Shown here: positions 1-64,000 of the stretch, piece after piece
Numbering within the stretch: the first letter of the stretch is position 1
Layout: each line of letters opens with the position of its first letter
Assembly (NCBI RefSeq): GCF_964355755.1
Contig: NC_092677.1
Coordinates: 28,304,101 to 28,368,100 of the forward strand
DNA: 64,000 bases
Origin: Antedon mediterranea
Lineage: Eukaryota; Echinodermata; Crinoidea; Comatulida; Antedonidae
Direction of reading: 5' to 3'
Made by a program: the position numbers and the translations under genes
Notes under the pieces: model-generated
Told to the model about the DNA's origin: nothing
What the model saw: the letters and a program-made list of their open reading frames with translations, nothing else
The model's database searches: none

Positions 1-1433
1 TGGGTAGCCTATGAATGATTACAACGTGATTTAGAACCGGATGTATTGAACTATATCATTATAATTTCTTAAGACAACATATTAAAGAAACTATAGGTTT
101 GACTTTTTAAACATTATTAACATAAATGTGGATGTGCCTAAATTACGTAACGTACTATAAATAGTATAGTTGTTTCACCTAGTATTATTCATATCGAGTA
201 CATTAGTAGGCCTACTCTATATGGGATAATACATTTATACGGTATTGCAAAGTTAGTATACTTAATTAATAAGAAGTACAGGTGAGAGGCATGGAGAAAG
301 ATAGCAACTACTGGCTTGCCAATATGACGGTGTGTGAAAAAGGCATATGCAACTGGGACAACTCTCCGTGACTAATAAGCGACTTAGAATAATCCATTCT
401 TCTGATTGGTCAATGACTTGCTTTGTGCGTACGTCCTTGCGTTGCGACTCTAGTGTCATAATTGCAATATATTTAATAGCCTATTTTGTCTATGGAAACT
501 TAGATGACACAAGATAGATTGAAGTCGTTATACTAATGGACTTAAGATTGCTAAAACGTGCCCGTGACACCTAACAACACCTCATTATTAGACCATTTGG
601 TATTGTTATTATGTGTATACAAAATTCAATCATAATTATACAGCGAAAGGGCGCCATCATAGCTACAGTACAGTATATCAATTTGTTTTTTTATGTCGCA
701 AATTACGTCACTTTGGTGCATCTTTATAGCCCACGATCGTCTCAATCGTTACAAGCTTTGAAGAAGAGGTAATGGGTTCAGTTTCTCAGTTACTGTTATA
801 GCAAACAATTTCTAACAAACGCTCCTGAACATTTTAAACAAATTAATAATTGAACGAAAAGTGTGTTATAGACAAGGATCATCCAGGGACTACTCTACAG
901 AGCATTGTGGTTGGTTTGATGCTCAGCTCAGAATCGATAAATTTAGACAACGTCGCCGAGAACGCGGTAGTCAAGACTTTTAACTGTACGGTCGAGGAGA
1001 AAAATTAATTTGTGAATGTATGAAGAAGAATGCAAAATAATTTACGCAAACAAAACGGATTTATGTGTTAATCCATTTGTAATGTACTGACGTACGTACA
1101 TTGATGTCAACAACAATGTGTCCGGGTAGTAGGCCTACATCTATTTTTGCAGCTTTTTTCTATTTCTTATTTGGTAAGTTTACAGGCTTTAGGCCTATAT
1201 TATACTTTTGTAATATATATTTGCAGAAAAATAGAAGAGTTACAATTTGTAACTGTTACCACAGACAGTTTATGTTAAATTAGATTACGTCATTGAAAAT
1301 ACATAAGAGAAGGTCAGCAACGGCAACATTCCAAAAATTAAGTATTCCTACTGTTCGCACTTGATGGTCGTTTACAAATGTATCTGTTCACAAATTGTGA
1401 ATAATTAGGTAGTTTAGTAACCGGTTGACCTAC
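1..1433. other. Intergenic, no gene seen
   Basis: AT-rich sequence. The open frames here are short, lack recognisable domains and do not join to neighbours through splice sites. Several TAGGCCTA palindromes occur (around 205, 1130 and 1188). I see no gene or RNA. Confidence 0.6.
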
Positions 1434-1950
1434 AGTTAGCAACGCAAGTTATAGCCAAAAAGTGTGTGTAGGGGACCGATAAACCTATAGAGTTAGCAAC
1501 GCAAGTTATAGCTAAAAAGTGTGTGTAGGGGACCGATAAACCTATAGAGTTAGCAACGCAAGTTATAGCCAAAAAGTGTGTGTAGGGGACCGATAAACCT
1601 ATAGAGTTAGCAACGCAAGTTATAGCCAAAAAGTGTGTGTAGGGGACCGATAAACCTATAGAGTTAGTAACGCAAGTTATAGCCAAAAAGTGTGTGTAGG
1701 GGACCGATAAACCTATAGAGTTAGCAACGCAAGTTATAGCCAAAAAGTGTGTGTAGGGGACAGATAAACCTATAGAGTTAGCAACGCAAGTTATAGCCAA
1801 AAAGTGTGTGTAGGGGACTGATAAACCTATAGAGTTAGCAACGCAAGTTATAGCCAAAAAGTGTGTGTAGGGGACAGATAAACCTATAGAGTTAGCAACG
1901 CAAGTTATAGCCAAAAAGTGTGTGTAGGAGACCGATAAATCTATAGCAAC
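1434..1950. repeat. 57-bp minisatellite, about 9 copies
   Basis: Nine head-to-tail copies of a 57-bp unit containing GTTAGCAACGCAAGTTATAG and ending in a GATAAACCTATAG-like block. Copies differ by only a few substitutions (for example GGACCGAT, GGACAGAT and GGACTGAT). Because 57 is a multiple of three, a minus-strand open frame runs through the array. It is a by-product of the repeat, not a gene. Confidence 0.95.
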
Positions 1951-2096
1951 GCAAGCAATAAGGTAGGCCTATAACCAAAACAATGCGTGTAGGAATTAGT
2001 CATGCCATGGATTAAAACATCGCCCAGGCAAAATTTAGTGGATTAAAATTAAAATACCAAAGTGACAAGTGGAGGGTACATTTGGGGTGGTATGAT

Positions 2097-4183
2097 ATGC
2101 GATTTCTAATCATATTGTTGTTGTCATTTTCAGTGTTGGGTTTGGTAATCGGATCTGACAATGTACGAGTCTCCATAAACCAACCTATAATTCATCAAAG
2201 AGTGTCATCACATCAAGCAAAATCTACTTCTATAAACCTACTTCATGGCGGGAAAAATAATGATTGGCAATATACAGGAATATTATCAAGTAAGGTTCAT
2301 TATATGTCCATCATTGTGTCGTAATTTCCTTTAAAGGCCAGGTGCGGGCAAAAAATTTCTATTGATCATACATTCCAATAATTATCGATCTATAGTTTCC
2401 CCTATGTTTCATAATTTTTGGGATTTTATTTATGTTACACGAGCTTGTTGAAAATAAGCCCTTTCTTATCATTGGGGGGATAGTTCAAATTACACAGTAA
2501 AATCTCTATTATTTTGTACACAAATTTTGTAAATAGAGAGGCATTTTAAAAAGCTATGAAAAATAAATGGTGTGGTAACAAATGTTATCAGATGACTAAA
2601 TATAGGTAATATAACTTGAATATTACATTTCTGATATTTTTATTCAACTTCAGATTTTTATTTTCATGCTATAGCAAAAATTATCCACCGTAAATCCACC
2701 ATCTTTTTTCACCGTCTAGGGAGTCACCAGACATGTTATTACATTAGGCTAACTACCTAACTACTGAAAAAAAGTCTTCCTGGTTTTTATGGAAGAATTT
2801 TGCCAAATTCATGTTTTTTCGTCTTGATTTCTGTTACAAATATTTGATTTATGTACTATTAACCAAATATTATATTTAAAATTCATGCCTGTACCTGAGC
2901 TTTAAAATTCAGTCAAATTTACTAAATAGACAAGATAGGCCGCACCCTCCCAATCATCAACACCATTATATCGGTATATTTATTTTAATATAAAACATTA
3001 AAAATAATATACAATATATCAATATTGGTGCCTCCTCCTGGCAGCCATGATTAGTTGAATTCCAGCACTCACTTCCATTCGTAATACATTCAACATTCAT
3101 AAATCTCAGTGACTTGCACCCATGTGCTTCATTCACGTGTGCGGCACCACCGCATATTGATTGCCATTTTTAGACCACTAATAAAGTTTCATATCCCACT
3201 ATCACCCATATACTGTAATCCCGGCCCAGAATAATAATTTCGTGTACGGCATTCAATTTCGCGGCGTAAAAAAAATTCGGCCGTAAAATAAACGCCGATT
3301 AATTATCAACGTTGAATTATGATATTGTAAGTTACCGGATGTGTTTGTATTAATAATCGCGGCCCCTTGATACAGCTAGCTCCACACTTTATCATTCTGA
3401 GAATATTAAAATGTGTACGGCATTTCATTTTTTAAATTATCTTCTGGTACTTTGCTAGTAATTGCATGTTTCAATATTGTAATCATGCACAAAAGGACAA
3501 ATATAAAAGGACATAAAAGTGCCATATAATGAATATAGTATCTTAATAATATACGGGGCGCCGTTTGGACATTAACGTTATAATGTTGACTACAAATATA
3601 TTATGCGTTATATATTTGCATTGATTAATTAACAATGACTAAATAACTGTGTTACGATAATATTTTACCACCTAAGTTGAATTGCTTTTTTCAACATAAT
3701 TTCTGTCATGACATTACTGTAAGCCCCTCTCTGTTTTTATGTTCGTGTATAATTTATAGGTTTATCTAAATTTATGAGGAAATCACGATATTGTCTTAAT
3801 TATCGTTGCATGAATAATACAGTCACGTGCGTGCATATTGACCACATTGAATTATATTTAATTTCCAGACGTTTTTATGTACTTGAATCAAGCCAAACCT
3901 CGCATGGTTAAAGAAGACGACCATGAAATCATACGAATTATTAAGAAAAGATCATCAGAAGATGCTATATCAACTACTATTTCCACACCAAATGTCACCA
4001 ATGCTGTTTTTGGCTTTATTCCCGGGCCGCAAAGTGGACCTATCGCATGCCCAGGTCCCGATCGTGACTGCACAGGAGGACGGCCGAATTCTGCACCTAC
4101 CTTAAACAGGCACCATTTGAGAAACGCAGTAACTCAAGTCTCAATAAGTTCGTTACCAACCCCAACTACACCCGTGAATTGCG
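2097..4183 (+). CDS. Candidate secreted or processed protein, two exons (unrecognised)
   Basis: Exons 2097-2289 and 3869-4183 are joined by a clean GT-AG intron (TCAA|GTAAGG ... TTTCCAG|AC), and the frame is kept across it. The start is the ATG at 2097. The first 20 or so residues (MRFLIILLLSFSVLGLVIGS) look like a signal peptide. The remainder is hydrophilic, with a tribasic KKR site after IIRII and a Pro/Gly-rich stretch holding two cysteines (ACPGPDRDC). This fits a secreted protein or a prohormone-like precursor, but I recognise no family. The second exon probably ends at 4183 (TTGCG|GTAAGC), since 28 bp downstream the sequence enters an inverted-repeat element. Reading through instead would give Asn-Cys-Gly-Lys-Arg and then repeat-derived residues. 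The 3' end is unresolved: the protein may continue in the candidate exon at 7521. Confidence 0.5.
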
Positions 4184-4210
4184 GTAAGCGTTTCAATAAT
4201 TACCCTTTCC

Positions 4211-6372
4211 TACGGTGGCTGATTTCCGCCAAAGAAAAACAAATATTTTATAATAATACGGCCCTAATTTAGGGCGTTATAACGCCCTAAATATACAATC
4301 TGTTCACACGCACATGCGCATGCGTAGTACATCAACAAACCTCTCGGTGCATTGACAGATTTTAGAAAGTCACGTGGTACATTACTGGCCATCTTTGTGT
4401 CCAACTATGCCTATGTAGTGTATGGAATCGAGTCATGACGTGCTTTAAAAAATGTTTAAAAACATTCACAGGGTTTTAAATATCTAATTTAATATCAAAA
4501 CAGTCAATTTGTTGTTTAAAGGTTTTTGTCAAGATAACGCAATCATAAAGTTACTGCGAAGATGATTTTAAACAACAAAATGTAAAAACAATGCATTACT
4601 ATAGAAAATCGCTGTACAAAATAAACGCGTAGAGCGTGTATGGAGCGCACAGCCAGAGCCGTTAAATTAAATGGATTAAAGCTATTTTTTGTTTAAAATC
4701 ATCAAATAATGTTATTATATATATATAGGTATTTATTCATTAAAAAAAACACATAAATAGTACAAACAGAAGGCAGCCCAACGGCTGAAAAATTCTGCAT
4801 TCAAAGTCGCATCTCTTTATGGCTCTGGGTTTGTTATTGTACTACGCATGTACGTGTGAACGGATTGTATAATTAGGGCGTTATAACTCCGTAATTACGG
4901 CGTTCCTAATACGGCGTTATAACGCCGTATTATCTATATATAAATTTACGTAAGGCCAAAATACGGTAAATCGCGCGTTATTTCTAGAATGTTTACTCGA
5001 TGGTATATAAAGTTAGTTAGAATCTCGGTACTGATTTTAACCACCTGATGTTCAGTTCAGTTCAGTTCAAAAAACATTTATTTGTTCAACAATGGCATTA
5101 TGCAGTATAATATATAGGTGTGTACTTAAATGAAAAAAATAGTAATAAGCCATCATTTGGGGTCTTCTGAAGAAGAAATCAAGTTTCTTGTCTCGAGAAA
5201 GACCCCAGAAACAATACACATACATTTAAACTAATACAATTTACTACATAATATAATATAATAAATAAAAACAAAAACCCTGTTTACTAATTAAATTGAG
5301 TTAGATAATTAGTTATTGACGATTAAAACGAATTTGGGTTCAACGATTTGCCCCAAATAGGGGTGTTTTCCGATCGTGGTATACACTGTCTTATGGATGT
5401 CCTCATGAAAAATACCTGCACACAATAATACGAGGATGCTTCACATTTTCCTATCTCCTCCTACGATAATTGTTTTTAATAGCTAGCTGAAAACCGGTTG
5501 AACAGTACAGAGTACAGTATCATAATGTTGAAGACAGGCCGATTTTCTTTAAAAAATACTATTTTGATAGATTTAATATAGGTTTATACGAATGTATTGA
5601 TTTGCGATGAATGGAACATTCCAATCTCTCAGACTCCCAGTTTGTAGGTAAATTTATGAGCCCTTGGTTTAACACAAGTAGGTAAATTTATGGGAATAAA
5701 ACTTATATTATATAGTATTGCAATACTTTGACAATATTGTAAAAACTGTATACGGTACGTATATTAACCATTTTTGGTCGCCATTTGAATCGAAATGTTC
5801 TTACTGTGAATGTGGTTACTGTTAGATATATAAACAAAATATACAAAGAACATGTATTACTGTGACTGCGGGTAGATTACTGACAGTTGCTTCTCAACGT
5901 TTGTATTAATTAATAATTATAAAAAATATAAACGTCGTAGTGGTGTATCGTTACATAACAGGAACAGTTTTAAAAAAGTATTATAAATCGTAAATGTTTT
6001 ACTGGGTATATTATTTTTAGGCCTATAAAACATTTAAAACAATATTTCGTTACTGAGTGGATAGAGAATATATTTAAAAATTGTTCTTCCCATCCTCTTC
6101 CCCATCCCTCAACTCTAATGTTATATACAAAACACAAATTGGGTTTGTTTAAATGAGTTCAAATAAAAAAATTAGACTCATTTTTAAGACAAGGCCTAAT
6201 TCCCAGGGTGCTAATTTTACATAAATCATTGTGTCTATTTATTCGTTTCTGTAAACGACAATAAAGTCCTGCGGTACGTACATTTTTTACGCTGAAATTA
6301 CTCTGTATTCGAGAACCATCTGTGGTCACGACCTAAAATATTTGTTTTCTTTGGCGGAAATCAGCCACCGTA
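4211..6372. mobile_element. Inverted-repeat-bounded element, 2.16 kb
   Basis: The 40 bp at 4211-4250 (starting TACGGTGGCTGATTTCCGCC) recur inverted at 6334-6372 with one 1-nt indel, as expected of terminal inverted repeats of a DNA transposon. No transposase frame is visible inside, so it would be non-autonomous. I could not identify a convincing target-site duplication. A smaller inverted-repeat element lies just inside its left end. Confidence 0.6.
4252..4934. mobile_element. Nested MITE-like element with GCGTTATAACGC palindromes
   Basis: The left end (4252-4330) and right end (4840-4934) are imperfect inverted copies sharing AATACGG, the palindrome GGGCGTTATAACGCCC or variants, ACAATC.GTTCACACG and GCATGCGTAGTAC. 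The right end has an additional palindromic block (GGCGTTATAACGCC). There is no coding capacity. It sits inside the element at 4211-6372. Confidence 0.6.
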
Positions 6373-7520
6373 CATTCCCGTCGTTACAAACAAAATGTGC
6401 ATAATCACATGGCGTAAAATGAGTCTTGTCAAGTTTAACATTTTTACCAAAAGTGAACGTTTATAGGCCTACATTGGACAATGACCGTACGCAGTGTAAT
6501 TGATTATTAATTCAATTTAATAATAATATGGTCTCCACCAAATGTGATGTTTATCCAATGATGTGCTCATTAAAAATAGATACAATCCAAATATTCATCA
6601 TCTCAGCTGAAATTGTCGTCCTCTTCGTCGCTTCTACCGCACAATATGCGTCTCGTCTAATGGGAGTATAATGCCATTACTGAGCACACACCATTTTAAC
6701 TCAACTCCTACAATAGAGAGCAAAGAAATTGTCTTTCTCTTACAAAGATATCGTGATATTTGAATACTGAAAGTTTATGATATCGGTTACCCAGTACAAA
6801 TATAAATTTCAATTCAATTCAATGATATCGGCGCGTTACCAAATTCCCTGCGCGATCATTGCAACCGTAGATGCACTCAAGCGATTTTAAATCAATTTAT
6901 CAATGTAAATCTTAAATAATCTTTACTTATCTTTAACTATTTGGATGTTTAATTTACGCGGGTATTGACACACTGAGAGCCAGCGAGACATGCGATTCAT
7001 TCATTTTTTAGTACACAAATAGTGAAGTCACACTTGGTACTCAGTCGTATGAATTACAATTAACATGGTCACGTGGGTCCTGACTTTCCCTTTCCTACTT
7101 TGATTAGTTTTTATAGGATTTGCGACTAATTTGAGAATTTTTTTGTTTTTTAACTTCTTTCATGAAAACATTTTGCTCAAAATGGGCTAAAACGAACCCC
7201 AAACCGATTTGAGGCTAAATGTGCATTTTTATGTTCCGAATGATACAGCATAACGTAAAACAATTGGCATCCATGGGGATATAGTCCATGCCGTATTATT
7301 AACTATAAATGAATATCCGATCTTTGGGGTACCAGAATATAATAGACCTACATATAAAAAGGGGCCCTCCTAAAAACACGTAAACAAGTGTGGGTAATGT
7401 AATTGAGGTAATTTGGGTAAAGGTTTAGACATTCAGAACATACCATCACAAGCTCCGCAATTATTTACTTTTGTCGACTGGAAATTACTGTATATTTCTG
7501 TTTCTTTCTGTTTCTTCTAG
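6373..7520. other. Intergenic or intronic, no gene seen
   Basis: No coding exon or RNA gene was recognised. If the exon at 7521 belongs to the gene starting at 2097, this stretch and the transposon before it lie in its intron. Confidence 0.5.
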
Positions 7521-7624
7521 GTTTGTCATTGAAGAAGAGAAGATATTCAACGGTGTGCATTTTATCTGTCTTACTTGCGGTGCGTTCCACGCTGGTGCTG
7601 CTTACCACGTCGGTTTGTCGTTGA
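7521..7624 (+). CDS. Candidate terminal exon with a membrane-like segment
   Basis: A pyrimidine-rich acceptor (TTTCTGTTTCTTCTAG) precedes an open stretch. Joined in phase to the exon ending at 4183 it reads Gly-Leu-Ser-Leu-Lys-Lys-Arg-Arg-Tyr-Ser, then a hydrophobic run (TVCILSVLLAV ... LVLLTTS), with TGA at 7622-7624. Phase matches (1 + 2), giving a 203-residue protein in total. The link across 3.3 kb of intron is an inference from phase alone. It could instead be part of an unrelated gene or a relic. Confidence 0.3.
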
Positions 7625-7704
7625 AGAAGAGAAGATATTCAACGATGTGCATTTTATCTGTCTTACTTGCGGTGGGTTTCGCGCTGGTGCTGCTTACCAC
7701 GTCT
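7521..7704. repeat. 92-bp tandem duplication of the candidate exon
   Basis: Positions 7521-7612 and 7613-7704 are two copies of a 92-bp unit starting GTTTGTC[A/G]TTGAAGAAGAG and ending TTACCACGTC, about 90% identical. The unit begins exactly at the AG acceptor. 92 is not a multiple of three, so the copies are read in different frames. The second copy encodes the cleaner hydrophobic segment (MCILSVLLAVGFALVLLTTS). Confidence 0.9.
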
Positions 7705-8268
7705 TAAAAATTAACAGGATTCTGAACCCCAAATGTACATTTTTTCAACGTATTTGGTTAGCACTGTGTTTTTCAAAATGTAATGTATAATAAGCCGTTA
7801 TCAACTGCTAGCCTGTTGAATTCCGATTTACACAAGATCACAAGCTATAGCCTAGTATATAGATTGTCGTCATAAAAGTAGTACTGAATTCTAGGCCTAC
7901 ATTAGTAGTGTACAAATATATTTAAGAGAAAATTGTAACTTCTTGGTTTGAACGTTAAAGATGTATTGTCCCAAACTGATGAAAAATGAAGACTCTTGCA
8001 GTTTAAATAAAGTTATTCGAAAATTAATTAATTCTTACGTGAAATTAAAATGGCCAAAATAATGTTTAGGGGAACAATATATCTTTAACGGTAATGTATA
8101 TAGATTTTCAAAATAAAGTATATTTCTGGAGAAAAAAAAGTGTTTTATACAATGTATTTATAACAAGTGTGTATGTAAAGAAAAATAAGTTACGTGAAGA
8201 ACCAATGTTCCGTATTTATAGACAATAGTCATGTAAATACAGTTCACACAGTATTTTTTCATTAATAT

Positions 8269-8274
8269 TTTATT
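8269..8274 (-). promoter_or_regulatory. Candidate PFDN4 poly(A) signal
   Basis: AATAAA on the minus strand (TTTATT on the plus strand), about 380 bp downstream of the PFDN4 stop codon. Confidence 0.4.
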
Positions 8275-8606
8275 GAATATTTTGGGTATTTCTTGCATTA
8301 TATTAACGCAAAACAGACTGATGTTAAGTTAAAGAGGGCAGCAGACACCATCTCTAGATACCTCTGAATGACTGTAGATAGATTTTTATAGGTAAACATA
8401 ATGCAAGCATCTACACATGCGTTTCTGCATGCTACACAATACCAAGGTAAATCCAAGAATGCGCCATGGGGTTCTCTCCCTGAAAACATCATTGTAAAAA
8501 TGATTAGCCACCTTTTAAAAGGGTTAGCTTACTCAGCATGACCCCAACCCCTCTATCTCTAAAGAAATGTTTATGTATACACTGTACTAAACCAATGGCA
8601 GTTGAC

Positions 8607-8650
8607 AAACTAGCAGTACCCCTTAAACTAGCAGTACCCCTTAAACTAGC
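8607..8650. repeat. 19-bp direct repeats just after the PFDN4 stop codon
   Basis: AAACTAGCAGTACCCCTT occurs twice in tandem, followed by AAACTAGC, immediately downstream of the PFDN4 stop codon in what should be its 3' UTR. Confidence 0.85.
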
Positions 8651-9729
8651 TTATGCATCATCCATTTCTAAATTTATACTATTGCCAAATTTTGCATAAA
8701 GCTGCACTTTCAACTCTTTCAATGTATCTCTAATTTCTTCTGTACTTTTTTCTAATTGTTTGATATCTTTCTGTACTTCTTCTTTAGCTGATTCAACTAG
8801 AGCCTGGGTGTCCTCAATGCTGTGTCCAAGAAAAGATTCACCTATCTGATATGTGATCTTGTATTAAAGAAAAATGCCCTCATTGTTAATGATAGTCCCA
8901 TGAAGAATTATCAGTAAAAACTTTGACAAACCTAAATTATATTTAACAATTTGTCTTGTATACAATAAAAAAATGTTTTGATTGAGTAGATTTAAGTTTT
9001 GAATTGTTCTTTCCGTTTCTTTTCTGAAGTGACAGGCAACCATTAAAAAAAATGTTTAAAAAATAGATTTTATTAAAATGACATCAAAATGTTAAAGGAT
9101 ATGGAATAATTGCATTATCATCATCAAGCATCAGAAGCTCATCTCCAGCATCCTCTAAATTTTGAAGCTCTTTCTATAAAATAAAAAAACAATACAGATA
9201 AATATATAATGTATCCGATCGTTACATTCAGAAAATAAAAACAGTATTAGAATAAGATTAAGACTGATAACACAGTCACAGTACAATGCAATTCCAACAC
9301 ATTTTACCTTTTTGTTCTTTATTTCGTCCAACAGTTCTGAGAGTTTGTTTGTTTTACGAGCATAACTATTTATTTTTTGTTGATCGTCAAATGTTACTTG
9401 TGCTCCTTCATCTTGTCCTGCCTATTATAAAAAAAAAAAAATACTCAAATGAACACTGTGATTGCCTCATTCTGCCTGCCGGTCATCCATGCTTCCTAGT
9501 AGACCTAGAGTAGATAGTAGATCTATAGCAGATGACAGCAGTAGGCCTGGCCTTTGGCCATTTAGCATAAGCTACATATAAGCCTATCTAGGGCCTAGCT
9601 AGCTAGTCTAGAAGGCATAGCCTAGCCTAGCCCTGGGCCTAGCCTAAAATAATGCCTACTCCACTAGGACTAGCTAAAGGAAAAAAGTAAACTTACTGTT
9701 GAAGATGAAAGCGCAAGTGTATTTGCCAT
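8651..9729 (-). CDS. PFDN4: Prefoldin subunit 4, complete, four exons
   Basis: Exons in transcription order are 9729-9697, 9421-9308, 9173-9103 and 8852-8651, coding for 139 residues (the human protein has about 134). Prefoldin is a hexameric cytosolic co-chaperone that passes nascent actin and tubulin to the CCT chaperonin; subunit 4 is one of its beta-type subunits. Family hallmarks visible in order: VTFDDQQKIN near residue 20, an N-terminal coiled coil ending in KELQNLEDA, the beta-hairpin region DDDNAIIPYQIGESF, a second coiled coil (SAKEEVQKDIKQLEK) and the conserved C-terminus LKVQLYAKFG. The first two introns are GT-AG. The third is bounded by AT and AC and carries U12-type signals. 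The start is the only ATG in exon 1 (MANTLALSSST). The 5' flank (about 9740-9960) holds GGCGCGCC and a CATAAAAG box. Identification is firm from the sequence pattern. Confidence 0.93.
8853..9102 (-). other. PFDN4: U12-type AT-AC intron of PFDN4
   Basis: Read on the minus strand, the exon ends ...GCAATTATTCC and the intron starts ATATCCTTTAAC, the consensus 5' site of minor-spliceosome AT-AC introns. It ends TTTTTCTTTAATACAAGATCAC, with a U12-like branch site (TTCTTTAAT) shortly before the terminal AC. Splicing here gives Ile-Ile-Pro-Tyr-Gln-Ile-Gly, exactly the conserved PFDN4 sequence. No GT-AG pair nearby restores that peptide. Confidence 0.88.
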
Positions 9730-9959
9730 ATTGAAGGTAAGAACAAATTATTACAGTAAATAGGAAATCAAATATACAACGTTGAAGTCTAGCTAGGCTA
9801 GGCCTCCTAATTATTCTCTCGTTGGTGTGGTGGATCACGCAGCAGCAGCTGGGGAAAATTAAACGGGGAGAGTGAGCAGCGCCGCGTGATGGCAGCAGAT
9901 TATCCAAAATAATAACGTTCTCTGCTTTTATGGCGCGCCATTTGTGCCTTTATGATGGT

Positions 9960-10236
9960 TGTTGTAGTATAACTTTTTCACGCTGCTGCTCTAGCCCGCT
10001 ACGTCACATGAGATGACTCATTAATTAGATGAAATCAAGCAGCAGTTATAGTACTACACTTTGACATTTTTGTTAAAATGGAAACTCCACTATAATTTAT
10101 AGGTAGCAGCTGCATTTCTGGTATTTATGAGTCCCATGACAATACTGTATTTCACTGTCAGATCATTGAATTATTATCAAAACAGTCCATGAAAGTTTTC
10201 GTTTGTAATATGATACTTCACACTTGAAGTATCTAA
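9960..10236. repeat. Dispersed repeat, part 1 (interrupted by Harbinger element)
   Basis: Segments such as GCTGCT[C/T]TAGCC, GACTCATTAA, AGTTATAGTAC and CTATAATTTATAGGT followed by AGCTGC recur in the same order inside intron 16 of ABCA gene B (about 47608-47745). This is an old dispersed repeat family. The copy here is interrupted or bounded at 10236 by the Harbinger-like element. Confidence 0.5.
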
Positions 10237-12123
10237 GGCCCTGTTCAGACCCATGGCGTTAGACCGTTTTAGCGTAAGACGCTAAAAGAATGTGTGTCTG
10301 AACAGTTGGGGATTAGCGTACAACGCGTCGTACAACGGTTGTAGCGTTGTAGTGGAAAACGGTTGATAGTACCGTTTTAGCGTACGACGCTACTGTAAGT
10401 CAACGTTGTATCCAATCAGAACGTTTCCTGTTATGACGCGAAACAAGGTTTGACCTAGGCCAAAGAATATATATAACAAGAATGAGTAATCCGCGATTTT
10501 CCCTGTAACAGTAATATTGTCCATGTGGTAGGGCGCCGCCATAAGTGTGGATGTATCTGGGATGTATACAACTTTTTGTGACGGTTTCAATAATCAAAGG
10601 CTAGACCACCGGTAGTATTTTCATGATAAAAAATGTTATCAACTACATGCCAACATCATGTTAAATGCTATTTGGATATTTAATTGTTCGTTTTATGCAA
10701 TTTATTTAGTAAAAACTGCCGTATAAACAGTTCGCTTTATCAACCGGGCGCTACGATAGCGTGACCGGGCGTGTTGGTGTTTACGCGATTTCACGAAGGA
10801 TAGTTTAATAATATTCCTATATTTAACTTGTTTCTGGTAAAACAAATAAATGTTAATGACATTTAACATTTTATCCTATAAATAACATGTATTTTATACT
10901 AATTTATATCATAAAAACAATACTTAATTTACCGGGCGTAGAGTAGTACGCGGCAATGGTAAAGAATAGGCCGTGCTGAGTAACGATTTGTTGATTTTGG
11001 TGTTGCTGTGTTAGGCCTTTTTTGTGAACTAATTTAGCATGTTAGTAAATAATTGTCTGTAAAAGTGAATGTACACTAGTTTGTTAATAAATATGTATTA
11101 TAAAATAGTTTACAATTGCGAAATATATTATCATAATTCTATTTAATGTGACATGTATAATATCTATTAAATCAAGTCTTATTTAGTATGTATACATCCG
11201 CCCTCTGTTACAAATTTCTCATGCAAAAATCGCGGAATACTCATTCTTGTTATATATATTCTTTGCCTAGGCTGACATCTTGTATCGTCAATGTGTGAGA
11301 TGGATTTCAATAACAAAAAGGCCAGAATAAATAAGGCCTAACTACACTACAAATACAACTGTTACAAAGGCTACAAACTATTATCAACTGATTACCATTA
11401 TATTTTCTAACAAATGACATAAATACATGCACCTTGTATTTAAACATAGGGACTACGATCCCATCCGCTTTTAGGCCTAGCTAGGCCTAGAGCCATTCAC
11501 GCATTTCATTCAAGCTAAAAACTAGCGTGGGACATCAAGTCACTCATTCATACAAGGCAGACTAGACTGGACAAGTTTAATGCTGAAAACCCCCTAACTC
11601 CTAAAAAAATCAGTAAACAAACAAGGGGAGCTGTGTCCCTTTTATTAGCAAGTTAAGGGTTATTTTCAACCGACTGGACCAGAGAATATATATCTTTGAC
11701 TGGACTGGATAGACTAATCACAATCATATTTTTCTTCATCACTACGAGGCCTGGTTTATTTTCGTAACACAAGAGCCTGGGGAAAATGTTTTTTACTACA
11801 AAATAAAAACAATAGAAACAGAAATTTGGCTTTACTATATTTTTCTTAAATAAATGCTGAGGTATGTTTTATTTACGGCAAATTTTGTCATAATTGTAGG
11901 GCTGAGATCTAGGCCTATATACAGTGGAAATAATGATGAAAACACGTGGGTAAGAGCACATGAATATGCAACTAGAAACAACCTGGATGACGTACTTCCG
12001 TTGTAACGATAATCGTACGCTATGGGTCTGAACACCTGGTTTTTTTCTCTGCGGTTTGTAACGTGACCTTGATAGTAACGTTGTACGCTAAAACGGTCTA
12101 ACGCCATGGGTCTGAACAGGGCC
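10237..12123. mobile_element. PIF/Harbinger-like non-autonomous DNA transposon
   Basis: Perfect 40-bp terminal inverted repeats begin GGCCCTGTTCAGACCCATGG and continue through a GTTTTAGCGTA block. The element is flanked on both sides by TAA (10234-10236 and 12124-12126), a 3-bp target duplication typical of PIF/Harbinger elements. It is 1,887 bp with no visible transposase or Myb-like frame, so it is non-autonomous. An internal inverted repeat (10454-10500 against 11225-11272) suggests another MITE nested inside. Confidence 0.85.
10454..11272. mobile_element. Nested inverted-repeat element inside the Harbinger-like transposon
   Basis: CCTAGGC.AAAGAATATATATAACAAG and AATGAGTA.TCCGCGATTTT at the left recur inverted at 11225-11272 with few mismatches; similarity continues further inward (GTAACAG, GGATGTAT). 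No coding capacity. Confidence 0.6.
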
Positions 12124-12126
12124 TAA

Positions 12127-12900
12127 GGCGTGATGAAGTGACCCCCAGACTTGGCATTAGCAATAAAATAAACTAAATTGAGTCTGTTTCATATCAAAGT
12201 TATTCACTTCTGTAACAAAATTCACATTATAGAAAGAGAAAAGAAACGTTTAATTATAACTAAAAAACCACATTGTCTGACACTGACAGACAATTGAAGT
12301 ATTTGGTAATTACATTTTTTTCAGGTAAAATAACTATTATGTGACAATAAAATGACACATTCAAAAACAAATTTGAAATAAAAAAATATTTTTCAGAGGG
12401 CAAATATATCTTTAAAACTGTTACGTCAATAAGCGAGCAGCGTTTTTTGTAAGAAATATTTCTTGTTTAATAGGTTTTCTTTAATTATACAACTAGTGAG
12501 TTGTAATTACAACAAAGCGTATGTCTATACAATTTAACATGTGCACATTTTAGAAATTTTATGTTGGAAATGTTCACAAAATGTTACGTTTATGGCGAGA
12601 ATGGCATATGACAGAAGAAAATGGAAATTGCTGGAGAATGGTTTACCCAACGGACATCTTTAATTAAACGGATCGAAGCGTTGAACTGTCAATGTCTTTT
12701 CTATTGTTATTTTAACTTTTATGTAGAAACTGACGTGTTTGTTTTGTTTCGCTGGAACTCGATCTTCTTGTATACGTTACGTTATTAATAGCAGAATTGT
12801 GTTTATGAACCATTTCTGTATTGACTTGGCAAATGACAAAGATTTTTACAGTTTTTGACCTGGAAAAAATATATATTATAATTATATCATCATCATGTAA
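12127..12900. other. Intergenic, no gene seen; repeat fragment near 12440
   Basis: No gene is recognised. At 12440-12464 the string GTTTTTTGTAAGAAATATTT, flanked by similar sequence, recurs at 48389-48413 just before exon 17 of ABCA gene B. This probably marks the far end of the dispersed repeat that starts near 9960. Confidence 0.4.
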
Positions 12901-12902
12901 TA

Positions 12903-13494
12903 AATAATCTGGGATGAGACCACGCAAATAACATCAATACTCGGGATTCATACACATTTAAAATCACTAATAATCTGGGATGAGACCACGCAAATAACAT
13001 CAATACTCGGGATTCATACACATTTAAAATCACTAATAATCTGGGATGAGACCACGCAAATAACATCAATACTCGGGATTCATACACATTTAAAATCACT
13101 AATAATCTGGGATGAGACCACGCAAATAACATCAATACTTGGGATTCATACACATTTAAAATCACTAATAATCTGGGATGAGACCACGCAAATAACATCA
13201 ATACTCGGGATTCATACACATTTAAAATCACTAATAATCTGGGATGAGACCACGCAAATAACATCAATACTCGGGATTCATACACATTTAAAATCACTAA
13301 TAATCTGGGATGAGACCACGCAAATAACATCAATACTCGGGATTCATACACATTTAAAATCACTAATAATCTGGGATGAGACCACGCAAATAACATCAAT
13401 ACTCGGGATTCATACACATTTAAAATCACTAATAATCTGGGATGAGACCACGCAAATAACATCAATACTCGGGATTCATACACATTTAAAATCA
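12903..13494. repeat. 66-bp minisatellite, 9 nearly identical copies
   Basis: Unit: AATAATCTGGGATGAGACCA, then CGCAAATAACATCAATACTC, then GGGATTCATACACATTTAAA and ATCACT. The copies are almost perfect (one has ACTTGGG for ACTCGGG), so amplification or homogenisation was recent. A minus-strand open frame of 22-residue repeats is a by-product of the 66-bp period. Confidence 0.96.
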
Positions 13495-14570
13495 CGCTAT
13501 TGTGGTTTCCTTATTCTCTTTTTAGTTAGATGACAATTAACGTTTTTAATTGAGGAAATAATGTATCGATATTGTGAGTCACCCTGACGACTCCTATCTA
13601 CTTATATATATATTATATTGTTATTCATTTTATTCTCAAACTTATTATAATGCTATATTTTTAAATATTCATTTTCGCCTTTTTTCAATATTTATTTTTT
13701 CTAATATAAGTGTGCATAGGCCTATAGTTTAAATAACTGTTCTCTTCATAGCACAGATCTTACAATATGCACCCTCCATGTAGGCCTACATTGGTGTATG
13801 GAAATAACATTTAACTTAATGTTGATGTGAGAGGCATAACTAGTAGGCCTTCGTTATAGCTTAATTTTGTTAAATGTTTTATGGTGACGTGGTATTGGGC
13901 CCAGAGGACACATAGTCATATTCCCTTCCCCATATCAACATATTCTTGAGACTCATCAATCCTGTTCATCGTCGTGTTTTATTATTATAGGCCTATTGAT
14001 GAATAAGAGTATTCGGGCGTAACTTCACAAGCCTTAACTCAATGAGTATATTTGCTTCCCATAAACATCATTCATTTCATTCCATTCAATATCCACTCCC
14101 TCATAAAACACACAGAATAAAATAAAGTAAACAAACTTGACACAAGTGCAAATAGACATTTTTTTAGATGTCGGTGACACTTGGCTAGCCATATACCTCC
14201 GTTACTAATACAAAACGAACAATAAAGACTATCACGTGATATGGCCAGTTACTTCGAAGTTCCGGTTGTAAAATTCCTCTTGAATAGACTATTTTTATTT
14301 CCCCCATGATTAATATAAGTGAAATGTTAAGGTTTCAGTGATTTCTTTGTCCAAATATATTATTATATGAGAGTTTATCCATAGACATCGTTGAAATGTT
14401 GGTGAAGACACCAATGCTAAGTGGTCTAAACCGCCGGACGTTAGGTAAATGAAATTATGCGAAAACAAATATTGGCAATAATTATATTGACCGTCGAACA
14501 ATAGCGTGATGTTACCAGGGATACATTCTTGTTTGCACGCGCTGCTCAAAACATTATAATGATTCTATAC
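13495..14570. other. Intergenic, no gene seen
   Basis: Non-coding AT-rich sequence with several TAGGCCTA palindromes (near 13717, 13782 and 13989). No exon or RNA gene recognised. Confidence 0.5.
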
Positions 14571-14575
14571 TAATA

Positions 14576-14666
<91 letters not shown>

Positions 14667-14692
14667 ATATATATAATAATATATATAATAAA
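14571..14692. repeat. (AT)n microsatellite, about 120 bp
   Basis: A long alternating AT tract with a few TAATATATA interruptions at each end. Confidence 0.97.
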
Positions 14693-15737
14693 ATAGCATA
14701 ACATTCATCTATTATATTTATCTTTTCTTATTAATTATTTTGTATTCATAAACATAATATTGACTGAATTGACCGAATTAAAATTATGTAGTAATATCAT
14801 TAATATTTTACTTTTATTTCGGAAACGGACGTCCATAGTTACAAAATCAATGGCATAAACAAGTTTAAATAAAAAAGACAGACACAAAAAAAACACACCA
14901 CCAGTATCAGATCATCTCAGGATCTCCATCATTTCGTTATGGAGTCTGGATGATTTAAATGAAGATAACATAATACATTCTCATTTCATTTTTGCTAGCT
15001 GACATTCTATTTAACAATAAAAACTTTCTTAGATATTCCCCAAAAGACGGGACGCCATTAATAAACATATGTCACTGCAGGACGTGTTCTTAACATAATA
15101 TAATAAATAAAATACAATAGGATTTACTAACCATTTTTATTCATTAATTTATCAGTGATGGAAAGGATTAATCATACAATATGCATCACGTGACATAGTA
15201 GTACGGTATAGTATTATAATAATGTATATTAATAGAAGGTCAACACACTTTATCCGGGATCTGTAGACGTCATTCGTACCAGGAAGATCACACAGTTTCT
15301 ACGAAGAAACTCCGCGAGGTCAATAACGCCACTCTAAACGTGAAGTAGAATTTACTGGCCTAAATATTTAAAGTCATAAAAATATGTTATATAATTTTTT
15401 TTTTAATGTTTAGTATATAGACCTAGTTATAACTTATGATTGAAATCTGTTTGGAAAAAAGAATTGAATTATAGGCCTAATAATAAGCAATTAGGATGAT
15501 TCAATCGTTGTTATTATTATAATAAAAAATGTATAAAATATTGAGCATGTCGTTAAATTAATATTACAATTCAGTTCTACATTTTTATTATATTAGACTG
15601 AAGTTGGTTTTATTCAGTAATGGACGTTGGGGTGTGATGGAACGTTTATGATGACGTAATGTAATGACGTAGTGAATGGCAAACAAAATGATTCGATTGC
15701 TATTGAATTGGTGTGCTTAAATACATCACGTGTTCCT
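14693..15737. other. Intergenic, upstream of ABCA gene A, no gene seen
   Basis: No coding exon recognised. AT-rich sequence upstream of the putative promoter of gene A. Confidence 0.5.
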
Positions 15738-15758
15738 ATGAATATTCATGAACTTGCT
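15738..15758 (+). promoter_or_regulatory. Palindromic element shared by both ABCA upstream regions
   Basis: ATGAATATTCATGAACTTGC lies 1.2 kb upstream of the gene A start codon. Its core ATGAATATTCAT is a perfect 12-bp palindrome. An almost identical string (one A fewer before CTTGCT) lies 1.3 kb upstream of gene B at 35780-35799. A CACGTG E-box is 6 bp upstream here. The half-sites resemble POU-domain dimer sites; that reading is inference. Confidence 0.5.
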
Positions 15759-15835
15759 TTAACAAAGCTTGTCCTCTCAACCGATATAATAATTATCGAA
15801 CGTTCATGAGGTAGTCCTACTTTCGCATGACAAAA

Positions 15836-15907
15836 CAGACACTATCAACGACACATCAGGAGACAGACACTATAAACGACATACCGGGAGAAATATAACT
15901 TGTTCAG
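15836..15907 (+). other. Candidate 5' untranslated exon of ABCA gene A
   Basis: Sequence downstream of the shared palindromic element ends in a strong donor (TTGTTCAG|GTAAAT at 15907/15908). The coding exon at 16898 has its own acceptor (AAATTTCAG) before the ATG, so an untranslated upstream exon must exist; this is the best-placed donor. The 5' limit is a guess. Confidence 0.35.
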
Positions 15908-16911
15908 GTAAATTTAATTACTAGAATGTGTATATCTCTTAATATAACGGAATTAATAGGAAATGCGTAAAAAACACTATGTTTTGTTGAAATATATGTG
16001 TATGTAATTATATATACAGGTTCAGTGTAACAGGTCCACCAACCAACCGAGTTCGTTATTTTTTATAGGATTAACATTAGGTTTTGATAATATAAATATC
16101 ACCAGATACATATATTTATATATATATTACGTTATCTTTTCTACTCTCTACTACTACACAAAGTATACCTGCAGTTTTTGTATGGATTGGCATACAGCTA
16201 ACTCCAACGCATACCAATTAGGCCTACGTACCATACTATTATGTAACCGTACTAATTAGTGTAAAGATTGCACTTAGTTTTATAGTCAGGTAGTGTAAAT
16301 TACTGTAGGTGAGCACTCGCGAATATTTATACAGTACGTACTTTATACAGTACGTACTTTTAAAATGACATTATAAAAATGAACTATAATACACCTGAGA
16401 TGTATAGTTCCTAATAAACCTGGGCTTATTGTGTGTAAGACCCACAATGCAACTGTCGTTGTTGTATAATTATTGTCAATCTCTTATTGTCTGAAAATAA
16501 TGACGTTAGCATTCGTGTAAAAACAACATGCTATAAATATGCCTGTAAAATTACATTTAGATAATGACGAGGACGGTGGATGGGCATAAGGAAATGAAAT
16601 CGGGTTGAACAGCTACAATAAATGATTCTTATTTAGTAGGCCTAAATTGATTTGATCTACAATTACAAAGAAAAATGTAATGCCTGGATAACCCAATTAG
16701 GCCTGGTTATCACCAGAATTATTTCCAATGGGTCCAAGTCTTATTAGTCTTATAATTATTGAATTAGATTGATATATTATATAGTCAAGTCTTGAGTAAT
16801 AATTTATTAAACGCACTGAAAAATGAAATACTTGTAACGTTTTGAATTGAGCAGCAATTTACATTTGTACATCAAATTAATGTTTTTAAAATTTCAGTGA
16901 CTTTCGTCACA

Positions 16912-19900
16912 ATGGGGTTGCGACTAAGGCAATTCAAGCTGTTGCTGTGGAAAAATTGGCTTCTACAGGTATGTATTGAATTCTTACCTCAAATACAGTT
17001 TTAGTGACAAAAAATTAAAATGTCCATGATAAAAAAAATACGTAAGAACTCTGGAGGAGTAATGCATGATTAATGACATTGAACATAATGCCATGGTTAC
17101 TCCATGATTAATGACATTGAACATAATGCCATGGTTACTCCATGATAATGACATTGAACATAATGCCATGGTTACTCCATGATAATGCTGACAATAACAT
17201 TCTAGTATTATCATGTTACTAATATTTTAATAATGTTGATGGCAGTACTAACCTCTCCTTTAAGACACACCTCAGTGTATTCAGGGGAAACCCTTATTGA
17301 CAGGGGTTCCACTGTATAAATACCATTGACGATTTTTGTTTTCTAATGTAGATTCGTAGACCCGTTGGAACCGTATTTGAAATTATCCTACCACTGTTAT
17401 TTACTGCGTTGCTGTTACTTGCAAAGTAAGCAATTCACATTCAATTATTATTTATAACAAATAGGCCTATGTTATATTCAAAATAAAGCCTTATTGGAGC
17501 ATAACAAATATTAATAAAAATGTAACTAAATCAGCATTGGTAACAATAATTTTTGTTATTGAATCTTACTTTAAATTAATTAGTGACCCGGTTATCGGAT
17601 CTTTTCTCTTCCTTTGGATCAATTAGAGATTATTGCGTCAGTGAAATTCCTTCCGAGAAATAGTTATCGGGTACATCCTGGTTTGTACAGAAAATCCTGG
17701 ATAAACCACTTGGCTCTATTCTGGCACAAGTGTGTCCAATCATGATTCATCAATTAATATTATTTGGTCTAAAAGTTGTCTGTGATTAGAGGAAAGGTCT
17801 GCACAATTCCACATGGCGTTGTAACGAAAGTAGGCTTACTATTTATATTGCGGTCGCATAACATTCTTTTTATTGAGATACAATATTTGCAAATCACTTG
17901 AAAGATTCATATCTGTAGTTTGCTTGTGAGCTATAAATGAAATGAGAGTCTTACATAACTAAGTTACCGGTAAAATGTACCGGTTACCGGTAAATTTTAC
18001 GATTACCTGTAAAAACAAAAACCACATCTGTAAACTATAAACCCCATAAGCTGTAATTATCACCTATTAGTATGTTCCCCCAATTGGCACTTGTTATTGT
18101 TGATGATGACAAAACATGTAGCAAAAAGCAGACTGGCAATTGCTATTGTTGATGATGACAAAACATGTAGCAAAAAGCAGACTGGCACTTGCTATTGTTG
18201 ATGATGACAAAACATGTAGCAAGAAGCAGACTGGCACTTGTTATTGTTGATGACGACAAAACATGTAGCAAAAAGCAGACTGACATTTGTTATTGTTGAT
18301 GACGACAAAACATGTAGCAAGAAGCAGACTGGCACTTGTTATTGTTGATGATGACAAAACATGTAGCAAGAAGCAGACTGGCACTTGTTATTGTTGATGA
18401 TGACAAAACATGTAGCAAAAAGCAGACTGGCACTTGTTATTGTTGATGATGACAAAACATGTAGCAAGAAGCAGACTGGCACTTATTGTTGATGATGACA
18501 AAACATGTAGCAAAAAGCAGACTGGCAATTGCTATTGTTGATGATGACAAAAACATGTAGCAAAAAGCAGACTGGCACTTGCTATTGTTGATGATGACAA
18601 AACATGTAGCAAGAAGCAGACTGGCACTTGTTATTGTTGATGACGACAAAACATGTAGCAAAAAGCAGACTGGCACTTGTTATTGTTGATGACGACAAAA
18701 CATGTAGCAACAAGCAGACTGGCACTTGTTATTGTTGATGATGACAAAAAATGTAGCAAAAAGCTGACTGGCACTTGTTATTGTTGATGATGACAAAACA
18801 TGTAGCAAAAAGCAGACATGGTATTTCACAGTTTGATTTATTCGGCTTTACTCGTAGGCATCTACATCGGATATCAAAATTCATAAATAAAAAATGAAAC
18901 GTGCATCTCCATTATAATATTTGCATTAGGTTATACCATGGACCTATACAATAATTAATGTATACTATAGGTCCACGGTTATACAAATTACAAAGAAATC
19001 AGAATTATAGAGTGTAGGCCTATTTAAACATGTTGAAATAGTGGAATATTTTAATTAATAATGTATTCAATCTTATTAATTATTCATTTCAGAGGCCTCA
19101 CTAATTCTACCGACAATTGCTTTAGTAAGTGAATTAATTAAATCAAATGTTATCATTGTTTTGTGTGTTCACTTTTCAAAAAATGAAACTATCTTTTTTC
19201 AGTAGGCCTATATACCGTATATATTTACTATAATTATGGCAACATATCTCATATTATCATGTTCTATTTTTTAGGTACGTTTTCACCTGGTTACTCGGAC
19301 GATGCCATTTTATCGTTATTCACACAGGACACTTTAGCAAACATATCGTCTTTTGATGATCCTAATTTATGTGAAACGTATAGTTGCCGAAAACTTACAT
19401 ATTTTCCACAAAATGAATTAAGTAAGTAGACAAACATAATTATTATAATTTTAGGTCTGGATAATAAACTTTTACTAGTCGTGTACATTAAAAATAAAAA
19501 TAGTCCACGATTCTTAATACCAGAGAAAAACATGGTAGTTTTCAAATAGCATTGATGGTGTGAATAATAGTAGGTGAAAGGTGCTCCATACCGGTTGATT
19601 ACTCCAATAGAAATTACTTCTATAGTGAATGTAAATGGATATATGCTCTAAGACTGTACATATAGTACGAGATCAACATGGTAAACAAAAGGACATAGCT
19701 TACAGCCATCGATCAATAGCACTATTCATCCACGAGGTTGATGAATTCAGGTCATATATTATACAATATTTATTGCAAATATGTATTAATAATTTAATTT
19801 GCGGTCAGTGATTGGTCACTAGTCCTAGCGTAAGTTAGGCCTACGTATTTGATGGCTGATGCTTTGCGGTCAGTGATTGGTCACTAGTCCTAGCGTAAGT

Positions 19901-22900
19901 TAGGCCTACGTATTTGATGGCTGATGCTTACCGTGGTCTAGTAGCTTGGTGACATTTTCAATCGTGTGTTCCTTGGTTTAATCTGGCTGACAATAATGAA
20001 CGAATGAAAATTTTTTGAGTGCGCAACAATGACAAAATTGTGTACTATGTGCAATGGTGCAGTGAGTTATATTTGGGTGGTGGCTTTCAAATGTATAAGT
20101 TTGTTTCTGGTTCTTATGTCTACATTTATTTAGAAGCTGTTTCTTTTGTATACAAATTATATCACTTTTGATACCTAAAGATAATTAACTTACATTCAAA
20201 TCATACATGAGCGATGTTAACTTGATGTTATCTTTGTTTACACAAGCCTACGCTATTATGTCAACGACTGCCGCTTTGATCCAAGTGCCGCTTTCCAACC
20301 GTTCATTTACCAGTGAGGCTGAAATGGCTACTGCAGCTGCAGAGGACGAAGATGCATTCTATGGGGGTACATCTTCAATTATATTTATTTAAATCTCTTT
20401 AAAAATTAAATTAATAAACGTCATAATTATGCAGCAGCCCGTGTTAATTTATTTATTTTTTTATTTTATTTCATCATCACCCTACAGTGACGATACGTCA
20501 CCATTAACATGGTTTAAAGACATATCATATAATAAAATATGGACCTACATACACAAATCAACAAATAACAAGACAACATTTAGATATTACTGACATTAGA
20601 CAAAACCTTATGACGGAAACAAGCGAATACAAAAATATATCAACAGAACCATCAACACTTTTACATATCCATGAAATATAAAAGAACTTGACAAAATAAA
20701 AGCCAAATTTATGCAGTGTTCTTCAATATTCTTCTACCACTATCTTATAATATAATTAAATATATAGGTGTGACTTAATTGATTTATTATTCCATACAAT
20801 TAGCTGTGGTCTTTGAGTTCGATGGAGCCACTACTGAACTCCCAAAGAATATGGAATATAGTATTCGTTTATCTCACAATCTGGTTGACGATGAAACCTG
20901 GAACACGGAGCTGATTTACCCAGCATTTGAGGAGCCTGGACCACGTGATTACAAGTAACTAGACTTTTGATTTAACTATTTATGGGGCTTTTAATTGCTT
21001 TGATCAGCTGTAGTAGGCTTTGAGGCTGCTTTGTTGTAAATCCATAAGTCCTATGTAGGTCTACCTTGCTATTGTCATTGCTGTTTTATTATTAAACATT
21101 CATAAATTATTTATTCAATCAATCAATTATCGTGCCTCAAAAGTAATTTCCAGCTTTTAATTATTAAAAAGTATTATACAGTATTTAAAATGGATTACAT
21201 TTTAAACTGTCTTTTTTTCTATCACAAATAGTCAGTACAGACAACGGTTCTTAATGGTCCAATATGGCGTAGATCGAGTCATCCGACTTGCGCAATCTGC
21301 CACTTTTAACCCTGTCAAAGCTGCAAGTGTTACTCTACAAATGCAGGTATTTTAAAACAATTATGTAGTTGTATGAACAGTATCAAAAGTAATGAATAAC
21401 GAACATTAAACCCGCAGTGATTTATCAGTTATATTTTATCGTGCTGCATATGAACTTTGTTACGTAACGAATGTTCTAAAAAAAATGTACGTAGCAGTAC
21501 TTCTAATCTAATTCTATTCTCTTTTCAGCAATTTCCATATCCACCATACAGGAGTGATCCGTTTATTTTAACCATTCAATTTATCCTGCCTCTTCTCCTG
21601 ATATTTGCATTCATCTACTCTGCTGGAACAATTGTTAAGGTTGGTTTGGATTTAACACAATAGTACAGATTATAATGTTATGGTCAAACAAATAAAAAGT
21701 TACAACAAAATTAACATAATTCTTGGCCACTATGCTTTTACTATAATGAATTTGATTTGATAAATTAAAATAACTTGCTCAAAAAAACAACGCAACTCTT
21801 TATTCCTTTCGAGTAGGGACACATTGTCAACCAAGTACCGTATTCTGTGTCTGAAATGTTTGCTGAAATTTACTAAGCCATGACAATCCGTATTTTTAAT
21901 TTTAGTTTACAAAAGTTCAGTTGATACAAATATCACTATTTTATTTCAGGAACTTGTGATTGAGAAAGAGACACGTTTAAAAGAAAGTATGAAAATGATG
22001 GGTTTGGCTAACTGGATCCACTGGCTGGCATGGTTTGTCAAAACCTATTCATTCCTCCTCATTTCAATCATACTCATCGTCATACTATTTAAGGTTTGTT
22101 TTATTCATTACTTCAAAACGTTCACTTATGGCGATATCCTTTTAAATAATCGAATTCATCGTTAAATGAATTTCGATAACTTTTTCCAAATGTTATATAT
22201 TATTTCAGATTGAAAAAGTTTTTTTTTTTTGTGATTTAGGCTGGAAAAATATTTGAATACAGTAATGGCTTTATTTTACTGTTGTATTTCATGTGTTGGG
22301 CATTTGCTAACACAATGTGGAATTTCATGATAAGCGTCTTTTTCTCAAGATCTCGACTTGGATTTATTTTTGGCTTACTTCTTTGGTATTTGAGTTATCT
22401 GCCTTTACAATTCTTGGATTACACTAAAACATCAGCGTAAGTACAAAACGCGTCCAGGTAGTATACACACAATTACTATTTTTCCATTGAAGCATACCGT
22501 AGTGACTTTTTCAGTAGAATTGTCATGATAAAGAAACGGAATAAGAAGATAGGCCTAATGTAGAACAACCTTTTTTTCTCAATTCATCTTTGATTTTTCT
22601 GGTGTAATTTATACAAAAATAAATATCAAAAATCTTATTGTTTTAATTTACAGGAACCGAGTATTATAATTGCATACAGTTTGCTAACACCTTGGATATA
22701 GTTGTTTGTATCTTTAATATGTTAACCACCAATAATTGTTGTAGGCTTACTTTGTCAATCATTAACTTAGAATATTTTGCATTTTAGATCTCTGAAAACG
22801 TTTTCGAGTCTGCTACCTAACACAAACATGGGATTTGCCATGAACATAATATCACGGTTTGAGATCAGAGAAGAAGGCATTCAGTGGAGCAATTTTGGTG

Positions 22901-25900
22901 AAACTCCTTCTCCAGGAGATAGCTTTAACTTGGGCGTCTGCTTCCTCATGCTTATAGTTGATAGTATCATATTTTTCCTGATTATGTGGTGAGTTTTTTG
23001 TATTGATAAACATATCAATTGAGGGTTTTGACAACCTTAATAATTCAAAATGTATGACATTCATATCGATTTGTATGTGTTTGTATATATTTTGTTATGT
23101 TGTAAAATAACATATATCAGATATTATTTTACATTTTGGATTTTCAATTCAATATACCTTATAACATTAAGCCAGCACTCACAGGCTACTGTAGCTAATG
23201 AAATTGGAACTGAAACTTTTTGTTATGATGTCTAAACACCTAAATCCAACTCATACATTGTAGCTAATGAAACTAAAACAAAAAGTGTTATGTTGCATTG
23301 TGGATGTTGATTTAATTTCAGGTATGTCGAACAAGTTTTCCCAGGAAAGTATGGTATTCCACAACCGATTTACTTCCCTTTCCAAAGATCCTACTGGTTT
23401 GGACCTTCTTTAAACGAAATCGATGTTTGCCGAAATGATGAAGGAGGGGTAAGAATATAATTAAGAATAAATAAATATCAATAACTTTGATTTTTGCAGA
23501 AACTGAATATTAATTAGAAAATACAATTTAAATTAAATACATACATGTTTTATACTTCACAGTTTTCTATGGATAGGATAATTAGCAAAAACCATGAAGA
23601 ATCCCCAAATTTGGAAGTTGGTATTGATATTAAAAAACTGCGTAAAGTTTACCATGTAAGTATATTGCTTATTATGTTAGGCTTGTTAGTTCATGGAGGA
23701 AATATACAGATGTATACATATATATGTGTATATTTCCTCCATGGTTAGTTTTAATATGTTTTATATTTTTTTCATATCCTGAAAACATCCGGATTAAACA
23801 TATGCAGATAATTGATTAATAGCGTAATAAACAAAACAGCAAAATGTTTATATTTTACTTAGAGTTCAGTTGGGAAAAAACTTGCTGTTGATGACCTCTC
23901 ACTGAAGATGTACAAAGGTCAAATAACATCTCTTCTTGGTCACAACGGAGCTGGTAAAACTACTACAATGTCCATATTGACCGGTTTATTTCCACCAACT
24001 TCAGGCTCAGCTACTATCAATGGCAAGAGTATTGTGACAGACATTCAATCTGTACGGTCAAGTCTCGGCTTATGTCCACAGCACAATGTCTTGTTTGATC
24101 GTCTGACGGTTAAAGAACATCTCGATTTCTTTATTAATCTAAAGGTAATCAACAATTAACTATTAGTAACCATTTATATTATACAGTCACGTGTCAATAA
24201 CAAATCATTATTAACAAATTTGTGTTTTTTATTATAGGGTAAAAGTGGCCCAGAAGCCAATGCTGAAGTAAAGTCAATGATAGAAGACTTACAATTGGTT
24301 GACAAGACTAACACAGCATCCAGTTCACTGTCAGGTGGCATGAAACGAAAACTGAGGTAAACTTCTTCTCCATTTATCTACAAATTCGGATTCCAACTCT
24401 GATTTTATAGAAACGCAATTATTCCATTAAAAAAATCTATATATATATATATTTGTCACATATTCTGTATTTTAGTTGTGCGATTGCTTTGATTGGAGGA
24501 TCAGAAGTTGTGATTCTAGATGAGCCTACCTCTGGCATGGATCCATATGCACGTCGCGCTACTTGGGATTTGTTATTAAAGTACAAAGCAGGAAAGACCA
24601 TGGTACTCACTACACACTTTATGTAAGTAATGTATACAATATTAATATGTACATAGTAAGGGTTTTCAAATGAATATCCTCCGCAATTGTAAGCCTACAT
24701 ATTATATGTTATAAATACTGATTCTGATTGATTCTTTACTTTAGGGACGAGGCCGATTTGTTGGGAGATCGTATTGCCATCATGGCACACGGACAACTAC
24801 TCTGCAGTGGCAGCTCTCACTTTCTTAAAAACCGATATGGAGTTGGTTATCACATGACACTGGTTAAGAATGAAAATTGCCAAGTTGATCAACTTACAAA
24901 AATTATTCAAGATTATGTACCTGGAAGTTATCTGGAGTCAAATATTGGTGCAGAGCTTGCTTATATTTTACCAGGGGACAGTACCTCGCAGTTTCAATCG
25001 CTTTTTGAAAATGTTGAAGGTACTGTATACTTTAGCCGATAATGTAGCATTATCATACACACCACCTGCTCTAAAAAAAACTATCCTATGTATATTATCT
25101 CTTTCTTTGTGTTATAGGACAGCGAACAAGTCTCGGTGTTGAAAGTTTCGGTGTGTCCATCACAACTTTAGAAGAAGTATTCATGAAAGTTGGTGAACAA
25201 GCAGAAGCAAAAGCAAATGGAACTGCCAACAATGACGATGATGAAGAAGCCGTTGCATCTACAACAATGCAGAATATTCAGAAGGCAGCACAAACTGTAG
25301 ATATTTCAAAACTGGAGATTAAAAGAGAAGGTATTGTGCACATTATTTATTATTTCTAGTTAAAATGTTAGTAAACCATTTTTTAACAATCGTTTGTTTT
25401 AATTACTATAAACGTTTTATTTTCAGAATTGTTGACTGGGTTTGATTTAAAAGTTCAACAGTTTAAGGCCATGTTTCTGAAACGTTTCCTAAACAGCAGA
25501 CGGGACAAAAAGGCCGTTCTTCTTCAACTTTTCTTTCCATTGATGTTTATTTTACTTGGGTTAATTATCATTTTAACTACCGGTGGCGCTGGTGGTGATG
25601 ATGCTAAGTTAGAATTAAGTTTGAGCAAGTTAAACGAAGCTGAAAACGTTGACCATAAGGTGTATTATGCCGACTTTACCACAAATGCTGCTGTTAGAGA
25701 TGTACAGGTAATCATACTTCATTCTTAATTACCACAAATGCTGCTGCTGTTAGAGATGTACAGGTAATCATACTTAATGCTGCTGTTAGAGATGTACAGG
25801 TAATCATACTTAATGCTGCTGTTAGAGATGTACAGGTAATCATACTTAATGCTGCTGTTAGAGATGTACAGGTTATCATACTTAATGCTGCTGTTAGAGA

Positions 25901-28900
25901 TGTACAGGTAATCATACTTAATGCTGCTGTTAGAGATGTACAGGTAGTCATACTTAATGCTGCTGTTAGAGATGTACAGGTAATCATACTTAATGCTGCT
26001 GTTAGAGATGTACAGGTAATCATACTTAATGCTGCTGTTAGAGATGTACTGGTAGTCATACTTAATGCTGCTGTTAGAGATTTACAGGTAATCATACTTA
26101 ATGCTGCTGCTGTTAGAGATGTACAGGTAATCATACTTCATTCTTAAAAGAATATAATGTTTCACAATATAGTGATCGTCAAAAGGAAGAGTATCAGTTT
26201 CGAATGCTTGGTGTTTAGAACCTCAAAATTTTACCATTTTAAGCTTGTAGTGGCAGTAACTCTACATAGGAAATGTTTTTGTTTTAATTTTTGTTACCTA
26301 TAATTATTGTTTCAAGATTGATAATTGTTTTTCCACATTTGATGAATATAAATTACTCAATTTTTTTCAGAATTTCGACTATTTAGTAGGATTGAAGTTT
26401 AAGCAAAATGATGTTTTAAATGTTCGCAATGATGTCCAAACGATCATAGACATGAATAATGGAAAGGTCAAAGGTGAACCAGAACCAGTTCCTGTAACAG
26501 CAGAGTCATGTTGTCAATACAACTTTATTGTTCTCAACGACAATTGTGCTTCTTGGGTATGTCCGTATTCAAAATAAAGCTAATTATTAAAAGCAAACCA
26601 AGTCTGTAAAAATGAGGGTTCACTTATCTTCGTAATTAATATTACTAAAATACCATACATTTCGACGTTAGACCTGTTTTCATTTTTCATCATCAATTTT
26701 TTTTTACAGCTAAACTCGGCATCAAGAGATGTGTGCGATGATGTTAACTCGGAATATTCATATACCAACTGCAAGTCTTGTGTAAACAACACTTAGTACG
26801 TATGCTTACGTTTGTTCACTTAACAAAAATGGTCGTTATACTTGAAAATGCTCCTTGATTTATTGTTTCAGTTGTGCACTATAGTAATGTTGTTTATTAA
26901 TGCTAAAACTTGCATGCTTCCCAGATTTAGTTTTTTAAAGGATTTGGTTTTATTTTCTAGCTGGGATAGCACCGAGTGTCCGATTGGGGCACAAGTGAGT
27001 ATTTTATCAGATCCAAATACTTACTTTCAAGAATATGTTTTGGAAAAAAATCCAGACGATATACCAGGGTTTTTTAACGAGTTGGTGGCAGGCTTTGTGA
27101 CGGTAGACAATTCATTGGACACTGAGCTACTTGTTGCAAACATCCTCGCAGTCTCTAACAACAGCGCAGTTGTAAGTAATTCTTTAATGTTTCCTTTAAC
27201 ACAGGTTGAAACATATTCATATATAAACAATAAATGTCGTTTCTTCAATTTAACAAAAATAGAATGTACAAGTAGATAGACTCGTTGGCGGATTGCATTG
27301 ATGAACTTGTACCCTAATCTATATTGTGACATAACTTGTTTTTTTTTCAGTCGAATGTGACATTTATTAAACAATTAGCAAACTCTGATTTGGTAACTTC
27401 TGCTACAAATGTGACAAATGGAACTTTAATTACAGCATGGTATAGCAATGAGGTATTTTACAGCTTTAATATTTTTAACTAAAGTTGTATTATCACATTA
27501 TTCAGCATCAAGTGTGAGTGTTCAAATCAAATAAAACGAATTTAAATTGAGATGATTTTGGGAGAAATGTCTTATTTAATATTATCTTTTTTCAAATGAC
27601 AGGCCTATCATACATCAGCACAAGTTCTTAATGCTGCTTCTAACATGATTCTGCAGGCTGTTACTAGTGATGAATACAGCATTAAAACTTATAACTACCC
27701 ACTGCCTAAAGATCTCACATCTCAGGTATTTGAACATTATGAAGTTAAAAATAAATATACATACCAAATACGGTATCTACTTTAGTACTCTTTTCAATTG
27801 ACAAATCGGATTTTCTCAAAGTTTGCGTCTGTCCAAAACATAGAAGCGTGACAATGTTTTGGCCACGTGCGGCTTATTCTTCACTTATCAGCTTCACGTA
27901 TCCAATATTGTTGTGTAGGTGGATGACGCTTCATCGGGTGAGGATACATTTGGGCTTGCAATCTTAGTTGTCTTTGGTATGGCGTTTCTCACTGCTAGCT
28001 TTATTGGTTTCATTGTCGGAGAAAAGGAAAATAAGGTAATGATGAAAATAATTGATTTTACTCGTTTTTATTAAGGTGTTTGTTAATAGTTTTATAATAT
28101 AAATATATCATCATCTATCTTACCAAACTAAAAACAAATATATTGTGTTTACAGGCGAAGCATCTTCAGTTCGTAAGTGGAGTTGATACTTTAAGTTACT
28201 GGGGAGCTACATTCGTATGGGATCTTTGCAATTTTGCTATAGTTTATGTATGTATCATCATCATATTTGCAGCGGTCAACTTGGATGCTTATGGTGGTGA
28301 AAACCTTGGGGCTGTTGCTGTGATCTTTGTAAGTTAATGAATTACTTTAATTTTAATAATGATAGAATATACATTGAGAGATGGTTGCAAGTCATATTAA
28401 AGTCCATATTTCGAAATTATTAGCTTGCAACTCTTGAATTTAACATTTGTTCTTAAAAGACATTTTTTATATTTATTCCTACATAAGTTATACAATGTTT
28501 TATTATTTGTAGTTATTATTTGGTTGGATGGCTATTCCATTTGTGTATAGCGCATCTTTTCTGTTCAAGACTCCAGTCAATGCCACAGCTCTCACTATAT
28601 TCCTCCTTGCTATTCTTAGCATGGTAAGTAAACAATTATTGTATAACCTTAATATTCAAAACTGAACTGTAATGTTTATTCTATTTGAATTTGTTGATCA
28701 CCGATTATTGAATATAACATTTGATATTGAATATAACATTTAATATTGAATATAACATTTGATATTGAATATAACATTTGATATTGAATATAACATTTGA
28801 TATTGAATATAACATTTGATATTGAATATAACATTTGATATTGAATATAACATTTGATATTGAATATAACATTTGATATTGAATATAACATTTGATATTG

Positions 28901-31900
28901 AATATAACATTTGATATTGAATATAACATTTGATATTGAATATAACATTTGATATTGAATATAACATTTGATATTGAATATAACATTTGATATTGAATAT
29001 AACATTTGATATTGAATATAACATTTGATATTGAATATAACATTTGATATTGAATATAACATTTGATATTGAATATAACATTTGATATTGAATATAACAT
29101 TTGATATTGAATATAACATTTGATATTGAATATAACATTTGATATTGAATATAACATTTGATATTGAATATAACATTTGATATTGAATATAACATTTGAT
29201 ATTGAATATAACATTTGATATTGAATATAACATTTGATATTGAATATAACATTTGATATTGAATATAACATTTGATATTGAATATAACATTTGATATTGA
29301 ATATAACATTTGATATTGAATATAACATTTGATATTGAATATAACATTTGATATTGAATATAACATTTGATATTGAATATAACAATTAATATTGAATATA
29401 ACATTTGATATTATACAGATATTGACTGCTTAGAGGTTAAATATAAGATTTGATATTAACAATTTAATATTGACAATTAATATTGAATATAACATTTGAT
29501 ATTAACAATTAATATTGAATATAACATTTGATATTAACAATTAATATTGAATATAACATTTAATATTGACAATTAATATTGAATATAACATTTGATATTA
29601 ACAATTTAATATTGACAATTAATATTGAATATAACATTTGATATTAACAATTTAATATTGACAATTAATATTGAATATAAGATTTGATATTAACAATTTA
29701 ATATTGACAATTAATATTGAATATAACATTTTATTTGATATTAACAATTTAATATTGACAATTAATATTGAATATAACATTTGTCTAAAATTCTTTCTTT
29801 TTTATTATACAGTTTACGATTCTTACTGTTTTTATCTTGGGATTATTTGATGACGACATACCTGACGGTTTAGCTGACCAATTGGATTATATATTTTGCC
29901 TTATTCCAACACATTGCCTGGGTCAGGCTCTTATTACACTGGGCAATAATGATGCTATAAGGCGAGTGTGCACCACGGACCAAGAGTAAGTTTGATACTC
30001 ATACTCTAAGTAACAAGGCCATATACATGGCTGCAGTCGCCTGCTCAAGTTGCCTGCTCAAGTTGTTTACCGACCGACCAACCGACCGACATAGTGAGCT
30101 GTAGAGTCGCGTTGCACGCTACTAAAAACTAAAAATCTACTTTCGTTGAACAAAAACATTATAAATAAAACGTTTGTGTGTAAATGAATATTTGTGACAA
30201 TATGAGTTAAGAACATTGAACTTTTTTTAAACGTTGGTACCACTTTTTGGTTTGTTATAAAATATATGTTTAAATCTGTATTTTTAAAATATGTTTCACA
30301 GTTCAATGATGACTTGTATAGACGGTGGTGTTAAATACGAAGACAACAACTTAGCCTGGGACAAGCCTGGTATTGGTACCTATTGTTTGTACATGTTCAT
30401 AGCAGGAGTTGCCTTTATTATTCTTACATTGCTTATTGAGGTAATTTTGATCATTATGATTATATTTGGCTATGACGTCTCATGGTTGATTCTCTTTCCT
30501 TATTATCTATATTATTTTTCTTTATTGTAGGTCAACTTTTTTATTCCTGCAAGATCCGCGTCAGTTTTAAAGAATCACATTCCAAGTCCAGACGTAAGTT
30601 AACTTTCTTTAAAAAACAGCCATTAAGTCGCGTGCTACAATGCATAGTGATACCGGACCGACAGACAAACAGACCGACAGACAGACGGACCGACCGACAT
30701 AGTGAACTATACTGACCGAAATGTTTAAAAATGTTGAAATGTTTAAAAACATTTATATTTTACACGTGCGTAGCCTGTCACTTTTGACGTGCTCGTATAA
30801 CGTAATTTCGAGTTGAAAAGTAAGTCAAGAAAACAGAAATCAGGCAAAAAGAGTGCGCAATAACATTTAACGCGCAGTGCGCGCGCAAAAATCTGCGCAC
30901 TCATGGCAATTTTGTAAACGCTTAAAATTGCCTGAAACGTACTCTTATTTCATCGAAAATAAATTTTGAAAATTTTAAGCGCGCGTACGCATGCGTTACA
31001 TGCGCTACGCACGTAATTGTATTGCCATATGTTGATTTATGCCCTGAAATTTATGAGTACCAAATTTTATTTAATTGTGATTCATGGTTGTTAAGATATG
31101 ATTACAAACGTGATTTCGTTAAATCGTGCGTAGACCGCGTAATTTTTTATTGCGCACCGTGAAAACATAACCACATCGATTCCTGGCCATAAGGAATATT
31201 CTGTGAAAAATTGACTTAGCTAGATTAAACTGATATCAAGATAAGGTCATAAAGCGATAAAACGCATAGTGATACCGGACTGACAGACAGACAGACAGAC
31301 CGACAGACAGACCGACAGACAGACACACAGACCGACCGACCGACATAGTGAACTATAGAGTCGCTTCCACGCGACTAAAAACATGATAGATAACGTATAA
31401 TGGATATTTCACGTGTTTCATTTTTGTTCGGTGAATGAAGTTTAAGTGATAGATTTTTGGCTAAATATTGAATCAATTCGATGCAACCTAACGGTATTTC
31501 CTATATCATTCGGTTCTTTTTATTACATTTTGTATTCTTGTTTTAGGAATCAGATGTTGCAGCTGAAAGACAGAAGGTTCTACAACTTGATCTTAGTCAG
31601 GATGATTCAGCTGTTGTACTAAAAAACCTCTCAAAGGTACAAATTCAGTTTTATTCTATAGCTTGTATATGTATATTTTTTAATTGTCTTCATCATAATT
31701 ACAATTCGACGATATTATTTCAACAGGTGTATCCAAAGAAACCCGCACCGGCTGTGGATCAACTGTGTCTTGAGATACCCAAAGGACAATGCTTTGGACT
31801 GCTTGGAGTTAATGGTATTTATATTTCAGCATCTTTTACTAGATGTTTCTTTACACTGTATTTTAACGATAGGCAGGTGATATAAATGTCATGTCATGCC

Positions 31901-34108
31901 TATGTTAAAAGATGTTTGTTATATTATCATTAGGTGCTGGCAAGACTACAACATTTGGAATGTTGACAGGTGATCTGAGCATTACAGCAGGAACGGCTTA
32001 CATGGATGGATTTGACATCCAAACACAGAGGAAACTTGTAAGTGTTGTTATAAGAAATTGGAGTATAAATAGATTTGCATTAAAAATGAAGTGAAATACT
32101 GTAAGTATGATTTATTCACTTTGTATTTCATATTTTGTTACAGGTTCAGCAACGAATTGGTTACTGTCCACAGGTTAGTGTAACGTTTTAAATATAGAAT
32201 GCATAGGGAAAAAACTGTGTATAAAATATAAATGAATTATTAAATGGATAATGTTAATCAAAGTGTTTGTTGTACTTTTATTATTCAGTTTGATGCTTTG
32301 ATTGAGAGGTTAACAGGACGTGAAGTATTGACAATGTTTGCTCGTCTTCGTGGTATTCCAAGTCATCACATTGAAAATGTTGTTGAAACTACCGTCACAC
32401 ACTTGTCTCTTAATAAATGGGCAGATAAACTGTGTGGTGATTATAGGTATGTTGTCACTGATCAATAAAATTATATTTTACTATTCAAAGAAAAATAACA
32501 GTATCGATGTGGACATTCGTTTATGTACAAAAACATAATTTATGGACGGGATTTAAACATTTTCAACTGCATACAGATTATAGCAAATCGATAATAACGT
32601 TACCAAATGTTTTCAATTTGATTTGTCTAATTTCTTATAGTGGTGGAAACAAGAGGAAACTTAGCACTGGTATTGCTTTAGTTGGAAACCCACCAATTGT
32701 GTTCTTGGTAAGAATTACAAGGCAGTGTTTCAATCTTAAAATAATAAATTAAACCGGACTTTGATATTCCTTACTCCATTTATAATTTTATTTTAGGATG
32801 AGCCAACATCTGGAATGGACCCAACCGCACGGCGATATCTTTGGAATGCTCTAACATCAATCATGAAAGGAGGACGTTCCATTGTGCTAACATCACATAG
32901 GTATAAAGTCTTTATAATTAGTTATTCTGTTTGATGTAGTCTATATAGTTTGAATTGGTACAGTACCTTTCTAATTTTGTAAAATAATTGTGTGTCCATC
33001 TGAATGACACAATTGTTTACTTTATACCTACCTTCCTGTTACAGTATGGAAGAGTGTGAGGCCTTATGTACCCGTTTGGCTATAATGGTAAACGGACAAT
33101 TTAAATGTCTTGGGAGCACACAACATCTTAAAAGCAGGTAACCAACGTCTTATGTTGTAAATATTAGGTTTAATTAAATTTTCTGTTCAAATAAAATATA
33201 TCCTATGAGGAGCATTATTAATAATGTACTTGATAAACTGCTTATTATTCCTAGTGAGACAGTAATTATGCATTTAATGTGTATGCATACCGTACGTTTG
33301 TAAATTATCATTATTAATAATATTTAAATTTGACAGATATGGCAAGGGATATACTATGGTTATTAAAATGGAAGACGGTGTGCCATCAGAAGGCATCAAA
33401 GCATATATTACTGGAACGTTTCCAGGCGCAGTCTTAATGGAGGAACATCAGGTAATTATTCCAGCAATATTCACATTTAGGCCTATAGCCTATATAATTG
33501 AATTCATTAAAAAAAAATGTCATTATCTATTTTTGTATTTATTTATTTTTGTAACTACAGGGTGTATTACAATATCAAGTGGAAAATAGTGATCTTAGCT
33601 GGTCTTACATATTTGGTAAATTAGAAAGTAACAAACAAGCGTTGAGAATGGAAGATTACAGCGTCAGTCAGACAACACTAGAACAGGTATTTTGTCATAT
33701 TTAAATTGGTATTTTACAAATGTGCCATTCTTTCAGCCAAAGTTGCTAATTTTTAAAAATCGAAAAATAGAAAAATGTAAGATGGGTTCATACTCACTAT
33801 AGCATGTCTCGCAAAGTATAGTTTAAACTCTTTTTATTATCCCTTTATTTAAGGTGTTTATTAATTTTGCGAAAGAGCAGCACACAGACGCAGCATTTTC
33901 CAGAAAATTAAACAAGGCACATCACACAGAATACGCACAAAGACCATCAACTGGGGCTAGTCTTCGTAGAGAATCAACCAGGAGAAGTTTAAGATCAGGA
34001 CCACAGTCACCAAGATCGACATCACCACCACCAGCTGCTGCAAATGGTGGGACTTCACCCCCACCGTACTCACCTGCGCCTCAATATAATGCTGCTTATA
34101 TGGTTTGA
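16912..34108 (+). CDS. ABCA3: ABCA3-like lipid transporter, gene A (41 coding exons, 1,866 aa)
   Basis: Full-length ABCA transporter, expected to move phospholipid across a membrane using ATP; vertebrate ABCA3 loads surfactant lipid into lamellar bodies. Coding exons: 16912-16968, 17352-17425, 19093-19124, 19275-19421, 20247-20366, 20804-20954, 21232-21346, 21529-21639, 21950-22093, 22240-22436, 22788-22988, 23322-23448, 23563-23655, 23863-24144, 24238-24356, 24476-24622, 24745-25019, 25118-25330, 25427-25707, 26371-26556, 26710-26795, 26961-27171, 27351-27452, 27603-27725, 27919-28035, 28155-28328, 28513-28623, 29813-29985, 30302-30440, 30531-30593, 31547-31636, 31727-31814, 31934-32037, 32144-32173, 32289-32446, 32641-32707, 32797-32900, 33045-33137, 33337-33451, 33561-33686, 33854-34108. 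They sum to 5,601 bp in one open frame, all GT-AG. The start [16 protein letters not shown] matches the family N-terminus. The exon 5 acceptor (20246) was chosen because it keeps the frame and gives 120 bp as in gene B. Human ABCA3 is about 1,704 aa. ABCA1-type alternatives are less likely given the short first luminal domain. Confidence 0.93.
17066..17193. repeat. Intron 1 tandem repeat, gene A (about 3.5 copies, 36-40 bp)
   Basis: Units of ATGATTAATGACATTGAACA plus TAATGCCATGGTTACTCC, some lacking a TA. Entirely intronic. Confidence 0.85.
18075..18825. repeat. Intron 2 minisatellite, gene A (49 bp, about 15 copies)
   Basis: Units of GGCACTTGTTATTGTTGATG plus ATGACAAAACATGTAGCAA, then AAGCAGACT, with point variation (TGATGATGAC/TGATGACGAC, GCAAAAAG/GCAAGAAG). 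Variant positions recur in alternating copies, suggesting block-wise amplification. Confidence 0.93.
19798..19928. repeat. 65-bp tandem duplication in intron 4, gene A
   Basis: Two identical or nearly identical copies of TTGCGGTCAGTGATTGGTCA ... TTTGATGGCTGATGC, each containing one AGGCCTA. Confidence 0.9.
23322..25330 (+). other. ABCA3: Gene A: nucleotide-binding domain 1 and acidic linker
   Basis: Exons 12-18. Walker [10 protein letters not shown] is at residues 549-557, signature LSGGM at 648-652, Walker [14 protein letters not shown] starts at 668 (catalytic Glu 673), and the switch His is 704 in TTHFMDEAD. All catalytic residues are intact. The segment [18 protein letters not shown] follows, as in ABCA3. 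Exon 18 ends in an acidic linker (NNDDDEEA) before the second half. The coupling start [15 protein letters not shown] is in exon 12. Confidence 0.92.
25708..26134. repeat. Exon 19 donor-junction minisatellite, gene A (36 bp, 12 donors)
   Basis: The real 3' end of exon 19 (GCTGCTGTTAGAGATGTACAG) and the first intron bases (GTAATCATACTT) are repeated 11 more times with a 36-bp period. Donors lie at 25708, 25764, 25800 and so on to 26127. The spacing of the first copy differs, and it contains an in-frame TAA (CATTCTTAA), so only the first donor can give full-length protein. Gene B has no such array at this junction. Confidence 0.93.
28699..29405. repeat. 19-bp minisatellite in intron 27, gene A (about 36 copies)
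   Basis: Near-perfect tandem copies of ATATTGAATATAACATTTG. Three minus-strand open frames through this array are by-products of the period. The array is intronic and starts about 75 bp downstream of exon 27. Confidence 0.97.
29440..29785. repeat. Higher-order AT-rich repeat derived from the 19-bp unit
   Basis: Longer composite units built from TTTGATATTAACAATTTAAT, ATTGACAATTAATATTGAAT and ATAACA. They look like a diverged second-generation array next to the 19-bp minisatellite. Confidence 0.85.
30040..30135. repeat. Dispersed repeat end in intron 28 (CGACATAGTGA family)
   Basis: ACCGACCGACCAACCGACCG then ACATAGTGAGCTGTAGAGTCGCG, ACGCTACTAAAAA. Related copies end near 30716 and 31380 in intron 30. 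Confidence 0.7.
30624..31384. repeat. Dispersed repeat with CAGA/CCGA microsatellite, intron 30 gene A
   Basis: AGTCGCGTG at 30627 and CGCGACT at 31371 form short inverted ends. Internally there are two blocks of GCATAGTGATACCGGAC, a run of ACAGACAGACCGAC units and CCGACATAGTGAACTATA (ends near 30711 and 31358). It looks like a SINE or MITE pair that carries its own microsatellite. No coding capacity. Confidence 0.6.
31547..33686 (+). other. ABCA3: Gene A: nucleotide-binding domain 2
   Basis: Exons 31-40. Walker A GVNGAGKTT is at residues 1514-1522 (split by intron 32), signature SGGNKRKLS starts at 1614, Walker [13 protein letters not shown] has Asp 1637 and Glu 1638, and the switch region is [12 protein letters not shown]. 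Exon 34 is a 30-bp microexon encoding [10 protein letters not shown], which includes the Q-loop. The regulatory segment [13 protein letters not shown] follows, as in ABCA3. Catalytically intact. Confidence 0.92.
33854..34108 (+). other. ABCA3: Gene A: extended proline-rich C-terminal tail with PPPY and a possible PDZ ligand
   Basis: After [17 protein letters not shown] the tail is basic and Ser-rich ([12 protein letters not shown]), then Pro-rich ([22 protein letters not shown]), ending AAYMV. PPPY is a consensus ligand for WW domains such as those of NEDD4-family ubiquitin ligases. The last four residues fit a class II PDZ ligand. Gene B stops before both motifs. Binding partners are inferred from motif only. 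Confidence 0.8.
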
Positions 34109-34338
34109 ATCATTTAAACACTATAATTATTATGAATCACGATATAATGATTGGTATGTCATAATTTTTGTAAAAGTTGTTACTTGGTGTATCAGGAATA
34201 TTGTAAGAAATATGGCCTATAAAAGAGTTTCTTTGGGTTACAGTTACAGGCTGTATTAACCTTGTAATCCATGAGTTGTTTTTTTTAACTTTATTTTTTT
34301 GTGGACTATAGTGAATGTAGTAGTTCGTTATACTGTAT

Positions 34339-34375
<37 letters not shown>

Positions 34376-35226
34376 CGTTTCAAATTAATTAATTAAATTT
34401 CAGTATATCACCGGGCGGTTTAGAATTAATGTTCTTTGCCTCTTGTGTTTATATATATAATCTATGTTATAGCGTTTTATTGTGTAAACTTAGCACAATA
34501 TATTCCTAAAAGAAAGTGCAATTATGTGGTAATATTTAATCCATTTTTATGACATTTTTGTGACTGAAATACGATTCTCTATATTTTGTGACTGAAAGGC
34601 GCTCTAGAATTCTTATTATGCAGCTATATTTTTATATAACATAGATTATAAATTATTTAAAAAACTATAGCGTTTTAAAATTGAAATATTTAACTTAGGC
34701 AGACATTTGGCTTTTTCACCAAAATTATCATTTTATCGGCTTCTAATGAAGCCATGAGTCACATGGTTACCACAACAACATACAGTCTGCACCAGCTAAT
34801 TAGTAATAGATAATATTATAAATATCATATTTTATAACAATTACAGTTTTGCAATAGTCTGACCATTTTATTCACATTTTAATGGACAATTACAATTCAA
34901 CCGAGTTTTTAGGAATTTTCTATATTTTAATAATATTGTTAAATCAGTGTACTGCAATATGGGCAATTGTCTGCTTTGTCATAGTATTACGTAATCGTTG
35001 TCCGTGACAATTGTGTTTGACATTGATAGAATGTGAGTTACCGTAGATTTCAAGGTCTATAACACAATAGCAGTCGTTTCGTAATAAACTCGGAGTCTCA
35101 AAACCAAGAATATTGATTGATAATTGATTTCGAAGCCAGAACATTTTTTTTAATGAATAAAAGTGAAGTTCTATAGCTTTGAAATAATTGTTTAGGATGT
35201 CTTTTAAAAATCATATGTGTCCAACT
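34109..35226. other. 3' flank of gene A; candidate poly(A) signals
   Basis: No coding region follows the stop codon. The first candidate signals are ATTAAA at 34392-34397 and canonical AATAAA at 35083-35088. An (AT)n tract is at 34342-34369. Either signal would give a long 3' UTR. Confidence 0.4.
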
Positions 35227-35520
35227 GTAATAAAACATAAACATTAATAATGCTGTAGGCTGCTCATTAATAAATCGAGTTGGCCAGCTCAAAATACAAT
35301 ATCTGTAGGCTGCTCATTGTGAATAAATCGAGTTGGCCAGCTCAAAATACAATATGCTGTAGGCTGCTCATTGTGAATAATCGAGTTGGCCAGCTCAAAA
35401 TACAATATCTGTAGGCTGCTCATTGTGAATAAATCGAGTTGGCCAGCTCAAAATACAATATGCTGTAGGCTGCTCATTGTGAATAAATCGAGTTGGCCAG
35501 CTCAAAATACAATATGCTGT
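35227..35520. repeat. 54-bp minisatellite downstream of gene A, about 5 copies
   Basis: Units of CTGTAGGCTGCTCATTGTGA plus ATAAATCGAGTTGGCCAGCT and CAAAATACAATAT, alternating between ATATCTG and ATATGCTG ends. Confidence 0.92.
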
Positions 35521-35779
35521 AGATCTTAAAGATGTATATTTTACTCTTGAAAAAAAAATGTTTGTTGAAATATGCCATTTTAATCACAATGTTATTGATC
35601 ACTTTGACGAAAAATTGAATGGAAAAAAAAGTATTTAACTCAAAAAATTGTAATTTAATAGTAAACAAAATAGTCAAACTGGCTTCCAGCCAAAGGGTTT
35701 TTGGTTGAATTGAACCATTATTAAATTAATTAAATGTATAATTACAAATAAACATCCGACCTACCAACGAATGACAATA

Positions 35780-35799
35780 ATGAATATTCATGACTTGCT
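35780..35799 (+). promoter_or_regulatory. Palindromic element shared by both ABCA upstream regions, gene B copy
   Basis: ATGAATATTCATGACTTGCT matches the gene A copy (15738-15758) except for one missing A. It lies 1.3 kb upstream of the gene B start and just outside the MITE at 35839. The surrounding sequence is not otherwise alike, which is why the match is notable. Confidence 0.5.
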
Positions 35800-35838
35800 A
35801 CCTGCGCACGTCACTCTGACCTCGAAAAGTACTGTAAT

Positions 35839-36161
35839 CAAAGAACTTATAACACAAGAATCTCCTGTTCGTCCGAAGCGCGTAACAATTTCGAAAGGCA
35901 TTGTGGGATAGAATAGAGCTATGGGTGGCGCCATTGTGAGCCATGGAGTAGGGCGCCCGCATCAAATTAGAAAGTCAAAATCATAGAGGGGATCTGCTAA
36001 TACTCTAGAGGGGTAGAGTAATTGACTTCCTAGTTTGGAGGGGGCGCTGCTCCATGCTGTGAAATGGCGTCGCCCAGTTTGACCTTTTAACCCTGTACTT
36101 CCGATACTGTGTTTTGAATGCAAATTGAAGAACAGGAGATTCTTGTGTTATAAGTTCTTTG
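35839..36161. mobile_element. 323-bp MITE with perfect 32-bp inverted repeats, upstream of gene B
   Basis: Positions 35839-35870 (starting CAAAGAACTTATAACACAAG) recur as a perfect inverted copy at 36130-36161. Both sides carry the direct repeat CTGTAAT (35832-35838 and 36162-36168), a 7-bp target duplication. The interior is GC-richer than its surroundings and has no coding capacity. The superfamily is uncertain: hAT elements make 8 bp and Dada-type elements 6-7 bp. Confidence 0.88.
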
Positions 36162-36168
36162 CTGTAAT

Positions 36169-37077
36169 CCGATTCCAATTACCCATCACTCGCTGCAGCA
36201 CACTCTGTCCGTATAGTATTAAATGCATGCATTATCCGTTGCTGCTTGAAGGAAATGAAGGGCTGTCGGTCAACATTCATTTGAAGTATAATATCAAGTC
36301 ATAGCACTAGTTATTATAGGACCAAAGGTAGATTAATATACTTATGAATTCATGTAATACATTGTATTTAATATTGTATTTCAATTTTAGGCCCATCCAG
36401 GGCTGCCATCAGTAGTTTGAAATGATGGGCGTAGGAAATGTCATCTTGCAATACGTCACGCATCGCTGGTTTTTATAAACTTGGGAATTCCAGAGTTTAT
36501 TCCAACTTAAACCACCATGCTCTATCGTAGGCCTACATACAGCTAACTAGGCTATACATATATTATAGGCCTACTATTGATAATATTTTGTGTTGGGTTT
36601 TAAAGTACTAAAGTGCATTAGGATTAGCACCCAGTTAGTATGTGTACCTGCTATATATACATATATATATATAATAATAATAATAATAATAAATGAAAAC
36701 TTATATAGCGCCGGTATCCTCCACCCGGGCCATGTGGCGCTCATGGCGCATATACATCTATTGTATTGTATTTAACAACAAAACTTAAGTAACTGTGTTG
36801 GTTTAAATTGAATTTAAATAACAAAACCTCTATTTATAAATTATAGGCCTAAAGTTTAGCCAACCAAGGTCATGTACAGTATATAATTTAAATGTGTTAC
36901 CATGGTCTTATTAGAATTTAACTGAGTCATTAAAAACTATGATTGAAGGGCATAGTGAATTGGGACTTTTTACCCAACGTGTTTGAGAACATTGTAATTT
37001 CTACTGGGAATTGTAACCAGCGTTTGGATTGCACATTCTTCAATATAGCCTACGATAGTGACTTTTTAAAATTTCAG
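36169..37077. other. 5' flank of gene B; no coding exon recognised
   Basis: Contains a (TAA)n tract near 36673-36692 and several TAGGCCTA palindromes (36528, 36565 and 36843). The first coding exon of gene B has an acceptor (AAATTTCAG, ending 37077) before its ATG, so an untranslated exon should lie here or further upstream; I could not fix it. Confidence 0.45.
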
Positions 37078-37096
37078 GCGATTATCTCTGCTGTTT

Positions 37097-40000
37097 ATGA
37101 TGGGTTTGAAACTGAGGCAATTCAAGTTGCTGCTTTGGAAGAATTGGATTCTACAGGTTGGTCCTCATTTTATTTCAGGGTGCTATATTTAATTCAAGTA
37201 TTTTATTTTCAGGTTCCTCATGGTGCTATATTTGATTTAAATAATCATTGAAAATGCCTGTGCAGTAGTAAATAAACGTACAGATATAATTTTTGTTTCT
37301 TTAAACAATCATTGTTTCTGAGTGTGTGCAGAATATATTTTCCGAGCCAACAGCTATATTATCGTTGGCTGTGATGTCATGATTTTAATACTTCTTGTGG
37401 AACACACAGAAATCAGTATCTCCATTTCTGTTGGTCTATAATTAGGACTAATTTCCGCAGTAAGAAGAGAAAGACCAGTCAATGGCAACAACAATATTTC
37501 CTTCAATAATGAAAAAAGTAACTTGTTAATTATCCTTTAAATTTGGAAGGAGAATGATTTATAAGCTGAGTTAATTAGGCCTATCGCCCGTATTCTTAAA
37601 CCGGACTTTAGTCGTAGTTCGAGCTAAAACTAAAAAAATGACGTCATTTTAATTCATAAACCGAACTTCAACTAAATCACCGACTAAATCAGGCCAACCT
37701 CGACTAAATCGAGACGGATTTTGATCGATTTTTTTAGTCCTGGAGGGTGCAGACTAAATGGTCAACTAAATGGTTTTTAAACGATGTTTATAAAAAACGT
37801 AACAGTCATTGAGTTGTTATATTGGCCAGATATTGACGAATGAAATATCTATATTTATATTAGCTTAATTAAATATACATTGGTATATGTTATAATAATG
37901 AAAATCATCTTTATTTACAACTGTATACAAATTACATAATTTTCTTAGCGCAAGTCCGACTTCAACTACGTCACGCCATAGCGACAATGGCAGATGCGGA
38001 AATTCACCACGCGATGGAATGTTTAGTGGGCCTAGCGCTTTCTTGTCACGCTATGAAGTGCGTGGTTCGTCGTGATCATACTTTGTTGGGGGCCTAGAAA
38101 ATATAAAAGTTACCGTACCGCCATGGTTCCTAAATATATTGTGAAGATTTTGTTTGTTGTTAATCAAAAGTACTTCACTGTTAAATTAATACTGACAGAT
38201 CTTGTTCTAATAATTAACGATTAAAATTATTTTTCATGTATAGTCCTGATGCGTAAAAAGTGTTGTAAGAAAATGGAAAGTGATATCAATGCGCAAAATT
38301 TCGTCTGCTCCTCAAATACTCTCTTGTCATTGGCCAATGTATAGCCTTTGTTACCCAGACGTGTGCAACTCGACTAAAAGCTCGACTTCATTAAGTCGAA
38401 CTGCAAACTTCGACTACTTCGTTTTTTAATCGAATTTGAAGTAATAGCTCGAACTACGACTTTTCCAAGTCGAACTTCGAACTATGACTAAAGTCCGGTT
38501 TAAGAATACGGGCGTATGTCTTTCTGAAAGAAAGAAACACATAACCATACAATGCAGTAGTTCTACATGTCGTCATAATAATAATAATAATAATAATGAA
38601 TTAGTATTTCAACACTAATTTCATTCCTAATTAATATTAAATTATTGAATCGTATCACGATAACGGTAGGTATTTCATGGAGTTATACACAATTTTTTTC
38701 TTCAGTTTAAAGATATATTTTCCACTGAAAAAATAATTTTTTTACATATTTGTATACCTATACTACCTTTCTTACATATTGTATTCATATAAAAACATAA
38801 ATGATAAATAAAAAGTGTAATTCGCTTCAGCATTAAAATTCAAAGTCTGATTTTATTGATCATAAATTTTCATGTTTTTGTATTCTGTTTGAAATTATAA
38901 TTGGGGAAAAAACACACATTATATTTAACCTTCCTCTCCAATTTGGTCCATTAACCAATTTGGTCCATTAACTAATCCATGTACTACTAAAAATGTAATG
39001 AACTTGTTTTAAATTGTAGATCCGTCGACCAATCGGAACCGTCTTTGAAATCCTTCTTCCGCTGGCTTTTACAGCATTGCTGTTACTGGCAAAGTAGGTA
39101 TTTTAATAATGACAACATGTTGGAGATGACTGTCACTTTAACTGACATGAATTAAAATGTTTACTTGTTTAAACAATATTATTTTAATAATAGATATATA
39201 ATTTATTAATGATATTTAACTAATAACAATATATACAGTAATACTAATAATTAGAGCTATCAAATGACTCTGTTTCTAAGAAAATAATTCTGTGAACTGA
39301 ATTCAAAGTTACTTGGGTTATCAGTATTATTTTTTTTTTAGCGACTATCAGGTAGATTTAGTACTAGAGTAGTTTAAGAGTATAGGGTTAGGTTAGGTTT
39401 AGGTCAGGAGACTTGTACTAAATTGTAAAGTTACTCAGGTTTGGCATCTATTCTTCTATCGGGTAGACTTTAGTACCATAGAGTAGTTTACGAGTATAGT
39501 CGGGAGACTTTAGTACCATGTTGTACGAGTTTAAGTCAGGAGACTTTAGTACCATATTGTAAGAGTTTAAGTCAGGAGACTTGTACTAAATTGTAAAGTT
39601 ACTCAGGTTTTGGCATCTATTCTTCTATCAGGTAGACTTTAGTACCATAGAGTAGTTTACGAGTATAGTCAGGAGACTTTAGTACCATATTGTACGAGTT
39701 TAAGTCAGGAGACTTGTACTAAATTGTAAAGTTACTCAGGTTAGGCATCTATTCTTCTATCGTGTAGACTTTAGTACCATATTGTAGTTTACGAGTATAG
39801 TCAGGAGACTTAGTACCATATTGTACGAGTTTAAGTCAGGAGACTTTAGTACCATATTGTACGAGTTTAAGTCAGGAGACTTGTACTAAATTGTAAAGTT
39901 ACTCAGGTTTGGCATCTATTCTTAGGTAGACTTCATTTATAACCGTAGTTACAAGTAATTATAAGCAGGACTCGTACATTTTGGCCTTCAATTTAATTCA

Positions 40001-43000
40001 AGTTGAATTTAAGGTATAGCAAAGCTTGTAATACTGATCTATTAAATAAATTATATTTCTGAATTATATTTTTTACTTAGTACTAGTCACGGATTTAAAT
40101 AATAATAATACAAATTAACCTTTGAGTTGGTTATTTAATATATTATTCATACAATTCTGCATTGAATTTTGCACAAAAAAGTGTTTTTTGTTATTTAGTG
40201 CAATAGCTCATTAAAAGATTGTACCTTTATACAATTCTGCATTCGATTTTGCACAAAAAAATTAAGTACTTATTCTGTTATATAATGAAAAAGCCCTAAG
40301 GCCATAAATAATCACCATTATGCTTATGATATGATGCATGCAGTTTTTATGGTATATCCATTAAATCTATAAGATAGCTGTCTCACATACAACAATAATT
40401 TGATAAATACCACACAACAATTAAACTGTATCTCAACTTCAAAGTATTGATTTTCTTTCTAGAATCCTCATTACAACACAAGATAAATGCTTTAGTAAGT
40501 ATGATATTATATTTATGTGACTCTTGCATCCCTTTCACATCAAATAATAACAAAACTCAGGTGATATGGTTGATGTGAATACTAAAAAATCAAACACTTC
40601 GGAGTCTGGGGGTCAATCACCTGAATTCTCTCTGGCGGGCAAACTCTGGAAATGTGAAAGGTACCAACTGTAAACTGAGATGTTTATCCTCTCACGATCA
40701 ATCATTCAATGCTTTAGTTTTATTCTGAAATACTACTTTAAATATTTGTACAAAAATATAAACAGGTCTAAAAGATAATAATTAGTATAAATAAAGTATA
40801 TAAAATATTATAAATTAAAAGTATTCTGATGATCATCGAGATGTAAACAAACGGAATATTATTTGAATTTGTCATTGGTGATTGAATATAATTATTACAT
40901 AAACATATTTTTTTAGCTACATTTGAAACCATCGAACCATTTGATATCAATTCATATACTGAGGAATATTACTGTGACCTGGGTCTTTGTGGAAACCTGA
41001 CATATTTTCCACAAAATGATTTAAGTAAGTTTAATTTTATTTATTATATGGTGTATCTTTGTAAATAGAAACATGAATTTGATTGATGAAGTTGTAATCA
41101 ATGTTGTTGCATAAATGCTGGTTTAATACACAATATGATGATTTAATGAGTTCATAGCTATTTAGTGCATTGTCACAGTTAACTGTTAACAAATCTTATG
41201 TATCACAAAGGTCTATTTTTCTATATTTCATATTTCATCATAAATTCACTATAGACATTTTATATGAATAATCATTACAGCGAAAGCTTTGATGTTAACC
41301 GTGTCCGGTTTGATTGGTGTGCCGCTATCACAAAATTTATTCATCTCCGAGGATGCCATGGTAACAACCGTAGCCGATAATGATCATCTATATTATGGAG
41401 GTAAAATAATAATTTAAAAATGTTTTATTTATTTAATTAATAGGCCTTTTTCTAATCTTGTCAGTACTGGGTAATAACTAATATATTCTTAATGAAATGT
41501 TTGTAAACTGAATTCAATGGATGTTGATAACATCGTATGATTGTCTTAATAATTCTGTATTTTTGATTGTACAGTATTTTATATCCATATAATTATAATA
41601 CTCCTATTGTAAAAAGCTGTTGTATTGGCATTGAGGAGACAGCAACTGGCCTGCCAATGGATGTTGAATACACCATACGATTGTCTCATAACCTAGTTTT
41701 TGTATTTGATTGTACAGTATTTAATATTCAATTATAATGCTACATATTTCCTATTTTGTAACAAAGCTGTTGTATTTGACATTGAGGAAACAGCAACTGG
41801 ACTGCCAATGGATGTTGAATACACCATACGATTGTCTCATAACCTAGCTTTTCAAGAAACCTGGAATACAGATGATACATACCCACCATTTCCACAACCT
41901 GGACCACGAACTGACAAGTAAGTTTATTTTCCAAACTATTTTCATCAATGTTTTGTTTTTTTCTAAATATGTTTTAACTAGTGTTAATTCTACCTATTTT
42001 AATAATTTCTTATGTTATTATTAAAACATTTAATATTTGAGTCTTTTTTCTTGGTTCACAAATTTCATTTACTTGTACAGATCACTTGTAAAAACAGCAA
42101 CTTCATAATTATTTTTCAGTAATTATTACAAACGTTTCATAGCAATTCAATCAGCCATGGATCGTGCCATCTTGATTAGCCAATCAGCATACTTTGACCC
42201 TGTCTCAGCGGCAAGTACAAGTTTCCAGATGCAGGTAGTTTTATGTACTTAACCATTTACAATTTAAATCCATTTCAGGTCCATTTTAACCATTTACAAT
42301 TTAATTGGTTTACAAAGTAATAAATAAATGTTTGTGCTAACATCATAAAAGTCAATTTTTGTTTATATTTGAAATTAAATTTTCTTGATACTATACGACT
42401 TTGTGATAAAAAATAAATTATGTAATATATTATATTGACAGCAATTTCCGTATCCTGGATACAAGAGTGATGCATTCATTTCAACGATTGATTTTCTTCT
42501 ACCATTGCTGATGGTCTTTGCTTTTATGTACTCAGGAGGCATTATTGTAAAGGTTTGCCATCAATCAATATTATTATCACCTAACAAGCAATTGAAACAA
42601 CTACCAAAACAAAAATTAAAACAAACAACTACAAAGCAACAAAAACATTATTATTATTGATCAACCTATTACTAATTTCATTATTTAATTTCAGGAACTT
42701 GTGATTGAGAAAGAGACGCGTTTAAAAGAAAGTATGAAAATGATGGGATTGGCTAACTGGCTCCACTGGCTGGCATGGTTTGTCAAAACCTATTCATTTC
42801 TACTCATTTCAATCATACTCATCGTCATACTTTTTAAGGTTTGTTCATCATTTCAAAATCTGTCCAATAAACAAGATCTATCGTTCATATCATGAACATG
42901 ATGTTTCATTAAGAAACACCTTTACTTGTAGCATTATCATCAATATCATCAATCGAATTTTATATCTTGATATTCTAAGTTCCTTGCACCTACAATTGCT

Positions 43001-46000
43001 GGGGAACAGTGCGGAGGTGTTTGGATCATCTTCATTGTTTTTTTTGTTGCCATTAATTGGTTGTTTTTGGTTAGCCTATTTCCTGCTCAGAGTCTAGATA
43101 ATTTTAATAATCAACAAACACTCAAAGCGCTCTGATCTTTATGAAATAGCGCTATATAAATGTCGCATTAATATAGTATTATTATATTAGTATTATTATA
43201 GTATTATTTGCATTCATTTGTCAGGTTTTTTCTTGCTCCTCATGTACTTCATATTTTCTCTCTATAGGCTGGCAAAGTGCTTGAGCATGGTGATGGGCTG
43301 GTTATTTTCATTTTCTTCATGACCTGGATATTAGCCAGCACCATGTGGAGTTTTATGATTAGTGTATTTTTCTCAAAATCTCGTCTTGGGTTTATCTTTG
43401 GTCTACTGATGTGGTTCCTCAGTTATCTGCCATTGTTCATTCTACCCTACGATGAAACATCAGGGTAAGTAGTTCTACTGATGTGGTTCGTCAGTTATCT
43501 GCCATTGTTCATTCTACCCTACGATGAAACATCAGGGTAAGTAGTTCTACTGATGTGGTTCCTCAGTTATCTGCCATTGTTCATTCTACCCTACGATGAA
43601 ACATCAGGGTAAGTAGTTCTACTGATGTGGTTCCTCAGTTATCTGCCATTGTTCATTCTACCCTACGATGAAACATCAGGGTAAGTAGTTCTACTGATGT
43701 GGTTCCTCAGTTATCTGCCGTTGTTCATTCTACCTTACGATGAAACATCAGGGTAAGTAGTTCTACTGATGTGGTTCCTCAGTTATCTGCCATTGTTCAT
43801 TCTACCTTACGATGAAACATCAGGGTAAGTAGTTCTACTGATGTGGTTCCTCAGTTATCTGCCATTGTTCATTCTACCTTACGATGAAACATCAGGGTAA
43901 GTAGTTCTACTGATGTGGTTCCTCAGTTATCTGCCATTGTTCATTCTACCTTACGATGAAACATCAGGGTAAGTAGTTCTACTGATGTGGTTCCTCAGTT
44001 ATCTGCCATTGTTCATTCTACCCTACGATGAAACATCAGGGTAAGTAGTTCTACTGATGTGGTTCCTCAGTTATCTGCCATTGTTCATTCTACCCTACGA
44101 TGAAACATCAGGGTAAGTAGTTCTACTGATGTGGTTCGTCAGTTATCTGCCGTTGTTTATTCTACCTTACGATGAAACATCAGGGTAAGTAGTTCTACTG
44201 ATGTGGTTCCTCAGTTATCTGCCATTGTTCATTCTACCCTACGATGAAACATCAGGGTAAGTAGTTCTACTGATGTGGTTCCTCAGTTATCTGCCATTGT
44301 TCATTCTACCCTACGATGAAACATCAGGGTAAGTAGTTCTACTGATGTGGTTCCTCAGTTATCTGCCATTGTTCATTCTACCCTACGATGAAACATCAGG
44401 GTAAGTAGTTCTACTGATGTGGTTCCTCAGTTATCTGCCATTGTTCATTCTACCCTACGATGAAACATCAGGGTAAGTAGTTCTACTGATGTGGTTCCTC
44501 AGTTATCTGCCATTGTTCATTCTACCTTACGATGAAACATCAGGGTAAGTAGTTCTACTGATGTGGTTCGTCAGTTATCTGCCATTGTTCATTCTACCCT
44601 ACGATGAAACATCAGGGTAAGTAGTTCTACTGATGTGGTTCGTCATTTATCTGCCATTGTTCATTCTACCTTACGATGAAACATCAGGGTAAGTAGTTCT
44701 ACTGATGTGGTTCGTCAGTTATCTGCCATTGTTCATTCTACCCTACGATGAAACATCAGGGTAAGTAGTTCTACTGATGTGGTTCGTCAGTTATCTGCCA
44801 TTGTTCATTCTACCTTACGATGAAACATCAGGGTAAGTAGTTCTACTGATGTGGTTCCTCAGTTATCTGCCATTGTTCATTCTACCCTACGATGAAACAT
44901 CGGGGTAAGTAGTTCTACTGATGTGGTTCCTCAGTTATCTGCCATTGTTCATTCTACCCTACGATGAAACATCAGGGTAAGTAGTTCTACTGATGTGGTT
45001 CCTCAGTTATCTGCCATTGTTCATTCTACCTTACGATGAAACATCAGGGTAAGTAGTTCTACTGATGTGGTTCGTCAGTTATCTGCCATTGTTCATTCTA
45101 CCCTACGATGAAACATCAGGGTAAGTAGTTCTACTGATGTGGTTCCTCAGTTATCTGCCATTGTTCATTCTACCCTATGATGAAACATCAGGGTAAGTAG
45201 TTCTACTGATGTGGTTCGTCAGTTATCTGCCATTGTTCATTCTACCTTACGATGAAACATCAGGGTAAGTAGTTCTACTGATGTGGTTCCTCAGTTATCT
45301 GCCATTGTTCATTCTACCCTACGATGAAACATCAGGGTAAGTAGTTCTACTGATGTGGTTCCTCAGTTATCTGCCGTTGTTTATTCTACCCTACGATGAA
45401 ACATCAGGGTAAGTAGTTCTACTGATGTGGTTCCTCAGTTATCTGCCATTGTTCATTCTACCCTACGATGAAACATCAGGGTAAGTAGTTCTACTGATGT
45501 GGTTCCTCAGTTATCTGCCATTGTTCATTCTACCTTACGATGAAACATCAGGGTAAGTAGTTCTACTGATGTGGTTCCTCAGTTATCTGCCATTGTTCAT
45601 TCTACCCTACGATGAAACATCAGGGTAAGTAGTTCTACTGATGTGGTTCCTCAGTTATCTGCCATTGTTCATTCTACCTTACGATGAAACATCAGGGTAA
45701 GTAGTTCTACTGATGTGGTTCCTCAGTTATCTGCCATTGTTCATTCTACCTTACGATGAAACATCAGGGTAAGTAGTTTATAATACAGATATATGATACA
45801 GACAAATAAGATTTTTTATAGCAGTATATTTTAAGCAAGTAAGGTTATTCATTATCTTATATTTTTTCTTCTCTGTTTCAGCTCTACTAAAACTCTATGT
45901 TGTTTCTTGCCTAACTCTGCAATGGGCTATGCAATGAATTGTATTCTACGATATGAGAGTAGTGAGGAGGGAATTCAGTGGAGCAACATCGGTAGAAGTC

Positions 46001-49000
46001 CCGCGACTGGAGATTCTTTCAATTTAGGAAACTGTTTTCTTATGCTTTTACTTGATAGCTTCATCTTTTTCATCATCATGTGGTAAGTATTATTTTTGAG
46101 TGGAATACCTTCAGATGTTTTTAATGTATCAAGTCTCCATAGGTTTAGTAGTTATAGCTTGTCTATTCATCTATTTCTAAAACAACTCAGAAACATAAAA
46201 GCATAGATCGTGTATACGAGTACTTACTATGAAATAGTCAATAGAAGTGATTATCATTTTAGGTATGTAGAGCAAGTGTTTCCAGGCAAATATGGTATTC
46301 CACAACCAATTAATTTTCCTTTTAAGAAGTCATACTGGTGTGGAAATGTAGTGCATGTTTCTCCTGATGATGAAGCACAGGTACTGTATGCTGTTTCTCT
46401 TACTTAATTAAATGTTTAAGTCAAATAAAATTTAATACTTTTATAGAGTTTCTATACTCTGCTGTTATGATACATGTTACTTCTTTTGCAATTTTGTACA
46501 GATAGCCATGAATAACATCGATAACAAAAATCATGAAAGTGCCCCAAACATTGAAGTTGGTATTGATATTAAGAATCTGCGAAAGGTTTACAAGGTAAGT
46601 AAAATTACATTTTACAAGGTTTACAAGGTTAGGTTTACAAGGTAAGTAAAATTACATTTTACAAGGTTTAGGTTAGGTTTACAGTAAAATTACATTTTAG
46701 TGATATTACTATTCATACATTAAATACTGAACTCTATGATTTAAAAAAATATCTTCGTTTAGAGTTCAGTTGGGAAAAAACTTGCTGTGGACGACCTCTC
46801 ACTGAAGATGTACAAAGGTCAAATAACATCTCTTCTTGGTCACAACGGAGCTGGTAAAACTACTACAATGTCCATCTTGACCGGTTTATTTCCACCAACT
46901 TCAGGCTCAGCTACTATCAATGGCAAGAGTATTGTGACAGACATTCAATCTGTACGGTCAAGTCTCGGCTTATGTCCACAGCACAATGTCTTGTTTGATC
47001 GTCTGACGGTTAAAGAACATCTGGATTTCTTTATTAATCTAAAGGTAATCAACAATTAACTATTAGTAACCATTTATATTATACAGTCACGTGTCAATAA
47101 AAAATCATTATTAACAAATTTGTGCTTTGTTTTATAGGGTAAAAGTGGTGCAGAAGCCAATGCTGAAGTAAGGTCAATGATAGAAGACTTACAACTGGTT
47201 GACAAGACTAACACAGCATCCAGTTCACTGTCAGGTGGCATGAAACGAAAACTGAGGTAAACTTCTTCTCCATTTATCTACAAATGCTGATTTTAACTCT
47301 GATTTTATAGAAACGCAATTATTCCATTAAAAAAATATGTATTTGTCACATATTCTGTATTTTAGTTGTGCGATTGCTTTGATTGGAGGATCAGAAGTTG
47401 TGATTCTAGATGAGCCTACCTCTGGCATGGATCCATATGCACGTCGGGCTACTTGGGATTTGTTATTAAAGTACAAAGCAGGAAAGACCATGGTACTCAC
47501 TACACACTTCATGTAAGTAATGTATACAATATTTTAATTATCTTCAGATAATCTTTTTCAAATGTAACAGGTCCGCAATTGTATATATGTTATAAATACA
47601 GATTTTCGCACCGCTGCTTTAGCCAGCTATGTCCGAAGAGGATATACTCATTAAGAAGCTTTATCATCGTAGTAGCTATAGTTCTAAGGCCGACAGTTTT
47701 GGGAATTTGTAAACTCGACTATAATTTATAGGTCCCAGCTGCTGGACCCAAAAAACGTATAAAGCGAGTCTATGAGGGCTCACGGTTGAACGATTTTGCA
47801 TTCTCGCTCTTTGATTGGTTGGCGAGAATCAACAGACTGAGGAAGAATTTTCTCACTTGTACCGCCGTAAAGTCACGTTGTCTAGAGGGTATTCAGTTGC
47901 ATGCCTACAGGTTGGGCTCACACACACACAGCACATTAAAGTTCAAAATTTACCATTTTTAAATGCCATTTTTTAATTAGTAGATTAATATTTTGTTGGA
48001 TAGGTACACATGTCTTCTTTCAAATTGTTGAAAATTAGCAGAAATATCAATTATTCAATGAAATACAACCAGATTACTAACACCCAACAAAATGGCCATG
48101 ATGTGATTTATAATTAAATAGCTATGTTAGATTTTGTGTATTTTTGCGATTAACCAACATATTTTTATTTTGTTACACGTTTCCATGGCAACAAAATGTT
48201 CATAAATTATTAAAAATTGTGTATTTATAGTACAATTAACTAGTGAAAAAATTGGCATAATGTGATTCTTAATTAAAGAACTATCTTTGATTTGTATGTA
48301 TTTTTGCAATTAAAGAACATCTTTTAATAATTAATCATTTAATATATCTGAAGAAAGAACAATGATTAATTTTAAAATGTCGAGTGGCGTTTTTTGTAAG
48401 AAATATTTCTTATTTACTTTAGGGACGAGGCCGATTTGTTGGGAGATCGTATTGCCATCATGGCACACGGACAACTACTCTGCAGCGGCAGCTCTCACTT
48501 TCTTAAAAACCGATATGGAGTTGGTTATCACATGACACTGGTTAAGAATGAAAATTGCCAAGTTGATCAACTTACAAAAATTATTCAAGATTATGTACCT
48601 GGAAGTTATCTGGAGTCAAATATTGGTGCAGAGCTTGCTTATATTTTACCAGGGGACAGTACCTCACAGTTTCAATCGCTTTTTGAAAATGTTGAAGGTA
48701 CTGTATACTTTATGTTGAAGGTACTGTATACTTTATGTTGAAGGTACTGTATACTTTATGTTGAAGGTACTGTATACTTTATGTTGAAGGTACTGTATAC
48801 TTTATGTTGAAGGTACTGTATACTTTATGTTGAAGGTACTGTATACTTTATGTTGAAGGTACTGTATACTTTAGCCGATAATGTAGCATTATCATACACA
48901 CCAGATGCTCCACAATAATATAGTATATTTACATTTCTCTTTCTTTGTGTTGCAGCAAAGCGAACAAGTCTCGGCGTTGAAAGTTTTGGTGTGTCCATCA

Positions 49001-52000
49001 CAACTTTAGAAGAAGTATTCATGAAAGTTGGTGAGCAAGCAGAGGCAAAAGCGAATGGAACTGCCAACAATGACGAGGGTGAGGGCGCTGTTGCATCCAC
49101 CACGATGCAGAATATTCAGAAAGCAGAAAAAGCTGTTAATATCTCACAACTTGAAACCAGAAGAGAAGGTACTTAAAATAAATAAATTTGCATAATGTTC
49201 TAAACTCAAGTAATATGTAGGAATTTTTATTTAAACCTATCTAAAACTGGATCTAACGTTTGTTTCTTTTTTTTTCAGATTTGCTTAGTGGGTTAGCTTT
49301 AAAAGCTCAGCAGTTTAAAGCTATGTATATTAAGCGTTTTCTCAACAGTAAACGTGACAAAAAAGCTGTCATTATTCAATTCTTTTTCCCACTTTTGTTC
49401 ATTTTTCTTGGATTATTGATTATTCTACTTTCTGGGGGTAGTGCGGCTACTGATGATCCTAAGTTGGAACTAAGTTTGATTAAGTTGAATGAGGCTGAAG
49501 ACTTAAATCATCGGGCATATTATGCTGACTTTACTGGCAATGACGCAGTCAAGATATTTCAGGTCATTTTCTTATACTACTATAACACTACACAATTGAA
49601 AATAAGTTGTTGCAATGAGGAATACCATTGATAATGATTTAGCATAAAATACTCCTTATTCTTAATATCTTAGAATGTTGAAAGTTACTTGGTCAGCCTA
49701 AAATTTTTAGAAGAAAGTGTAGAAAATATAGAAGGTACAGTACAGACTCTGATGAATGAAAACAGCTATGGAAAGGTCAAAGGTGAAGACATACCGAGTC
49801 CAATGGCACGATACTGTTGTTTGTACAACTTCATCATTTTGAATGAGGAGTGTTCTTCTTGGGTGAGTCCTTTGTCAATCTTATTGATCATACAAAAAAA
49901 ATGAAAAGAGTTTTTTTCAAGTGTCCTTTGTCACTCTTATTGGTCATAAATTATTATATGACAATGACGGAAAAAACAATTGCACAAACATTCATATAAT
50001 CAGCAAATTGTTTATTTTAGATCCGTAATCAGCCTGAAGATGCATGCAAAGACTATCCTGAATATTCCTACACAAACTGCCCATCTTGCTATAATTCTAC
50101 AGAGAAGTAAGTAATATTCATTGACACTGTTTAACATTGGCTTACTTATATTACAATAAACTTTTGTTTAATTTGCTAGGTTATATGGTTCATGTCCAGT
50201 TGGTGCACAACCCAGCATTCTGTCTGACCCAAACACTTACTTTCAAGAGAGCGTCTTGGAAGAAGATGCTGACAATGAACCTAACTTTTTCAATGAACTT
50301 GTGGCAGGTTTTGTTTCTGTTAACGCTACCTTTGATGCACAGCAAGTTGTTCCAAATCTTTATGCAATTTTCAATAATAGTTTAATTGTAAGTATTTGAT
50401 AGGAATGAGATGTGTACCAACAACCATATTTTCTCTGTATGAAAATAATATCATGGTGCAGTACACCACAACACTGCTTTCTAAATCAATCCAGGGAAAA
50501 GTGAAATTCAATCTAATCATTTACTGATTTGTGACAGGAAGACAAACATTTTGAAACAAAACTGATTTACCTAAAAATGTAATTTGTGTTATGCTAATTT
50601 TCATATAAATATGTTTATATTTTCAGGCAAATGTGTCATTTGTTAAGAAACTAGAAGAAGTGAATTTTTATGAGCTTGCATTAAATGTTAGTACTGGGAC
50701 TCTAGTGACAGCCTGGTACAGTAATGAGGTAAAATGTTCTACTTTTTAATGGAGACAAACACTAATGGTTAAGATGAAATGTTATTATATCAGCATTACT
50801 GTTTGGAAATAAGATGTTATTATATCAGCATTACTGTTTGGAAATAAGATGTTATTATATCAGCATTACTGTTTGGAAATAAGATGTTATTATATCAGCA
50901 TTACTGTTTGGAAATAAGACGTTATTATATCAGCATTACTGTTTGGAAATAAGATGTTATTATATCAGCATTACTGTTTGGAAATAAGATGTTATTATAT
51001 CAGCATTACTGTTAGGAAATAAGATGTTATTATATCAGCATTACTGTTAGGAAATAAGATGTTATTATATCAGCATTACTGTTTGGAAATAAGATGTTAT
51101 TATATCAGCATTACTGTTTGGAAATAAGATGTTATTATATCAGCATTACTGTTAGGAAATAAGATGTTATTATATCAGCATTACTGTTAGGAAATAAGAT
51201 GTTATTATATCAGCATTACTGTTAGGAAATAAGATGTTATTATATCAGCATTACTGTTAGGAAATAAGATGTTATTATATCAGCATTACTGTTAGGAAAT
51301 AAGATGTTATTATATCAGCATTACTGTTTGGAAATAAGATGTTATTATATCAGCATTACTGTTTGGAAATAAGATGTTATTATATCAGCATTACTGTTTG
51401 GAAATAAGATGTTATTATATCAGCATTACTGTTAGGAAATAAGATGTTATTATATCAGCATTACTGTTTGGAAATAAGATGTTATTATATCAGCATTACT
51501 GTTTGGAAATAAGATGTTATTATATCAGCATTACTGTTAGGAAATAAGATGTTATTATATCAGCATTACTGTTAGGAAATAAGATGTTATTATATCAGCA
51601 TTACTGTTAGGAAATAAGATGTTATTATATCAGCATTACTGTTAGGAAATAAGATGTTATTATATCAGCATTACTGTTAGGAAATAAGATGTTATTATAT
51701 CAGCATTACTGTTTGGAAATAAGATGTTATTATATCAGCATTACTGTTAGGAAATAAGATGTTATTATATCAGCATTACTGTTAGGAAATAAGATGCAAA
51801 TTGCAGGCATACTATAGTATACTTCTTTTTCAACCTTTTTTAATATCATGACATTTGAAAATTAAAATTCAAAGCATGCCATACAACATTTGTTTGTAAT
51901 TTACATGGGCACCATACAGTACATAATTACAAGCATACCATACCTTTAGCCCAAGCATGCCATACAACATTTGTTTGTAATTTACATGGGCACCATACAG

Positions 52001-55000
52001 TACATAATTACAAGCATACCATACCTTTAGCCCAAGCATGCCATACAACATTTGTTTGTAATTTACATGGGCACCATACAGTACATAATTACAAGCATAC
52101 CATACTTGTTTTTTTTTCAAATTATACCCATACCATATGTTTTTGTTTTCACATTACAGGCATACCATACCTCTGTGCAAGTTCTTAATGCTGCTTCTAA
52201 CATGATACTGAAGTCTTTTACTAGCGATGAATACAGCATTACAACTTACAACTATCCCCTGCCTCGGAATGTAACAGCTCAGGTATTTTATCCTCAGTTT
52301 AAGTACTATTTTTAAAACATATTATTGAAAGTATACATATCTAGTATGTAGTAAAATTGACTTTTTATTGTGAATACAAGATACTAAGTCTACTTTATTG
52401 TAAAAACTTTACATTTTTGAGATATGTTTTGTACCATAGTAGATCATTAAATAATACATAGTGATATATATTTAAATAAATTTCATGCCATATACAGTGT
52501 TGAAAATCTGAAACGTTTTGTCAAAATTGTTTTCTGTGTCAGTCTAGCCCTTCCTGATCTGCTAATAATAATAATATCTGAGTGTAATGGGTGGGTTGAG
52601 TCTTGTATAATTGAGTTTTCTTAAGTATAAACATTTTAAAATGAACATGTTTTCAGTTAGTATTTTTATGTTACATAGGCAGAGGAAGCAGCTTCAAGTG
52701 AGAGTGCATTTGGTCTGTCAATCTTGGTGGTATTTGGTATGGCTTTTCTTTCAGCTAGTTTCATCGGTTTTGTTGTTGGTGAGAGAGAAAACAAGGTGAC
52801 TATACTTTCTACCTTTGTTTTCACAGTAGTTGAGTTCCTGCATCATACATACTATTACTTTTATTACATTTAATTATCAATCTTTATTATCAACCTAAAC
52901 AAATATATTTTCTCAATTAAATGAAGTTAACACAACAGCAACAACTCAATTTCCTCTCTCATTGAAAGCACTTCTTGAAGTAAGCATAAAAACATATTGT
53001 TGTATTTTGTAGGCAAAGCATCTTCAGTTTGTGAGTGGTGTTGATCCACTGAGTTATTGGGGTGCTACCTTTGTATGGGATGTGTGTAATTTTGCCATTG
53101 TCTTTGTTGGTATCATCATCATGTTTGCAGCATTTAATCTAGATGCATACGGAGGTTCTAATCTTGGAACAGTTGCTTTACTCTTTGTAAGTTTCAATTT
53201 TGTATAAAAATTACGAGTGAGAATCAAAATCTTAAGGCATTTAATGAAAATGCAGACTGTCTTAAAAGAAGAAAACTATTCATCAGAACTGTAATCAAAG
53301 CCTAGAGTACTTATATACCTACTAAACAGTTATATTTAAATGAGGCAATAATTTACAGAATAAAGACATCATGGATATCAATCCACCACTGATATTATGT
53401 CATTTGTTTTGTTTTCTTTGTAGCTGTTATTTGGTTGGATGGCTATTCCATTTATCTATAGTGCAGCTTTTATGTTCAAGACTCCAGTCAATGCCACAGC
53501 TCTTACAATATTCCTCCTTGCTATTCTAAGCATGGTAAGTAACGTTGTTCAAGACTCCAGTCAATGCCACAGCTCTTACAATATTCCTCCTTGCTATTCT
53601 AAGCATGGTAAGTAACGTTGTTCAAGACTCCAGTCAATGCCACAGCTCTTACAATATTCCTCCTTGCTATTCTAAGCATGGTAAGTAACGTTGTTCAAGA
53701 CTCCAGTCAATGCCACAGCTCTTACAATATTCCTCCTTGCTATTCTAAGCATGGTAAGTAACGTTGTTCAAGACTCCAGTCAATGCCACAGCTCTTACAA
53801 TATTCCTCCTTGCTATTCTAAGCATGGTAAGTAACGTTGTTCAAGACTCCAGTCAATGCCACAGCTCTTACAATATTCCTCCTTGCTATTCTAAGCATGG
53901 TAAGTAACGTTGTTCAAGACTCCAGTCAATGCCACAGCTCTTTCCTCCTTGCTATTCTAAGCATGGTAAGTAACGTTGTTCAAGACTCCAGTCAATGCCA
54001 CAGCTCTTACAATATTCCTCCATGCTATTCTAAGCATGGTAAGTAACGTTGTTCAAGACTCCAGTCAATGCCACAGCTCTTACAATATTCCTCCTTGCTA
54101 TTCTAAGCATGGTAAGTAACGAATGTAAAGCAACTTACTGTACCTATTTAGTATGTTTGATATTATATTATTTTTAATAGATTAAGGTGGTGAAAATTAG
54201 GTAAATAAAAGTAATTTGAATTTGTTTGTGTTTCAACAGTTTACAATTCTTACTATCTTTGTCCTGAGTATTCCTGGACTTGGATTGGAGAGCACAGCCA
54301 ATGCGTTAGACTATGTGTTTTGTCTTATTCCAACACATTGCTTAGGACGAGCATTCTCTGTATTAGGTGATAATGATGGTTTGAGACGGATATGCACTGC
54401 CAGTCAAGAGTGAGTTTATAAACAAAACATTTATTTATTAATTATTATTTTAGAAATGTGGATTTTTGGCTACACCACTGTGTAGCCTTTATTGGAAACA
54501 AGTACTGCTATGATTGTGTTTTTGTAAACTTTTGGTTTTCTAAATAGACTTGAGTATTGATATTGTTGTATAATTAGTTTGTGTATATTGTTTTTATATT
54601 ATGATATTAGAGCTATGATAAATTGTCAAATGTCAGGATATGTCTATCAAGATAGCAACTTAGCCTGGGACAAGCCTGGTATTGGTACTTATTGTTTGTA
54701 CATGTTTATTGGTGGAATTGTGTTCATCATTCTCACATTGCTTATTGAGGTGAGTTAAATATTATTTTCAGAGGTAGGCATTTTATATTTATATACATTA
54801 AGTACTTATATTTTATATTTATATGGATCATCATTTGTTTGCATTTTGCAAAAAAAAAGGTATGATAAATGAAAAATTTGATAATGTATTAATTAATTTA
54901 AAAAATGATAATGTATTAATAGACTTCTGTTTTTGTTATCAGGTCAACTTCTTTATCCCTTCTCGTTCAGCTTCTGTGCTCAAAGGGCACGTTTCAAATC

Positions 55001-58000
55001 CAGATGTAAGTTTTATTTATAATGGTTACATTACAGACAGCCTTTATAATTTGTGTGATGTATGTTATACATTCTACTGTGGCATATTTTAACGATATAA
55101 CTTGTTATTTTGTTTCTAGGATTCAGATGTTGCAGATGAGAGACAAAAAGTTTCTGAGCTTGATCCTAAAAACAGTGATTCTGCTGTAATTTTACAAAAT
55201 CTTTCCAAGGTAAAAGATTAGATGAGAAATTTAACTCATTTAATTTTAAATGTTGATTCATTGAGTAATCCTAACCCAGAATCACAAATTTAATAATATT
55301 GAATACTATGTTAAAATACTGTATATATACCTTTCAGGTGTACAGGAAGAAGCCAGCTCCTGCAGTGGATCAACTATGTCTTAACATACCCAAGGGTCAA
55401 TGCTTTGGTCTTCTTGGAGTTAATGGTATGTACCTGTATATATTAACTCAATACAACAGCTTTAAATTTTATTATGTATTATTAATATTGAAAGTCTGAC
55501 ATTTGTCATGTTATAAATTATTGTATTAGGTGCTGGCAAGACTACAACATTTGGAATGTTGACAGGTGATCTGAGCATTACAGCAGGAACAGCTTACATG
55601 GATGGATTTGACATCCAAACACAGAGGAAACTCGTAAGTCTATGTTGATTGAAAAAGATTTAAACTATGATGCATTTTGTTTGTACCTCATTGTTAAAAG
55701 GACAATAAAAAATATTCAAACTTTGTATAATTCAAGACACCTTTTCAAGTCGAATTTTTCTTGTTTTATCAAACAATAATTCATATATTTTGTCAACAGG
55801 TTCAGCAAAGAATTGGATACTGCCCTCAGGTTAGTGAACTTTCTTTCTTGTTGTAAAAGATTCCTGATATTGTATTCATCACTACATGATAACAAATAAT
55901 AGTTTTAAAGAATTGCTTCTTGAGTTCTACGGCAAATTGATACATGATACTGTTTCTTTTTTTAGTTTGATGCTTTGCTTGAGCGGCTAACAGGACGTGA
56001 AGTATTGACAATGTTTGCTCGTCTTCGTGGTATTCCAAATCATAACATTGAAAATGTTGTTGAAACTACCGTCACACATTTGTCTCTTAATAAATGGGCA
56101 GATAAACTGTGTGGTGATTATAGGTATGTTGTCACTGATAAACTGTGTGGTGATTATAGGTATGTTGTCACTGATAAACTGTGTGGTGATTATAGGTATG
56201 TTGTCACTGATAAACTGTGTGGTGATTATAGGTATGTTGTCACTGATAAACTGTGTGGTGATTATAGGTATGTTGTCACTGATAAACTGTGTGGTGATTA
56301 TAGTTATGTTGTCACTGATAAACTGTGTGGTGATTATAGGTATGTTACCAGTCAATCAAATGCTCTGATACTCCTGCTCTAGTAAACAATCTTAAGATAT
56401 TTTTTATGTGTATGATGATACAAAAAATAAATTTATTTTAAACATTTGTTTAAGTTATAATAATTTTTTTTATAGTGGTGGAAACAAGAGGAAACTTAGC
56501 ACTGGTATTGCTTTAGTTGGGAACCCACCAATTGTTTTCCTGGTAAGAATGGTTACATAATATTATAACTAACTCTTCACAGATTTACGATGTTTGTGTA
56601 TAAGTATGAACAACCAAGTAGGACAAATATATTGAAATTATTCCAGATACAATAAGAAATATTTTTATCCAACTGAACTTCAGAAAACTTGTCTAGTGCG
56701 GTAGTTTCTTGTCAGTAGAGTGGATTTTTAATTAAGAATTAATTATGAGAATGAAATATTACATCTGGCACATTTAATTCTTTAGGATGAGCCTACGTCT
56801 GGAATGGACCCAACCGCACGACGATATCTATGGAATGCTCTGACATCTGTCATGAAAGGTGGACGCTCCATTGTGCTAACATCACATAGGTAGAGTTTAT
56901 TTTAAATTAGCTATACTGATTGATATAATCTGCTTCCCAAGTTTGTAATTGAAACTAATAATCTATCTTGTTACAGTATGGAAGAGTGTGAGGCCTTATG
57001 TACCCGTTTGGCTATAATGGTAAACGGACAATTTAAATGTCTAGGGAGCACACAACATCTTAAAAGCAGGTATACTATTATTTGGCCTTGTTGCTTCTTC
57101 CATATCTCATATGAATGAGACATGTGAGACATTCTGTTAATTTTCATTAAGGACTGAATAAATTGGAAGCATAATATTCATGAGTTAAACATGTATCTAC
57201 TGTATGCATTCAATGACTGACATTGTTTTGTAGGTATGGCAAGGGCTATACAATGGTATCTACTGTATGCATTCAATGACTGACATTGTTTTGTAGGTAT
57301 GACAAGGGCTATACAATGGTATCTACTGTATGCATTCAATGACTGACATTGTTTTGTAGGTATGACAAGGGCTATACAATGGTATCTACTGTATGCATTC
57401 AATGACTGACATTGTTTTGTAGGTATGGCAAGGGCTATACAATGGTATCTACTGTATGCATTCAATGACTGACATTGTTTTGTAGGTATGGCAAGGGCTA
57501 TACAATGGTTGTTAAAATGGAAGATGGTGTGCCCATGGATGGAATTAAATCATTCATTAATGGAACATTTGAAGGTGCAGTTCTTTTGGAGGAACATCAG
57601 GTAAACTATGTCATAATACAGACCTTCAGTTCTATTAGTTCATTCAGTTTATGAAAGGTTTTGTATTTAATAACAATATTACAATACAATGTTATTCAGG
57701 GTGTATTACAATATCAAGTGGAAAATAGTGATCTTAGCTGGTCTTACATATTTGGTAAATTAGAAAGTAACAAACAGGAGTTGAGAATGGAAGATTACAG
57801 CGTCAGTCAGACAACACTAGAACAGGTAAGACATTTGACAGTTATTGTCTCCAACATGTGTATACCATGCTCTTTAGTATCAGGCTTTTCTTCTTTCATG
57901 TTTTTATACCAAAATAAAAAAACAAAGAGTGGGTTCTTAAATTATTACTTTCATTTGTTTAAGGTGTTTATCAATTTTGCAAAAGAGCAGCACACAGACG

Positions 58001-58128
58001 CAGCATTTTCCAGAAAATTAAACAAGGCACATCACACAACATACGTAGAAGTTCCATCAACTGGGGCTAATCTTCGTAGGGAATCAACCAGGAGAAGTTT
58101 ACGATCAGGACCACAATCACCAAAATAA
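37097..58128 (+). CDS. ABCA3: ABCA3-like lipid transporter, gene B (41 coding exons, 1,821 aa)
   Basis: Tandem paralogue of gene A with the same predicted lipid-export role. Coding exons: 37097-37156, 39020-39093, 40463-40494, 40917-41024, 41281-41400, 41767-41917, 42120-42234, 42442-42552, 42695-42838, 43268-43464, 45882-46082, 46263-46380, 46502-46594, 46763-47044, 47138-47256, 47366-47512, 48423-48697, 48956-49168, 49279-49562, 49674-49862, 50021-50106, 50180-50387, 50627-50728, 52160-52282, 52679-52795, 53013-53186, 53424-53534, 54240-54409, 54611-54749, 54943-55005, 55120-55209, 55338-55425, 55530-55633, 55800-55829, 55966-56123, 56476-56542, 56786-56889, 56977-57069, 57486-57600, 57700-57825, 57964-58128. 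They sum to 5,466 bp in one open frame. Exon lengths equal those of gene A except exons 1, 4, 12, 19, 20, 22, 28 and 41, all differing by multiples of three. Two in-frame ATGs start the frame (37097 and 37100). Several junctions sit in tandem arrays; I used the site that restores the paralogue's frame, so which copy is used in vivo is unknown. Confidence 0.92.
37585..38514. mobile_element. 930-bp inverted-repeat element in intron 1 of gene B
   Basis: The left end CGCCCGTATTCTTAAACCGG followed by ACTTTAGTC recurs inverted at the right end (38478-38514); similarity continues with TAGTTCGA. Flanks are TAT on both sides (37582-37584 and 38515-38517), a possible 3-bp target duplication. The interior is rich in CGACTAAA-type repeats and has no coding frame. 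Possibly PIF/Harbinger or ISL2EU-like; class not certain. Confidence 0.78.
39340..39935. repeat. Irregular tandem repeat in intron 2, gene B
   Basis: Mixed units of GGTAGACTTTAGTACCATA, GAGTAGTTTACGAGTATAGT, CAGGAGACTTGTACTAAATT and GTAAAGTTACTCAGGTTTGG, GCATCTATTCTTCTATC, repeated in higher-order blocks about 190 bp long. Confidence 0.85.
40500..40916. other. Intron 3 of gene B, nothing else seen
   Basis: No repeat array or exon-like stretch recognised between exon 3 and exon 4. Confidence 0.5.
41517..41766 (+). pseudogene. Decayed copies of the start of exon 6 inside intron 5, gene B
   Basis: Two upstream copies of the exon 6 region precede the real exon. The nearer one (41615-41697) keeps AAAGCTGTTGTATTGGCATT and GATGTTGAATACACCATACG with a few changes and ends at the equivalent of the codons for His-Asn-Leu. 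The farther one (about 41517-41553) is a degraded fragment (AATGGATGTTGATAACATCG). Each is followed by the same linker (TTTTTGATTGTACAGTATTT or variant). This is a partial exon duplication at successive stages of decay. Confidence 0.8.
43465..45778. repeat. Exon 10 donor-junction minisatellite, gene B (72 bp, 33 donors)
   Basis: The last 63 bp of exon 10 (from CTACTGATGTGG to GATGAAACATCAGG) and the first 9 bp of intron 10 (GTAAGTAGTT-like) are repeated with an exact 72-bp period. Donors run from 43465 to 45769, 32 copies after the real one. Copies vary at a few sites (TTCCTCAG/TTCGTCAG, CCCTAC/CCTTAC). Every copy keeps CAGG|GTAAGT. Most copies also contain an acceptor-like GGTTCCTCAG. Gene A has one copy only. 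Confidence 0.97.
46595..46700. repeat. Exon 13 donor duplication, gene B (47 bp, about 2 copies)
   Basis: The exon 13 end (GGTTTACAAG) plus GTAAGTAAAATTACATTTTA recurs once with an intact donor at 46642, followed by a partial third copy lacking the donor (TTTACAGTAAAATTACATTT). Confidence 0.8.
47580..48420. repeat. Insertion in intron 16 of gene B related to the repeat near 9960
   Basis: Intron 16 is 122 bp in gene A and 910 bp in gene B. The added part begins with sequence like 9980-10110 (GCTGCTTTAGCC, ATACTCATTAA, CTATAATTTATAGGTCCCAG) and ends with GCGTTTTTTGTAAGAAATAT, also seen near 12438. It is a mobile or dispersed repeat inserted after the gene duplication or after gene conversion. 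Confidence 0.65.
48698..48875. repeat. Exon 17 donor-junction repeat, gene B (23 bp, 8 donors)
   Basis: The exon 17 end GTTGAAG plus GTACTGTATACTTTAT is repeated with an exact 23-bp period; donors lie at 48698, 48721 and so on to 48859. The last copy runs into the intron sequence shared with gene A (GTACTGTATACTTTAGCCGA), where only one copy exists. 23 is not a multiple of three, so use of later donors would shift the frame except for every third copy. Confidence 0.95.
50776..51796. repeat. 35-bp minisatellite in intron 23, gene B (about 29 copies)
   Basis: Copies of AAGATGTTATTATATCAGCA plus TTACTGTTTGGAAAT, with one common variant (GTTTGG/GTTAGG) distributed in runs. Starts about 50 bp downstream of exon 23. 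Confidence 0.97.
51874..52112. repeat. 81-bp tandem repeat next to the exon 24 acceptor, gene B
   Basis: Three copies of CATGCCATACAACATTTGTT plus TGTAATTTACATGGGCACCA, TACAGTACATAATTACAAGC and ATACCATACC. The string GCATACCATACCT in each copy is also the first 13 bases of exon 24 (GCA TAC CAT ACC T), so the array may derive from the acceptor junction. Confidence 0.85.
53535..54118. repeat. Exon 27 donor-junction minisatellite, gene B (73 bp, 9 donors)
   Basis: The last 61 bp of exon 27 (from TTCAAGACTCCAGTCAATGC to CTAAGCATG) plus the first 12 intron bases (GTAAGTAACGTT) are repeated 8 more times; donors at 53535, 53608 and so on to 54112. One copy has a 7-bp deletion. Gene A has no junction array here, although its intron 27 carries the 19-bp minisatellite. 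Confidence 0.95.
56124..56352. repeat. Exon 35 donor-junction minisatellite, gene B (36 bp, 7 junction copies, in frame)
   Basis: The exon 35 end (ATAAACTGTGTGGTGATTAT plus AG) and 14 intron bases (GTATGTTGTCACTG) are repeated with an exact 36-bp period; donors at 56124, 56160, 56196, 56232, 56268 and 56340, while the copy at 56304 has lost its G (TATAGTTATG). No stop codon interrupts the exon's frame through the array. Gene A has one copy with the same intron start. Confidence 0.95.
57190..57500. repeat. Exon 39 acceptor-junction minisatellite, gene B (63 bp, 5 acceptors)
   Basis: The intron 38 end (ATCTACTGTATGCATTCAAT ... TTGTTTTGTAG) plus the exon 39 start (GTATGGCAAGGGCTATACAA) is repeated with a 63-bp period; acceptors precede 57234, 57297, 57360, 57423 and 57486. 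Only the last copy continues into the full exon; entering at an earlier acceptor meets an in-frame TGA (ATTCAATGA). Confidence 0.95.
57964..58128 (+). other. ABCA3: Gene B: truncated C-terminal tail
   Basis: The last exon matches gene A through [11 protein letters not shown], then stops at AAA TAA. The gene A sequence at that point continues for 31 more residues, including PPPY and the terminal YMV. The DNA beyond the stop is unrelated to the gene A tail. Confidence 0.85.
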
Positions 58129-58530
58129 GAGTATTGTGAATCAAAATATTAACCCTTCAATTGGTGTCTAATTTGTTCTCAGATGATTCGTCATGCACAC
58201 ATTATATGCACTTGTTCCAAAGTATTGGGTTGTATGCTCACTTTGTAGTGACTGGGTGCACTTGTTCCAAAGTATTAGGTTGTATGCTCACTTTTTAGTG
58301 ACTGGGTTTACAGCAAATTTTTAAAATATAAAATGAAACATTTTTATTCGTTTTACAATTAATTGTATAGTCTGTATTCTTAACCTGATTGGCATAACAT
58401 TTAGATGGTGCTACTGAAAAATGGTGGCGGTACCGATTGTGGTCTAATAGCCTGATGACAAAAATAAATAAATATACATTGTGGACAGGGTATTTATGTT
58501 GTACTAGATATTGTGGACAGGTTTTCAATG
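58129..58530. other. 3' UTR and flank of gene B; candidate poly(A) signal
   Basis: No coding region. AATAAATAAA at 58463-58472 is the first canonical poly(A) signal after the stop codon. A 60-bp direct repeat (GCACTTGTTCCAAAGTATT...) occurs at 58198-58315. Confidence 0.45.
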
Positions 58531-58756
58531 TTATACATCACATTGCAGTTAGGGTATCAGTTGCAGGCTGGGTAAGATGTATACATCACATTGTAGTTAG
58601 TGTATCAGTTGCAGGCTGGGTAAGATGTATACATCACATTGCAGTTAGGGTATCAGTTGCAGGCTGGGTAAGATGTATACATCACATTGCAGTTAGGGTA
58701 TCAGTTGCAGGCTGGGTAAGATTGCAGTTAGGGTATCAGTTGCAGGCTGGGTAAGA
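58531..58756. repeat. 48-bp minisatellite downstream of gene B, about 5 copies
   Basis: Units of GTATCAGTTGCAGGCTGGGT, AAGATGTATACATCACATTG and CAGTTAGG; the fifth copy is shortened. Confidence 0.9.
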
Positions 58757-58965
58757 TGTGGGGGTATATATTTTAAATGTAAATTGTAGACTGGTGTGCC
58801 AGGATATGTTATAACATTGCATACAATGTTACAGTGTGTTTAACTTTCACCCATCGTAAAGTTTTTTATCACATTATCGTCTGTCTAGTTTTTTCATACT
58901 TGTAATCTAAAGTTTGATTTTAGGTGTTGTATCCATCACTAAAAATTACTATACAATGAATAAAT

Positions 58966-59095
58966 ATTAGTAATGATGAACAGGCATAGCACATTATGCA
59001 TGAAAAGCCATATTAATAATGATGAACGGGCATAGCACATTATCAAAGCCATATTAATAATGATGAACGGGCATAGCACATTATGCATGCAAAGC
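58966..59095. repeat. Three copies of a 40-bp repeat
   Basis: AATAATGATGAACGGGCATA followed by GCACATTATGCATG or a shorter variant and AAAGCCATATT, three times. Confidence 0.85.
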
Positions 59096-59839
59096 CTCAA
59101 TCAATGCATTTAACAAAAATAATAAAAAGCGGAACGCTAGCAAGAGAAAAAGGAGTGTAAATGGTGATTTTTCAAAGAACCCAATATAAGCAATTGAATT
59201 TATACAGTTTTATATATTTTAAATTATTCAGGATATAATATTTGGAGAATTGAATAATCTATTTCTTATAATTTCTATTTTTATAATCGTGACTAAAATC
59301 AATTAGGAGCAAAAGTAATAATATGTACTGATGTAAACTTTGTCTATTTCACTATTACTCACCAAAGATCTAGTAGTATTGTATGTTATTACTGTAGAGC
59401 CTAGCTATTTTCTTGCCAGTTGCCCAACTTGCTATTATACAATGTTTTCAACTTATGTCAAAAGCCCATAATAGCTTTCATGTTTATATATGTTTCCCAT
59501 TTTTGCCGTTTTACGGCGGCGTATCGTAACACATTTTATTGGTGATTAATATTATATTTGCTTCTGCCGGCATTTTCTGTGCTAAACAGATAAAGCAATT
59601 TTTAAATTGTTTTTGTTTATTGTGTGTGCAGTATATAAAGGAGTTTATCCTGGTTTTTAAATGGTAACAATAAAAACGAGCTAATTACTTGCTAATTTTG
59701 ACTGGTGATTTTGTTGATCATGAATAATCCATAAATGATTACACTGAATAAACAATTTAAAAAGGTACCTCATAAGATGAAAAAGACATGCATTTTGAAA
59801 ATGCAACGTTTTGATCTAGGAGTATATTCATATGCCTAT
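59096..59839. other. Intergenic, no gene seen
   Basis: No exon, RNA gene or tandem array recognised. Confidence 0.5.
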
Positions 59840-60656
59840 GTTATGCGCGATTTGAACGATTTGCGCAATTTGAAATTGCGCAAGGATTTTCTTGCGCAAT
59901 TTAAAATTGCGCAAAAAATTCCTTGCGCAATTTGAATTGAAACATGTGTTTCAAATTGCGCAAGCAACGTATTAAATTGCGCAAGTAATCTGCAAATTGC
60001 GCAAGGTTTTTCGACAGATTGTGAAATCATGCACACCCATATTTTTTAGTAATTTCTAAGAATGATTCAAAATTAAAGATAATATCGCATTTCCTTACCC
60101 TCCCGGGAGCTACCCTCCCGGGAGCTTCCCTCCCGAATTTTTTTTTCCAAATAAAAAAAATCTCGAATTCCCAATGGTTCTATAAAATACCATATTCACA
60201 CATAATATGAGGAGAAGGCATAAATAAATACCAATAGTATAATATAATAATTTCAATTCAAATATCAGTACTGTACTAATGACGATTAATAAGACTAATA
60301 ACGATTGGATTTTTTTTAGAAACAATAATTATTACGAATTATTAGACGTCTACTATTTAACTTAAAAATTAATTTCGGTACCATTCTCAACAACAAATGA
60401 GTACAATAATAAAAATAACAAACAGTTCGTTTTCAAATTGCGCAAAGGTGTCATATTGCGCAAGAACTATCTTGCGCAATTTACAAATTGTGCAGCGCAA
60501 TTTGAAATTGCGCAAGGATTTTCTTGCGCAATTTCAAATTGCGCAAGTTGATTGCGCAATTTAATATTGCGCAAGAAAATCCTTGCGCAATTTCAAATTG
60601 CGCAAGAATTCTTTGCGCAATTTAAAATTGCGCAAATCGTTCAAATCGCGCATAAC
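59840..60656. mobile_element. 817-bp inverted-repeat element built of TTGCGCAA palindromes
   Basis: The ends are inverted copies starting GTTATGCGCGATTTGAACGA then TTTGCGCAATTT. Both sub-terminal regions are dense arrays of TTGCGCAA joined by AATTT-type spacers (59860-60005 and 60437-60640), so each arm is palindromic at several scales. The middle (60010-60430) is AT-rich unique sequence with CCTCCCGGGAG repeats near 60102. CCTAT occurs close to both ends, but an exact target duplication is not clear. No coding frame. Confidence 0.8.
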
Positions 60657-61152
60657 ACCTATATCGGATTCCTTACATCAAATATTAAATGTCAAAGTGT
60701 TGTTTGTATTGTTTGCCTGTGAAATTATATATCTTCTGTTATGGCTGTAACGGCCGCCCATAGTGCGACAACCACAAATGTCGAAGGAAACCATTCGCGT
60801 CGACTGTGATTGTAACGCGTTTTGCATACATGTTGGTGGAGAGGAGGAGGAGAGAAGAGCATGCACGTTTTGGTGGCGAGTACAGCTGCTGCAGCACATC
60901 AGCATGCAGATAGCGGATCATTTGTTGGCCTAGCCTAGGATAACGTCTATTAGAAACGTAAGCGGACAATAATGATTTAACAATTTAAGCTACCTACCAA
61001 CCTAGATAGTAGTAATAAGTGTAGACTACTACTGTAGTAGTATAATAAATTATACATAGGCTAGGCTATACTACTACTAGGGTAGTATTAGGCTGGGCCG
61101 CCTACTACTAGGCTCCCAGCTAGGCCTACTTTGGCTACTAGGCTATACAGTA
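60657..61152. other. Intergenic, no gene seen
   Basis: Unique sequence with short open frames on the minus strand lacking any recognisable domain. From about 60925 to 61150 it is rich in CTACTA and AGGCCTA words. Confidence 0.45.
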
Positions 61153-61168
61153 GTGGCAAAGGGGATCC

Positions 61169-61401
61169 AGTCAAGTCGCCCCATCGCAAAGTCGCCCCAT
61201 ACAAAGTCGCCCAATACAAAGTCGCCCAATACAAAGTCGCCCCATCGCAAAGTCGCCCCAAAACAAAGTCGCCCAGGCACAGTCGCCCCATCGCAAAGTC
61301 GCCACATTACAAAGTCGCCCCAGCGCAAAGTCGCCCCAACGCAAAGTCGCCCCATCGCAAAGTCGCCCCATCGCAAAGTCGCCCCATCGCAAAGTCGCCC
61401 A
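61169..61401. repeat. Left terminal array, AAAGTCGCCCCATCGC units
   Basis: About 16 units of AAAGTCGCCCCATCGC or variants (ATAC, AAAC, GGCAC in place of ATCGC). The order of variant units near the tip (ATCGC, ATACA) is the same as at the right end. Confidence 0.95.
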
Positions 61402-63728
61402 CGGTTTTATTTCGGTATGATTATGAAGCGCCGCCGTAGTAGTAGCCTACGCTGTTTCATATCGGTTGCGTTTGATATCGATTGCGTTGTTACTTTGGTC
61501 GCGCTAAATGTCGTATAGGCCTACATTACAATGTTTATCCTATATTATATACATAAAATTTTTATTTTACAGGTTTTAATGGAGTGATGTGCTTTTAAAA
61601 AATCATTAAAAAAATAGTCCCTTGTTTGAAAGTTCTAAAAAGATTATCCCTGATTTATAGTTTCGAAAATGTTAAATTAGTTACCAGAGCCACAATTACG
61701 AATCTTTCTTCAACCTACGCCTGGATACCAGCTCATTTTTTAGGATAATATAATACATGTATAAATGTGTAGGCCTTCGTATAGATTTGTAAGACAATGA
61801 GTTGTAAAACAGTGTTGTAAGACAATGAGTGTTATAGGCTACTTATTGATCATTTTGCATTTATTGACAAGTTATGTGTCTTACTTTTATAATGACTTTT
61901 CAAAATGAAGGAAAAAAAAAGGATTTCATCGCCGATATGATTGTTTTACATGCAGGTATTTTAGTAAAATTTAAAACGCTACATTTTGACCATGGAAAAA
62001 CCATCGTACAGTATCGTGTGCGTGTTTTTTAAAAAGGGGAATCCCCGACGGTCAGCAGAAAGACGTAGCAGCTGTGAGGAAACAGATACCAGAAGGCGCA
62101 GCTCCGATTGGTTTGAGAGAATGTTTCAGATGGCGAGTCGCCTTTTATTCAACAGCACAATGATCATTTTACTGAAGAAATTCTTTTCAACCCTTTTGGT
62201 TTTAGAACATTCTAATTAACATGCCTAATAAATATCCTCATATCGGGTGTATATTTAATTTTAAATTAAACAAGACAGTGAAGAGGCACGGAATAATACG
62301 TACACAGACGTACGACGAATACACACACGCACGTCATCATTTACGACATATAGTGGTGATATGATGCAATTTTATAATTGATATAATGTAATATAACTTT
62401 TATATTTAAGAAATTGACCTTTGTATCGGAATTTAAATAGGTTCACAAACTTGACCCAGAAAGTCCAGAGGAGAGTTTGTCCAGATGTTTTAATGACCAT
62501 TTAGTTTATAATAGAGTCCCTAAAGAAAACACTTAGCTTAATTTTGTGACTTTCCCATCGTTAAACCAGGAGTGACTGACACTATTTAAGTACAGATTTG
62601 ACAGTGTCATCCATCACAGAAATACCTTATTATACCGTTAATCACTCCCACTTAAACACCCCTGGATCAACTTAGGACCAATCGTTACCCTCACAGATTA
62701 CGTAATTGACATATGCTAATGAACTGAGCCAATATACTCCCAAGTTTCAGAAGGGCCCAGACACACCTTACAGCCATTTCACGGAGCACACACCTTACAG
62801 CCATTTCACGGAGCACACACCTCACAGCCACTTCTTCAGAAGCAGACCTACACACTTCACACCTCACCGACAGCATCATTGATTGTCCGTTCCTTATGTA
62901 TACTTATAGTTGTATATTGTACTGAAGTATTATACTGAATAAACAATATGTGTTACGACAGTCAAGCGAGTTAGAGTCTTTCATTAGTACCTCAACAACG
63001 CAACATTATATTACAATAATGATGAGATAGGCCTATTCCAGGCTTACAATCAATGTTCATTGTAATACTATGTATAATAATAGTAAACTGAATGTTTATA
63101 AATAAATTGTTTTACGTAATTTGTTGCATATAAAATAAAAGACACAGACGCAGCCTACGTTTCCTATAAAATATTTCACATTTAAATAATTATGTACTGT
63201 CAAATGACATTATGCTGGATAATAATATAATCTTAAACTATGTTTACAAATTGTCATTTTTTTAAGGCACACATCTTTCCCATCATACTGACCTGTAAAA
63301 TAAAAACAAAAATCAATTATTAATATAGACCTAATAATAACAATAAATATTCATCGACCAAAGTAAAAATAATCTAGATCGTATAACATCATTTTATCGC
63401 CACCAAAATTAAACGCGACCGATTTCGAACGCGACTGATATCATCGTAAAACTCCGGCGGGGTTTCCCCATCTTCAGAATGGTGCGTTGTAGTGCGACAA
63501 CGGCGGAGTAATTACGGGGTTTCCCTCAGCTCTGCTGGTAAGCTATAGCACGTTAGTGCGACCGCTGAGTGATTAGTCGGGGTTTTCACTCTGATGATGG
63601 GGGTGCGTGCCGATCGTGTGAGCTGAGACTACATGGCGGGGCTTCCCCTTTTATGCCTACACGTTCCGTGTTATTTTGTGTATCATTGCGACATTTTACG
63701 CACTTGTAAACTATTTTTTAACGTTTTG
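61402..63728. other. Interior of the Mutator-like element, no gene recognised
   Basis: Contains a short open frame at 61986-62219 (basic, Ser/Arg-rich, no known domain), three 32-bp repeats (CACACCTTACAGCCATTTCA, 62763-62835) and a stretch at 63450-63660 with three diverged copies of a GTGCGAC...GGGGTTTCCC motif. Origin of the interior is unknown. Confidence 0.4.
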
Positions 63729-63929
63729 GGGCGACTTTGCGATAGGGCGACTTTGTGATGGGGCGACTTTGCGATGGGGCGACTTTGCGTTGGGGCGACT
63801 TTGCGATGGGGCGACTTTGCGATGGGGCGACTGTGTCGGGGCGACTTTGTTTTGGGGCGACTTTGCGATGGGGCGACTGTGTAAGGGGCGACTTTGTATG
63901 GGGCGACTTTGCGATGGGGCGACTTGACT
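63729..63929. repeat. Right terminal array, inverted copy of the left array
   Basis: About 13 units of GGGGCGACTTTGCGAT and variants, the reverse complement of the left array, including matching variants (TTTTGGGGCGAC, TGTATGGGGCGAC). Confidence 0.95.
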
Positions 63930-64000
63930 AGCATCCGTGGCAAAGAACGAATATAGTACTAGTCATCTGGGTGGTTTGTAATTAGGGTATATGCATGATA

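What the first reader, a model, noticed from the sequence alone, without database searches (positions are those of the whole stretch)
25708..57500. Recurrent tandem amplification of exon-intron junctions in two ABCA paralogues
In gene B the donor junctions of exons 10, 13, 17, 27 and 35 and the acceptor junction of exon 39, and in gene A the donor junction of exon 19, have each been amplified in tandem with the splice site inside the unit (periods 72, 47, 23, 73, 36, 63 and 36 bp). The units are unrelated in sequence, so these are independent events. In each case the other paralogue has a single copy. Ordinary minisatellites would be expected to fall anywhere in the introns; here a real splice site lies inside the unit seven times. 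Possible explanations are a mechanism that targets transcribed junctions, selection against other placements, or a route of intron change through tandem duplication of GT- or AG-containing segments.
Basis: partly seen in the sequence, partly recalled or inferred. Interest (0 to 1): 0.9.

Follow-up and report, generated by a model that had tools for sequence, protein, structure and literature searches.

The report
Minisatellites spanning splice sites: ABCA mirages
Two neighbouring animal transporter genes carry short tandem repeats that copy real splice sites up to 33 times; this kind of repeat is already known from amphioxus as a 'mirage', and the number here is only about twice what random placement in such intron-dense genes would give.

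Summary
Two 38-exon ABCA3-like genes (A 16912-34020, B 37100-58128) were modelled; all seven arrays exist with the stated periods and each holds a real donor or acceptor. Units are unrelated; the paralogue is single-copy at each site. In 6 of the 7, of the sites with comparable score only the outermost copy (first donor, last acceptor) keeps the reading frame. Targeting of junctions is weakly supported. With 74 introns in 30.6 kb of collapsed gene, random placement of 16 arrays already predicts 4.3-5.1 junction hits; 8-9 are seen (P 0.009-0.07, in a window chosen afterwards). No array is purely exonic (3.15 expected, P 0.028), so purifying selection explains part. Genome-wide, a donor motif sits in short-period arrays 1.6 times as often per site as its reversed control (CI 0.56-4.25). 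The window is array-rich inside and outside the genes (27 in 64 kb against 16 in 120 kb elsewhere). A junction array also occurs in a DHX8 homologue. The kind is known: amphioxus 'mirages'. Unusual are the crowding in gene B and a natural test of splice-site choice among 33 identical donors.

The parts
16912..34020 (+). Gene A, ABCA3-like transporter, 38 exons modelled (C-terminal end not fixed; last exon cut at 34020 before a stop)
   Evidence: A/B conservation and spliced model, open throughout
37100..58128 (+). Gene B, ABCA3-like transporter, 38 exons, ends with a stop
   Evidence: first 731 residues match solved ABCA3 (7w01) at E 1.8e-240
41562..41852 (+).
   Evidence: TRF 88% match; sequence
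43402..45778 (+). 72 bp x 33 array holding the donor of B exon 8 (43465); 33 comparable donors
   Evidence: only the first donor keeps the frame
46584..46683 (+). 47 bp x 2.2 array holding the donor of B exon 11 (46595)
48689..48873 (+). 23 bp x 8 perfect array holding the donor of B exon 15 (48698)
   Evidence: A is identical over the 23 bp but single-copy
50779..51796 (+). 35 bp x 29 array wholly inside a B intron (no junction)
51872..52105 (+). 81 bp x 2.9 array wholly inside a B intron (no junction)
52087..52170 (+). weak 32 bp x 2.6 array reaching the acceptor of B exon 21 (52160)
   Evidence: TRF 79% match, score 108
53473..54121 (+). 73 bp x 9 array holding the donor of B exon 24 (53535)
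   Evidence: A single-copy, 67 of 73 identical
56101..56346 (+). 36 bp x 6.8 array holding the donor of B exon 32 (56124), just before the second ABC signature; open in frame at every comparable donor copy
   Evidence: A identical over 36 bp but single-copy
57193..57509 (+). 63 bp x 5 array holding the acceptor of B exon 36 (57486); 5 acceptors of equal score
   Evidence: only the last acceptor keeps the frame
25684..26138 (+). 52-bp duplication followed by a 36 bp x 10.9 array; holds the donor of A exon 17 (25708)
   Evidence: only the first of 9 comparable donors keeps the frame; B single-copy and diverged there
28706..29783 (+). 19 bp x 37 array and degenerate continuation wholly inside an A intron (no junction)

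Best explanation
These are ordinary minisatellites that happen to include a splice site, the kind called 'mirages' in amphioxus. Shown: short segments (23-151 bp) are repeated in tandem, up to 33 nearly identical copies, in an array-rich stretch 214 kb from a contig end; 27-32% of random placements of these arrays in these intron-dense genes would straddle a junction. Inferred: arrays inside exons are removed by selection because they change the protein, whereas a junction-straddling array is tolerated because the spliceosome uses the outermost copy (first donor, last acceptor), the one giving the shortest exon, as exon definition would predict. All other copies then become intron and the protein is unchanged. 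No special targeting of junctions is needed, although a bias of up to a few-fold is not excluded.
For: Random placement predicts 4.3-5.1 of 16 against 8-9 seen; no purely exonic array where 3.15 were expected. The window is array-rich: 27 arrays in 64 kb against 16 in 120 kb at 12 other places, and 12 against 3 for arrays of >= 3 copies and >= 95% match; density is about the same outside the two genes (0.46 per kb) as inside (0.39 per kb). In 6 of 7 arrays, of the comparable sites only the outermost leaves an intact reading frame. Donor motif in arrays against reversed control: ratio 1.63 per site, CI 0.56-4.25. Pure-intron arrays of the same look lie in the same genes (35 x 29, 19 x 37, 49 x 15). 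The same kind occurs in an unrelated gene, a DHX8 homologue with a 37-bp array of about 22 copies at a donor, its next exon intact. Published globin and Adh3 mirages are reported not to disturb splicing (PMC3087553, passages read).
Against: Gene B alone has 8 of 11 where 3.3-3.8 are expected (P 0.003-0.007), more than comfortable. In the stretch listed for both motifs, donor arrays outnumber control arrays 7 to 2, and at spacing 54-84 bp donor pair hits outnumber control hits 358 to 218, though one long array gives most of those listed. Use of the outermost copy rests on reading frames, not on cDNA. In the 36-bp array of B exon 32 every comparable copy is in frame, so frame says nothing there.
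Confidence: 0.73

Rival explanations
1. A mechanism that favours junctions: tandem duplication in the germ line is started preferentially at transcribed exon ends (for example at R-loops, paused polymerase or splice-factor-bound DNA), so arrays form at splice sites more often than elsewhere.
For: 8-9 of 15-16 arrays at junctions against 4.2-5.1 expected; gene B alone P 0.003-0.007; donor arrays 7 against 2 control arrays in the same 101 Mb; at least one independent case, DHX8.
Against: Gene A 1 of 5 against 1.0; genome ratio 1.63 with CI 0.56-4.25; of 7 donor-motif arrays only 2 were seen to lie at an exon end, 2 show no open exon and 3 could not be resolved; three ABC genes at C1:7.6 Mb have 2 arrays in 30 kb.
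Confidence: 0.12
2. The arrays are kept because they do something: several equal donors or acceptors tune alternative splicing or slow splicing of gene B.
For: The B exon 32 array is in frame at every comparable donor, so each inner one would insert a multiple of 12 residues before the ABC signature.
Against: In the other six arrays every comparable inner copy gives a frameshift or stop; the units are unrelated; gene A does without them.
Confidence: 0.05
3. A stage on the way to new introns or sliding intron borders: copies with AG|GT can act as acceptor and donor and be recruited as exons or introns.
For: Unit junctions such as TATAG|GTATG and CAG|GTAA hold AGGT; the model is proposed for amphioxus globin mirages (PMC3087553), and tandem duplication as a route of intron gain for Drosophila and other genomes (PMC2891723, PMC3443670).
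Against: The exon borders with arrays sit at matching places and the same codon phase in A and B, so no intron has been gained or moved there.
Confidence: 0.06
4. Assembly artefact: collapsed or expanded repeats, single-copy in the animal.
For: Reads are not on hand; in amphioxus the genome draft misassembled one globin mirage, though the mirage itself was real (PMC3087553, passage). Copy numbers here may therefore be off.
Against: Arrays with unrelated units and different inner variants, flanks in register with the paralogue, and the same kind in another gene.
Confidence: 0.04

Closest known systems
Amphioxus 'mirages' (Adh3, globins BflGb6 and BflGb9, troponin C, PGBD5)
   Same: Minisatellite-like tandem duplication of an exon-intron boundary, at donors or acceptors; units 10-72 bp in Adh3, 150-160 bp in the globins, 60 and 108 bp in PGBD5; BflGb6 units 81-100% alike; splicing reported undisturbed (PMC3087553, PMC3902484; passages read).
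   Different: Here 7-9 such arrays crowd two neighbouring genes, 6-8 of them in one gene, with up to 33 copies. The organism is not identified; its 11 large contigs do not fit the 19-20 chromosomes of Branchiostoma (chromosome count recalled), but another lancelet is not excluded.
Internal tandem repeats at exon-intron borders of human genes in segmental duplications
   Same: Minisatellite expansion that changes gene structure between recent paralogues, some at exon-intron borders (PMC2812944, passages read).
   Different: There half of the variable repeats lie in coding sequence and some are taken to make new introns; here no coding change is seen.
Intron gain by tandem genomic duplication of AGGT-bearing exon segments
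   Same: Tandem copies of a segment with splice-site potential (PMC3443670, PMC2891723; passages read).
   Different: Those make an intron from exon sequence; here an existing border is copied and no intron is gained.

Membership tests
Mirage (splice-border minisatellite) | Tandem repeat unit spans a real exon-intron border | tested here: met
   7 of 7 claimed arrays, plus 1 clear and 1 weak extra
Mirage (splice-border minisatellite) | Unit size 10 to about 160 bp, copies highly alike | tested here: met
   23-151 bp, 88-100% match in the eight clear arrays; the weak ninth 79%
Mirage (splice-border minisatellite) | Normal mRNA despite duplicated splice signals | not testable with these tools
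   No cDNA; the frame demands the outermost copy in 6 of 7
Mirage (splice-border minisatellite) | Length polymorphism between haplotypes | not testable with these tools
   One assembly only; A and B differ at the seven arrays compared
Intron gain by tandem duplication | New intron position absent from the relative | tested here: not met
   Borders with arrays match between A and B in place and phase
Junction-targeted duplication | Splice sites in arrays well above a random expectation | tested here: inconclusive
   About 2-fold in the window; genome motif ratio 1.63, CI 0.56-4.25

The most novel reading that the evidence does not exclude
In this lineage tandem duplication is biased a few-fold towards transcribed exon-intron borders, so that mirages arise again and again, and the spliceosome reliably picks the outermost of up to 33 identical sites at both ends of exons.
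Probability: 0.12. Interest if true: 0.75.

Novelty: new member of a known kind. Interest (0 to 1): 0.42.

Why it matters
Gene B is a natural experiment on splice-site choice: five donor arrays and one clear acceptor array offer several equal-scoring sites each, and in all but one the frame shows which must win if the gene is to work. The first donor and the last acceptor are the choices that give the shortest exon, as exon definition would demand; for the acceptor this goes against simple use of the first AG transcribed. Long-read cDNA from one animal would test this directly. If the animal is not a lancelet, it would also show that mirages are not confined to them.

Tried and rejected
Ab initio gene prediction over the 12 random stretches was considered and dropped: too little training data and many transposon frames. 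Of the 16 random arrays none was tested for junctions. The two arrays in the three ABC genes at C1:7.6 Mb (L052, L053) were not tested for junctions either. Identifying the species from size and chromosome number failed: none of the 39 listed papers on assemblies with 11 chromosomal pseudomolecules gives 354.4 Mb in the abstract start shown, and one of the 39 shows no size there. Five literature searches for the phenomenon gave nothing closer than the lancelet papers; 27 and 67 asked for all of 4 or 5 terms and found no paper, so they are weak. The Adh3 paper (PMC117041) is not held, so what is said of it comes from PMC3087553 and PMC3902484. The idea that the intronic part of each donor unit is always short was dropped: the 47-bp unit has 36 intronic bases. 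Array loci were sorted by eye into arrays, lone pairs and microsatellites, which is a judgement.
Full report
SETTING. The window is G000:C8:28304101-28368100 of a 354-Mb assembly with 18 contigs. C1 to C11 are 22.3-41.4 Mb; C12 has 567 kb. The window ends 214 kb from the end of C8. The species could not be named; by its gene content it is taken to be an animal.

GENES. Comparing all open frames of the window with each other and a small spliced-model script, then hand correction, gave two tandem genes of 38 exons each: A 16912-34020 and B 37100-58128. Both read open through all exons; B ends in a stop, A's last exon was cut at 34020 before a stop. One boundary (B exon 18 donor) is uncertain by one base. 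The first 731 residues of B match ABCA3 best among solved structures (7w01, E 1.8e-240). Exons have a median of 119 bp, introns 194 bp.

THE ARRAYS. A 151-bp duplication also copies the acceptor of B exon 5, and a weak 32-bp array (79% match) reaches the acceptor of B exon 21. Units are unrelated (15 units compared, no pair at E <= 0.01). The paralogue has no array at these sites. At B exons 15 and 32 the paralogue is identical over the whole unit (23 of 23 and 36 of 36), which suggests that these arrays are younger than the last homogenisation of A and B there; the tract 23859-25034 / 46759-48712 is 93-99% identical, introns partly included.

IS IT MORE THAN CHANCE? I collapsed each array to one unit and placed units at random. 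Set: 16 arrays, chosen by hand from TRF as period >= 19 and score >= 100, overlapping rows merged (5 in A, 11 in B); shorter or weaker rows were dropped. Observed at a junction 9 of 16; expected 4.3 (P 0.009), or 5.1 if purely exonic placements are barred (P 0.03). Without the weak array: 8 of 15, P 0.024 and 0.072. B alone: 8 of 11 against 3.3-3.8, P 0.003 and 0.007. A alone: 1 of 5 against 1.0. So there is about a two-fold excess in a window selected for looking striking. No array of 16 lies wholly in an exon although 3.15 would (P 0.028), which fits purifying selection.

GENOME-WIDE LOOK. Annotation is not available, so I asked how often a donor consensus, MAGGTRAGT, recurs at 23-53 bp, against the same pattern read backwards. 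Whole-genome pair hits are 237 and 1776, dominated by a few long arrays, so loci were counted by eye from the rows listed (100 at most per call, taken to run in contig order). Donor list: 7 arrays and 2 lone pairs in 101 Mb. Control list: 15 arrays, 2 microsatellites and 20 lone pairs in 271 Mb. In the stretch common to both lists: 7 donor arrays against 2 control arrays, all loci 9 against 6. Per single site (10966 and 15796 hits, array copies roughly removed) the ratio of arrays is 1.63, CI 0.56-4.25, and of all loci 0.85, CI 0.36-1.79. Only part of the motif hits are real donors, so the test is blunt. Large targeting is unlikely; a few-fold bias is not excluded. For spacing 54-84 bp the counts were 358 donor and 218 control pair hits, the listed donor hits coming mostly from one 68-bp array; the control list was not obtained, so no loci are compared.

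INDEPENDENT CASES. I read about 520 bp at the upstream edge of all 7 donor arrays. Two sit at the end of an open exon: C1:17776253, about 22 copies of 37 bp after an exon that matches DHX8 (E about 1e-19), with the next DHX8 exon intact beyond the array; and C3:18140345 downward on the minus strand, about 22 copies of 17 bp after an open exon with no clear match (best E 0.38), so predicted only. Two show no open exon by the script (L055, L057). Three are unresolved: L056 and L062, where the array runs past the fetched edge, and L061, where only a G-rich, low-complexity candidate was found. A further array, C1:19363306-19368754 (68 bp), could not be read. Three much alike ABC genes at C1:7.6 Mb have 2 arrays in 30 kb, their relation to junctions not tested.

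WHY HERE? The window has 27 arrays (period >= 20, score >= 100) in 64 kb against 16 in 120 kb from 12 places elsewhere (P 1.7e-4); with >= 3 copies and >= 95% match 12 against 3 (P 4.5e-4). Density is 0.46 per kb outside the two genes and 0.39 inside, so the stretch, not the genes, is array-rich. The place near a chromosome end may matter; that minisatellites cluster near telomeres in other animals is recalled, not tested.

HOW IT WORKS. For each copy of the junction with a comparable score I asked whether its use keeps the frame. B exon 8: 33 donors, only the first works. Exons 11, 15, 24 and A exon 17: only the first of 2, 8, 9 and 9. B exon 36: five equal acceptors, only the last works. B exon 32: all six comparable donors are in frame and the inner ones would insert multiples of 12 residues before the second ABC signature. 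The 151-bp and the weak array were not tested this way. Shown: sequence, frame, position. Inferred: the gene works, so the outermost copy is used. First donor and last acceptor are both the choice that gives the shortest exon, as exon definition would. An array at a junction then adds only intron and is nearly neutral, whereas an array inside an exon is not.

WHAT IS KNOWN. Minisatellite-like duplications of exon-intron borders are known in amphioxus as mirages: Adh3 (units 10-72 bp), globins BflGb6 and BflGb9 (150-160 bp), troponin C and PGBD5, at 5' and 3' borders, with splicing reported undisturbed, length polymorphism, and intron gain proposed (PMC3087553 and PMC3902484, passages seen; the original Adh paper not held). 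The present arrays meet the structural definition. Notable here are the crowding in one gene, the copy number of 33, and a genome whose 11 large contigs do not look like Branchiostoma (its chromosome number recalled).

VERDICT. Observation confirmed and extended; targeting not shown; best read as ordinary minisatellites in a repeat-rich stretch, filtered by selection and made harmless by splicing to the outermost copy. Worth a cDNA check as a natural test of splice-site choice.

Noticed in passing
23859-25034 with 46759-48712: Exons 12-15 of A and B, with parts of their introns, are 93-99% identical in DNA while the nearest aligned pieces on either side are 76-81%: a tract that looks like recent gene conversion.
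   Followed up: partly
window as a whole: Tandem arrays are about three times as dense as in 12 stretches elsewhere, inside and outside the genes; the window lies 214 kb from a contig end.
   Followed up: partly
L054 / L059 (G000:C1:17776253-17777061): A homologue of DHX8, itself a splicing helicase, carries about 22 copies of a 37-bp unit over one of its own donor sites.
   Followed up: yes
G000:C1:19363306-19368754: An array of about 80 copies of 68 bp with AAGGTAAGT in each; whether an exon precedes it is open.
   Followed up: no
61173-61400 and 63727-63925: 16-bp arrays of the same motif in opposite orientation (CGCCCCATCGCA and its complement), as in ends of a fold-back element.
   Followed up: no
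L051, L052, L053 (G000:C1:7.616-7.682 Mb): Three ABC transporter genes alike at about 90-100% over long shared stretches, apparently recent duplicates (output partly cut).
   Followed up: no
L044:3496-3898 and L048:5357-5454: Arrays of 99 and 33 bp inside open frames; the 33-bp unit also holds TTTCTTCAG, an acceptor-like word.
   Followed up: no
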